Assembly (NCBI GenBank): GCA_018992685.1
Contig: JACVGT010000016.1
Location: 1-38,597 of the forward strand
Length of the DNA: 38,597 nt
Source: Theionarchaea archaeon
Lineage (GTDB): Archaea; Methanobacteriota_B; Thermococci; Methanofastidiosales; SZ-28-30
Direction of reading: 5' to 3'
The notes under the pieces were generated by a model that saw only the letters and a list, made by a program, of their open reading frames with translations, made no database searches and was not told the DNA's origin. Position 1 is the first letter of the stretch. Each line of letters starts with the position of its first letter. Positions 1 through 38,597 of the stretch are shown here, in pieces. The position numbers and the translations under genes are program-made.

Positions 1-177
1 ATTGTGCCTACAGAACAGTTCACCGAATCAGAGAAACAAAGGCTCCTCCAGGGGATATGGGAAGCACTTCCCGGGGTCAACATCACACTGACCTATGTGG
101 ACAGCATTGAAAAAACCTCCCGGGGAAAGAAACGGGCAGTCACCTGCAAGATCCCCACTAGACCCACAAGCCCCTAG
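1..177 (+). CDS. AMP-forming ligase, F390-synthetase/PaaK-like (C-terminal end only)
   Basis: The frame is open from base 1 to a TAG at 175-177 and encodes the last 58 residues of a protein cut by the window edge. The tail VDSIEKTSRGKKRAV has the same shape as the C-termini of the two ligase-like genes that follow (for example VEKIQQEGRGKFKAV at the end of the 2307-3581 gene). This is the C-terminal subdomain end of phenylacetate-CoA-ligase/coenzyme F390 synthetase-like enzymes, with the Arg-Gly-Lys segment near the end. It would be the first of three paralogs on this strand. Function and length cannot be judged from this fragment; family membership rests on similarity to the neighbours. Confidence 0.65.
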   Translation: MVPTEQFTESEKQRLLQGIWEALPGVNITLTYVDSIEKTSRGKKRAVTCKIPTRPTSP

Positions 178-186
178 CCGAACCAC

Positions 187-624
187 TTACCCATTTGATG
201 AGACGATTTCAGAGTACCCTTTTAGATTCTGCTCACTCCACTCCACAAGCTCTTTCTGAGCTTCTTGTGTGGCACCTTCAATAAACTCCTCGGGTACTTG
301 GTGGTGAAAGGGACACCGGAAAGACACAAAAAACGTAATCTGCCCATCAGAATAGTGGAATAGTAGAGGGTATATTTTACAGTCCAGGGGCTTAAAAGAG
401 TTGATTGAACACTTTCCATCCGTCCGCAAAAAGGTGCACTTCTCATCACGCAACTCCATGAGATATATCCACCCATTTTTGGAATGAAAACGTCTGGCAA
501 AAGGTTCCTTTACATGGAATTCTATCCTCAAGAAGTCTTTTTCCGAAAGAGCTATTCTCCCAAATTTCTCCGTCTTTCTGCAGCACTGCTGTCCACAAAC
601 TTGGCATACGTCTCCCATCTCCAT
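187..624 (-). CDS. YkgJ-type cysteine-cluster protein
   Basis: The protein of about 145 residues has the cysteine layout of the Zn/Fe-chelating CxxCxxCC family (PF03692). It shows an N-terminal CQVCGQQCC, a central C-x-F-L-x3-DGKC-S-I followed by KPLDCKIYP, and a late FRCPFHH. Such proteins are thought to bind a metal or Fe-S cluster; their reaction is mostly unknown. It lies divergently from the ligase gene at 901. A TATA box at 656-663 places the transcript start at GTG 633. That GTG is in frame, but the ATG at 624 is preceded by AGGTGAT with ideal spacing, so I prefer 624; GTG 633 and ATG 618 remain possible. No frame damage is seen. Confidence 0.82.
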   Translation of the reverse strand: MEMGDVCQVCGQQCCRKTEKFGRIALSEKDFLRIEFHVKEPFARRFHSKNGWIYLMELRDEKCTFLRTDGKCSINSFKPLDCKIYPLLFHYSDGQITFFVSFRCPFHHQVPEEFIEGATQEAQKELVEWSEQNLKGYSEIVSSNG

Positions 625-655
625 GGAAATCACCTTGTCAGATTTCTCCGGGTTG

Positions 656-663
656 TTTTTATA
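656..663 (-). promoter_or_regulatory. TATA box of the YkgJ-type gene
   Basis: On the minus strand this reads TATAAAAA. Its centre (659.5) lies 26 nt from GTG 633, giving a predicted mRNA that begins GTGATTTCC and then the ATG at 624. Confidence 0.6.
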
Positions 664-863
664 GGTTGTGTTGATGACGCTCCATGGGTCAGCACCAGAT
701 AGTGCTCTTCACAAAATACTGAAAGGTCAGTCTGGCTCCTCCAGTCTTCTGAGCAGTCTAAGAAGTCAACCTGGATGACTGCACCAACAGTCAAGGGGAA
801 GAGCTATAATTGCCACAAAAGGAAATTTGCATCTCCAATCCTGTTATCACAGGACAACAAATG

Positions 864-871
864 TTTATAAG
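864..871 (+). promoter_or_regulatory. TATA box of the ligase-like gene at 901
   Basis: TTTATAAG centred at 867.5 predicts transcription from about 893, where the sequence is GTGATGTG followed directly by ATG 901. The leader would be only 8 nt. Confidence 0.6.
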
Positions 872-900
872 GCATCTGCAGCCTGTTGGTACGTGATGTG

Positions 901-2193
901 ATGCTACTGAGACAATTGTATTTTCTTGGAAAGGTCATGAGAAATCAATGGAAATCACCTGGAGAGTTGAAAAAGCTCCAAGAAAAGAAATTGCGGTCTC
1001 TCCTTAGGTACGCATATGATAGAAATGAGTTCTATCACCGTTTGTTACGAAAGCATGATTTGAGCCCTTCAGACTTTCGAACCGTGGACGATATCCGGAG
1101 GTTCCCTTCAGTCAACAAAGCCGTCATGATGGAGAATTATCCCCAAGCTATTGTCTCGAAAGGATTTGAGGTCTCAGACTGCATTCATGCTGCTACCTCT
1201 GGATCTACTGGCCAGAACCTCAACCTGGTCTATGATGTTCGCACCTACGAGTATTACATGGCAATAACTTACCGGAATTTCGCTGCCCTGGGATACATGC
1301 CATGGCACAAATTAGCGTACACTCGTTATGAATCGTTCAAGATTGAAAATCAGTTTTACGAGAAACTTGGGATTACAAGACGCCAATTCATTTCAGTGTT
1401 TTCGCCTCCTGAAAAGCAAATTGCAATGCTGAAAGCATTTTACCCTGATTCAGTCACCGCATATCCCTCAATAATGATTGAATGGGCTAAGATGCTGAAA
1501 AATGAGGGGGAAACTCTGGAAATACCGGTATTCATCCGATCTGAAGCAGAGATTCTGACCAAAGAGGCACGCTCGCTCATTGAAGACGTCTTTCAATCCC
1601 CCATCTATGAGGAATATGGGTCTGCTGAGTTTGTGCAGTTTGCCTGGGAGTGTAAGGATAGAGGATACCACATATCCTCTGACAGCGTCCTCCTGGAATT
1701 CCTGGACGACGAAGGAGAACCTGTAGCTCCCGGCGAAGAAGGGGAGATCGTTGTGACCTCCTTGGAGGCTCACGCTATGCCCTTCATCCGGTACAAGATA
1801 AACGACAGAGGTGTTCCGCTGGATGACGTGTGCTCCTGTGGCAGAGGACTACCATTGATGAAGCTTGTGGTGGGAAGAAATGATGATTTCGTCTGGCTTC
1901 CAAATGGGGATCGAGTCAATCCTCGTATGATTATCCCCTACTTCGAGCTGGCACCTGGCGTGAAAGAATTCAGGATTGTTCAGGAAAGAGAAGACTGGAT
2001 TCGGATTGAAATCATCACTGGATCAGAATTCACAGATGAAGTGCAAAAAAAGTTGACACATGAACTTTATACTGTTATCAAAGATCACACAGTAGAGATT
2101 CAGTTCGACTTCTGCGAGGAAATTCCCCGCGGACGACACAACAGGCCACGCCCCATCCTATCCAGGGTTAGGAAAGATGCCAGCAGTGTCTAG
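901..2193 (+). CDS. AMP-forming ligase, coenzyme F390 synthetase/phenylacetate-CoA ligase-like
   Basis: A full-length (430 aa) member of the ANL adenylate-forming group, PaaK/FtsA (F390 synthetase) branch. These enzymes activate a carboxylate or coenzyme F420 with ATP. Visible motifs are the phosphate-binding SGSTGQNL (about residues 100-107), YGSAEF (239-244), a CSCGRGLPL segment (from 311) and GRNDDFVWLPNG (325-336) at the hinge to the C-terminal subdomain. The CxCGR motif is typical of this branch. The start is ATG 901, eight bases after the predicted transcript start; TTG 886 would lie upstream of that start. The next gene, at 2307, is a paralog. The substrate cannot be read from sequence, and no phenylacetate-catabolism gene is adjacent. 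Confidence 0.85.
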   Translation: MLLRQLYFLGKVMRNQWKSPGELKKLQEKKLRSLLRYAYDRNEFYHRLLRKHDLSPSDFRTVDDIRRFPSVNKAVMMENYPQAIVSKGFEVSDCIHAATSGSTGQNLNLVYDVRTYEYYMAITYRNFAALGYMPWHKLAYTRYESFKIENQFYEKLGITRRQFISVFSPPEKQIAMLKAFYPDSVTAYPSIMIEWAKMLKNEGETLEIPVFIRSEAEILTKEARSLIEDVFQSPIYEEYGSAEFVQFAWECKDRGYHISSDSVLLEFLDDEGEPVAPGEEGEIVVTSLEAHAMPFIRYKINDRGVPLDDVCSCGRGLPLMKLVVGRNDDFVWLPNGDRVNPRMIIPYFELAPGVKEFRIVQEREDWIRIEIITGSEFTDEVQKKLTHELYTVIKDHTVEIQFDFCEEIPRGRHNRPRPILSRVRKDASSV

Positions 2194-2306
2194 ACCCGAA
2201 CCCTCTTCCAGCGGTCTTCCAGCGACGTCTCTCTACCCGTATCCTGAAAGACGGGGGAGATCATGGAGAGACTGAAAGAAGATCCATACCACTGTGGAGG
2301 TGATTC

Positions 2307-3581
2307 ATGATGTGGAAACCACTGGTTAATGTCATGAAAATATATGGAAATCAGTTTGCGGCTCCTGAAACCCTGAAAAGAATTCAGGAAAAAAGAATCA
2401 GGGTTCTGGTGCATTTTGCCTACAACAATTCTCCACTCTACCATCGAAAATTCAGGGATGCGGGCATTACCCCAGAGGACATTGTAGGACTCGAGGATAT
2501 GTACAAAATACCTCTCATAACAAAAGAAGAAATAAGAACCGTTTTTCCTCAAGGAATTGTTGCACCCGGGTTTTCCCGAGAAAATTGCACAGTGAAAACG
2601 ACATCTGGCACCTCAGGCAGTGTCTTCACCATGTTGTATGACAGGGAGGCTGAAGCTTATTTCTCAGCAATATCCTACCGGGATCACCTGGCACAAGGAC
2701 TGCGACCCTGGCACAAGTTCTTTGTTTTGCAGCACGACCCCGCACAGTTAAACCGACCGTCGAGAACTATACTGCAACGCGTGAAGGGGGTATCTGGAAT
2801 CCTTCCTGAAGAAGAACTCGTGAAAGAGGCCAGAGCCTTTCAGCCCGATTTCATGGGGGGACACCCGTCGGCCTACGTGGCTATGGCGACAGTTGTCAAG
2901 AACAACGAGATCAAGGACTTGAATCCTCAGGCAGTACTGCTGGGTGGTGAAGTGGCATATCCTTCCTACAGGAAGTACATTGAAAAGATCTTCGAATGTC
3001 GAACATCCAATAAGTACGGGTCATATGAAACCCATTCCATTGCCTGGGAGTGTCAGCACCTCGGGATGCATATTAATGCAGATTCAGTACTCGTGGAATT
3101 TCTCAAAAGAGGAGAACCTGTAGCCCCAGGGGAGCGAGGTGAGGTTGTTGTCACCAACTTGTGGAACAGGGCCATGCCCTTGATCAGGTATAGAATGGGG
3201 GATATTGGCATACCTTCAGAAGAGTCCTGTTCTTGTGGAAGGAGTCTCCCTCTGATGAAAGATCTTGAAGGGCGGGCAGATGATTTCATCGTTTTGCCTT
3301 CCGGGAGAGCAGTGCCCCCCACCCGTTTGATACCTCCCTTTTTCCTCACTCCTCATGTGGGTCAATTTAAGATGATCCAGGAAACAAAATCCTGGATTCG
3401 TATTCAGATTGTGCCTCGAGAAACCTTGCCTGAAGAGGAGGAAAACGCGCTGCTCCAGCAGATCAGAAATGTATTCCAGGAGCCAGTGGACATTGAGGTG
3501 GAAAGAGTGGAAAAAATCCAGCAAGAAGGGAGGGGAAAGTTTAAGGCTGTCATTTCGAAAGTTGGAATAAGCCTAGCCTAG
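2307..3581 (+). CDS. AMP-forming ligase, coenzyme F390 synthetase/phenylacetate-CoA ligase-like (paralog)
   Basis: A 424-residue paralog of the preceding gene with collinear motifs: SGTSG (residues 100-104), KYGSYE (236-241), a CSCGRSLPLMK segment (308 on) and GRADDFIVLPSGR (322-334). The two proteins share whole stretches, such as IAWECQ/FAWECK and EPVAPGE. The start ATG is preceded by a full Shine-Dalgarno sequence, GGAGGTGAT, overlapping the end of a 15-codon reading frame (2263-2310). That suggests translation from a long mRNA rather than from its own leaderless promoter. It probably forms an operon with the 901 gene (113-bp gap). Its 3' end meets the opposing kinase gene in one shared CTAG. 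The substrate is unknown. Confidence 0.85.
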   Translation: MMWKPLVNVMKIYGNQFAAPETLKRIQEKRIRVLVHFAYNNSPLYHRKFRDAGITPEDIVGLEDMYKIPLITKEEIRTVFPQGIVAPGFSRENCTVKTTSGTSGSVFTMLYDREAEAYFSAISYRDHLAQGLRPWHKFFVLQHDPAQLNRPSRTILQRVKGVSGILPEEELVKEARAFQPDFMGGHPSAYVAMATVVKNNEIKDLNPQAVLLGGEVAYPSYRKYIEKIFECRTSNKYGSYETHSIAWECQHLGMHINADSVLVEFLKRGEPVAPGERGEVVVTNLWNRAMPLIRYRMGDIGIPSEESCSCGRSLPLMKDLEGRADDFIVLPSGRAVPPTRLIPPFFLTPHVGQFKMIQETKSWIRIQIVPRETLPEEEENALLQQIRNVFQEPVDIEVERVEKIQQEGRGKFKAVISKVGISLA

Positions 3582-4162
3582 TCGTGCTTGGAACTAACCG
3601 ACTGAGGATACAGCATGTTGTAGACCATTTGGGCACCTTCTTCAGGTGTTGTGCTATCTGTATCAATGACGAGTTCAGGGTGTTCGGGCTCTTCATACGC
3701 CACATCTACTCCAATGACCTCACCCACATCACTTTTTTCAACTGGCTTTCCCTCTTCCAGGTTTCTTTTCCTTTCAATTGCCTTCTTGTACATGTTACTG
3801 ACGATAAGGTTGTCCTCCCGTTGAGACTCTCGGTCCATGCACACATCTAATGGACACTTCACATAAACCTCGTAGAAGGAAGAAATCTGTTCCCGTGCTC
3901 TATCCCTCCATTTCCTGCGGTGAGCTGTGGCATCTACCACCACGTTGATACCGTGGACTGAAAGCAGGGAAGCCATGACTCCCACAGCATTGTAGACAAG
4001 ATCCCGCTCTTGTTCAGTGTAGTGTGGATCTGGCACCAGCCTCCTTCTGAACTCGTCCAAGCGGAGCACTTCAACTGGAACACAAAGAAGGTTCACGAGT
4101 GCCCGTGCAATGCCAGTCTTCCCTGATCCCGGAAGTCCTGTGAGCCATACCACCCAAGTCAT
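3578..4162 (-). CDS. APS-kinase-like P-loop kinase
   Basis: 194 residues in the adenylylsulfate kinase (CysC) / zeta-type kinase fold. Features are a Walker A GLPGSGKT at residues 9-16, RLDEFRRRL (the helix after the nucleoside-binding strand), VVDATAHRRKWRD, and the CysC-like YEVYVKCPLDVCMDRE followed by GVDVAYEEPEHPELVIDT. Canonical CysC converts APS to PAPS. Here the Walker A differs from the usual GLSGAGKST, and the region before MYKKA carries an insertion. No sulfate-assimilation gene lies nearby, so another small substrate is possible. Its ATG overlaps the stop of the APH-fold gene (ATGA), which implies translational coupling; it is the third gene of the SAH-hydrolase operon. Confidence 0.78.
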   Translation of the reverse strand: MTWVVWLTGLPGSGKTGIARALVNLLCVPVEVLRLDEFRRRLVPDPHYTEQERDLVYNAVGVMASLLSVHGINVVVDATAHRRKWRDRAREQISSFYEVYVKCPLDVCMDRESQREDNLIVSNMYKKAIERKRNLEEGKPVEKSDVGEVIGVDVAYEEPEHPELVIDTDSTTPEEGAQMVYNMLYPQSVSSKHD

Positions 4163-5229
4163 GGTCGATCTCTGAGGTACTCAGGGATTCTCTGCGGGGA
4201 GAAGGCATCATCTTCCATAACGTTCATCGCAAAATTAAACAACTTCCTTCTGGTAAGATTGGTGACATCAGGGTAAAACAGAGGATTACATACCACCGTC
4301 ACCCGGAATGCATAGAAGGGTGCCATAACTTCCCACATTTCCTGGTCCTTGGTCTGAGAAAAGTACCTTTCAAGAAACAAGTCAAATAGTTCTTTAAATG
4401 GCCCTTCAAACCGATCCTCGTTCATGCGCAGCCCATAGAAAAGGTAGTTGATGCTGAGACAGGTCACATCATCTGCAGGTTCTCCGTAAATTCCTCTGCT
4501 TCTGTCCAGGAGGATGAAATCAGTGGCGCCATCACTTTCCTTCCACCAGATATTCCCTGGATGATAGTCCCCGTGAACCACACACAGCCTGTGGGATTTG
4601 TTCTTGTTCTTTCCCCACCAGGATACAGCCAGGCGGACGAATTCGGTCATTTCCTCGGGTGTCGTGAACTCCACTTCTGGATAGGTGTCTATGACTCCCA
4701 TGATGCACTCCCCGTTCCCTACAGTGTCTCTGATCCTCCGTTTGTATAATCCAGGGTTCGAATGTTTCTCCTTGTGAATTTCTACCAGATAATCAGCCAG
4801 TTTTACACACTTCTCGCGATCCTCGTCAGTCAATTTTCTTTCCTTCTTGATTCTTTCCAGATCCACAAAATAGTTCTCTCCCTGTGCTTCCTCCATGACA
4901 ATGAAAAACTCCTGACAATCCCCCAGTGATACCATTTTCTTTCCCGTTCCCACCACATCAATTGACCGCACGTGTTTGGGCAGGAGGTTATACGATCTGT
5001 TTGCGAGAAGAAACACCTGGGCACGGTCTGAGAAGTAGTCGTGACCAAATCCTTCAGGGAACAGTGTCTTGATTATGATGTTCTGCCGCTTCCACTGCCA
5101 TTCGAAAGCAACAGAATACCCCATTCCGTGTACTCCTTCGCCCATAGGGTTCAGTGCAATAAAAGTACTTCCTGGATACTTCTTGGAAAGGTACGCTTCT
5201 ATCCACTCTCTGCTTATTTCTATTCCCAT
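4159..5229 (-). CDS. APH-fold phosphotransferase
   Basis: A 356-residue aminoglycoside-phosphotransferase/choline-kinase superfamily protein. It has the N-lobe strand NIIIKTLF with the ATP-binding lysine, the catalytic VVHGDYHPGNIWW (HGDYHPGN at about 219-226) and a metal-binding FILLDRSRGIYGEPADDV (Asp near 242). Such enzymes phosphorylate small hydroxylated compounds. The start is ATG 5229, because AGGTG overlapping the upstream stop sits at the right distance; GTG 5238, immediately after that stop, is the alternative. It lies between the SAH hydrolase (9 bp upstream) and the P-loop kinase (4-bp overlap). The substrate is not known. In other organisms APH-like and P-loop kinase domains are found fused, which the overlap here resembles. 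Confidence 0.8.
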   Translation of the reverse strand: MGIEISREWIEAYLSKKYPGSTFIALNPMGEGVHGMGYSVAFEWQWKRQNIIIKTLFPEGFGHDYFSDRAQVFLLANRSYNLLPKHVRSIDVVGTGKKMVSLGDCQEFFIVMEEAQGENYFVDLERIKKERKLTDEDREKCVKLADYLVEIHKEKHSNPGLYKRRIRDTVGNGECIMGVIDTYPEVEFTTPEEMTEFVRLAVSWWGKNKNKSHRLCVVHGDYHPGNIWWKESDGATDFILLDRSRGIYGEPADDVTCLSINYLFYGLRMNEDRFEGPFKELFDLFLERYFSQTKDQEMWEVMAPFYAFRVTVVCNPLFYPDVTNLTRRKLFNFAMNVMEDDAFSPQRIPEYLRDRP

Positions 5230-5238
5230 GCCAGACAC

Positions 5239-6495
5239 CTAGGTACCTGCCTTCCAGCTTTTCAAGTATGCGTCCTGCTCTGGAGTGAGAACATCAATTT
5301 CCACGTCCATAGATTCAAGTTTCAGTGCTGCAATGCGATTGTCGATTTCTGCAGGGACCATGTACACCCGGGGTTCAAGCGTTTGACCCTTTTCAACAAT
5401 AAACTGAGCAGAGAGGGCCTGGTTGGCAAAACTCATGTCCATTACAATGGAGGGATGCCCTTCTGCGCAAGCGAGGTTGACCAGTCTTCCCTCTCCGAGA
5501 AGATACAAGGATCTACCATCCTTCAAGACGTATTCCTCAAGGTTTGGTCGTACAACTCGTTTTTCTCCGGCCAGCCGCTCCAGTGCAGGTATCTCGACCT
5601 CTACGTCAAAGTGACCTGTATTGCACAGGAGTGAACCATCCTTCATTACCATCATGTGCTCTTCCCGAATGACATTCTTGTCTCCTGTGGCTGTGATAAA
5701 GATGTCACCAATCCGGGCGGCTTCCTTCATGGGCATGACTGAGAACCCGTCCATGGTTGCCTCAAGAGCTTTCAAAGGGTCAACCTCAGTAACCACAACG
5801 TTGGACCCCATGCCACGAGCTCGCAAGGCCACACCTCTGCCGCACCACCCATACCCTGCAACCACGAACTTCTTTCCAGCTAAGAGCACATTGGTAGTCC
5901 TTAAAATGCCATCCAGAGAACTCTGGCCTGTCCCATATCTGTTGTCAAAGAAGTGTTTGGTCTTGGCATCGTTGACGGCAATGATGGGATACTTGAGAGC
6001 ACCCTCTTTCTCCATGTTCCTGAACCTGATTATACCTGTGGTAGTTTCTTCAGTTCCCGCTCTCACGCCATCCCGCAACTCAGTCCTGTCTGTGTGCAGA
6101 GTAGACACCAGGTCCCCACCATCGTCCATGGTGATGGTAGGCTTGAAATCAAGCACCTGGTGCAGATGCTCGTAGTAGGTCTTGCTATCTTCTCCCCGGA
6201 CTGCAAACACTGGTATGTCAAAATCTTTCACCAGAGAAGCTGCCACATCATCCTGGGTGGACAGGGGGTTTGAAGCACAGAGGGCAACGACAGCTCCTCC
6301 TGCCTTCAAGGTTCGCATGAGGTTGGCAGTCTCTGATGTAACATGCAGGCAAGCAGCAATAGTCATGCCCTTCAGCGGCAAGTCCTTTTGGAATTGTTGC
6401 CGGATAAGGTTAATTACAGGCATCTGACGGTCAGCCCATTCAATCTTCAGCTTTCCTTGAGGAGCCAGCGACTCCTCACACACTGCATAGTCCAC
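5239..6495 (-). CDS. ahcY: S-adenosylhomocysteine hydrolase
   Basis: Reversibly cleaves S-adenosylhomocysteine to adenosine and homocysteine in the cytoplasm, relieving product inhibition of methyltransferases. The protein is about 418 aa. It has the substrate/catalytic segment [18 protein letters not shown] (about 175-192), the NAD-binding GYGWCGRG (from 214), CNTGHFD, and [14 protein letters not shown] near the end. Start choice: the TATA box at 6527-6534 predicts transcription from GTG 6504. A GTG at 6495, just after GTGATTT, gives an N-terminus ([13 protein letters not shown]) that matches family length. ATG 6510 and 6522 lie upstream of the predicted transcript start. It is the first gene of an operon with two kinase-fold genes. 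Confidence 0.95.
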
Positions 6496-6526
6496 ACAAA
6501 TCACCTGCATAGGAGAACTCATTTGA

Positions 6527-6534
6527 TTATATAA
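6527..6534 (-). promoter_or_regulatory. TATA box of the ahcY operon
   Basis: TTATATAA on the minus strand, centred 26 nt from GTG 6504. It argues against ATG 6522, which would lie only 5 nt downstream of the box and outside the mRNA. Confidence 0.6.
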
Positions 6535-6623
6535 GGCTTATGCTTCGGCAATTTAACTGGAATAATCTACCATTTTGAAACTAGAACCGTCGATGTATGC
6601 TAAGAAGGTGTATAAACACGCAA

Positions 6624-7796
6624 TCATCCACCTTTTTTGTTTTTCGTTCTTTTTCTGCTCTTCCTGGAGGTTGAGCGCTTTCTCCTTCTCACAAAGAACA
6701 CGAGCACCGTGAGAAGAACAATCCCACCTCCCAGGCCAACAATCCAGTAATCAGAGAGTCCTGACTCCTGGGGCTCAAGAGCAAGCTTTAAATCCTCCAA
6801 CGTGGATGCTGACACCACCTCTATGGTTGTCGTACTGCCATCCTTGACAGATTGAGCAAAGTAGATTTGGTCACCAGTATATACAGCACAGGGACCAAAT
6901 TGCTCTCTGTAATCCTCAGTCAAGATGACCTCTCTGTCTATGAGGAGGTCCTCCGTCAGTATTACTGCATGAACGTTGCCAGGAACGACAATGATTTTTC
7001 CTTCCAATGTCAGTTTGGTGCCTGAAAAGTTCTGATCCGTTATCCTGAAGAGGAGCACTATCTGAGAATCCATGGTGCAGAGATCGGGTTCTATCACATT
7101 CCTTCCCAGTGGAGTCTCATCAGTAATGGACAGGTCTTTTGGGTGCGATATTTCTGCTATCTTGTTGAGATCAGAATCCAGCACAGCTACCATTACATAC
7201 CGGCTCATGAAAGCAGACAAAGGATAGTACGAGTAAGCAACCACGAGCTTCCCCTCAATGGCTGCAAGACAGGATTCTTCCCAGAAATCCCAGCTGGTGA
7301 GTCTTGCTGAACTGAGCTCAGTGAAGGAGAAATCGAATTTCTTCACAAATACATCCTGGTGCAAGAGATCATCCTCCAGGAACCGATGAACATACGAGAG
7401 AAAAATTCCTTCATCGGACGGAAGAATGTTCACATCGACTGGCTCTTCTACGGGAGTGACAAATTCTCTCACCAGTTCTAACTGATCAGTGAATACGCGT
7501 ACAACAATGGCTTCCCCCTTGATGCCTGCCAGATAGATAGAATCTTTGTACCATTTGACACAAGGAGATGTCATATCATCGACTTCGAGAGTGCGCACTT
7601 CATTGAGGCGGGTATCCAGCTGCACCAACGTTATCCCTTCAGTGTCGGGAGGCGAATACGCCAGATAAATACTGTCATTGCTGGCACACAGAGAAATGTC
7701 TTTAACTGGGGGCAAGTCTTCTCCGGTAAAGGTCAGCTGATATCCTCCGCTGAACCCCAGCAGAATCATGGTAACCGTCAACAGGAGTTTCAACAT
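6624..7796 (-). CDS. Exported, C-terminally membrane-anchored protein of unknown function
   Basis: About 390 residues. The N-terminus (MLKLLLTVTMILLGFSGG) is a signal peptide or signal anchor. The body is beta-rich with several strand-loop units containing DSIYLAY, DSIYLAG, DEGIFLSY and DQIYFAQ, which resembles the blades of a beta-propeller. A C-terminal helix (YWIVGLGGGIVLLTVLVFFV) is followed by a strongly basic tail (RRRKRSTSRKSRKRTKNKK). The topology therefore puts the body outside the cell and the basic tail inside. A longer frame to 7907 exists, but ATG 7796 starts exactly at the signal peptide and follows a TATA-like TTTTTAAG (7830-7837). No family is recognised. Confidence 0.75.
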   Translation of the reverse strand: MLKLLLTVTMILLGFSGGYQLTFTGEDLPPVKDISLCASNDSIYLAYSPPDTEGITLVQLDTRLNEVRTLEVDDMTSPCVKWYKDSIYLAGIKGEAIVVRVFTDQLELVREFVTPVEEPVDVNILPSDEGIFLSYVHRFLEDDLLHQDVFVKKFDFSFTELSSARLTSWDFWEESCLAAIEGKLVVAYSYYPLSAFMSRYVMVAVLDSDLNKIAEISHPKDLSITDETPLGRNVIEPDLCTMDSQIVLLFRITDQNFSGTKLTLEGKIIVVPGNVHAVILTEDLLIDREVILTEDYREQFGPCAVYTGDQIYFAQSVKDGSTTTIEVVSASTLEDLKLALEPQESGLSDYWIVGLGGGIVLLTVLVFFVRRRKRSTSRKSRKRTKNKKGG

Positions 7797-7829
7797 GGTT
7801 TCACTTCCAGCCCCTGTATGACAGGTACT

Positions 7830-7837
7830 CTTAAAAA
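7830..7837 (-). promoter_or_regulatory. TATA-like box of the exported protein gene
   Basis: TTTTTAAG on the minus strand, about 30 nt (box centre) from GTGAAACC, which precedes ATG 7796. The spacing is a few bases longer than at the other promoters in the window. Confidence 0.45.
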
Positions 7838-7970
7838 TGTTGTGGATAACAGTATGTGAGACCCTCAATGCACAGCGGATTCTGAGAATGTGGAGTTCTC
7901 TTATCATTTGCTTCTATTATGGCTTATCTACTCTGCTTGCTCCCGCAACCTCCTCTATCAATCAGTAACA

Positions 7971-7978
7971 TTTATAAG
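7971..7978 (+). promoter_or_regulatory. TATA box of the metallophosphoesterase gene
   Basis: TTTATAAG centred at 7974.5 predicts a transcript from 8001. The mRNA would begin GTGAAAAA and continue into ATG 8009. Confidence 0.6.
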
Positions 7979-8008
7979 TTATTCCCCAACTGTAGGAGCG
8001 GTGAAAAA

Positions 8009-8959
8009 ATGGCGAGAATGTTCTTTTCAACAGACGCGCACGGTAGCACAGCAATCTGGAAGAAATGGGTGAATGTGCCTGAATTTCACAAGGCAGATAT
8101 GCTTCTTTTGTGTGGAGATCTAACTGGAAAAGCGCTGATTCCTCTCATTCAGGAATCTGACGGTACTTACAAAACACACTATTACGGCAGAGGATGGCAT
8201 CTGACCTCGGAAAAAGAGGTAGTGGAAATGGAGAACCGTCTTGCCGATTCTGGATGTTATCCTTTCAGAACCACCCAAGAAGAAGTGGGAGAGATGAGAA
8301 GCAACCCCAAAATAGTGGACGAAATGATGAATGATGCAATGGCTCAGAGGATTGACGAATGGCTGAGCTTTCTGGTGGAAAAGGTTGACACCAGCAAGGT
8401 GCAGGTCATGGCCATGCCTGGGAATGATGATGAATTTCACATTGACAAAATCATTAGATCCTATGAGGACAGAGGCGTCATTTGGTGCCTGGACCAGGTT
8501 GTGGAAGTTGGGGGATTCGAGACCATCAGTCTGGAGTACGTGAATCCCACGCCATGGGATACCCCCAGAGAATATAAAGAGAAAGAGATGAAGAAAAGAA
8601 TCGATCAACTTGCAAAGAAACTTAATGACCCCTCAAAATCGATTTTTAATTTCCACTGCCCACCCTACAATACGCATCTTGATCTGGCTCCCAAGCTGGA
8701 CAAGACGTTGAGGCCAGTGGTCACTGCAGGAACTGTTGAGATGATTCATGTGGGCTCAACCGCCATAAGAGAGGCTGAAGAGCAGTATCAGCCCATGATG
8801 GGACTGCACGGTCATATCCATGAGAGCTATGCATCTGATAAGATCAAAAACTCTGTTGTGGTGAATCCTGGATCTGAGTACGGAGAAGGAATCTTGAGAG
8901 GGTTTATTATTGAGTTTTCTGAAGAAGGAGTAGATAGATACTGGAAAGTCGAGGGATAA
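8009..8959 (+). CDS. Calcineurin-like metallophosphoesterase
   Basis: A 316-residue metallophosphoesterase with the ordered dimetal motifs: STDAHGS (D-x-H) at the N-terminus, LLCGDLTG, AMPGNDDEFH (a GNHD variant with GND), FNFHCPPYNTH and MGLHGHIHES. Family members hydrolyse phosphomonoesters, phosphodiesters or nucleotides; the substrate here is unknown. The start is ATG 8009 after GCGGTGAAAAA, 8 nt into the predicted mRNA; upstream in-frame codons lie before the promoter. The next gene begins 2 bases after the stop, so the two form an operon. That partner looks like a nucleotidyltransferase, which suggests a pair adding and removing a nucleotide or phosphate group, though this is inference. 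Confidence 0.85.
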   Translation: MARMFFSTDAHGSTAIWKKWVNVPEFHKADMLLLCGDLTGKALIPLIQESDGTYKTHYYGRGWHLTSEKEVVEMENRLADSGCYPFRTTQEEVGEMRSNPKIVDEMMNDAMAQRIDEWLSFLVEKVDTSKVQVMAMPGNDDEFHIDKIIRSYEDRGVIWCLDQVVEVGGFETISLEYVNPTPWDTPREYKEKEMKKRIDQLAKKLNDPSKSIFNFHCPPYNTHLDLAPKLDKTLRPVVTAGTVEMIHVGSTAIREAEEQYQPMMGLHGHIHESYASDKIKNSVVVNPGSEYGEGILRGFIIEFSEEGVDRYWKVEG

Positions 8960-8961
8960 GT

Positions 8962-9765
8962 ATGACTATGGATCCTGAGAAATTAAGACAACAAGAAGCG
9001 GAATTCTTCAAGCTTCGTGATCGCATTCTCAAAGAGGCGGACAAGAGGAGTCTTCCTCTGAGAATTATCGGTGCCATTGCCATCAGGACCCACTGCCCCA
9101 AATTCAAGTACCTGGAGTATGACTTGGGTCGGATGCTGACAGACATTGATTTCGTGGGTTACGACAAAGACATAAAAGCTATTCGGGAGCTATTCTTGGA
9201 TCTTGACTACCGGGAAGACCCTGCCATCCGGGCCATGATGTCCGGCATGGGTATGGGAAAGATGTCAAAACGATTGATCTTCTACGAAGACACTCTTGGC
9301 ATACATTCGGATGTATTTCTGGATGAATTGAAGTTTTGCCATGTGGTCAACTTCAGAAAGCGGCTTGAGATCGATCATCCCACTGTTGCGTTGACCGACA
9401 TGTTCCTTTCGAAGCTGCAGATTGTCCGGATCAATGAAAAGGACATCATTGATTCCACCGTCCTTTTGAGAGAACATGATGTGGGCCCTTCAGACAAAGA
9501 ATCTGTGAACGAAGACTACATTGCCCAGTCATTTGGGGCAGACTGGGGATTCTGGAGAACGGCTACTGAGAATCTGGAGAAGATCAAGACATTTGCCCAG
9601 AATTACGAAAAGCTTACTGACGAAGACAAGAAGGACGTGGTTCAGAAGATCGAACGGCTGCAGAAACGCATTGATGACGAACCCAAGAACCTCAAGTGGA
9701 AGATGAGAGACAGGGTTGGTGACAAGAAACAGTGGTATGAGGAAGTAGAAGAAGTAGTCCGATAA
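8962..9765 (+). CDS. Nucleotidyltransferase-like protein
   Basis: 267 residues. The N-terminal half resembles the nucleotidyltransferase fold: RIIGAIAIRTHCP, then LTDIDFVGY with the D-x-D pair (MLTDIDF), later HSDVFLDEL, and the helix PTVALTDMFLSKLQIVRINEKDIIDSTVLL, which is common in AbiEii-like/MNT proteins. The C-terminal third is charged and helical (repeated KIERLQKRIDDE-like segments). The D-x-D and a third acid (HSD) would bind metal. It sits 2 bp after the phosphoesterase, with GAGGGAT upstream of the ATG; ATG 8968 is a second possible start. A role as a toxin-type enzyme or as an RNA-modifying enzyme cannot be decided from sequence. Confidence 0.6.
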   Translation: MTMDPEKLRQQEAEFFKLRDRILKEADKRSLPLRIIGAIAIRTHCPKFKYLEYDLGRMLTDIDFVGYDKDIKAIRELFLDLDYREDPAIRAMMSGMGMGKMSKRLIFYEDTLGIHSDVFLDELKFCHVVNFRKRLEIDHPTVALTDMFLSKLQIVRINEKDIIDSTVLLREHDVGPSDKESVNEDYIAQSFGADWGFWRTATENLEKIKTFAQNYEKLTDEDKKDVVQKIERLQKRIDDEPKNLKWKMRDRVGDKKQWYEEVEEVVR

Positions 9766-9779
9766 CAAAAGGTGATGGC

Positions 9780-10403
9780 ATCGGAGTAATACATATCATC
9801 CGTAAGAGGAGGTCTATTCGTCATTTCAAGACTGATTTTGTACGGCCAGAAGCTATCAAGGTTATTCTGGACGCTGCACGGTGGTCACCCTCTTCCAACA
9901 ACAGCCAGCCCTGGCAATTTGTGGTGGTCTCTGAAAAAGAAGAGAAAGTGCCCTTAGCTGAGCTGTATGTCGATGCATACAAGAAGGAAGCTGAGGACCT
10001 GCTTTTCAGGGCAGATTCAGAAGAACGATTCAAAGATCCTTTCCAAGTGAAAAAGAGGATTTTGGGCATGCTGGATATGCTCCGCCACCAGATTCTGGAT
10101 CCCCCTTACATTATTGTAGTGTGTGCAGACCCGAAAAAGTCAAAATCCTATCTCTTTGAGTCGGGAGCTGCTGTCCAGAATATGATGCTTACTGCATGGG
10201 ATCTGAACCTGGGATCATGCTGCATTGAGTTGAGTACCACCCTTCTGTCAGAGTACTTCCAGATGGACAAACTCAAGTATGTGCTGGATATCCCCGACGA
10301 GATTGAAGTCGTAGCTCTACTGCCTATAGGGAAGATTGCCAAGATGCCGGCAAATCCGCGAAGAGAAATCCTGAAGGATTTTCATCATACGGAATTCTGG
10401 TAG
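9780..10403 (+). CDS. Nitroreductase-family flavoprotein with no standard start codon
   Basis: An FMN-dependent nitroreductase-fold oxidoreductase of about 200 aa. Conserved parts are IIRKRRSIRHF at the N-terminus, SPSSNNSQPWQFVVV, PPYIIVVCADP, ESGAAVQNMMLTAWDLNLGSC and the C-terminal VVALLPIGK. The conserved N-terminus lies upstream of the first ATG/GTG/TTG in frame (GTG 9918), and the frame is closed by TGA at 9738-9740. Starts therefore have to be ATC 9780 or ATA 9789, just after an AGGTGAT at 9770-9776, unless there is a frameshift (ATG 9775 opens a 4-codon frame, MASE). I placed the start at ATC 9780, giving I/MGVIHIIRKRRSIR. It closes the operon with the two upstream genes. Confidence 0.72.
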   Translation: MGVIHIIRKRRSIRHFKTDFVRPEAIKVILDAARWSPSSNNSQPWQFVVVSEKEEKVPLAELYVDAYKKEAEDLLFRADSEERFKDPFQVKKRILGMLDMLRHQILDPPYIIVVCADPKKSKSYLFESGAAVQNMMLTAWDLNLGSCCIELSTTLLSEYFQMDKLKYVLDIPDEIEVVALLPIGKIAKMPANPRREILKDFHHTEFW

Positions 10404-10747
10404 CCTTGATATCCAGTCTTCTTTTTTATTTCTTCCCACAATCGTTTTTCGACTCCGGGATTTGTCTTGAATCCTTTCTTCTTAAGGGCTCCAATAAAGG
10501 CCGCAAACGTTTTCCTGTTTCCCACGCCGAATTCCTGCACATATTCATCAACATATCCTTCTTGTATTATCTGATCAGCAATCCTTTTCTCCCAGGATAG
10601 GCCCATGAAGGCAGAGGCTACAAAGAAAAAGGCTATAAAGAGGACGCCAAACCTGATCCATTCATTGTCAATCATGGTTGATATGTAGACAGCTCCAACA
10701 ACAATTAAGACAGACATGATCAATCCAAAGGTAGGTACTCGAGCCAT
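10385..10747 (-). CDS. Small two-helix membrane protein
   Basis: 120 residues. Two hydrophobic helices fill residues about 7-25 (TFGLIMSVLIVVGAVYIST) and 31-49 (IRFGVLFIAFFFVASAFMG). They are followed by a soluble charged tail with EYVQEFGVGNRKTFAAFIGALKKKGFKTNPGVEKRLWEEIKKKTG. The tail resembles a small helical or DNA/RNA-contact segment, but no family is recognised. The ATG lies 26 nt from the centre of a TATA-like element at 10769-10776, so the mRNA should be leaderless. Its last 19 bases overlap the end of the converging nitroreductase gene. Confidence 0.7.
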   Translation of the reverse strand: MARVPTFGLIMSVLIVVGAVYISTMIDNEWIRFGVLFIAFFFVASAFMGLSWEKRIADQIIQEGYVDEYVQEFGVGNRKTFAAFIGALKKKGFKTNPGVEKRLWEEIKKKTGYQGYQNSV

Positions 10748-10768
10748 GGGTGGAGTAGGAAGTGCTGC

Positions 10769-10776
10769 TTTTTAAT
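10769..10776 (-). promoter_or_regulatory. TATA box of the small membrane protein gene
   Basis: ATTAAAAA on the minus strand, centred at 10772.5, 26 nt from ATG 10747; a leaderless transcript is expected. Confidence 0.5.
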
Positions 10777-11267
10777 CTATCGGGTTGGGAGTTGCCTGTT
10801 CTGTATGCTGTTTCGGCTGGGAAATCTCATGGACGGGTTATAGTGGAGAGATTTCTATGATGAAGTTTTCTCTTTGAGACTCAATCCCACTGTTCCGTTT
10901 GTCTTCGATCTTAGTTCGCGTGATGTTCTTAATGGTTCCTGAACGTTCGGTCACGCGATACTGAATGCAGAACTGAGGTGTTTGACCCCCAGCTGTCTTT
11001 TGTCGGGACGACGTGTCACAGCTACATATGCTGTCCAAGACTCTCGTTGGCGGGCCCGTGCCTTCTGGTAGCTGCTTGCACCCGTGTGGAATTGCCTGCC
11101 TTCTGACGTGCAGTCGCGCTTCTCATGCCAGCAGGTTCTTCTGAAGAACGTGAGACTCTTCCTCAAGACCGATTCTCCTCCTGGTCTCAGGTGCTTTTTC
11201 ACTGCAATGGAGCCTCTTTTCATACTACCTGTTTGAGAGAATACTCCCAAGAACAATCCACTGAAAC
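10777..11267. other. About 490 bp without a recognised gene
   Basis: The stretch lies between two divergent leaderless promoters. Two overlapping minus-strand frames are open: 10951-11370, and about 10838-11130, whose last codons read IKNITRTKIEDKRNSGI. Neither has a plausible start and promoter together, and neither resembles a known family. I see no tRNA, no clear rRNA-like element and no repeat. A decayed gene or an untranslated RNA is possible. Confidence 0.3.
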
Positions 11268-11277
11268 CTTTAATAAG
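11268..11277 (+). promoter_or_regulatory. TATA box of the RaSEA gene
   Basis: CTTTAATAAG, with its core centred about 25 nt before ATG 11297; a leaderless transcript is expected. Confidence 0.55.
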
Positions 11278-11296
11278 CTGAACAAGAACCTGACAT

Positions 11297-12175
11297 ATGC
11301 GCTCATGGACAACGAGAGAACGTATGGATGACCAAGTGGTCACTGCATTGAATGTAGTAATCCCCACCAAGGGATGTTCCTGGAATAAATGCCATATGTG
11401 TTCATATGCCCTGGATTCAGAGACTGCCGACTTCCTACCAGAATTTATCGCGCTAATGGATCAGGATTTCCAAAAGATTAAAATATTCACCTCAGGCAGC
11501 TTCTTGGACAGTGAGGAACTGCCCAGCCCCATACGAAACAAGATTCTGGACATTATCAAGAAGAAGAAAGTCAAAGAATTGAGTATCGAAACAAGGCCCG
11601 AATTTGCAGAAGAAGCATGTCTTGTCCGGGACTACTTAAAGGAAGACAATATCACCCTTGAAGTCGCCATGGGACTTGAATCATCGAATGACCGGATACT
11701 TCAATATTACATTAACAAGGGGTTCACCTTCAAAGATTTCGTACGAGCTGCGACTGCCCTGGAAGGGATGAAGAAAAAGGCATACCTCTTGGTCAAGCCT
11801 CCTTTTCTAACTGAATATGAGGCGATAGAAGACGCAGTGAGATCAGCAGAAGATGTTGCTGAGATGGTAGATGTCATCTCCTTCAACCCCGTGGCTATCC
11901 ACAGGAAAACACTGGTGGAATACCTCTGGAGAACAGGGAACTACAAGCCTCCATGGATGTGGTCTGTCGTAGAAGTTCTTAACAGGACACGCCATCTGTC
12001 TCCTCAAATTGTCTGTCACCCGGTGGCAGTGGGAAAGAGGAGAGGTATCAGAAATTGCAGAAAATGCACCGGAACACTGGCCAGAAAAGTTCAGGACTAC
12101 TCTCTGGACAACGAGGAAATTACCCATGAGTGCTCGTGTAAAGATGAATGGTTGAGGGAAGTACAAACGGTCTGA
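11297..12175 (+). CDS. raSEA: Archaeosine biosynthesis radical SAM protein RaSEA
   Basis: 292 residues. The radical SAM cluster motif is KGCSWNKCHMCSY (Cys 27, 32, 35), with the wide first spacing of COG1244 proteins. Further conserved pieces are IFTSGSFLD, LSIETRPEF, VAMGLESSNDRIL, INKGFTFKDF and AYLLVKPPFLTE. A C-terminal cysteine set (CRKC at 254-257, CSC at 279-281, then KDEWL) resembles the zinc-like tail of this family. RaSEA works with ArcS to turn the lysine-preQ0 intermediate at tRNA position 15 into archaeosine. ATG 11297 coincides with the predicted transcript start; ATG 11324 is an alternative. The ArcS partner is not in the window. Assignment is by motif layout. Confidence 0.72.
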   Translation: MRSWTTRERMDDQVVTALNVVIPTKGCSWNKCHMCSYALDSETADFLPEFIALMDQDFQKIKIFTSGSFLDSEELPSPIRNKILDIIKKKKVKELSIETRPEFAEEACLVRDYLKEDNITLEVAMGLESSNDRILQYYINKGFTFKDFVRAATALEGMKKKAYLLVKPPFLTEYEAIEDAVRSAEDVAEMVDVISFNPVAIHRKTLVEYLWRTGNYKPPWMWSVVEVLNRTRHLSPQIVCHPVAVGKRRGIRNCRKCTGTLARKVQDYSLDNEEITHECSCKDEWLREVQTV

Positions 12176-12205
12176 ATTCTTTTCCCTGCACCCTCCACCC
12201 CCAAC

Positions 12206-12215
12206 CTTATTAAAG
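12206..12215 (+). promoter_or_regulatory. TATA box of the HAD hydrolase gene
   Basis: CTTATTAAAG centred 25.5 nt before ATG 12236; a leaderless transcript is expected. Confidence 0.55.
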
Positions 12216-12235
12216 GTGTACACCACCCGGAACCA

Positions 12236-12892
12236 ATGGTACGAGTTGTCTCTTTTGATGTTGACGGGACGCTGGTAGATTCCAAATTCACTGATTGTGT
12301 ATGGTGGGAGGGAATTCCCCGCCTGTATGCCAGCCGACACAATACAGATTTGGATACTTCTAAGAAAATCGTACGCGAAGAATACGAGAGAATCGGTGAG
12401 GAAGATATTCGTTGGTATCAGCTGGAGTACTGGTTCAATCGTTTTGGTTTGAATGAATCACCTGCTCATCTCTTGAACTCATACAAACATCGTGTGAGCC
12501 TCTACAAGGATGTTATTCCTACACTGGAAAGCCTCAGTGCAGACTACACTCTTGTTGTGGCTTCCAATGCTCATAGGGATTTTCTTTCTCTCACTCTGTC
12601 TGAAATAGATTCTTATTTTGACTGTATTTTTTCTGCAGTATCGGATTTCAACGATGTAAGAAAACATGAGGATTTCTACTGGAAAATGTGCAGAGTCCTG
12701 GATATCACTCCAGGAGACATTGCCCACGTGGGTGATCACTACAAATTTGACTATGAAGTTCCCTCATCAATGGGAATCCATGCGTTCTACCTGAGGAGAC
12801 CGACACAAGAAAAGAAAGACCGGGATAGACCTCCTGAACCTCTCATCACCAATTTGAAGGACTTTGAAAATGAAGTCAGACGCCTCCCTTAA
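12236..12892 (+). CDS. HAD-superfamily hydrolase
   Basis: 218 residues with all four HAD motifs: SFDVDGTLVDS (nucleophile Asp8, acid/base Asp10), VVASNAH (motif II, Ser), the lysine of DVRKHEDFYWK, and HVGDHYKFDYE (motif IV). A helical cap lies between motifs I and II (about residues 20-85). Family members are mostly phosphatases on small molecules; phosphoglycolate or pyrimidine-nucleotide type substrates are common, but none can be assigned here. The gene is leaderless. It follows RaSEA by 60 bp, but its own TATA box argues for separate control. Confidence 0.85.
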   Translation: MVRVVSFDVDGTLVDSKFTDCVWWEGIPRLYASRHNTDLDTSKKIVREEYERIGEEDIRWYQLEYWFNRFGLNESPAHLLNSYKHRVSLYKDVIPTLESLSADYTLVVASNAHRDFLSLTLSEIDSYFDCIFSAVSDFNDVRKHEDFYWKMCRVLDITPGDIAHVGDHYKFDYEVPSSMGIHAFYLRRPTQEKKDRDRPPEPLITNLKDFENEVRRLP

Positions 12893-13020
12893 GGCATGAT
12901 ACCCAACCCCTCTGATGCTCCGGAAGCATCCAAATCCCTCCCCTCTCTGGATTCACAGGTTTGTTGATCCATATCTCTCTTCCATTCTTCTGACTACACA
13001 ATATTCCACTTCATCGGGAA

Positions 13021-14139
13021 CTACAGAGGGGCTTTTCGTTCTTTGATGATAATATCTCTTTTCCTGAGTTCTTCCATGAATATTTTTCCGGGAACAGTCC
13101 TTTCCGGGGGCAGAGCGCCTCTCTTTGTGATGATTCCATTTCCAATCATCTGGGCTATGATGGAGGTAGGAAATGCTGTGGTCCTAGCCATTGCTGTCAT
13201 TTTGTCCTTCTGACTGTAGTAATCCACCATCTCAAGAACTGTCACTCCTTTTCTCCCTCTGGCTGTTATTCGCATCAGGACAACGTCCTCTTCCTGGTGG
13301 GGGAGGACCCTTTCCAATACACGTCCTAGGACATCCCTGGGTTTCACCATGCAGGTCCCCACAGCAACTGGTTCCTCACTGCCCAGCCCGGCATCAAGCA
13401 GCGTTCTCATCTTCTCACAGTATCCTTGATACCGAATTGTCTTGCAGTCCAGATCATCCAGCCGACCCTCGTATGTGTTGACCAGCGTGCTGGTGCCACC
13501 AGATGTCAGAAAAGCCTCCAACACTCCAAAAGAAGAGAATTCTACGTCTTCTACTTCAGTCAGGGATTCTTTCTCCTGTATGACACCCTCTCTGATTATC
13601 ACTGCCTTTTGAATATACTCATTCAGCAGACCGTGAACACTGAACACCAGGGTATAATTGAAAGGAGGCCGAGGGTTCTGAGGTAGTCCCCCCACCCTGA
13701 TGGCGACCTGTGAAGCATCCGCTTCCTCAATGGACAAGGCGGTCAAGACATTGGACATTCCAGGAGCTAACCCACAATCAGGGACAATGAGGACATCAGC
13801 GTTCTCTGCCCTGTCGTGGAAAGCTAATTCTTGATTCACAATGTCAGTGTTACCTCCTAAATCACAGAAATGACATCCTGCTTCAATAGCAGCAGATGCC
13901 AGGTCAAGATTCAGAAAATAGGGGACAGCAGAGATGGTCACATCACAGTCTGCCATGTGCCTGACAACAGAATCTCTGTTAGTAACGTCAAGGACAGCGC
14001 CTTCTGCCCCTGTTAACTCCTGTACTGCTTCGACCATCCGTGAATCTGCATCGGCAACAACTGTGTCTACACCATTCAGGGTGAGATCGTGAGCAAGTGC
14101 TCTTCCCATCATTCCTGCGCCCAGAACAAGAACTTTCAT
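13021..14139 (-). CDS. Saccharopine dehydrogenase-family oxidoreductase
   Basis: 372 residues. The N-terminal Rossmann motif is VLVLGAGMMGRALA, followed by VVADADS, and the family signatures ISAVPYFLNLDLASAAIEAG, CHFCDLGGN and DCGLAPGMSN. It is close in design to archaeal L-lysine dehydrogenase (lysine 6-dehydrogenase) and to saccharopine reductases; which amino acid it acts on is not decidable here. The frame continues to 14229, but MKVLVLGAG at 14139 is the natural start and lies 26 nt from a TATA box (14162-14169), so the mRNA is leaderless. No lysine-pathway gene is adjacent. It converges with the HAD gene across a 128-bp gap. Confidence 0.85.
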   Translation of the reverse strand: MKVLVLGAGMMGRALAHDLTLNGVDTVVADADSRMVEAVQELTGAEGAVLDVTNRDSVVRHMADCDVTISAVPYFLNLDLASAAIEAGCHFCDLGGNTDIVNQELAFHDRAENADVLIVPDCGLAPGMSNVLTALSIEEADASQVAIRVGGLPQNPRPPFNYTLVFSVHGLLNEYIQKAVIIREGVIQEKESLTEVEDVEFSSFGVLEAFLTSGGTSTLVNTYEGRLDDLDCKTIRYQGYCEKMRTLLDAGLGSEEPVAVGTCMVKPRDVLGRVLERVLPHQEEDVVLMRITARGRKGVTVLEMVDYYSQKDKMTAMARTTAFPTSIIAQMIGNGIITKRGALPPERTVPGKIFMEELRKRDIIIKERKAPL

Positions 14140-14161
14140 GAGTCTGTACTTTTGTCTCAAA

Positions 14162-14169
14162 AATAAAAA
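14162..14169 (-). promoter_or_regulatory. TATA box of the saccharopine dehydrogenase-family gene
   Basis: TTTTTATT on the minus strand, centred 26 nt from ATG 14139; it supports that start over the longer frame. Confidence 0.55.
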
Positions 14170-14240
14170 CCTTTGTACTGTGACAATCATCAGTTCGTCT
14201 GGACTTAACTCAATCACGAAATATCGCAAATAATCTCATT

Positions 14241-14255
14241 CAGGGCAATTCCCTG
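14241..14255. repeat. Short inverted repeat CAGGG-N5-CCCTG
   Basis: A perfect 5-bp inverted repeat with a 5-bp spacer, six bases before the 22-codon cysteine-rich frame. It could be a small operator or chance; the arms are short. Confidence 0.3.
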
Positions 14256-14260
14256 TACAC

Positions 14261-14329
14261 ATGATCAAGAAAGTCTGTAAGGAAACTTGCGAGAATTGCA
14301 GTAATTGTGCAACCCCAATCTACATTTGA
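14261..14329 (+). CDS. Possible 22-residue cysteine-rich microprotein
   Basis: An ATG-to-TGA frame of 22 codons in a 250-bp intergenic stretch encodes MIKKVCKETCENCSNCATP and three more residues. Four of its first sixteen residues are cysteines, spaced C-x3-C-x2-C-x2-C, which would suit an Fe-S cluster or zinc. There is only a weak AT-rich element (AAATAATC, 14228-14235) at promoter distance and no Shine-Dalgarno sequence. It may be an accident of sequence. Confidence 0.25.
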   Translation: MIKKVCKETCENCSNCATPIYI

Positions 14330-14351
14330 GCCTCGAGGAATTACAATAACC

Positions 14352-14359
14352 TTTATAAA
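14352..14359 (+). promoter_or_regulatory. TATA box of the SecB-like/larA operon
   Basis: TTTATAAA centred at 14355.5, predicting a transcript from about 14381 with the leader GAGGTGTTTTTA before ATG 14393. Confidence 0.6.
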
Positions 14360-14392
14360 CTACTTCTGGATAGTGCTGCTGAGGTGTTTTTA

Positions 14393-14821
14393 ATGCCGGT
14401 AATTGGAATCAGAATGGATAAACTAGAAGCTGAAAGAAAAGAAAACGTTAGACTTGAGGGACAGATGAGGATTTCGCCAAACCCCCGTATCCTGCAGATG
14501 CAGGAAACCCAGATTCCCGGGCCCACTGGCAAGGCCAACATTCTTGAGATTCAATTTGAATATGCTGTTAATTATGATCCTCCCGTGGGTGACATCAAGG
14601 TCACTGGAACAATCATGTTCCAGGAAGCTGAAAACATCAGAAAGCAACTCCTGGACACCTGGAAGGAGAACAGGCAGATTCATCCTGAAATGGGAAAAGA
14701 GATTGTCTACAGAATGACTCACCATGCATTTCTGGTGATGATGAACTTGGCTCGTGAGCTGAACCTCCCCAGTCCCCTACCCATTAGGATTCAGACCCAA
14801 GAAGGGCAGCCAGCAACATGA
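14393..14821 (+). CDS. Conserved small protein, possibly SecB-like fold
   Basis: 142 residues, with no certain family. The pattern (KLEAERKENVRLEGQMRIS, then ILEIQFEYAVNYDPPVGDIKVTGTI, then a helix IRKQLLDTWKEN and a final helix FLVMMNLARELNLPSPLPI) alternates strands and helices as in SecB-like chaperone proteins. It also ends like them in a proline-rich P-L-P segment. The start ATG 14393 follows GAGGTG; GTG 14384 is in frame upstream. Its stop overlaps the larA-type start (ATGA), so the two are translationally coupled. A role linked to the racemase, such as a chaperone or accessory subunit, is conceivable from context only. Confidence 0.7.
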   Translation: MPVIGIRMDKLEAERKENVRLEGQMRISPNPRILQMQETQIPGPTGKANILEIQFEYAVNYDPPVGDIKVTGTIMFQEAENIRKQLLDTWKENRQIHPEMGKEIVYRMTHHAFLVMMNLARELNLPSPLPIRIQTQEGQPAT

Positions 14822-16053
14822 AAGTAAGAGTAAATTATGGAAAGGGCTTCAAAGAAGTTGAAGCCGAAAAGGCTGTCATTGCTTCACCAAATGACGTGGA
14901 AGAACGCAATCAAGCAGCTGTGTTGAAGGAATCGCTGGATAACCCAATAGATTCCAATCCACTTCCTTTTTTCATTGAGAATGAATTTCTCCTGGTTGTC
15001 AACGATGCTCAGAGGCCCACTCCCACACCCATTATTCTGGATTCCCTGTTGGAACGGGTCGAGCACAAACGGTTCGAAGTTGCGGTTGCTACAGGTTCCC
15101 ATTCTCCCCCCACTGAGGAGGAATTGGTCTACATATTCGGACGCCATCTTTCTGGTCTACGGGACAGAATATATGTTCACAAAGCACTTGATCACCCCCA
15201 TACGTATTATGGAACTACGTCACAGGGGACGGAAGTGTATTTTGATGAGATACTCACCCGGTATGACAACGTGGTGGCCATCACCTCGGTGGAACCGCAC
15301 TATTTTGCAGGATTCACCGGAGGGAGAAAATCTCTCTTGCCGGGACTGGCCGCATTTGAAACAATCGAACACAACCATCAGTTCGCCATGAGAAAGGAAG
15401 CCAGAAATCTTGCCCTCAGGGGAAACCCAGTCCATGAAGGGATGGAAGAAGCTGTGAACCTGGTGAAGGCGAATATTTGTTCAGTAAATACCATTCTGGA
15501 TAAGAATCGACGTATATACGCCTGCAGTTCAGGAAATATCATCAGCAGCTTCTACCAGGCAGTCCGGTGGGCAGAAGATGTGTACTGTGTACCTACCAGA
15601 AAGTACGATATCGTCTTGGCTGCTGCCTCATACCCTCTTGATGGAAATCTGTACCAAGCCCAGAAAGCCATAGAAAATGGGAAACTGGCCCTGAATGATG
15701 GAGGAATTCTTATTCTGGTGGCCCAGTGTAAAGACGGTATAGGTCCCGACAAATTCTATAACTTGTTGAAGGAGAGCAAAACACCCTGGGAAACCCTGGA
15801 TGTTCTCACCCGGGAATATAAACTTGGATATCACAAAGCTGGCAAGATCGCCGAACTGGCTACACGAGCCCATATCTGGGCTGTGACTGACCTAGAAGAT
15901 GAAATCCTTAGAAATGCTTTCATGACCCCCTATCATTCTATCCAAGAAGCAGTGGATGATGCAGTGCGTGAAGTGGGAGGGGACATTCTCTTTCTCCCTG
16001 AAGCAAGTACCACTGTCCCCTTATGCAGAGAGGTCTGTCAGACTCCTCACTAG
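14818..16053 (+). CDS. larA: LarA-type nickel-pincer racemase/epimerase
   Basis: 411 residues, the usual LarA length. In Lactobacillus LarA the nickel-pincer nucleotide is held by Lys184 and His200, and catalysis uses His108 and His174 with Asp72/Arg75 at the substrate. Here the equivalents are Asp63 and Arg66 (VNDAQRPTP), His95 (TGSHSPPTEEE), His161 and Lys171 (EPHYFAGFTGGRK) and His187 (HNHQFA). The internal spacings 63-66, 161-171 and 161-187 equal those of the reference enzyme. It should racemise or epimerise a 2-hydroxy acid; the substrate may not be lactate. The cofactor genes larB, larC and larE are not in the window. It is coupled to the upstream small protein by an ATGA overlap. Confidence 0.88.
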   Translation: MKVRVNYGKGFKEVEAEKAVIASPNDVEERNQAAVLKESLDNPIDSNPLPFFIENEFLLVVNDAQRPTPTPIILDSLLERVEHKRFEVAVATGSHSPPTEEELVYIFGRHLSGLRDRIYVHKALDHPHTYYGTTSQGTEVYFDEILTRYDNVVAITSVEPHYFAGFTGGRKSLLPGLAAFETIEHNHQFAMRKEARNLALRGNPVHEGMEEAVNLVKANICSVNTILDKNRRIYACSSGNIISSFYQAVRWAEDVYCVPTRKYDIVLAAASYPLDGNLYQAQKAIENGKLALNDGGILILVAQCKDGIGPDKFYNLLKESKTPWETLDVLTREYKLGYHKAGKIAELATRAHIWAVTDLEDEILRNAFMTPYHSIQEAVDDAVREVGGDILFLPEASTTVPLCREVCQTPH

Positions 16054-16109
16054 TAGTCCTGATTCACAAAGGATACGTAATCATGATTCTTTTGACCTTG
16101 ACCAAAAGA

Positions 16110-16119
16110 TTTATATTTT
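16110..16119 (+). promoter_or_regulatory. TATA box of the DUF4430/ECF operon
   Basis: TTTATATTTT with its core 25-26 nt before ATG 16139; a leaderless transcript is expected. Confidence 0.6.
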
Positions 16120-16138
16120 GGATGGTCTATCCATCCAT

Positions 16139-16528
16139 ATGAAGAGAAAGCTGATCGGTATTGTACTCATTGTCGTGGCTGTGTCTTGTCTGTGTTTAGG
16201 TCAAGGTGAAAAAGGAATAGGGGCAGGGGACCTGACTGAGACTGCGTACACAGTGGTGGTGGATACTACACTCCGGGAAGATGGATCTCTCATAGAATAT
16301 GGGGGGAGAGTTCCATCAGGAAGCAATATATTTGACGCTCTGACTGCATGCGGCATCCTCTATGAAGAGGAGGGAGGATTTGTCACATCCATTAATGGAA
16401 TAGAGCAGAATCCGTCCGAGAATATCTACTGGATATACTACGTAAACGGAGAGCTGGGCCAGGTGGGAGCAGCAGACTACGTGGTGGAGGAGGGAGACGA
16501 AATCACATGGAAACTGGAGAAGTTCTAG
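16139..16528 (+). CDS. Exported DUF4430-domain protein
   Basis: 129 residues. A signal peptide with lipobox-like character (MKRKLIGIVLIVVAVSCLCLG) is followed by a small domain. The domain has the DUF4430 signatures VPSGSNIFDALTACG, FVTSINGIEQNPSENIYWIYYVNGE and the closing YVVEEGDEITWKLE. The domain is related to the C-terminal ligand-binding part of intrinsic factor/transcobalamin and is seen in archaeal and bacterial cell-surface proteins beside ECF transporters. The ATG is leaderless; an in-frame extension upstream to 15956 lies inside larA and is rejected. It overlaps the S component by 22 bases, so they are co-translated. It probably captures a vitamin-like ligand outside the membrane. 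Confidence 0.82.
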   Translation: MKRKLIGIVLIVVAVSCLCLGQGEKGIGAGDLTETAYTVVVDTTLREDGSLIEYGGRVPSGSNIFDALTACGILYEEEGGFVTSINGIEQNPSENIYWIYYVNGELGQVGAADYVVEEGDEITWKLEKF

Positions 16529-17028
16529 CAAGGACAGCTATTTTTATTGGCCTTGCAGCAGCAATTAAGATTGTTCTGGCTTCCATACCAAATGTTGAGC
16601 TGGTGACCCTCTGGATAGCTGTTGTTACACTGGTCTATGGGCTGAGGGTGGGTGTCATGGTGGCGTTTCTTGGAAATTTGGTGGCTGACATGTACATTGG
16701 GTTTGGGCCGTGGACTCTATTTGTTTCACTTGGATTTGTGTTGGTTGCATGCACCGTGTGGACAGCCAAACCACTTTTGACGCGTTCTCTCTCCTACGGA
16801 TTGATTGCAGCAGCAGCTACTGTTATATTCGACGTATTCACCGTGGTAACCAGCATGTCGCTGCTTTTTGGCTATTCACTAAAAATGGCACTCTTTCAGC
16901 AATATGGCCTATTTGTTCCTCCCGCGTACTATCCTTTTGGCTGGATTCACTTGGGAAGCAATGCCATCATCTTTTATATTCTGGCTAATCCCTTAATCAA
17001 GAGTCTGAAGAAAGTGAACCACCAGTAA
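16507..17028 (+). CDS. ECF transporter S component
   Basis: 173 residues, almost entirely hydrophobic with about six predicted helices. It has the typical short S-component plan: an N-terminal ARTAIFIGLAAAIKIVL helix, GLRVGVMVAFLGNLVADMYIGFGPWT in the middle, and C-terminal helices ending in basic KSLKK. S components bind a vitamin or metal and dock on a shared EcfT/EcfA module, none of which is in the window. The neighbouring DUF4430 domain suggests a cobalamin-like or precursor substrate, but this is inference. Start ATG 16507 lies inside the DUF4430 frame. Transcription ends before a run of purines that serves the opposite gene. Confidence 0.8.
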   Translation: METGEVLARTAIFIGLAAAIKIVLASIPNVELVTLWIAVVTLVYGLRVGVMVAFLGNLVADMYIGFGPWTLFVSLGFVLVACTVWTAKPLLTRSLSYGLIAAAATVIFDVFTVVTSMSLLFGYSLKMALFQQYGLFVPPAYYPFGWIHLGSNAIIFYILANPLIKSLKKVNHQ

Positions 17029-17040
17029 TAGAAAAGTCAG

Positions 17041-17066
17041 GAAAGAATAAAAAAAGAAAAATTAAA
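17041..17066 (-). terminator. T-rich termination region of the minus-strand S-layer-like gene
   Basis: On the minus strand this stretch reads as runs of T (TTTTTCTTTTTTTATTC), directly after the stop at 17062. Archaeal terminators are typically such T runs. Confidence 0.45.
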
Positions 17067-17895
17067 AGAAGAAGATATCTACAAATTCTGCAGTATCTTC
17101 TCCTGTATATTTGACGATCACCACAACAGGATGGAGGTCCTGTTTTTCTCCGGAAACCATCCAGATGAGTACCTTGTCCAGTTCCCGTGAGATCCATCTC
17201 CCTTTGAGATGCTTTCCATTGAGAATGTCTCTCAGGTAGATAGAAGCTGCCAGAGTACCTTCTCTGCCATTTCCTGCTACCACAAGAGTTCCGAGCTGCC
17301 TGTTACCATTAATCACATCTTCCAGCGTTTCTCCATTGAGAAATGGCTGATTGGGCAGAAATGCGATAATCCCATATTCATCACCAACATACTGTGTGGG
17401 TTCTCCTTCAACGAAAGAGGTAATAGTCCACGTGTCGTTTTGGTGATCTTTGAGCAGTTTCAGGGGTAGTTCCAAGTTCAGTTCTCTGGTGATCATATTC
17501 ACGTCGGGGCCACCCACTGAGACCAGAATGACTCCCTCATCTAGTCCCTGAACACTCTCCATGTCAACAGTGCACATACCGAGTGAGTCCAGTGCTACAG
17601 GATTGACACCCAGGAAGTTCAGCTTGAGATCAGGGCGCTTGAACGTGATTCTCCTCTGGCTGTCATTGATCCAGGATTGCAGGCCAAGCTTGACAAAGGC
17701 AGAAGCAACGACATCTTGTGGGTGTGCTTCCCGTCCCACCAGGACAACAGATCCGGGGTCCAGTCTGAGGTTTGGTCTTAGCAGCAGTGGAAGCTGCGGG
17801 GCTGGCCCAGCCGTTAACTCAGCTCCTCCAAAAGAGAGCATCTGAAGGCCGAGCACGCAGAGTACAAATAAGACTACTAGTTTCAGGCTAACCAC
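17062..17895 (-). CDS. Exported S-layer-like protein
   Basis: 277 residues with an N-terminal signal peptide (LKLVVLFVLCVLGLQMLSFGG). Repeated strand-turn units read VVLVGREAHPQDVVASAFV, VILVSVGGPDVNMITREL and GTLVVAGNGREGTLAASIYLRD. These are typical of the archaeal S-layer family units (VILVGGP.VN and VVVAG.DRE.T). No transmembrane anchor is present at the C-terminus, which ends VDIFFF. The start is uncertain: GTG 17895 is the last GTG of a GGAGGTG that would itself be the ribosome-binding site, and the first sensible spacing from it falls on CTG. A TATA box at 17946-17953 is shared in both directions with the next gene. Confidence 0.75.
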   Translation of the reverse strand: MVSLKLVVLFVLCVLGLQMLSFGGAELTAGPAPQLPLLLRPNLRLDPGSVVLVGREAHPQDVVASAFVKLGLQSWINDSQRRITFKRPDLKLNFLGVNPVALDSLGMCTVDMESVQGLDEGVILVSVGGPDVNMITRELNLELPLKLLKDHQNDTWTITSFVEGEPTQYVGDEYGIIAFLPNQPFLNGETLEDVINGNRQLGTLVVAGNGREGTLAASIYLRDILNGKHLKGRWISRELDKVLIWMVSGEKQDLHPVVVIVKYTGEDTAEFVDIFFF

Positions 17896-17945
17896 CTCCT
17901 ACATTTTATTTGGTTCGTCTGGTAATGATCATTGATTAGCGATAG

Positions 17946-17953
17946 TATATAAA
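17946..17953. promoter_or_regulatory. Two-way TATA box between the S-layer-like and rRNA/tRNA methyltransferase genes
   Basis: TATATAAA on the plus strand and TTTATATA on the minus strand. The minus reading gives a leader of about 29 nt to GTG 17895. Confidence 0.45.
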
Positions 17954-18010
17954 TGTTTCGGTTAACGACATCAGCGACAGAAGAGACATGAGGCTGAAAG
18001 AGAAGCAAGA

Positions 18011-18017
18011 TTTTTAA
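18011..18017 (+). promoter_or_regulatory. TATA box of the RNA m5C methyltransferase gene
   Basis: TTTTTAA centred 26 nt before GTG 18040; it supports a leaderless start there. Confidence 0.4.
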
Positions 18018-18039
18018 CTGATGGCGAAAGATGGGGAAC

Positions 18040-18897
18040 GTGAAAATTCCTCCCGCTTTTCTAGACCGGCTGCAAGAACTGGGCCTAGATTACTCAATGT
18101 ATGAGAAGTACCCCAGGAAAGCCGTGTATATACTCAGAAATGAACAGGAGATCAGGAGCACGTTTGATATGCGCCCTGTCCCCTGGGCAGATCATGTGTA
18201 TTTCTCAGATTGCAGTGCAGAAATCCAGAAGAAGTATTTTGACTCAGTCTTTGTACAGGATGCAGGGTCAGTGGTCCCTGTTCTGACTCTGGATGTCACC
18301 AGTGATTGCACAGTCCTGGACATGTGCGCAGCTCCTGGCTCCAAGACGATTCATCTTGCAAGAAGGGCTGCGCGGGTGATTGCCTGTGACATTCATAGAG
18401 GAAGGATTCGGAGGCTTCAGCATAACATGAAGCGGCTGGACATCACAAACTGCAGACTGATCAGGGCAGATGGGAGAAGACTCATTCTGGACGAGAAGGT
18501 GGATAGGGTACTGGTGGATGCTCCCTGCAGCGGTGAGGGAATGGTGGGAAAAATCCACAAAGTCATGACCCTGTGGAGTGTCAAGCGGATTGCGCGACTG
18601 GCTGCCCTTCAGAGAAAGCTAGTGCTTCACGGGCTAGAACTTCTTGATGAAGGGGGAATCCTGGTGTACAGTACCTGTACCTTTGCGCCGGAAGAAAATG
18701 AAGGGGTCATCGACAGGATTGTAGCCAGGGGGGATGCAGTCTTAGAAGAGATTGCAGTCAAGAACCTGCAGTATAACCCGGGGTTGACCCACTTTAGGCA
18801 GTGTACCTACAGTCCTGATCTTGAAAAGACTGTACGTATCTACCCTTTTCATAATAGTTCCAACGGTTTCTTTGTAGCGAGGCTGAGAAAGTGTTGA
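18040..18897 (+). CDS. RNA cytosine-C5 methyltransferase (NOL1/NOP2/Sun family)
   Basis: About 285 residues. The SAM-binding motif I is DMCAAPGSKTIHLA. The two catalytic cysteines are in VDAPCSGEGMVG (motif IV) and YSTCTFAPEENE (motif VI, TCT). The enzyme transfers a methyl group to C5 of cytidines in tRNA or rRNA; which RNA is unclear, because archaeal members include Trm4-like tRNA enzymes and rRNA enzymes. The start is uncertain. ATG 18031 is possible, but the nearest TATA box predicts transcription from GTG 18040, giving M/VKIPPAFLDRLQ. It heads a run of RNA-modification and transcription genes. Confidence 0.85.
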   Translation: MKIPPAFLDRLQELGLDYSMYEKYPRKAVYILRNEQEIRSTFDMRPVPWADHVYFSDCSAEIQKKYFDSVFVQDAGSVVPVLTLDVTSDCTVLDMCAAPGSKTIHLARRAARVIACDIHRGRIRRLQHNMKRLDITNCRLIRADGRRLILDEKVDRVLVDAPCSGEGMVGKIHKVMTLWSVKRIARLAALQRKLVLHGLELLDEGGILVYSTCTFAPEENEGVIDRIVARGDAVLEEIAVKNLQYNPGLTHFRQCTYSPDLEKTVRIYPFHNSSNGFFVARLRKC

Positions 18898-18930
18898 GTT
18901 CCTGTGCAGCAGAAATCTTCGGGAGTAAGA

Positions 18931-18938
18931 GTTAAAAC
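18931..18938 (+). promoter_or_regulatory. TATA-like box of trm56
   Basis: GTTAAAAC with its core centred 26 nt before ATG 18961; a leaderless transcript is expected, excluding the longer frame from 18904. Confidence 0.45.
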
Positions 18939-18960
18939 AGATACTGCCCATGATACAGCA

Positions 18961-19494
18961 ATGATAACAGTGCTTCGGATCGGTCACCGGCCTCAGCGAG
19001 ACAAACGAATTACCACTCACGTTTGCCTGGTGGCCAGAGCATTTGGTGCTGATACCATCATTGTGGACAGGAAAGACGTCACATTGCAGGAGACCATTGC
19101 CAGCATCACAGACAGGTGGGGCGGCACCTTTTCGGTGTCTTTCCAGCCCTGGAGAAAGGTACTCAGCGCCTGGGATGGATTCATTGTTCATTTGACCATG
19201 TACGGTCTCCCTCTGGAAGAGGAAATTTCGACTATCAGAGCACATGACAACATCTTGGTGGTAGTGGGTGCGGAGAAAGTCCCCCGGGAGGTCTACGAAA
19301 TTTCAGACTGCAATATCTCAATCACCAACCAACCTCACTCTGAAGTAGCTGCTCTAGCTCTTTTTCTTGACAGGTATTTCCAAGGGGCCCAATTCCGTAA
19401 GGAATTCTGCGGCAGTCTGAGGATAATTCCCAGTAAGAGAGAGAAATTGATCAACGATGTTGTTAATCAAAAAAGAAAAGCAAAAATTATTTAA
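18961..19494 (+). CDS. trm56: tRNA (cytidine-56-2'-O)-methyltransferase Trm56
   Basis: 177 residues, the usual Trm56 length. The N-terminus ITVLRIGHRPQRDKRITTHV is the family signature, followed by ARAFGAD, VVVGAEKVPREVYE (the SPOUT knot region) and NQPHSEVAALALFLDRYF. It methylates the 2'-OH of C56 in the T loop of archaeal tRNAs using S-adenosylmethionine. ATG 18961 coincides with the predicted transcript start and with the family's normal N-terminus. The downstream tfe gene starts about 40 bp later and has its own promoter. Confidence 0.93.
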   Translation: MITVLRIGHRPQRDKRITTHVCLVARAFGADTIIVDRKDVTLQETIASITDRWGGTFSVSFQPWRKVLSAWDGFIVHLTMYGLPLEEEISTIRAHDNILVVVGAEKVPREVYEISDCNISITNQPHSEVAALALFLDRYFQGAQFRKEFCGSLRIIPSKREKLINDVVNQKRKAKII

Positions 19495-19495
19495 A
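19487..19495 (+). promoter_or_regulatory. TATA box of tfe
   Basis: TTATTTAAA centred at 19491, predicting a transcript from about 19517, inside the inverted repeat at 19501-19520. Confidence 0.5.
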
Positions 19496-19500
19496 CCCAG

Positions 19501-19520
19501 ACTTGCATGTATATGCAAGT
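19501..19520. promoter_or_regulatory. Perfect inverted repeat over the tfe transcription start
   Basis: ACTTGCAT-GTAT-ATGCAAGT: 8-bp arms with no mismatch and a 4-bp spacer. It begins 6 bp after the TATA box and covers the predicted transcription start, the position of an archaeal repressor operator. A hairpin in the mRNA leader is the other reading. Confidence 0.55.
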
Positions 19521-19535
19521 GAAACGGTGAATAGC

Positions 19536-20036
19536 ATGAAAGACGTGAGTACAGTCATCTTTGAATTCCTTGAGGGATTACTAGGTGAAGGTGGAGTTGA
19601 AGTCGCCTCCACAATCTATGACAATGAATTTACAGACGAAGAAATAGCAAAGGAGACTAATATCCGTGTAAACACGGTGAGGAAGGTTCTATACCGTCTT
19701 TATGATAATCGCCTCGCCTCCTACCGAAGAACCAGAGACAAGAAAACTGGCTGGTATATTTATTACTGGAAGATGGATCTGAACAAGGCTTCGGAGGTCA
19801 TGAGGAGCCTGGAGAGAGAATACCTTCAGAAGCTGATGGAACGGCTGGAACACGAACGAAATAACATGTTCTTCTCATGCGATAATGGATGTGAGAAGGT
19901 CATTTTTGATGTGGCATCAGAAAACGATTTCCGGTGCCCTGGATGCAATGGTAAGCTCTCCTTCGTGGACAACTCTTCATTAGTCAGGAGCTTGGAGGAG
20001 CAAATCAAGAAGCTGGAAACAGGCATGGAGAACTAG
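19536..20036 (+). CDS. tfe: Transcription factor E (TFE alpha)
   Basis: 166 residues. The N-terminal winged helix (to about residue 85) includes FTDEEIAKETNIRVNTVRKVLYRLYDNRLASYRRTRDKKTGWYIYYW. A coiled linker follows, then a zinc ribbon: CDNGCEKVIFDVASENDFRCPGCNGKL. The first pair is C-x3-C (CDNGC) instead of the commoner C-x2-C. TFE binds RNA polymerase and helps open the promoter. The start is ATG 19536, with GGTGAATAGC upstream; TTG 19503 falls in the inverted repeat and lies before the predicted transcript start. It is flanked by Trm56 and TrmJ-type genes. The operator-like palindrome suggests its own regulation. Confidence 0.95.
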   Translation: MKDVSTVIFEFLEGLLGEGGVEVASTIYDNEFTDEEIAKETNIRVNTVRKVLYRLYDNRLASYRRTRDKKTGWYIYYWKMDLNKASEVMRSLEREYLQKLMERLEHERNNMFFSCDNGCEKVIFDVASENDFRCPGCNGKLSFVDNSSLVRSLEEQIKKLETGMEN

Positions 20037-20160
20037 TGAGCCTCTTTGAGAGTGTTTCCTGCGCTTGAAAAGGCTGCTGATATCATCTTCACTTTCTTTC
20101 TTTCATGGTTACCATCATTCAGTGAGAGTATTCGGTCAGACCAGTTCTGCCCACCAAACA

Positions 20161-20168
20161 GTTATATG
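20161..20168 (+). promoter_or_regulatory. TATA box of the TrmJ-like gene
   Basis: GTTATATG with its core about 26 nt before ATG 20191; a leaderless transcript is expected. Confidence 0.45.
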
Positions 20169-20190
20169 GGAAGACAACAGTACTTTTCTG

Positions 20191-20865
20191 ATGATTTCTG
20201 TAATCTTTGTAGAACCCGAATCTGCTGGAAATGTGGGAAGTATTGCCCGATGCATGAAGAATTTTGGAGCAAGCCAGCTGATACTGGTCAATCCGTGTCC
20301 TCTTGAAGGAGCAGAGAAAATGGCCCAGCATGGAACGGATATTCTGGAAAAGGCTGTCATTGTGACCACCCTGGATCGTGCCTTGGTCATGGTGGATACA
20401 TCAATTGCAGCTACTGCAGTGACGTCTGGGCTGTTCAGGGCTTCGCTGTCCCCTTCTGACATACGTACTGTGAGCACAGGACATATTGGCATCGTCATTG
20501 GGAGGGAAAGCAGGGGATTGACTGCCGAAGAGATCGAGCAGTGTGACCTTGTCATGTCTATCCCCGCGTCACAGGAGTATCCCGTGCTCAACGCTGCTGC
20601 AGCCTGCTGTATTGTCCTTTATGAATTCTTTCAGAGCACCTATCAGGGGGTTGAGTCCTGTTCTAACGAAACGAAAAAAAGGATCTTGGCTGAGTGCAGG
20701 ACCATATCTGACCTCATGGAGAAAAGGCCTCACAGAAAGAGAATCTGGGAAATCGTCCTCAAGAGAGTCCTTTCCAAAGCATTCCTCTCAGAAAGGGAAG
20801 CTACCATTCTGCTGGGATTCTTCAGAAGGATCAGGACTGTACTGACCCCACTTTCTAAACCTTGA
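20191..20865 (+). CDS. trmJ: TrmJ-like tRNA 2'-O-methyltransferase (SPOUT)
   Basis: 224 residues. The N-terminal SpoU motif ISVIFVEPESAGNVGSIARCMKNFGA carries the catalytic Arg. IGIVIGRESRGLTAEEIEQCD is motif 2, and SIPASQEYPVLNAAAACCIVLYE is motif 3 of the SAM knot. The family methylates the 2'-OH of residue 32 in tRNAs; archaeal members act on cytidine. A frame back to 20065 exists but lacks homology, and the leaderless ATG 20191 matches the normal N-terminus. Its 3' end overlaps the end of the RPA operon by 11 bases, tail to tail. Assignment to TrmJ rather than another SpoU member is probable, not certain. Confidence 0.85.
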   Translation: MISVIFVEPESAGNVGSIARCMKNFGASQLILVNPCPLEGAEKMAQHGTDILEKAVIVTTLDRALVMVDTSIAATAVTSGLFRASLSPSDIRTVSTGHIGIVIGRESRGLTAEEIEQCDLVMSIPASQEYPVLNAAAACCIVLYEFFQSTYQGVESCSNETKKRILAECRTISDLMEKRPHRKRIWEIVLKRVLSKAFLSEREATILLGFFRRIRTVLTPLSKP

Positions 20866-21613
20866 CGAAAATATTGATTCTGCGTTCGAATATATCTCCG
20901 CTGCTCAGTAATTCTCTGACAGATTCCTCAACTTCCTCTGCAGTGTAGATGTCTGCGAATTCGGCCAGAATAGAATCCATATCCACCCCATCAGGGTGCT
21001 TCTCAATAAGAGAGAGTACCTTGTTCTTCATGATTTCACTCTTGGAAATATCAGGTTCCTCTTCTCTCTCCTCCAGATATTTCAGCTCATCCAGAGCTTC
21101 CACAACATCGGGGGGCACTCCTTCCTCTTTTGCCCTTTCCTTTGCCTGTCTGACCTGTTCACCTTCCTCCTGGTAGATATTCTGGGCCTTTTCCAGGATA
21201 CCCCCATGCTCCCGTCTGGCCCTCAAAATTTCCAGCCGATGAAGTAGAACAAAATTAGGATCAAGCCGAGCTACAGCCTCCAGAGTGAGTTGTTTTTGCC
21301 CCTGCCACTCTCTTATCTTCCCAATAACCTGAACAATGTCACCTAATTCGATGTGCTCCAGCAGGCTCGTGGTCTCCCTGAATACATATCCTGTTATGGT
21401 ATCAAACCCATCATCAAGCTGAATTCTCCCGTAGGCAGTATCGTCAGAAATGTATGGCTCTGAAACCACAGTGGCCACCACCTTTGCCCGGTACACTTTT
21501 CGTGCATCTTCTGTTATCAGATAGTTCAACTCGAAGTCTTCTTCTGCTGAAACAAACTGTCCCTTGTGAATTTCATCTAGCCGTAACCTGTGAGAAGCAG
21601 CTCTCTTTTTCAT
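20855..21613 (-). CDS. rpa32: Replication protein A subunit, RPA32 type
   Basis: 252 residues. An OB-fold in the N-terminal half is marked by VVATVVSEPY, GRIQLDDGFDTITGYVF and ELGDIVQVIGKIREWQGQKQLTLEAV. It is followed by a charged coiled region (residues about 135-185). The C-terminal winged helix includes VLSLIEKHPDGVDMDSILAEFADIYTAEEVEESVRELLSSGDIFE. This is the RPA32 domain plan. The protein binds single-stranded DNA together with RPA41 and RPA14 in replication and repair. It is the third gene of the operon, its ATG overlapping the RPA14 stop. Confidence 0.9.
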   Translation of the reverse strand: MKKRAASHRLRLDEIHKGQFVSAEEDFELNYLITEDARKVYRAKVVATVVSEPYISDDTAYGRIQLDDGFDTITGYVFRETTSLLEHIELGDIVQVIGKIREWQGQKQLTLEAVARLDPNFVLLHRLEILRARREHGGILEKAQNIYQEEGEQVRQAKERAKEEGVPPDVVEALDELKYLEEREEEPDISKSEIMKNKVLSLIEKHPDGVDMDSILAEFADIYTAEEVEESVRELLSSGDIFERRINIFVKV

Positions 21614-21906
21614 TGTTCCAGCTCCTTCACTCTCTTGTACAGCTCCAGATCAAAATCAGAAAAATCCTGTACTATTTCTGCATTGATTAGGGGGTTCCCC
21701 CGTGTCTGAGGACGGCCAACAACCCTGACAACCGTCTGCACGTCAAAAAGCCTGTCTCCCAGTACTGTGATAGACCCTGTTCCATCGTCAATTATCATGG
21801 AGTACTGAATAGGATCTTTCCTAATGACTGTGCCTATAACAGACACACGAATATCCTCCTCCGTAATATCAGAAATGTCCTTTTCAATAGCAGGTGCACG
21901 TCTCAT
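21610..21906 (-). CDS. rpa14: Replication protein A subunit, RPA14 type
   Basis: A single OB-fold protein of 98 residues: DIRVSVIGTVIRKDPIQYSMIIDDGTGSITVLGDRLFDVQTVVRVVGRP. The start is ATG 21906, whose ATGA overlaps the RPA41 stop, rather than the longer frame from 21933. Both ends overlap neighbours by 4 bases, so the three subunits are made in a coupled fashion. It is the trimer-core subunit in the Pyrococcus-type RPA. Confidence 0.9.
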   Translation of the reverse strand: MRRAPAIEKDISDITEEDIRVSVIGTVIRKDPIQYSMIIDDGTGSITVLGDRLFDVQTVVRVVGRPQTRGNPLINAEIVQDFSDFDLELYKRVKELEQ

Positions 21907-22928
21907 CCCAATTCCTCCAGTATGGTATAACATTCCTGCGGGATATTCAGTTCCCTAATATCCCTCACAGTGAAGGTTAGTCCCGTGTACTCATTGTAGG
22001 TGACGTCCCCAGAAACCACGATCTCCTGACCCAGTAGGTGTTGATGTACATCATTTAAGTACTGTCTCTGGGCAGAACGGGCATCATGCCCTCTGTTCAT
22101 GTAATCCTTCACTTTGTAATATGCCTCTGACGTGACGGCAAGCATGTCTTCCGCCTTCCTATCAAAGAAACTTGCTCGGATAAATCCTGTGCAATCATCC
22201 AATCCTGCTTCAAAGATCATTACCCGCTTTCGATCCACCTTCTTGTTGCAGGACGGACAGAAGAACACATTATTCTTGAAAACGACTCTCTTGTAACACT
22301 CAGGACATGCCTCATAAAACCTGACATTGTACAACTTGGCAATGGTGGCCCTGATCTCACAAAACCTGTTCCCTTCTTCCAGCTCTGCTATCTCCTTTCT
22401 TTCTGCAGGCCTTTCTGCTAGCTTGGAGAGAGGAGGTATTTCTTCAATCCGGGGATCATCTTCTGGATTGACAATGATTTTTCCTCGTCCCACCTGAATC
22501 TGGACGCCTCTCCTGCCTTCTCTGGTGATGCCGTCCACAACCTTGAGTATGTCTCCTCTTTCTATCTGCTCGGTAAGCCTGACTTCATGATCCCACAGAG
22601 TGAGGGCAGTCTTGCCAGTCTTGTCAGCAATGATAACATTGGATACAGCTCCAAAGGATCCATCATTTCTCTGAAATTCTCTGGGTTCAGTATACCCCAG
22701 GACCCTTCCCAGAATATTCACGTTAGTCATGCCAGCAAGCAAATCTTCAATCCGCAGGTACTCCTGCTCTCTAATAATTCCCAGCTCACTAGCAATGATG
22801 GTCAGAGCCCCCTCATCCGTCAGGAGCCCTCCCACTTCTTCCAGTTTCTGTTCCATCTTATCCTGGATCTCATTGTCAGAAAGACCTTTTTTCCTTAGCT
22901 GTTCCCAGAGAACTTCCTTTTTGTCCAT
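21903..22928 (-). CDS. rpa41: Replication protein A large subunit, RPA41 type
   Basis: 341 residues. A helical N-terminus is followed by an OB-fold (about residues 65-155: NVNILGRVLGYTEPREFQR, SNVIIADKTGKTALTLWD). A zinc finger in the middle has spacing C-x2-C-x13-C-x2-C (ACPECYKRVVF to FFCPSCNKK, about residues 210-232). A second OB-like region follows (FIRASFFDRKAEDML, IVVSGDVTYNEYTGLTFTV). It is the main single-stranded DNA-binding subunit. ATG 22928 lies 26 nt from a TATA box, so the transcript is leaderless and carries all three subunits. Confidence 0.93.
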   Translation of the reverse strand: MDKKEVLWEQLRKKGLSDNEIQDKMEQKLEEVGGLLTDEGALTIIASELGIIREQEYLRIEDLLAGMTNVNILGRVLGYTEPREFQRNDGSFGAVSNVIIADKTGKTALTLWDHEVRLTEQIERGDILKVVDGITREGRRGVQIQVGRGKIIVNPEDDPRIEEIPPLSKLAERPAERKEIAELEEGNRFCEIRATIAKLYNVRFYEACPECYKRVVFKNNVFFCPSCNKKVDRKRVMIFEAGLDDCTGFIRASFFDRKAEDMLAVTSEAYYKVKDYMNRGHDARSAQRQYLNDVHQHLLGQEIVVSGDVTYNEYTGLTFTVRDIRELNIPQECYTILEELG

Positions 22929-22950
22929 ACATTGTTAAGATTAGATTTCC

Positions 22951-22958
22951 ATATAAAT
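22951..22958 (-). promoter_or_regulatory. TATA box of the RPA operon
   Basis: ATTTATAT on the minus strand, with its core centred about 26 nt from ATG 22928; it drives the three-gene operon. Confidence 0.6.
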
Positions 22959-22959
22959 T

Positions 22960-23409
22960 TTTGGTCTTATGAACCCAGGGAACCTCTCATGCAACGCAGA
23001 AGGGCGGAGACAAATCACGTTACCTCTGGAGTTTGGTTCCAGAACCCTAGGGCTGCAACCATGTGAATGTTAAATATAAGAGATATGGGAAAAGGAAGTG
23101 TTGAGGACTGAAAATAAATATATCCGTGGTACTTCCAGAATGCTGCGCTAGTAAACTCCAAAAGTCTAAGAGATAGAGTTCTACTACTCTCGCTTCCTCT
23201 TTCGTGCTGCCTACCTGGGCATGAGCATTCGGTTTTTCTTATTCTGTATGTTAGTGTACCTCAATGTGGTTCCACCTGAAGGAGATTGATCAGGATTAAC
23301 GAAGAGAGTGAGGAGAGGTTTGACATGTCCGATTTCAGATGAGAAGGAACTAACAAGGGAGAGACTGGTATGCAGAGACACGAACCTTCAAGCCATGGTT
23401 CCTCAAGGC
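22960..23409. other. 450-bp intergenic region with an orphan promoter
   Basis: No gene of normal length is open. A TATA-like TTAAATATAAG (23070-23080) points right. At its expected start lies a TTG (23101) opening a 17-codon frame that ends in TAG. This may be the promoter of a small RNA or of a very short peptide; no tRNA-like or C/D-box structure was recognised. Confidence 0.3.
23070..23080 (+). promoter_or_regulatory. Orphan TATA-like element
   Basis: TTAAATATAAG centred 26 nt before position 23101, in a stretch without any recognised gene downstream for 300 bp. Confidence 0.3.
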
Positions 23410-24054
23410 CTAATCCAGACGATACTCTTCCTTTTCCTGCAGGATGACAACCCGGGTTGAAGATCCGGCTTCAACCCTCTTCTTGAACTCTGTGGTATCC
23501 TTTCCCCACGTGTGCATGGGTATCGCAATTCCTGGATTGATCGCCAGCGCAGCTTCGGCACCCTCAACAACATCCATGGTATAGGTATCCCCTGTGGGAA
23601 GAAGGGCTACGTCCACTGTCCCGAGTTCCTTCATCTCTGGAATGAAATCTGTATCCCCGGCATGATAGATAGTTTTTCCTTCAACTGAAATGAGGTATCC
23701 AACCCCCATTCCCTTGGGATGATACGGAGTTCCTGGAGATCTGAATCGTTTGTAATTATAGGCCTGAACAGCCTTCACCGTTATTCCATTTATCGTCATG
23801 GATTCTCCTGGCTTCAGGGGAGTGATGTCCTTAATCTTTGATCTACATTCATCGGGAGCGATTATCACAGTACCGGAGTGCAGAACACGGCTGATTTTGG
23901 CGGGATCGCAGTGGTCAGTATGAGAATGGGTTATCACTATGATGTCTGCTTTCCCTACAGGATCACTGTATTCTTCAAGATCAGTGTAGATGATCTTGCC
24001 TCCTCCCTTTATCTGAAAGGCAGCATGTGCCAACAACATTATTGATACACTCAT
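23410..24054 (-). CDS. UPF0173-type metal-dependent hydrolase (metallo-beta-lactamase fold)
   Basis: 214 residues. LLAHAAFQIKGGGKIIYTDL begins the fold. The metal site is ITHSHTDHCDP (HxHxDH), followed by IYHAGDTDFIPEM (motif 4 Asp) and AIPMHTWGKD (last His). UPF0173 proteins are hydrolases of unknown substrate, common in archaea. The start is ATG 24054. A TATA box at 24086-24093 predicts a transcript beginning GTGTTCATA and then this ATG; GTG 24063 and ATG 24039 are alternatives. It is a single gene with no obvious operon partner. Confidence 0.85.
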   Translation of the reverse strand: MSVSIMLLAHAAFQIKGGGKIIYTDLEEYSDPVGKADIIVITHSHTDHCDPAKISRVLHSGTVIIAPDECRSKIKDITPLKPGESMTINGITVKAVQAYNYKRFRSPGTPYHPKGMGVGYLISVEGKTIYHAGDTDFIPEMKELGTVDVALLPTGDTYTMDVVEGAEAALAINPGIAIPMHTWGKDTTEFKKRVEAGSSTRVVILQEKEEYRLD

Positions 24055-24085
24055 TATGAACACCGTGCTTCTATTGGATTGCCAC

Positions 24086-24093
24086 TTTATCTA
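24086..24093 (-). promoter_or_regulatory. TATA box of the UPF0173 gene
   Basis: TAGATAAA on the minus strand, centred 26 nt from GTG 24063; the start codon follows 9 nt later. Confidence 0.5.
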
Positions 24094-24094
24094 G

Positions 24095-24304
24095 TTATCT
24101 GAGTAAGGGTATCCACTTACAGGTGAGGCAATGCGCCTGTACAATTCCTTCTTCTCCACAAGGTAGTGTATCCTCATTTATGAGGGAATATTTCAAAACC
24201 TTATGATTTATGACATTATTCATGAAATAATGAGGTATAGATTCTTCTATCTTCACTATACCACGAACTGCAAGAGGAGACAGTCGCATGTCCAAAATTA
24301 TCAT
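24095..24304 (-). CDS. Possible small protein of 69 residues
   Basis: An ATG frame of 69 codons (MIILDMRLSPLAVRGIVKI at the start) with a C-terminal CGEEGIVQAHCLTCKW that could hold a metal. AATTTAAG at 24330-24337 on the same strand lies 29 nt away (box centre), close to the usual promoter spacing. No family is recognised, and the frame could be fortuitous. Confidence 0.35.
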   Translation of the reverse strand: MIILDMRLSPLAVRGIVKIEESIPHYFMNNVINHKVLKYSLINEDTLPCGEEGIVQAHCLTCKWIPLLR

Positions 24305-24379
24305 ATGAATTCCATGAGGAAGGTCCTAACTTAAATTATTTCTCCAGTCAAAGCACTGTGTCAAAGGAGATGAGAAAAA

Positions 24380-24388
24380 TTTATATAT
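24380..24388 (+). promoter_or_regulatory. TATA box of the caspase-like protein gene
   Basis: TTTATATAT, predicting a transcript from about 24410. The roughly 30-nt leader contains a GGAGGTCAT Shine-Dalgarno sequence before ATG 24440. Confidence 0.6.
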
Positions 24389-24439
24389 ATGTTCCAACAG
24401 AATATGTACTAAGGGAATAGAACATGTGGAGGTCATAGT

Positions 24440-25954
24440 ATGAAAGAAATTGTCCTTGTCTGCTTCCTGCTTGCTGGGATGCTGCCTGCAGGTCAGCCTG
24501 ATGAGACTGTTGTTCTTCTGATTAATTCCATTGACAGAGGACTCAATTCAGACTTCATTGACTTCTTGGAAGGAAACTATGATGTAGCTCTGGTGGGTGC
24601 TTCCGAGTTCGAACAGTACAAGAAGAGCCCGTATATTGTAATTCTTGGAGGGAACAAAGCCCCTGAAGGTGTGGGAAACATTGTTGATACTATCCTGAGC
24701 GAGCAGGAAAAAAGTGAAATCAGCACAGAAAAGAGGATGCTCACCAAGCTGAACCTTTGGGGCGAAGAGCAAGTTGTAGTTCTTTTTGCAGGCCCAGATA
24801 GGGAGCAGACTCAGACTGCATGTCAGGAGGGCACAACTTGTTATTCCAGTCTCCTGAATGCTATAAAGAGACTCAAGGAAGAAGTGATCACTCCAGATCA
24901 GAAGATCATAGCCTTTTTGTGGCCAGAGCCTCTTTCGAGCAGCGACGAGATTGCACCCTATGCTCCTGCTCAGGAAGAATTCACAACGGTACCGCACCTG
25001 ATTCCTTATCCCCTCGAGGAGAGCTGCTGGTTCTTCTGGATCGATGATGATCCCTATGCCAAGTTTGCACATCCTGTACGGTTTATCTTCTTCTGGATTG
25101 AATCAGAAGATCTCACTGTGTATGACGAGGAGTGGTGGCCAGTTCTCAATGAGGCGTCCTTGTGGGCTGATGAAGAGGAATACTGGAATGCGGCCTACTG
25201 GGTTGTGAATGCAGGAATAGAAAGACCAACCCCTTCTGTCTTCTTGTACAGAGCTGGTGCCCCGCTCGACCAGGAAGAGGAATCCTCCGGGAAGGCTCTC
25301 GTGGTTAATGGATGGAAGGAAGGAGAACACTCCAAGGAGACCCTAGCAGAAGATGAAAAATCCATGACTGCAGCTTTTAGGGGGACGGGACTCTCTGTGG
25401 CGGGGGCCCGAACAGTCAGAGACATTGAGAAAACTCTCAGGACGTGGTCCAAGGAAATGGAACCCGACAGTACCGTGGTGACGTACATTACCGCCCACAG
25501 TAATAGAGGCTATGTTCTCATCGGCGGAGAGAAACTGACAGTGGCTGCATTTTCAAAGCTTCTGAGTGATTTTGAGGACGGAGTTCACATCTTTGTGATA
25601 GTAGATGCATGCTACGCGGGAACGTTTCTGGCAGATGAATTGAAAAAGGAAGCGGAGATCATCATAACATCAACAAGTTCCACCAAGCGCGCGTACAGGG
25701 ATTTTGATCCAAAGAATGACGTTAATCCCTTGGACAAAGGTTCAGAATTTACCAGTGGATTGTCCAAGAATTTCTATGTACTGCAGGAGATTTCAGTTGA
25801 TTCACCCCCGGACACCTACGGCCGCATTTTTGGCAAAGTTGAAGAAGTGATGACAGATATAGTAGAACTAGATGCTGCTGCCCAGAATGGTTTCTCAGAT
25901 CCCCAGCTATGGATAACGGAGGAAACAAAGGGTCCACCTGAAGTCTATACCTAG
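24440..25954 (+). CDS. Exported S-layer-like module fused to a caspase-like (clan CD) peptidase domain
   Basis: 504 residues. A signal peptide (KEIVLVCFLLAGMLPAG) is followed by an S-layer-type module with YIVILGGNKAPEGVGNIV and VVVLFAGPDREQTQTA (about residues 65-135). A central part is rich in Trp and acidic residues. The C-terminal domain from about residue 280 (GKALVVNGWKEGEHS) has the clan CD order: helix, then VVTYITAHSNRGYVLIGGE with His353, then IFVIVDACYAGTFLADEL with Cys391 (D-A-C-Y-x-G), and later IIITSTSSTKRAY. These match the caspase/legumain His-Cys dyad. It should be a cell-surface cysteine peptidase. No transmembrane anchor is seen at the C-terminus. The start has a strong ribosome-binding site, GGAGGTCAT. 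Confidence 0.78.
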   Translation: MKEIVLVCFLLAGMLPAGQPDETVVLLINSIDRGLNSDFIDFLEGNYDVALVGASEFEQYKKSPYIVILGGNKAPEGVGNIVDTILSEQEKSEISTEKRMLTKLNLWGEEQVVVLFAGPDREQTQTACQEGTTCYSSLLNAIKRLKEEVITPDQKIIAFLWPEPLSSSDEIAPYAPAQEEFTTVPHLIPYPLEESCWFFWIDDDPYAKFAHPVRFIFFWIESEDLTVYDEEWWPVLNEASLWADEEEYWNAAYWVVNAGIERPTPSVFLYRAGAPLDQEEESSGKALVVNGWKEGEHSKETLAEDEKSMTAAFRGTGLSVAGARTVRDIEKTLRTWSKEMEPDSTVVTYITAHSNRGYVLIGGEKLTVAAFSKLLSDFEDGVHIFVIVDACYAGTFLADELKKEAEIIITSTSSTKRAYRDFDPKNDVNPLDKGSEFTSGLSKNFYVLQEISVDSPPDTYGRIFGKVEEVMTDIVELDAAAQNGFSDPQLWITEETKGPPEVYT

Positions 25955-26051
25955 TCTTGTGCAAGCGATGTGTGTACAGCACGAGGAACGGGCGCGTCGC
26001 TGATAATGGAAGAGAGGTACCCAGTCCCGTGAGAGATGAGCATTCAAAACA

Positions 26052-26059
26052 GTTAAAAG
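26052..26059 (+). promoter_or_regulatory. TATA-like box of the small kinase gene
   Basis: The core TTAAAA (26053-26058) is centred 26 nt before GTG 26081, a leaderless GTG start. Confidence 0.45.
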
Positions 26060-26080
26060 AAATCACTTCCTGTCAACATT

Positions 26081-26755
26081 GTGGCTCCTGATATCTACAG
26101 CATACTCAATTATCCCCATAGAGAACGAAATGAGCTACTGGAACATGCGCTTGCTGATCTGGGGATCACCCTGCATCCCTTTGGCAGTAATGTCGTGTGG
26201 GGAGTGCCCATTCTGGGGAAAGGGTGGTCTTCCATTGTGGTCTATGGAATCCAAGAGCAGAGAGAGGTAGCAATTAAAATCCAGAGAAAAGACTCACATC
26301 GCCTTTCATTGGGCAGGGAGGCTCTTTTCTTGAGGATAGTGAATGATAAAGGAATTGGCCCCACCCTGTACCATGAAGGGAAGGACTTTCTAGTCTTGGA
26401 ATACATCAAAGGAGTACCCATAAGAGATGCATTAGTACAAGTGGAGCATCTTAGATCTTTTCTTGAACAGTGTTATACACTGGATCTCTTGAATGTCGAT
26501 CATGGGCAGATTCAGGGAGGGAAACATCTCGTTGTTGGTGAGAAGTGCTGGATTATAGATTTCGAGAAAGCGGGATTCAGAACTCCTCGCAATGTCAGTT
26601 CACTTGTTTCTGAAGTGTTCCTGAGAAAGACAGAGTGTGCATCTCGAATAAGATCTCAGGTTCCTATACCCCCTGAATCCCTCATTGAAATAATCCGGAA
26701 CTATAAGAAAACAAAGGACCTCACCTGGCTTCTAGATGCACTCCGCCTTACATGA
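26081..26755 (+). CDS. Predicted Ser/Thr-type protein kinase (COG2112-like)
   Basis: 224 residues, a minimal kinase. It has a glycine loop GKGWSSIVVYGI, VAIKIQRKDS with the ATP-binding Lys, LVLEYIKGVPI (hinge), LDLLNVDHGQIQGGKHLVV as the catalytic loop (NVDHGQ where HxD/HGD is usual) and WIIDFEKAGF (metal-binding Asp). This is the plan of small archaeal RIO/Bud32-like kinases of COG2112. Targets are unknown. The start is a leaderless GTG; no ATG of suitable position precedes the glycine loop. It follows the caspase-like gene by 126 bp but has its own promoter. Confidence 0.8.
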   Translation: MAPDIYSILNYPHRERNELLEHALADLGITLHPFGSNVVWGVPILGKGWSSIVVYGIQEQREVAIKIQRKDSHRLSLGREALFLRIVNDKGIGPTLYHEGKDFLVLEYIKGVPIRDALVQVEHLRSFLEQCYTLDLLNVDHGQIQGGKHLVVGEKCWIIDFEKAGFRTPRNVSSLVSEVFLRKTECASRIRSQVPIPPESLIEIIRNYKKTKDLTWLLDALRLT

Positions 26756-27003
26756 TCTCTGTCCAAGCACCAGGTTTCAACTCAACAAGCAGTAACCTGA
26801 GAGTACGATGGAAAATCCGGACAAGAACGATGCAACCAGCGTTTAGAAGTCCCTTTTGGTTAGGCTGCAATTCAGAATCATACTGTCTTTCGAGGTTTGT
26901 ATCAGTAATCTTCCGAAACATATTTATTGGAGGAATTTACTACAAATTATCTTTCAACAATGCAGACTGAAAGAAGGATAGTGTTCTATGTGTAGGTGAT
27001 GAG

Positions 27004-28689
27004 ATGAAAAAGATGATTGTCTCTGTGGTGACAATATTGTTTCTCTTGAGTGTGGTTCCCATTGCGCCCGGTAGAATTTCTATAAGGGTCTTGGTGGACG
27101 AATCAAGAGTATGTGGCTGGGATTCTATATATCAAGACATCCTGATTGAAAGAGGAGCCCCAAGCAACACGAACTGGGATTTCTCCTTCTCAAGCGAAGA
27201 GCCTTGGGCATTCAGCAATGGAGCAGAGGAAATTCGAAATGTAGCTTCGATACATGTCAAGAAATCCGGGACTCTCGATTACGCAGAACTGAGAGACTAC
27301 GATGTGTTGATTATTGCGTCCTTTGAAGAAAGCTATAGTTCTGCTGAAATGGACGCTGTCCGGCAATTCGTAGAGAATGGTGGGAGCCTTCTCATGCTTG
27401 CAGATGCAGATTTCCCTAATAATAGTGCGTCTCGCGCATTTGACGTTATATTTTCCTCGCAGACCGCAGTTATCGCTGACAAGGAGGGTGTATTGAAAAC
27501 GTTTCACTATGGAGACTTGGACTTTACATTGGAAAGAGCCCTCTTCTTCTATGTTGACAACGTGGAGGTCCATCCAGTCACAACAGGAGTTGACAGAATA
27601 GCCCTGGTGTACGGAGTTCCTATCATTCAATATGAATCAGGAACGGTGCTGGCAAGGACTGACAGCAGTTCATGGTTGGATACACTCGGCAGTCGAGAAG
27701 GTTCGAAACAACCAGAGGAAGAGGCGGGCCCCTTTGACGTCCTGCTGGCCATGGAAAATGTGGGAAAGGGAAGAGCACTCTTTATTGGAAGTTCAATATC
27801 ATTCTGGAATGCTGTCACACAGGACGAAAAACAGAACCTCAAGCTCCTTTCAAACGCAGTGACGTGGTTGGGTGAGCCAGGTGGACCATACAAGCAGTAC
27901 CAGACCACAAATGATGAGGCACAACATATTGTAGCTGAAGCGACGTCCTTGTATTACAGTCATGAATTCCTCGAGGCAGAGACACGATTCAGGGAAGCCC
28001 TTGCATTTTTCGAGGAATCCAATGAGATCTTTCCCAACGTTGATGCACGAGAGGGCATTGAGGATGTCAGATTGTGCTTAACAATGTGCGGCATTGGCAT
28101 GCAGGCTGAAGAGATCCACGCCAATGCAACACGTTTATTCACAGAACGGGAGTATGAGAAAGCCATTGAGGAATTTGAGAAGGCAAAATCACTCTACGAT
28201 GAGATTGAGTGCACAGCAAGAGCAGATGAGTGTGCCAAAAAGATAGATGAGAGTATTTCGTGGATTACGTTACGAAACAAAGCTGCCCAGGAACTTCAAC
28301 AAGCAGAAGAGGCTCTCAGTGTAGCACCGAGTACGTTTGATGCTGCAGGCTACGAACAGGCAAAACGGCTCTTCCTGCAGGCCAAAAGCTCATGGGAGGA
28401 ATACGATGATCCTGTCCAGGTGACAGCTTGCGAAGAGTATATTGAACAGTGTGAGACAGAACGTGGAAGAATAAGAAGCAGGGTTGTAATGGTGGAGGCT
28501 ACATCAGCCCTCGTGCTGGTAGTTCTCTCGGCAATGATTGCCTTCATTCATTGGCACAGGAAGAAGGTGAAGCAACCTGCCGAGCCCAATGCAAGAGACG
28601 CTCTTGCTATCGTTTCTGAGCGATACGTAAGAGGTGAAATCACCAAAGCAGAATATGAAGAAATGATGTCCACCCTAAAGAGAGAGTAG
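27004..28689 (+). CDS. Membrane protein: GATase-like ectodomain, helical repeats, SHOCT tail
   Basis: 561 residues. A signal peptide (KKMIVSVVTILFLLSVVPIAPG) precedes a GATase1-like/DUF4350-type domain (about residues 25-295). That domain includes YDVLIIASFEESYSSAEMDAVRQFVENGGSLLMLADAD and a closing GKGRALFIGSS. Residues about 300-490 are helical TPR-like units (YYSHEFLEAETRFREAL, LFTEREYEKAIEEFEKAKSLY). A transmembrane helix (SALVLVVLSAMIAFIHW) is followed by HRKK and a C-terminal SHOCT-type segment (ALAIVSERYVRGEITKAEYEEM). The ectodomain is thus outside and SHOCT inside. The role is unknown. ATG 27004 is preceded by AGGTGATGAG. Confidence 0.75.
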   Translation: MKKMIVSVVTILFLLSVVPIAPGRISIRVLVDESRVCGWDSIYQDILIERGAPSNTNWDFSFSSEEPWAFSNGAEEIRNVASIHVKKSGTLDYAELRDYDVLIIASFEESYSSAEMDAVRQFVENGGSLLMLADADFPNNSASRAFDVIFSSQTAVIADKEGVLKTFHYGDLDFTLERALFFYVDNVEVHPVTTGVDRIALVYGVPIIQYESGTVLARTDSSSWLDTLGSREGSKQPEEEAGPFDVLLAMENVGKGRALFIGSSISFWNAVTQDEKQNLKLLSNAVTWLGEPGGPYKQYQTTNDEAQHIVAEATSLYYSHEFLEAETRFREALAFFEESNEIFPNVDAREGIEDVRLCLTMCGIGMQAEEIHANATRLFTEREYEKAIEEFEKAKSLYDEIECTARADECAKKIDESISWITLRNKAAQELQQAEEALSVAPSTFDAAGYEQAKRLFLQAKSSWEEYDDPVQVTACEEYIEQCETERGRIRSRVVMVEATSALVLVVLSAMIAFIHWHRKKVKQPAEPNARDALAIVSERYVRGEITKAEYEEMMSTLKRE

Positions 28690-28699
28690 GGAGTTCAAT

Positions 28700-28726
28700 G
28701 TTCAACCAGTGAAACCTTGGTTGGAC
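28700..28726 (+). terminator. Hairpin between converging genes
   Basis: GTTCAACCA and TGGTTGGAC pair over 9 positions with one G-T, spaced by 9 bases, between the ends of the membrane protein and PflX-like genes. There is no following T run, so a role in termination or mRNA stability is only possible. Confidence 0.3.
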
Positions 28727-28809
28727 TTCAATGAGTATCTCAATCCTGGAATACTCTGCAATAAACCATGTCGAGCTGGTTTTTCACCCACTCCTTGACT
28801 TTTCCACCG

Positions 28810-29751
28810 TCATATGAGGCTGATATTGAGCTCTTGTGCTATCTCTAATGCTCTCTTTTTCTCATCGTAAGTCAGGTAGCGGTCGATTCTTGGATTCTCC
28901 ATGGCTCTGTACTCTGGACGATACTGGAACATGACATTTACTGCAGGCGATTCCAGGTTCTCAGAAATCCACTGCAGCACAGGGTGAGTGCAGCATTCCA
29001 GGTGCCCGGGTAGGACCAGGTGGCGGATAATCAGGTTGGCATGCTTTTCTCCCAAGAGGTGATTGCGACTCACAACCTGGAAGTAGTTATCAACACAAGA
29101 CAGCTCCCTGGCACACTGATCATTTCCATACTTAAAATCCGTGAGATACACGTCCACTATCCCGTCCAACAGGCGCATACTTTCCTCAGTCAAGTACATA
29201 TTCGAATTCCACACTACGGGGATATCAGCTTCACAGTCTCTCAGTACCCTCAACATGTAGTCAAGGTTGGGGGTGGGGTCTCCTCCTACAAAATTCATGT
29301 TTCGCAAGTGTCGGTATTCAATGAGCTTTGCCAGCTTTTTAGGTGGGATCCACGTGCCTGACTTGACCTGAGAAATATCCCAATTCTGGCAGTAGACACA
29401 GTGGAAATTGCACCCAGAGAAGAAAATCGTGTGTGAAGGAACAAGAACACTCTCTTCTCCATAGTGAGCAAATTCTGATGCAATCCGGGCCTCCTGTACG
29501 GTGCAGTTGCCCTGTCTTCCAGGTCTATCAACACTGCACCGCCTCTCACAGAACTCACAATGAGACAGTATGCGGGTGGCAATCTCTATCTTAACATCCA
29601 TGAGAGACACATCCCCGACATCTCTTCTGTCATGAGCCTCCCATAATCCTGTTTCACTCGCCTTGAGATCTGCCTTGATGTGGCTCCTCTTCGTTTCCAG
29701 ATAATGAGGGAGCGCTTTCTTATCCAGAATTGAATTGTAATGATCCACCAT
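28810..29751 (-). CDS. PflX-like radical SAM protein
   Basis: 313 residues of the COG1313/PflX type. An N-terminal cysteine set CEFCERRCSVDRPGRQGNC precedes the radical SAM motif IFFSGCNFHCVYCQNWDISQ (C-x3-C-x2-C). FVGGDPTPNLDYM, PVVWNSNMYL and VDVYLTDFKYGND follow in the family's usual order. PflX proteins resemble pyruvate formate-lyase activases, but no glycyl-radical enzyme lies in the window, and their true substrate is not established. ATG 29751 lies 25-26 nt from a TATA box (29773-29780); the TTG at 29754 is not needed. Confidence 0.85.
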   Translation of the reverse strand: MVDHYNSILDKKALPHYLETKRSHIKADLKASETGLWEAHDRRDVGDVSLMDVKIEIATRILSHCEFCERRCSVDRPGRQGNCTVQEARIASEFAHYGEESVLVPSHTIFFSGCNFHCVYCQNWDISQVKSGTWIPPKKLAKLIEYRHLRNMNFVGGDPTPNLDYMLRVLRDCEADIPVVWNSNMYLTEESMRLLDGIVDVYLTDFKYGNDQCARELSCVDNYFQVVSRNHLLGEKHANLIIRHLVLPGHLECCTHPVLQWISENLESPAVNVMFQYRPEYRAMENPRIDRYLTYDEKKRALEIAQELNISLI

Positions 29752-29772
29752 CAACTCTTCTTCTTCTGCACA

Positions 29773-29780
29773 TTTAATAA
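29773..29780 (-). promoter_or_regulatory. TATA box of the PflX-like gene
   Basis: TTATTAAA on the minus strand, centred about 26 nt from ATG 29751; a leaderless transcript is expected. Confidence 0.55.
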
Positions 29781-29918
29781 CCTTTTCTGGACCCTCACAT
29801 GTGACAGGATACCCTGAGCTGCCCAGGGCCTAGCAGTCAATAGTATCTTACCTGTAAGATTATCACTGATAAACAAAATGCAGAAAGGCAGGAGCTCTTG
29901 AACACCTTTCTGAGTTTC

Positions 29919-30152
29919 CTAGAATTGAACAACTATGGCTGTGGTTGTATCTATGACTCCATCTATGTAGTGAATTTTTTGGACGATTGTCTTGGTCAAC
30001 TGGCTAAGATCTTCTGCTTCTATCCGAGCTATCGCATCGTAAGGTCCTGTTACCACGTCCGCCTTGACAACTCCTTCCATCTGCTCGAGCTCTTCCAGAA
30101 CTTCCTTAACCTTGCCAATAGCTATTGTTATGAGGATATACGCTGATACCAT
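29919..30152 (-). CDS. Stand-alone Lrp/AsnC effector-binding domain protein
   Basis: 77 residues consisting only of the alpha-beta RAM (AsnC ligand-binding) domain: AYILITIAIGKVKEVLEELEQMEGVVKADVVTGPYDAIARIEAED, ending TTAIVVQF. No helix-turn-helix is present, so it cannot bind DNA alone. Such proteins may sense amino acids or regulate partner proteins. The transcript is predicted to begin GTGTAGAC and then the ATG. A second one of the same type is at 32682. Confidence 0.85.
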   Translation of the reverse strand: MVSAYILITIAIGKVKEVLEELEQMEGVVKADVVTGPYDAIARIEAEDLSQLTKTIVQKIHYIDGVIDTTTAIVVQF

Positions 30153-30182
30153 GTCTACACCAAACCTCCTTTTTTCTGTCCC

Positions 30183-30190
30183 TTTTTAAA
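30183..30190 (-). promoter_or_regulatory. TATA box of the first Lrp-type domain gene
   Basis: TTTAAAAA on the minus strand, centred 26 nt from GTG 30160; the ATG follows the 8-base leader GTGTAGAC. Confidence 0.55.
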
Positions 30191-30444
30191 TCTTTGCTTG
30201 GAACTCCTTGGTGTAGGTAAAGAACCCAGCACTAGAAGTGAAGAACGGCTCAGAGACAGGAATCATGAACGTAGTCCGGGACACAGTATCCATGTCGAAC
30301 TACAATTCAGATTTCTCAGAAAGTATCTGCCGAAAAGAATGATCTTCAGGATAATAACGTAATCCACGTCTGATTCTCTGCACTGTAAAATCGGATACGT
30401 GATAGAGGAGGCTTCTCATTTCTTGTGAAGCCAAAACGAAAAGA
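30191..30444. other. Intergenic, nothing recognised
   Basis: About 250 bp between two divergent promoters. A 25-codon ATG frame near 30264 is the only short frame noticed, and it has no promoter or family support. Confidence 0.4.
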
Positions 30445-30453
30445 CTTAAATAC
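30445..30453 (+). promoter_or_regulatory. TATA box of the KaiC-like gene
   Basis: CTTAAATAC centred 25 nt before ATG 30474; a leaderless transcript is expected. Confidence 0.55.
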
Positions 30454-30473
30454 GAACTTCTCAAACTAGGAGC

Positions 30474-31202
30474 ATGGAACGAACCAAGTCTGGCGTACCG
30501 GGGTTTGACGAGATTATCGGTGGAGGGTTTCCCAAGGGTACCTGCTGTCTCATAACTGGCACAGCAGGGTCTGGAAAAACAACCTTTGCTGTGCAGTTTC
30601 TGTACAAGGGGATCACCGAATATGGAGAAAACGGTGTATATGTCTCCCTGGAAGAACGACCAAAGGATCTGAGGCAGGAAATGATCAATTTCGGATGGGA
30701 TCTGGGAAAAATGGAGAAAGAGAAGAAACTGGCCATTATCGATGTGGGTTCAGCACGGGAAAGCATTAAAACTACAGAACAGTATTCTTTGAGAAACATG
30801 GGAGCCAGACTGAATATTTCTGCCCTATCTGCACATATTTTCGAAGTGTGCAGAGAAGTAAAAGCTCAGAGGATTGTTATTGACTCTATACCCTCTCTCC
30901 AGCTGCGGCTGAAAGATGAGGCAGAAGTGAGAAGGGCAACATCATTGTTCTCAAACCTCCTTCTGGAAATGGAGAGAACATCCCTCATGATAACTGAAAT
31001 TGCAGATACACATGAAGTTTCACGGTATGGGTTTGAAGAATATGTTACCAGAGGAGTTGTAGTCATGCGATTAATTCCTCAATATGGTGAACTGAAGAGG
31101 ACGATTCAAACCATGAAGATGCGAGGTACACATCATAGCACGAGAACATATCCCATGGAAATCAGCAGCAATGGGATTGTAGTGCATTCTCAGAAGCCGT
31201 GA
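30474..31202 (+). CDS. KaiC-like RecA-fold ATPase (single domain)
   Basis: 242 residues, one KaiC domain. It has SGVPGFDEIIGGGFPKG at the N-terminus, Walker A GTAGSGKTT (residues 29-37), YVSLEERP with the two catalytic glutamates (about 66-67), Walker B IVIDSIPSL, and GVVVMRLI near the end. It is an ATPase of the archaeal KaiC/Gvp-like group and often works with a phosphorylated or regulatory partner; the function here is unknown. The last 13 bases overlap the converging AbrB-like gene, so antisense transcription may link them. Confidence 0.9.
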   Translation: MERTKSGVPGFDEIIGGGFPKGTCCLITGTAGSGKTTFAVQFLYKGITEYGENGVYVSLEERPKDLRQEMINFGWDLGKMEKEKKLAIIDVGSARESIKTTEQYSLRNMGARLNISALSAHIFEVCREVKAQRIVIDSIPSLQLRLKDEAEVRRATSLFSNLLLEMERTSLMITEIADTHEVSRYGFEEYVTRGVVVMRLIPQYGELKRTIQTMKMRGTHHSTRTYPMEISSNGIVVHSQKP

Positions 31203-31384
31203 TCAAGAAATCTGTCAAGAGGGACAGTCCTATCATCAGGCTTTCTCACCTTCTGCAAGATGAGGAGGCCACTCATATTATGAATCTTGAAGGTGTCTCT
31301 GTACTCAATGTCTTCTTTTTCCCGTATTTCCTTTGGAATGGTGATTCTGCCCTGCACACCTACTCTGACAGTATACTCGGCCAT
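31190..31384 (-). CDS. AbrB/MazE-type DNA-binding protein
   Basis: 64 residues. The swapped-hairpin domain reads YTVRVGVQGRITIPKEIREKEDI then DTFKI and LLILQKV, the standard AbrB core. A short C-terminal tail follows. It should be a dimeric transcription factor or an antitoxin, but no toxin gene (PIN, MazF) is adjacent. The ATG lies 25 nt from a TATA box at 31405-31411. It overlaps the KaiC-like gene tail to tail by 13 bases. Confidence 0.9.
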   Translation of the reverse strand: MAEYTVRVGVQGRITIPKEIREKEDIEYRDTFKIHNMSGLLILQKVRKPDDRTVPLDRFLDHGF

Positions 31385-31404
31385 GAGTACTGTTTGTGAA
31401 CATG

Positions 31405-31411
31405 CTTATAT
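31405..31411 (-). promoter_or_regulatory. TATA box of the AbrB-like gene
   Basis: ATATAAG on the minus strand, centred about 25 nt from ATG 31384; a leaderless transcript is expected. Confidence 0.5.
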
Positions 31412-31530
31412 GGTTTTGCGTTTTTGACGTGAGGGCATGCAATCTGCGGGGCAGACAAGAGTCAGCCGAATCAGGGCGGGAAATCCTCACTGGCAGGAGC
31501 GAGTCATGATGAAGATTGAAAGAGGAAACC

Positions 31531-31537
31531 TTTTTAT
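31531..31537 (+). promoter_or_regulatory. TATA box of the aminotransferase gene
   Basis: TTTTTAT centred 26-27 nt before ATG 31561; a leaderless transcript is expected. Confidence 0.5.
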
Positions 31538-31560
31538 GAACTGGGTTAGTACGACACTAC

Positions 31561-32631
31561 ATGGATGAAGACGTCTCTTTAATGATTCCAGGGCCCACAT
31601 TTCTGCACCCCAGGGTGCTGCGGGCCATGTCCAAGCCCCTCATGCCTCACAGAGAGAAGTGGTTTTCTGACCTTTTTGTAGAACAGGCAGAACGGATGAA
31701 AAAAGTCTATCAGACTGAAAATGATCTCTTCATTTTCTCTGGATCAGGTACATCTTCCATGGATGCCGCAGTATCGAATATTATGAGACCTGGAGATAAA
31801 GTGCTGTGCCTGGTCTCCGGCAAATTCTCTGAACGGTTCTTTGAGATTGTGGAAGCTCATGGAGGTATACCCGTCGTACTGAACTGTGAATGGGGGTCTC
31901 CTTTAGATCCTGAAAAGGTAAAGGAGGCTCTGACGCCTGACATTAGGGCTGTGACCATGGTCCACAATGAATCCTCTACGGGAGTGAGAAATGCTGTCAA
32001 ACCCATTGCAGATATTGTGAAAGACAGTACTGCTCCCCTGATTGTGGACTGTATTTCCTCCATGGGGGGAGATGACATCAGAGTAGACGAGTGGGGAATC
32101 GATCTGTGTATTTCAGGCTCCCAGAAGTGCCTGGCGGTCCCTCCCGGGCTTTCTTTCCTCTCAGTCAGTGGAAAAGCGTGGAATATTATCAATGAGAGAC
32201 CGGGATACTGTTACTACCTCAATGTGAAGAAATACAAAGAGGACAAGTACCGGGCACCCTACACCCAGTCCATCACCCTGACCTACGCACTGAAAGAAGC
32301 TCTGGACATTCTCTTTGAAGAAGGGCTGCCCCAGAGGATTGAAAGGCACAAGAGGCTGGCCAAGATGACACGATCTGGACTCAGGGATCTGGGACTGACT
32401 ATATTTCCCAAATCAGACGACATATGTTCACGCACGGTCACTGCTTTCAACGCACCCGACCACAAGTCCGAAAAGGACATACGGGATACTCTCAAGAACG
32501 AGTATAACATCGTCATAGCAGGCGGACAAGCTCATCTCAAGGGCAAGATCATGAGAATCGGGCACATGGGGAACTGCAGAGAAAGGGATATCATTGGCAC
32601 ACTGGCCTGCCTGGAAAAGGCCATGAAATAA
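31561..32631 (+). CDS. Class V aminotransferase (serine-pyruvate/alanine-glyoxylate type)
   Basis: 356 residues. IPGPTFLHPRVL is the family's N-terminus, FSGSGTSSMDAAV forms the phosphate site, HNESSTGVRN and LIVDCISSMGGDDIRVDEWGIDL precede the PLP lysine in SGSQKCLAVPPGLSF (Lys189), and IVIAGGQAHLKGKIMRIGHMG closes the fold. Family members transfer an amino group from serine, alanine or aspartate to a 2-oxo acid (glyoxylate or pyruvate). Archaeal members are often of broad use; the exact donor cannot be set. A poly-T stretch follows the stop. Confidence 0.9.
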   Translation: MDEDVSLMIPGPTFLHPRVLRAMSKPLMPHREKWFSDLFVEQAERMKKVYQTENDLFIFSGSGTSSMDAAVSNIMRPGDKVLCLVSGKFSERFFEIVEAHGGIPVVLNCEWGSPLDPEKVKEALTPDIRAVTMVHNESSTGVRNAVKPIADIVKDSTAPLIVDCISSMGGDDIRVDEWGIDLCISGSQKCLAVPPGLSFLSVSGKAWNIINERPGYCYYLNVKKYKEDKYRAPYTQSITLTYALKEALDILFEEGLPQRIERHKRLAKMTRSGLRDLGLTIFPKSDDICSRTVTAFNAPDHKSEKDIRDTLKNEYNIVIAGGQAHLKGKIMRIGHMGNCRERDIIGTLACLEKAMK

Positions 32632-32639
32632 TTCCTGTT

Positions 32640-32652
32640 CTTTATTTTTTTT
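32640..32652 (+). terminator. Poly-T terminator of the aminotransferase gene
   Basis: A run of twelve T bases interrupted by one A (CTTTATTTTTTTT) starts about 10 nt after the stop of the aminotransferase gene, as expected for archaeal intrinsic termination. Confidence 0.6.
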
Positions 32653-32681
32653 CTGTCTCTGGATAACGCACTCTCACTCTT

Positions 32682-32915
32682 CTACCACGCTCCCACTGCA
32701 ACCAGAGTCATGGTGTGCTGTATTCCTTCAAGAGAACGCAGTTTGTATATGAAATCATCGAGAACCCTGAGATCCTCAATCTCCAGAGTCAGATGCATGT
32801 CATATTCACCATACACAACATGACATTCCTTGACTTCTTTTTCCTGTTTGAGTACTTCTGCTACTTTCTCTTCCTTTCCGGGAACCGTATTGAGGAGTAC
32901 AAACGCCAATACCAT
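32682..32915 (-). CDS. Stand-alone Lrp/AsnC effector-binding domain protein (second)
   Basis: 77 residues of the RAM/AsnC ligand-binding domain: VLAFVLLNTVPGKEEKVAEVLKQEKEVKECHVVYGEYDMHLTLEIEDL, ending MTLVAVGAW. There is no DNA-binding domain. The frame extends to 32987, but ATG 32915 matches the family start. The TATA box at 32946-32953 predicts an mRNA starting GTGATAGC and then this ATG. It resembles the 29919 gene in size and layout, so the two may be homologous effectors for different partners. Confidence 0.85.
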   Translation of the reverse strand: MVLAFVLLNTVPGKEEKVAEVLKQEKEVKECHVVYGEYDMHLTLEIEDLRVLDDFIYKLRSLEGIQHTMTLVAVGAW

Positions 32916-32945
32916 GCTATCACCAGTATCCATAAAAGAGCAGTC

Positions 32946-32953
32946 CTTATAAT
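32946..32953 (-). promoter_or_regulatory. TATA box of the second Lrp-type domain gene
   Basis: ATTATAAG on the minus strand, centred 26 nt from GTG 32923, with the start codon 8 nt further. Confidence 0.6.
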
Positions 32954-33109
32954 GTCTTCGGTCTACTTTGTGGTCGTACTCTGACAAGAAAGGTGGAATC
33001 GTATGTAGTGGTCTCCTGGCGACTGCAACAGAATGGGATAGGAACGTTGGAGTTCATGCTCTCAGAGGGTCGATACAGTATATGTTCTTTTTTCTTGCTC
33101 TTCGTAAAG

Positions 33110-33117
33110 TTTATAAG
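33110..33117 (+). promoter_or_regulatory. TATA box of the initiator tRNA gene
   Basis: TTTATAAG centred 26 nt before the first base of the tRNA at 33140, so the tRNA would have almost no 5' leader. Confidence 0.6.
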
Positions 33118-33139
33118 GAAAGAATTGAACAGGAATCAA

Positions 33140-33217
33140 AGCGGGGTGGGGCAGCTAGGAGTGCCCGGCGGGCTCATAACCCGCAGGTCTGTGGTTCAAA
33201 TCCACACCCCGCTACCA
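33140..33217 (+). tRNA. Initiator tRNA-Met (anticodon CAT)
   Basis: A full cloverleaf: acceptor AGCGGGG/CCCCGCT (33140-33146 with 33207-33213), D arm GGGC/GCCC, anticodon stem GCGGG/CCCGC with loop CTCATAA (anticodon 33175-33177), and T arm TGTGG/CCACA with loop TTCAAAT. The discriminator base is A33214. The first pair A1-U72 and three successive G-C pairs next to the anticodon loop mark it as an initiator rather than an elongator tRNA-Met. CCA is encoded at 33215-33217. No intron is present. Confidence 0.97.
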
Positions 33218-33297
33218 GAGGCTTTGTCCAGATCGTGGTATAGCAACTGCAACTATTTCAGACTTGGGAAAAGCACAAGCTCCCCGGTCAGGGAATC

Positions 33298-33305
33298 TTT
33301 TTATT
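33298..33305 (+). promoter_or_regulatory. TATA box of the M24 peptidase gene
   Basis: TTTTTATT centred about 26 nt before ATG 33327; it supports that start over ATG 33312 and the longer frame from 33264. Confidence 0.5.
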
Positions 33306-33326
33306 CTGAGGATGTTGAATCATGGT

Positions 33327-34445
33327 ATGAAGTCAAAAGTTCAGCAAGCTCGTTCCATTCTTAGAGAAAAGGACATTCAGTGCTGGATAATACTGGAGAG
33401 GGAACAGCGAGACAAATCCATAGAGCTCCTGCTGGGACAGGGATTTATAGGTGAATCTGCCTTCATTCTCACAGGGGAAAAGACGATAGCCGTTGTAGCA
33501 TCATATGATAGGGAGAGAGTACAGAACATGGAAGTACACACCTACACCAGAGGGATACGAGATGTGCTTCCAGGGATTCTAAGAGAAATGAACATTTCCA
33601 GAATGTACATGAACTTCTCTGAACATGATCATACGGTGGATTCATTGACATATGGGTTATTCTTGAAGTTCTCACAAATCCTCAAAGAAATACACTACAA
33701 AGGCGAGATCCTGTCTTCTGAAGTGTTTCTGGAAGATCTGAGATCAGTCAAAACAAGGGAAGAACGAGACAGGATCAGAGAAGCGGTACGAATAACTGAA
33801 GAGATCTTTGATGAACTGCCCACCATGGTACAAGAGGGGATAACAGAGAGAGAATTGATGCAGAAAATGGTGGATCTGACCAGGAGAAAAGGATGTGAAT
33901 TAGCGTGGAATGATCCTGCAATCAGTTTTGGATTGGACACTGAACTGGGTCACAGGATGCCATCTGACCGGAAGCTGAAAAGAAATGAGAGTATACACAT
34001 AGATTTCGGAGTGAAGTATGAAGGATACTGCTCTGATTTGCAGAGAGTATTCTTTTTCGGAGGAGAACCTCCACAGAAGATGGTACGTGCTTTTGAGACT
34101 ATCCGGAGAGCGCAGCAAGAGAGTATGGAGGCCATAAAGCCTGGCAAGAAGGGATATGAGATTGATGCCGTGGCCCGGACGATCATTACAGAGAGTGGAT
34201 ATCCGGAGTACAACCACGGACTGGGACATCAGATCGGAAGAGAGGTCCATGATGGTGGATGCATACTGGGTCCTCTGTGGGAGAGATATGAGAAGAGTGC
34301 TGTCAAAGAGATCAAGCAGGGGAATGTTTTCACTATTGAGCCCTCAATCACGGGTGAGGTTAATATGGGGCTTGAGGACGATATTGTGGTTGAAAAAAAG
34401 GCAGAACTGTTATCCCATCCCCAGAAGGAGATTATTATGATCTGA
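33327..34445 (+). CDS. M24 family Xaa-Pro aminopeptidase-like protein
   Basis: 372 residues in two domains: an N-terminal creatinase-type domain and a C-terminal pita-bread domain. The metal ligands are present: HIDFGVKYEGYCSDLQRVFF (two Asp), GLGHQIGREVHD (His), FTIEPSI (Glu) and GLEDDIVV (Glu). It should be a dinuclear-metal aminopeptidase for Xaa-Pro peptides or a related dipeptidase/hydrolase. ATG 33327 is placed by the TATA box. Its end overlaps a 52-codon frame on the other strand by 11 bases. Confidence 0.88.
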   Translation: MKSKVQQARSILREKDIQCWIILEREQRDKSIELLLGQGFIGESAFILTGEKTIAVVASYDRERVQNMEVHTYTRGIRDVLPGILREMNISRMYMNFSEHDHTVDSLTYGLFLKFSQILKEIHYKGEILSSEVFLEDLRSVKTREERDRIREAVRITEEIFDELPTMVQEGITERELMQKMVDLTRRKGCELAWNDPAISFGLDTELGHRMPSDRKLKRNESIHIDFGVKYEGYCSDLQRVFFFGGEPPQKMVRAFETIRRAQQESMEAIKPGKKGYEIDAVARTIITESGYPEYNHGLGHQIGREVHDGGCILGPLWERYEKSAVKEIKQGNVFTIEPSITGEVNMGLEDDIVVEKKAELLSHPQKEIIMI

Positions 34446-34593
34446 TTCTCGTAACTGTCCTGTCAATTAACTTCCCATAATACGAGTGATCAAAAATCTG
34501 ATATCCCTCAGCAGATCTCCTCTGCTCCCAGTAATCATTGTCCTCAGAAAAAACGACGGTGACTCCAGTAATGTGAGAGTAGAAAAGCCCCAT
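34435..34593 (-). CDS. Possible 52-residue protein downstream of the histone
   Basis: An ATG frame of 52 codons starts 4 bases after the histone stop and ends inside the 3' end of the M24 gene. Its sequence (beginning MGLFYSHITGVTVVFSEDN, ending GKLIDRTVTRIRS) has the mixed, aromatic composition of a folded protein rather than of a random frame. The Shine-Dalgarno is weak (TGAAG). It would be co-transcribed with the histone. No family is recognised. Confidence 0.45.
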   Translation of the reverse strand: MGLFYSHITGVTVVFSEDNDYWEQRRSAEGYQIFDHSYYGKLIDRTVTRIRS

Positions 34594-34597
34594 GAGA

Positions 34598-34795
34598 CTA
34601 CTTCAGTGCCAGCTTAACATCTTCAGCATTTATTGTCCTGCGTCCAGCATGCTGAGCGAATTCTACAGCCAGTTTCGAGATTTCAATTGCTTCTTCCTCA
34701 AGTATGCCAGCAAGCTCCTTGGCGGCATCTGCAGAAACTCGCTCTGCACCGGCCTTCCGCATTATCTTGTCAATGGGTCTGTGAGACAAAGGCAT
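34598..34795 (-). CDS. Archaeal histone
   Basis: 65 residues, the classic minimal histone fold. It starts LSHRPIDKIMRKAGAERVSADAAKELAGILEE (helix 1 and the start of helix 2) and ends HAGRRTINAEDVKLALK with the R-T loop motif. It binds and wraps DNA as a dimer and assembles into chains. The leader of about 25 nt holds AAGGTGAT before the ATG, so unlike many neighbours this gene has a normal Shine-Dalgarno. TATA CCTTATAAGG is at 34841-34850 and is itself a palindrome. Confidence 0.95.
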   Translation of the reverse strand: MPLSHRPIDKIMRKAGAERVSADAAKELAGILEEEAIEISKLAVEFAQHAGRRTINAEDVKLALK

Positions 34796-34840
34796 TCACA
34801 TATCACCTTCATAGATCGCTTGATCACCTTCGTGAGTTTC

Positions 34841-34850
34841 CCTTATAAGG
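34841..34850 (-). promoter_or_regulatory. TATA box of the histone gene
   Basis: CCTTATAAGG, the same sequence on both strands; the transcript is predicted from about 34820, leaving a 25-nt leader. Confidence 0.5.
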
Positions 34851-34865
34851 GTTTCCCTGGAGAAA

Positions 34866-34874
34866 CTATATATA
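34866..34874 (+). promoter_or_regulatory. TATA box for the TPR gene
   Basis: CTATATATA, giving a transcript from about 34896 and a leader near 100 nt. A second AT-rich element, ATTTTATC (34919-34926), is closer to the gene and could be used instead. Confidence 0.4.
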
Positions 34875-34995
34875 TCCCCTATTCCAACCAATCCATAAGA
34901 ACAATTACTTGAACCGGAATTTTATCATGCAGTCTTGAATATGACACAAAATTCATGCAAGAAAGGAAGAAAGCAAAGATCCTGAGGGAAATCGC

Positions 34996-37503
34996 ATGGA
35001 TGCAGAGGAATACCTTGAGAAGGGCAATGCCTTTTACAGGCAAAGAGAATACGAAAAAGCACTCAAAGCTTATAATAAGGCTATAAACCTGAAACCTGGA
35101 TTTGCCAAAGCATGGAATAACAAAGGATTCGTTCTTCGAGTTCTCAAGAGATATGATGAGGCACTCAAAGCCTACAACACGGCTATAAACCTAGATCCTG
35201 AATTTACTGAGGCATGGCAAAACAAAGGTACTTTTCTCTACAGTCTCGGAAGACATGAGGAGGCACTGGAAGCGTATGATAGGGCTATAGAACTGGATCC
35301 AAGACATACGAAGGCTTGGAATGGCAAAGTACTCGTTCTCCGTAGTCGTGGAAGACATAATGAGGCATTGAAAGTCCTCGACACGGCTATCAGACTGAAT
35401 CCAGAGAATGCCGATCTTTGGAATGGAAAAGGTATGGTTCTCGCTGACCGTGAGAGATATGATGAGGCACTGGAAGCGTATGATAGGGCTATAGAACTGA
35501 ATCCCATATTCGTTGAAGCCTGGTGCAACAAGGGGACAGCCCTTCAAACTCTTGAAAGATATGATGAGGCACTGGAAGCGTATGATAGGGCTATAGAACT
35601 GAATCCCATATTCGTTGAAGCCTGGTGCAACAAGGGGACAGCCCTTCAAACTCTTGAAAGATATGAGGAAGCACTGGAAGTCCTCGACACGGCTATCAGA
35701 CTGAATCCAGAGAATGCCGATCTTTGGAACGGAAAAGGCATGGTCTTTGAGGACCTCGGAATGTATGATGAGGCGCTGGAAGCGTATGATAGAGCTATAG
35801 AACTGGATCCCATATTCGTTGAAGCCTGGTGCAACAAGGGGACAGCCCTTCAAACTCTTGAAAGATATGAGGAGGCACTGGAAGCGTATGATAGAGCTAT
35901 AGAACTGGATCCCATATTCGTTGAAGCCTGGTACAACAAAGGTACGGCTTATGAAGACCTCGGAATGTATGATGAGGCACTGGAAGCGTATGATAGGGCT
36001 ATAGAACTGGAACCAGAATTGATTGAAGCTCAGGTTAACAGAGGTATGGTCTTTCAGAACCTCGAAATGTATGATGAGGCACTGGAAGCGTATGATAGAG
36101 CTATAGAACTTAAACCAGAGCACATTCAGGCTTGGATTAACAAAGGATTCGTCCTTCGAATCCTCAAGAGATACGATGAGGCCTTACGGGCATATGAAAG
36201 AGCAATCAAACTGAACCCCGACGTTGTCATTTCTTGGAATGGAAAGGGTGTGGTCTTGAACGATCTTGGGAGATTTGATGAGGCATTAAGGGCATATGAC
36301 AAAGCCATCAAAAAGGATGGCGGGCATCCAATAGTCTTGTACAACAAAGGCGTTGTCCTCAATACCCTTGGGAGATATGATAAAGCACTGGAAGCGTATG
36401 ATAGGGCCGTGAAACTAAACCCCGGGAATGCTACTGCTTGGAATGGAAAGGGCGTTGTCTTTCGCAACCTCAAGAGATATGATGAAGCATTGGGTGCATT
36501 TGAGAAGGCTATTCGGCTTTTCGAAAAGAACGATGATCAAAGTCCAGAAAAGGCTTTTCCTCATGCAAATCTGGGAGAACTCTTCCTAGCTCACGGAGAT
36601 TTCTGGAATGCCCGAAAGCAGGCAAACAAGGCACTTGAGATCGACAGAGAGAATTCTCTCGCCCTATTGATAAGGGGAAGAATTGAGCTTGAAGATGGAA
36701 AGTATGACTGTGCAGCTGACTTTTTTGAAGACTCAATATGCTCCAGCTTAGGTGATCCCACTCCTCTTATTTGGACCTCCTATGCCAAATACCTCAAAGC
36801 GGAGTCTTCCTTCAAGCCAGAGGAAATGGCATATAAAGAAGAAATCCTTTTCATTATAAGAGAGCTAGAGAGATCAAATGTGATTTGTAAAGAGTATAGG
36901 AAAAGAGAGCTGCAGATCTGTACTTTGTATCTCTTGGGTTATTTCTACTATAAGAATGGGGACATTTTCACAGCAAAAGAAAAACTTGTAGAATGTATCA
37001 AGCTCGAATCCAGGATCCAGAAACTCAAAGAGCTCGTAAAGTCGAAATTCAGGAAAGATGAGTTCAGGGGACTAATTACGCCAAAGTCCCCTATAGAAAG
37101 GAGAGCACGTGAACTCCTTAACACTATCTGGAGATACAAGATTAGACCCTCATGGTGGGATTGGTGGCTATCCTCCCCATTCAATTGCTGGAAAAAAAGG
37201 ATTTTATTCATTCTTTTCTTGCTCCCGATTTTTTCAGTTTTGCTCCGTTCACTTGTCCCTAGCCATCCCATGATTTCATACTATCTTGGAAACATCCCTG
37301 TCATGAACAAAGATAATTGGACCATCTACTTTGCCATAATCTCATTCTTCCTCGTTTTTCTCCTATTGCCAAGTATCGAAAAAGTAAAAGTCCAGGAAGT
37401 CGAAGCAGAATTAGGTTCCCCACCCAGCTTTGAAGTCTTTCTTTCACCTCCAATGATGGAGAACTATCTGACTCCGGGAAGACAGGGGAATAATGTCACT
37501 TGA
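34996..37503 (+). CDS. Large TPR-repeat protein with C-terminal membrane segments
   Basis: 835 residues. Fifteen 34-residue tetratricopeptide repeats occupy residues 1-510 (core AW-NKG-L-RYDEALEAYDRAIEL-P), followed by about two degenerate ones. A further helical region contains YKEEILFIIRELERSN and LYLLGYFYYKNGDIFTAKEKL. Two hydrophobic helices close it: ILFILFLLPIFSVLLRSLV (about 735-753) and IYFAIISFFLVFLLLPS (about 776-792). The repeats should form a superhelical scaffold on the cytoplasmic side that binds a protein partner. The ATG follows GAGGGAAATCGC. The repeat DNA is unusually homogeneous in its middle. The partner is unknown. Confidence 0.88.
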   Translation: MDAEEYLEKGNAFYRQREYEKALKAYNKAINLKPGFAKAWNNKGFVLRVLKRYDEALKAYNTAINLDPEFTEAWQNKGTFLYSLGRHEEALEAYDRAIELDPRHTKAWNGKVLVLRSRGRHNEALKVLDTAIRLNPENADLWNGKGMVLADRERYDEALEAYDRAIELNPIFVEAWCNKGTALQTLERYDEALEAYDRAIELNPIFVEAWCNKGTALQTLERYEEALEVLDTAIRLNPENADLWNGKGMVFEDLGMYDEALEAYDRAIELDPIFVEAWCNKGTALQTLERYEEALEAYDRAIELDPIFVEAWYNKGTAYEDLGMYDEALEAYDRAIELEPELIEAQVNRGMVFQNLEMYDEALEAYDRAIELKPEHIQAWINKGFVLRILKRYDEALRAYERAIKLNPDVVISWNGKGVVLNDLGRFDEALRAYDKAIKKDGGHPIVLYNKGVVLNTLGRYDKALEAYDRAVKLNPGNATAWNGKGVVFRNLKRYDEALGAFEKAIRLFEKNDDQSPEKAFPHANLGELFLAHGDFWNARKQANKALEIDRENSLALLIRGRIELEDGKYDCAADFFEDSICSSLGDPTPLIWTSYAKYLKAESSFKPEEMAYKEEILFIIRELERSNVICKEYRKRELQICTLYLLGYFYYKNGDIFTAKEKLVECIKLESRIQKLKELVKSKFRKDEFRGLITPKSPIERRARELLNTIWRYKIRPSWWDWWLSSPFNCWKKRILFILFLLPIFSVLLRSLVPSHPMISYYLGNIPVMNKDNWTIYFAIISFFLVFLLLPSIEKVKVQEVEAELGSPPSFEVFLSPPMMENYLTPGRQGNNVT
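35455..35658 (+). repeat. Perfect 102-bp tandem duplication inside the TPR gene
   Basis: 35455-35556 and 35557-35658 are identical base for base (one TPR each, 34 codons). Near-identical blocks continue to about 36100. A longer unit also repeats with a 306-bp period: the block encoding VLDTAIRLNPENADLWNGKG occurs at 35374 and again at 35680. Confidence 0.9.
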
Positions 37504-37519
37504 TCACTTAGAAACATTA

Positions 37520-38395
37520 TCATTGCCTCAGACTTGTGAGCTGTGCACTCACGTCCCACAGATTCTTCCACACCTCTCTATCATAGGATTTCTCAGAAGA
37601 TTTCACCTCACCCGCTCGCTCATCAAAATATCTACCTGATACGCCCTCCATTTCAGGCGCTGTGACAAGGTGAACATATGTCTTTGCCATCTCCTCAGGT
37701 GTTATTCCAAACGACCTTTTCATCCTGTATGCGTAGCGCATATGCCAGGGCAGATCTCCTGTACGGTCCAGATCTACCTTCACATTCGGAACCCGTATAC
37801 AGTTCACTGAAACACCAGTTCCTTCTAACCTGCGAGCCAGTTCATAGGTGAACATGATCTGAGCCAATTTGGAGTGATAGTATGCATGAGAATAGTTGAA
37901 CTTCTTCTGGCCATTCAGATTGTCGAATTCAATGGCCAGCCATGGATGGGTTATGAGCCCTTTCGATGCAATATTGACAATGCGGGAGGGTGCACTTCCT
38001 TTCAGAATGTCCAGCAGCAAATTCGTCAGCAGAAAAGGACCCAGATGGTTGGTGGCGAAGATAACTTCTATTCCATCTTCAGTGGAGACGGGTTTTTTCA
38101 GAGTATAGTCAAAATTCGCAGCATTATTGATCAAGCTGTGAAGATGATCATACGAACTGCTGAAAGTCTTCACAAGCTGTCGTATGGACTTCTGCGAGGA
38201 AAGATCTGCCAATAATAGATCAACACGATCATTGCCACTGTTCTTCCTGATCTCGGACAGAGCAGTCTGTCCCCGTGATTTGTTTCGGCAAACCATGACA
38301 ACGGTCATTCCCAATTGGGCAAGCTGCAGAGCTGCTTGCTTACCGATTCCTGAATTGGCGCCTGTGATCATGCACACGTTCCTTGTGAACTCCAT
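37520..38395 (-). CDS. Short-chain dehydrogenase/reductase (retinol dehydrogenase-like)
   Basis: About 291 residues. The SDR motifs are MITGANSGIGKQ (NAD(P) loop), LLADLSSQ, INNAANF, VNIASKGL (catalytic Ser) and YYHSKLAQIMF (Y-x3-K). The set and the length resemble the retinol dehydrogenase/WW-oxidoreductase group. A basic Arg follows the first strand (VCRNKSRG), which favours NADPH. The substrate is unknown. The start is ATG 38395. The TATA box at 38426-38433 predicts transcription from GTG 38404, 9 bases earlier and in frame, so the GTG is the alternative start. Its 3' end lies 16 bp from the TPR gene end. Confidence 0.85.
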   Translation of the reverse strand: MEFTRNVCMITGANSGIGKQAALQLAQLGMTVVMVCRNKSRGQTALSEIRKNSGNDRVDLLLADLSSQKSIRQLVKTFSSSYDHLHSLINNAANFDYTLKKPVSTEDGIEVIFATNHLGPFLLTNLLLDILKGSAPSRIVNIASKGLITHPWLAIEFDNLNGQKKFNYSHAYYHSKLAQIMFTYELARRLEGTGVSVNCIRVPNVKVDLDRTGDLPWHMRYAYRMKRSFGITPEEMAKTYVHLVTAPEMEGVSGRYFDERAGEVKSSEKSYDREVWKNLWDVSAQLTSLRQ

Positions 38396-38425
38396 TTCAG
38401 TCACGGATACTGAAAGTCTTGGGTG

Positions 38426-38433
38426 CATATAAA
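38426..38433 (-). promoter_or_regulatory. TATA box of the short-chain dehydrogenase gene
   Basis: TTTATATG on the minus strand, centred 25-26 nt from GTG 38404. It lies immediately next to the stop codon of the partial frame upstream. Confidence 0.6.
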
Positions 38434-38434
38434 C

Positions 38435-38596
38435 CTAGCATGCCTGGAACATGGAGTGGGTTGTGTGCAGCCGGAGTTCTTCTCTGGCTTCATCGCACAC
38501 AACAGTATTCTCAATCATTTCTGCTGTGGATGGACCAGTGTCAACCTCATGCAACTCATTAAAGTCCCTCTGAATGTCAGGGCTGCTGCCTTGGCC
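38435..38596 (-). CDS. Possible C-terminal end of another gene (partial)
   Basis: A minus-strand frame is open from the window edge to TAG at 38435-38437 and gives 53 residues, ending REELRLHTTHSMFQAC. It has acidic helices (PDIQRDFNELHEVD). No start is visible. No family can be recognised in so short a piece, and the other two frames on this strand have stops. Its stop abuts the TATA box of the next gene. Confidence 0.4.
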   Translation of the reverse strand, partial: GQGSSPDIQRDFNELHEVDTGPSTAEMIENTVVCDEAREELRLHTTHSMFQAC

Positions 38597-38597
38597 A

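Follow-up and report, generated by a model that had tools for sequence, protein, structure and literature searches.

Eight genes in a 38.6-kb archaeal contig very probably carry ordinary Shine-Dalgarno leaders of minimum length, in which the 5′ end of the predicted mRNA is a truncated Shine-Dalgarno motif. The contig, which was analysed over its whole length and is referred to as the window, belongs to an archaeal assembly of 3.03 Mb in 45 contigs. Judged by one protein, its best relative is the Theionarchaea archaeon genome SZ_28-30, with 76% identity. The arrangement is known in kind and is described here for a new lineage. An initial annotation had read the leaders as a GTG at the mRNA 5′ end followed by the start codon 8–9 nt later, and proposed a third initiation mode between leaderless and normal leaders. 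All eight sequences are present, and the start codon lies 8 or 9 nt after the GTG in each, as had been claimed:

625..634 (-), leader GGTGATTTCC: GTG 633, ATG 624, TATA 657-663; gene 187-624, CxxCxxCC-domain
893..900 (+), leader GTGATGTG: GTG 893, ATG 901, TATA 864-870; gene 901-2193, AMP-binding-like enzyme
6496..6505 (-), leader GGTGATTTGT: GTG 6504, start GTG 6495, TATA 6529-6535; ahcY (S-adenosylhomocysteine hydrolase), 5239-6495
8000..8008 (+), leader GGTGAAAAA: GTG 8001, ATG 8009, TATA 7971-7977; gene 8009-8959, calcineurin-like phosphoesterase
24055..24064 (-), leader GGTGTTCATA: GTG 24063, ATG 24054, weak TATA 24087-24093; gene 23410-24054, metallo-beta-lactamase-fold
30153..30161 (-), leader GGTGTAGAC: GTG 30160, ATG 30152, TATA 30184-30190; gene 29919-30152, 77-aa stand-alone Lrp/AsnC ligand-binding domain
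32916..32924 (-), leader GGTGATAGC: GTG 32923, ATG 32915, TATA 32947-32953; gene 32682-32915, second 77-aa Lrp/AsnC ligand-binding domain
38396..38404 (-), leader GTGACTGAA: GTG 38404, ATG 38395, TATA 38427-38433; gene 37520-38395, short-chain dehydrogenase

The product of gene 901 is AMP-binding-like, with a Pfam match under its cut-off. The two 77-aa Lrp/AsnC (RAM) domains have no DNA-binding domain, are located 2.5 kb apart and share the same minimal GGTG leader. The sole tRNA gene in the window is tRNA-Met (CAT) at 33140-33217 (+).

Genes were called with our own hexamer-based caller, which picks starts by coding score and a codon prior and is blind to Shine-Dalgarno and TATA signals. A BRE/TATA matrix was learned by EM from 1.14 Mb of the 3.03-Mb genome, the same portion to which the promoter and leader counts for this genome refer, and pattern searches were applied to the whole genome. 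In genes without a Shine-Dalgarno, which represent the leaderless class, the matrix is sharply placed at −36 ± 1 from the ATG, and the predicted +1 was therefore set to matrix offset 36. The +1 used throughout is thus a prediction from TATA with an uncertainty of about 1 nt. For comparison, 60 relative genomes were searched, all within the same order or class, including a same-genus relative (G001), two genomes of other families (G002 and G009) and a further member of the class (G039).

Relative to the matrix, the GTG is located at offset 36 in two of the eight genes (901 and 37520), at 37 in five and at 38 in one (ahcY). In six genes it is preceded by G, forming GGTG, and the mRNA probably begins with the leading G of that motif; the other two read GTGA. 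The claim that GTG itself forms the mRNA 5′ end therefore fits the predicted +1 only for genes 901 and 37520, whereas in the other six GGTG begins at or next to it. The GTG of gene 901 falls exactly on +1, follows a C and is out of frame, and that of gene 37520 falls on +1 in frame with the ATG. The distance from the predicted +1 to the chosen start codon is 8–10 nt in all eight genes, which is longer than the roughly 5 nt or less of a leaderless mRNA. The TATA box of gene 23410 scores only 4.9 bits in the matrix.

Among operon-internal genes, GGTG is found at −9 in 74 of 275 (1.14 Mb), where it is the mode and belongs to GGAGGTGA, which indicates that the 8–9 nt spacing of the initial annotation is Shine-Dalgarno spacing. 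The same position is also the mode in promoter genes (66/683). A Shine-Dalgarno match of at least 5 nt is present in each of the 16 genes whose predicted leader is 9 nt long, in contrast to 8 of 230 leaderless genes; a point against the Shine-Dalgarno reading is that 10 of the 13 genes with predicted leaders of 7–8 nt have no Shine-Dalgarno. In 32 of 95 genes, the predicted +1 and the 5′ edge of the Shine-Dalgarno are at most 1 nt apart, compared with a permutation mean of 19.8, and none of 5000 permutations reaches 32. The GGTG(A)/GTGA of the eight leaders is complementary to the 16S 3′ tail as read in G002, GATCACCTCCT; a pattern search of the window's own assembly did not recover its 16S 3′ end. 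GUGAU can pair with AUCAC of the 16S tail, as had been proposed, and the further suggestion that the mRNA 5′ end is itself the Shine-Dalgarno is probably correct.

With GGTG as the transcription start, the DNA just upstream of it would be useless as a Shine-Dalgarno and should carry the archaeal −1 pyrimidine, and this test is independent of the BRE/TATA matrix. A pyrimidine precedes GGTG in 13 of 20 genes of the +1 type versus 10 of 101 operon genes (p 5e-7); the corresponding counts for G039 are 15 of 16 versus 9 of 80 (p 1e-10). Both p-values are descriptive, since they assume independence among genes and the class definitions followed an initial inspection of the data. The upstream half of the motif is lost from genes of the +1 type, in which GA precedes GGTG in 2 of 20 cases versus 40 of 101 in operon genes. 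To judge from these sequences, the archaeal −1 pyrimidine has taken the place of an untranscribed half of the motif, which argues that the predicted 5′ ends are correct to about one base.

The geometry is conserved. Syntenic orthologues of seven of the eight genes are present in G001, and TATA, GTG and start codon are kept in 7/7; an orthologue of gene 37520 was not found in G001. Gene 187 keeps TATA and GGTG there (ggtggtttcc followed by ATG) with the leader GGTGGTTTCC instead of GGTGATTTCC, the leader of gene 901 is identical (cgtgatgtg, then ATG), and the orthologue of gene 32682 reads ggtgatagt before its ATG. The leader of gene 8009 is unchanged in G001, and G002 has TATA and ggtgatagc before the ATG, with a leader of 8. 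The orthologues of gene 23410 keep the geometry with TATA scores of 10.2 bits (G001) and 7.4 bits (G002). For gene 29919, the geometry is kept in G001, G002 and G009 and the leader letters vary (GGTGTAGAC, GGTGAAATAA, GGTGTCGAAT). Upstream of the predicted transcription start of ahcY are two in-frame ATGs, at 6522 and 6510 (6496-6522 (-)). G001 lacks the ATG at 6522 but has an identical AGGTGATTTGTGTGGAC. This favours the downstream start, and an automatic ahcY annotation from 6522 would be too long.

The eight cases were picked by eye in one window, and a choice among many promoters can bring common triplets into coincidence. The comparison with shuffled promoters, which the initial annotation had asked for, refutes this reading and leaves it with a negligible probability. 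GTG at offsets 36–38 with RTG 8 or 9 nt on occurs in 37 of 494 TATA-anchored promoters (1.14 Mb), far above the 2.4 ± 1.4 of dinucleotide shuffles, and G039 has the same pattern in 40 of 207 promoters versus 0.7 in shuffles. The gap between TATA and GGTG also peaks in the whole genome, where 15 of 45 matches to TTTATA-N(10-40)-GGTG-N5-ATG have gaps of 23–24 (2.9 expected if uniform, p about 4e-7), and across the class, where the matches summed over 61 genomes number about 400 at gap 22–24 versus 24 at 14–16 and about 52 at 33–35. Such positioning relative to TATA also fits a transcription initiator element at +1 that has no ribosome role, and a weak GAGAT motif at +2 to +6 has been noted in T. 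onnurineus (PMC5316973). However, GGTG at the predicted +1 (offsets 35–37) occurs 38 times over the three offsets with an in-frame start codon 7–10 nt on, and without such a start codon only 6 times, with about 4 expected; it is near background in that setting in both genomes, and genes with long leaders do not have GG at +1. The excess thus depends on a correctly spaced start codon, which rejects a general initiator sequence and renders an initiator role for GGTG highly improbable.

Two readings assign the leading GTG to the ribosome. The proposed third mode, in which a 5′-terminal GUG is recognised as such and aids initiation at the nearby start codon, is consistent with the out-of-frame GTG on +1 of gene 901, and E. 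coli mRNAs with a 5′-terminal AUG bind 70S and can influence the downstream gene (PMC4965119). The E. coli mRNAs resemble the eight in bearing a start-like triplet at the 5′ end before the true start, but they have a separate conventional leader with its own Shine-Dalgarno; the triplet of the eight lies inside the Shine-Dalgarno, and leaders of 8–10 nt leave no room for a second one. Moreover, +1 coincides in most cases with GGTG and not with GTG, and both motif and spacing equal the operon-internal Shine-Dalgarno. Out-of-frame GTGs that do not follow a G are no commoner than background at offset 36 (3), and a start-like signal at +1 is therefore rejected as a general explanation. The third mode is unsupported and very unlikely, and leaders with this motif and spacing are known from mapped Thermococcales starts. 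The four in-frame (9-nt) cases could also be leaderless GUG starts, with the GTG at +1 as the true start and the ATG three codons on as an internal methionine. GUG leaderless mRNAs exist in Saccharolobus (PMC11698992). Of 14 GTGs located exactly at offset 36 and not following a G, 11 are in frame and 3 out of frame, so that leaderless initiation at GUG is probable for some of the genes that have GTG at +1; gene 37520 fits this pattern and may be one of them. Against this reading of the set, the leading GTG is out of frame in four of the eight, namely the 8-nt cases, as the initial annotation had recognised, and genes 187, ahcY and 23410 have GGTG with the GTG at offset 37–38. The authors of the T. 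kodakarensis map moved such GTG starts to an ATG 2–3 codons on (PMC4247193). Leaderless GUG initiation is thus unlikely as the explanation, although the list, which consists mainly of short Shine-Dalgarno leaders, includes perhaps one or two leaderless GUG starts.

Short Shine-Dalgarno leaders, which we prefer as the explanation, have close counterparts. Mapped leaders have a median of 12 nt in T. onnurineus, or 11 nt for orthologues shared with T. kodakarensis (PMC5316973), 13 nt in P. furiosus (PMC6640164) and 16 nt in T. kodakarensis (PMC4247193). The T. kodakarensis map includes starts with GTG at the 5′ end: for 28 mRNAs that looked leaderless, other evidence spoke against this and the start was reassigned, and in most of these GTG was the annotated start codon, followed in frame by an ATG after 2 or 3 codons (PMC4247193), which is the 9-nt case of the initial annotation. 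The Thermococcales are related archaea with median leaders of 11–16 nt and the motif GGDGRD, and G039 shares the peak of GGTG at +1. A statement of the exact abutment of +1 and GGTG, quantified here, was not found in the Thermococcales start-site literature; searches for literature on Theionarchaea together with leaderless mRNAs, and on Pyrococcus transcription starts that overlap the ribosome binding site, also returned none. A review gives 8 nt as the likely minimum for Shine-Dalgarno pairing (PMC7531240). The alba mRNA of S. acidocaldarius has a 14-nt leader, GAUAGGUGGUUUAA, and removal of the motif abolished protein production (PMC11627041); it resembles the eight in that the leader is very short and a Shine-Dalgarno of the GGUG type lies close to its 5′ end, but has a few extra nucleotides ahead of the motif and comes from a different phylum. 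Archaeal leaderless mRNAs share the TATA-to-start machinery with the eight but lack a Shine-Dalgarno and have the start codon on +1, whereas in the eight it follows 8–10 nt on.

In contrast to the Thermococcales, leaderless genes dominate in this genome and short Shine-Dalgarno leaders are a minority. The initial annotation was correct that other genes here start transcription at the start codon: 230 genes have a predicted leader of −3 to +2 (1.14 Mb). G039 has mainly leaders of 9–14 nt, so that the short-leader class is the dominant one there, and the balance between leaderless and short leaders differs strongly within one class.

For the eight genes as Shine-Dalgarno leaders of minimum length, we propose the following sequence of events. 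The TATA box would direct transcription to start about 25–26 nt downstream from its centre, at the leading G of GGTGA or 1–2 nt ahead of it, such that the mRNA would begin GGUGAU-N3-4-AUG. The 5′-terminal GGUGAU would then pair with AUCACC in the tail of the 16S rRNA, and a spacing of 9 nt would bring the AUG into the P site, just as it does in operon-internal genes; translation of these mRNAs presumably requires the pairing. The shortness of the leaders may result from selection for short leaders in a mostly leaderless genome, limited by the need for a Shine-Dalgarno. It is also conceivable, if improbable, that GGTG at +1 is doubly selected, both as a pyrimidine-G transcription start and as a Shine-Dalgarno bearing the 5′ triphosphate, with the 30S subunit reading the anti-Shine-Dalgarno pairing plus the 5′ end. 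In Saccharolobus, the 5′ triphosphate stabilises leaderless complexes and not those with a model Shine-Dalgarno mRNA (PMC11698992). If true, a dual-role GGTG would be intermediate between the Shine-Dalgarno and leaderless modes and would offer evolution a plausible route from one to the other.

These findings leave the list of initiation modes unchanged. They are of practical use in start-codon annotation: at a TATA promoter with GGTG at +1, the RTG located 8–9 nt after the GTG is the most likely start. The genome-wide picture is of promoter and ribosome-binding signals packed together in an uncultivated relative of the Theionarchaea, in which leaderless mRNAs and mRNAs with a minimal Shine-Dalgarno leader form distinct length classes side by side.

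Follow-up and report, generated by a model that had tools for sequence, protein, structure and literature searches.

The best explanation for a 504-residue protein encoded in the window, a Theionarchaea DNA stretch of 38,597 nucleotides, and one that we hold to be rather probable, is an exported, zymogen-type, clan CD cysteine peptidase of C13-like sequence. The enzyme would sit near the S-layer and digest or trim extracellular proteins. The more interesting part of the protein is its middle domain (residues ~133–265), which was missing from the account in an earlier note on this DNA. Here, a conserved domain without a Pfam model is paired with clan CD peptidases in two domains of life. The protein also illustrates one way in which a secreted protease may be held at the surface of an uncultured archaeon from sediment.

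The gene encodes a signal peptide and three predicted modules

The open reading frame lies on the forward strand (24440–25951), with its ATG at position 24440 and a stop codon ending at 25954. The host genome is 3.03 Mb in 45 contigs. The frame, and the motifs TAHSNRG (with His353) and DACYAG (with Cys391) spaced 38 residues apart, agree with the earlier note. Judged from its sequence, the product is composed of an S-layer-type domain, a middle domain and a clan CD peptidase domain, placed in that order after a signal peptide. The Sec-type signal peptide (residues 1–20, MKEIVLVCFLLAGMLPAGQP; 24440–24499, forward strand) was read from the sequence, without a cleavage-site prediction tool. An equivalent hydrophobic N-terminus aligns in the orthologue and in both paralogues, consistent with the export proposed previously, which would proceed via Sec.

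The orthologue, from a sister species, is 76% identical to the window protein. Relative to this sequence dN/dS is ~0.20 overall, and 0.16–0.21 for each of the three domains; hence, purifying selection acts on the gene. The middle and peptidase domains are separated by a variable linker (residues ~266–280; 25235–25279, forward strand) that is gapped in alignments. Identity between the orthologues is lowest here (62.5% for residues 266–281), and the linker is a possible maturation site. A scan for σ70-type promoters at the gene scored at chance level, with a consensus that is not apt for archaea.

The peptidase domain is of C13 type by sequence

The peptidase domain (residues ~281–491; 25280–25912, forward strand) matches the Pfam model Peptidase_C13 (PF01650) at residues 342–417 (E 9.1e-6; 25.8 bits, compared with a curated cut-off of 22.8). 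The window protein had no Pfam match to C14 (PF00656) at E≤1 and the caspase label was rejected. Every one of 12 aligned relatives matches C13 (E≤0.1) and six of them match C14 as well. Thus, the border between C13 and C14 does not appear sharp in this group. We compared a profile of the 12 relatives with the PDB. The best match was plant metacaspase-4 (E 1.3e-15); plant asparaginyl endopeptidase (7.7e-11), human legumain (9.3e-10) and GPI transamidase (1.3e-5) were also found. The window protein alone returned only repeat-protein noise.

Structure prediction had been suggested for both halves of the protein. The peptidase core was well modelled, with pLDDT of 70–92 across most of residues 281–410, but the full-length model, made with seven sequences, has a mean pLDDT of 54.9 and is poor outside this core. 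Structural matches to the model included legumain (Z 13.5, rmsd 3.2, 162 aligned residues), metacaspase-4 (Z 13.2), GPI transamidase (Z 12.9) and caspase-7 (Z 12.6), so the C-terminal half does resemble the caspase fold. These Z scores are tied within 1. Hence, the fold identifies the clan (CD), and the choice of C13 follows from the sequence. We therefore assign the window enzyme, on sequence grounds and across a blurred boundary, to C13 (legumain-type) rather than to the C14 caspases. The previous description as caspase-like holds for the fold but probably not for the family.

His353 (codon 25496–25498) and Cys391 (codon 25610–25612), both on the forward strand, are invariant in alignments reaching Thermoplasmata and Actinomycetota. 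The HG motif at His353 lines up with that of metacaspase-4 and asparaginyl endopeptidase at their catalytic His. Cys391 is matched to Cys139 of metacaspase-4, a position that reads Ala in the C139A chain. The dyad recognised in the earlier note is thus in register with solved enzymes. In clan CD, the usual order is a His at the end of a strand and a Cys after the next core strand. In our model, one strand ends with His353, and Cys391 comes directly after the next core strand (383–389). Downstream is an acidic loop (residues 419–440, YRDFDPKNDVNPLDKGSEFTSG; 25694–25759, forward strand) in which Tyr419, Asp421, Asp423, Asp427, Asn429, Pro430, Asp432, Gly434–Phe437 and Gly440 are invariant in a seven-sequence alignment. 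This is probably a substrate-pocket or metal-binding loop.

The similarity to legumain and asparaginyl endopeptidase (C13; 5obt, 4n6o and 6dhi) covers the Pfam C13 match, the clan CD fold, the His-Cys dyad with an acidic residue at Cys−2, and an NGW/NG motif after the first strand. Conversely, legumain has a C-terminal LSAM prodomain; the window frame ends 13 residues past the last conserved residue, Trp491, and has none. Instead, the window protein has the N-terminal middle and S-layer-type domains. Metacaspase-4 (C14B; 6w8s), the closest PDB entry by profile, has its HG and DxCxSG motifs in register with our protein. The window protein differs in its predicted export, in having no C14 match at the threshold above, and in showing no metacaspase p10 region or linker.

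The codon after that of His353 (25499–25501) is AGT (Ser) in the window copy but GGG (Gly) in the sister species, and residue 354 is Gly in the aligned relatives. Because of this Ser, the window peptidase could be weakened. Taken to its end, the argument would make the protein a surface scaffold with little or no catalytic activity, in which the peptidase fold is kept for binding, like the degenerate actinobacterial copies described below. The His-Ser pair would fit, as would loss of the dyad in 14 relatives. However, the window copy, the orthologue and the paralogues all keep both dyad residues, and dN/dS for the catalytic domain is 0.20. We consider a scaffold unlikely and favour a working peptidase.

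The earlier note also raised a part in cell death or defence. In favour of such a caspase-like effector, acting in cell death or against phages, is the clan CD fold common to this protein, caspases and metacaspases. However, the protein is predicted to be exported, has no death, NACHT, TIR or sensor domain, and is encoded among housekeeping-like neighbours with no death-associated partner seen. Its relatives have domains known from extracellular proteins, namely Ig-like, CARDB, PKD and repeat domains. The peptidase had no PADLOC match at E≤0.1, although a protein missing from the library could still act in defence. On these grounds we regard such a function as very improbable, and retain that of an extracellular peptidase.

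Substrate specificity

The Asn-specific S1 pocket of legumain comprises Arg44, His45, Ser216 and Asp231 (PMC4357240). In alignments read by eye, the window protein has Thr301 and Leu302 at the positions of Arg44 and His45, which are thus not conserved. In these alignments, the RHQAD sequence of the plant enzyme aligns with dfaeD in our profile, which is TLAED at residues 301–305 of the protein. In PmC11 and clostripain a basic P1 residue is favoured by Asp177 and Asp229, respectively, the primary S1 residue at Cys−2 (PMC4850288). Asp389, two residues ahead of Cys391, matches this position. Since Asp389 is present, and legumain Arg44 and His45 are absent, cleavage is probably after Arg or Lys rather than Asn. 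Legumain too has an acidic residue (Glu) at Cys−2, so a basic P1 is a guess.

The middle domain is conserved and precedes clan CD peptidases

No Pfam model significantly matches the middle domain (CWFFWIDDDPYAKFAHPVRFIFF...EEWWPVLN; 24836–25234, forward strand), a presumed propeptide or regulatory module. The domain is conserved in Thermoplasmatota and Actinomycetota, with the motifs WFFWIDD..AKFAHP.RF.F and EEWWPV.N. Our first query contained the peptidase. Hence, 389 Thermoplasmatota and 399 actinobacterial-class genomes were searched again, using only the middle domain as query. Hits running off contig ends (L103, L123, L162 and L171) were excluded. A clan CD domain follows the middle domain in all 33 distinct proteins readable past it; 31 of these pairings were over the profile threshold and two (L169 and L174) were recognised by eye. 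The His-Cys dyad is present in 19 of the 33 proteins. In the other 14, all actinobacterial, it is degenerate; HG is changed to GG or similar, and DAC to DAP.

In the actinobacterial proteins L161, L163–L170 and L172–L176, the middle domain and a clan CD domain that has degenerated (His replaced by Gly or another residue, Cys by Pro) start very long frames. Many of these are 2000–3000 amino acids in length, with repeat-type sequence afterwards. The pair has apparently been reused here in a non-catalytic role. Because the middle domain is kept beside these 14 degenerate domains, it cannot act solely as an inhibitor of an active enzyme, and is perhaps also a folding partner or interface.

We modelled a Thermoplasmata copy of the middle domain (L055; pLDDT 83.6, pTM 0.81). 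The model consists of a helix and an antiparallel sheet. A Foldseek search with it found nothing at E≤0.001. In a second-look structural alignment, the best match was 4exr (Z 5.4, rmsd 2.6, 62 aligned residues), where a Z below 8 can mean a common arrangement. The vibriolysin propeptide (3nqz) gave Z 4.0. The 4exr sequence matches a PepSY profile (E 5.7e-4) that itself has an M4 propeptide entry as its best match. The Pfam PepSY model (PF03413) was detected, below its cut-off, in 4 of 13 middle domains (best E 0.12), and L055 scored 12.2 bits against a cut-off of 24. A profile-profile comparison of the middle domain with PepSY sequences, four from Thermococcaceae, gave no significant result (12 columns), and the middle-domain sequence profile had no match in the PDB. 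A PepSY-like fold is our best reading of the model, and a tentative one.

PepSY is a module of M4 metallopeptidase propeptides. In those propeptides, and in the PepSY lipoprotein 4exr, a helix is followed by an antiparallel sheet, as in the model of the middle domain. The M4 propeptide also occupies the same place, ahead of a secreted peptidase. Conversely, the partner here is a clan CD cysteine enzyme rather than a metalloenzyme, and the middle domain has conserved motifs of its own (WFFW.DD and WWPV.N). Given its exclusive pairing with clan CD domains in our sample, and what PepSY does in M4 propeptides, the middle domain may act like a propeptide. It would aid folding, block the active site until cleaved off or displaced, or do both. 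If it is a latency switch, the idea of a PepSY-type propeptide extends from metallopeptidases to the caspase/legumain clan. A wider scheme is plausible, if somewhat short of an even chance. The middle domain would be a PepSY-like zymogen module for clan CD peptidases in archaea and bacteria. Theionarchaea would have joined it to an S-layer-type domain, making a surface-docked processing enzyme, and the bacterial branch would have put the pair to non-catalytic use within giant repeat proteins.

The N-terminal domain is of S-layer type

The N-terminal domain (residues ~21–132; 24500–24835, forward strand) carries the motifs VILGG and VVVLFAGPDR. In a whole-protein search, homologous domains of ~110 residues were found in 32 of 61 related genomes and in many contexts, including numerous exported proteins of the class. 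Copies in the same genome are joined to thioredoxin-like, beta-propeller-like and glycosidase-like parts. Copies in relatives occur with rhodanese-like and right-handed-repeat parts (some labels in both sets were read by eye), and Thermococcaceae copies sit near the protein C-terminus. The S_layer_C model (PF05124) is matched by 13 of 19 family members (best E 1.2e-5), but the window copy alone has no match at E≤1. There are 18 S_layer_C matches in the host genome, and motifs of the LIGGP and VAGKDR type are common to the N-terminal domain and to the larger S-layer-type proteins of that genome. Thus, the (L/I)xGGP and AGxDR motifs of S_layer_C proteins recur in the window protein, which differs in having a single compact N-terminal module, below the Pfam threshold on its own. 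By sequence, the S-layer likeness claimed in the earlier note is real at the family level. The window encodes a second S-layer-type protein, an exported product of 277 amino acids (17062–17895, reverse strand; S_layer_C E 1.7e-6).

From this homology, we infer that the enzyme is retained at or near the S-layer by its N-terminal domain. The earlier note had called the protein anchored. This was too firm; after the signal peptide, no transmembrane segment, lipobox or sorting tail was seen in the 504 residues.

Distribution and gene neighbourhood

The combination of S-layer-type, middle and peptidase domains was seen only in two Theionarchaea genomes, with two paralogues in each. A search for the same fusion, as the earlier note had advised, therefore succeeded within these genomes but found none elsewhere. 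The second, sister genome is Theionarchaea MAG SZ_28-30, of the same genus as the window genome; in one contig search it supplied three of six relatives. Thermoplasmata relatives have a Big_7 Ig-like domain ahead of the middle and peptidase domains and no S-layer-type domain. Actinobacterial relatives have only a signal peptide or other sequence at this position. Because the three groups differ here, the N-terminal cap is swapped while the middle and peptidase domains stay together. In L057, the third protein from Theionarchaea, the peptidase is followed by CARDB. No relatives were found in a plasmid search; in viral contigs, none of six pattern matches was confirmed.

Downstream of the peptidase gene is a gene for a small protein-kinase/APH-like protein (26081–26755, forward strand) with weak Pfam and NCBIfam matches, the best being Bud32 and APH. 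The gene order is the same in the sister genome, and the kinase-like gene is absent beside the paralogues. Co-transcription with the peptidase gene is possible. Further along the window (27004–28689, forward strand) is an exported membrane protein gene, encoding an ABC_transp_aux/DUF4350-type domain, helical repeats and a SHOCT tail. It is missing at the matching site of the sister genome; there, the gene that comes after the kinase-like one is a radical SAM gene.

In both genomes, a paralogous peptidase gene lies ~80 bp after that of a membrane protein with metal-binding MopE repeats (L042:5197–7682 and L053:4213–6542; MopE E 2.9e-79 for L053). The MopE-repeat protein is a possible substrate or partner of the paralogue. 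Such a substrate would suit an enzyme of surface-protein maturation, which acts on exported proteins, those of the S-layer or others, by trimming or transfer, and does not feed the cell. The S-layer-type domain would place the enzyme next to S-layer proteins, several of which are encoded in the genome. GPI transamidase (C13), which trims and transfers proteins in eukaryotes, is among the matches by both structure and profile. However, the middle and peptidase domains also occur together without an S-layer domain, and a fold match cannot tell hydrolases from transamidases. A dedicated maturation enzyme is thus a minority possibility, more credible than a scaffold.

A predicted role outside the cell

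In the explanation that we prefer, a zymogen-type peptidase near the S-layer, the exported protein would cut extracellular proteins with the His353-Cys391 dyad, assigned by conservation and alignment, once the middle domain was out of the way. Most likely, it would digest detrital protein in the sediment or trim surface proteins of the cell itself. MBG-D archaea, which are thought to mineralise protein, have genes for C11, C13 and C25 peptidases (PMC6461988). In one estuary sediment, exported gingipain-like, Arg-specific enzymes dominate the exported peptidase genes (PMC6752024). A nutritional role for the window enzyme fits both reports. The secreted MBG-D enzymes, from sedimentary Thermoplasmata, share its clan and type of habitat, and this likeness points to detrital protein digestion as a likely role; the available part of the study describes neither an S-layer fusion nor a PepSY-like domain in them (PMC6461988).

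The earlier note considered such enzymes little described in archaea. This stands for the fusion; we found no description of it, or of a PepSY and C13 combination, in the openly searchable literature. It does not stand for the peptidases more broadly, given the C11, C13 and C25 genes above.

The same genome has two C14 matches elsewhere, L051 (C3:109319–110047), with no obvious signal peptide, and L002 (C15:51304–51552), in a frame whose product is apparently exported and has a hydrophobic segment at its C-terminus. Finally, Thermococcaceae proteins of ~740 amino acids (L035, L036, L062, L064 and others) match C13 only near NQCFGGG, one of them over the cut-off. These have a separate ...SDHGN motif downstream, and look like an undescribed, rearranged clan-CD-like family.
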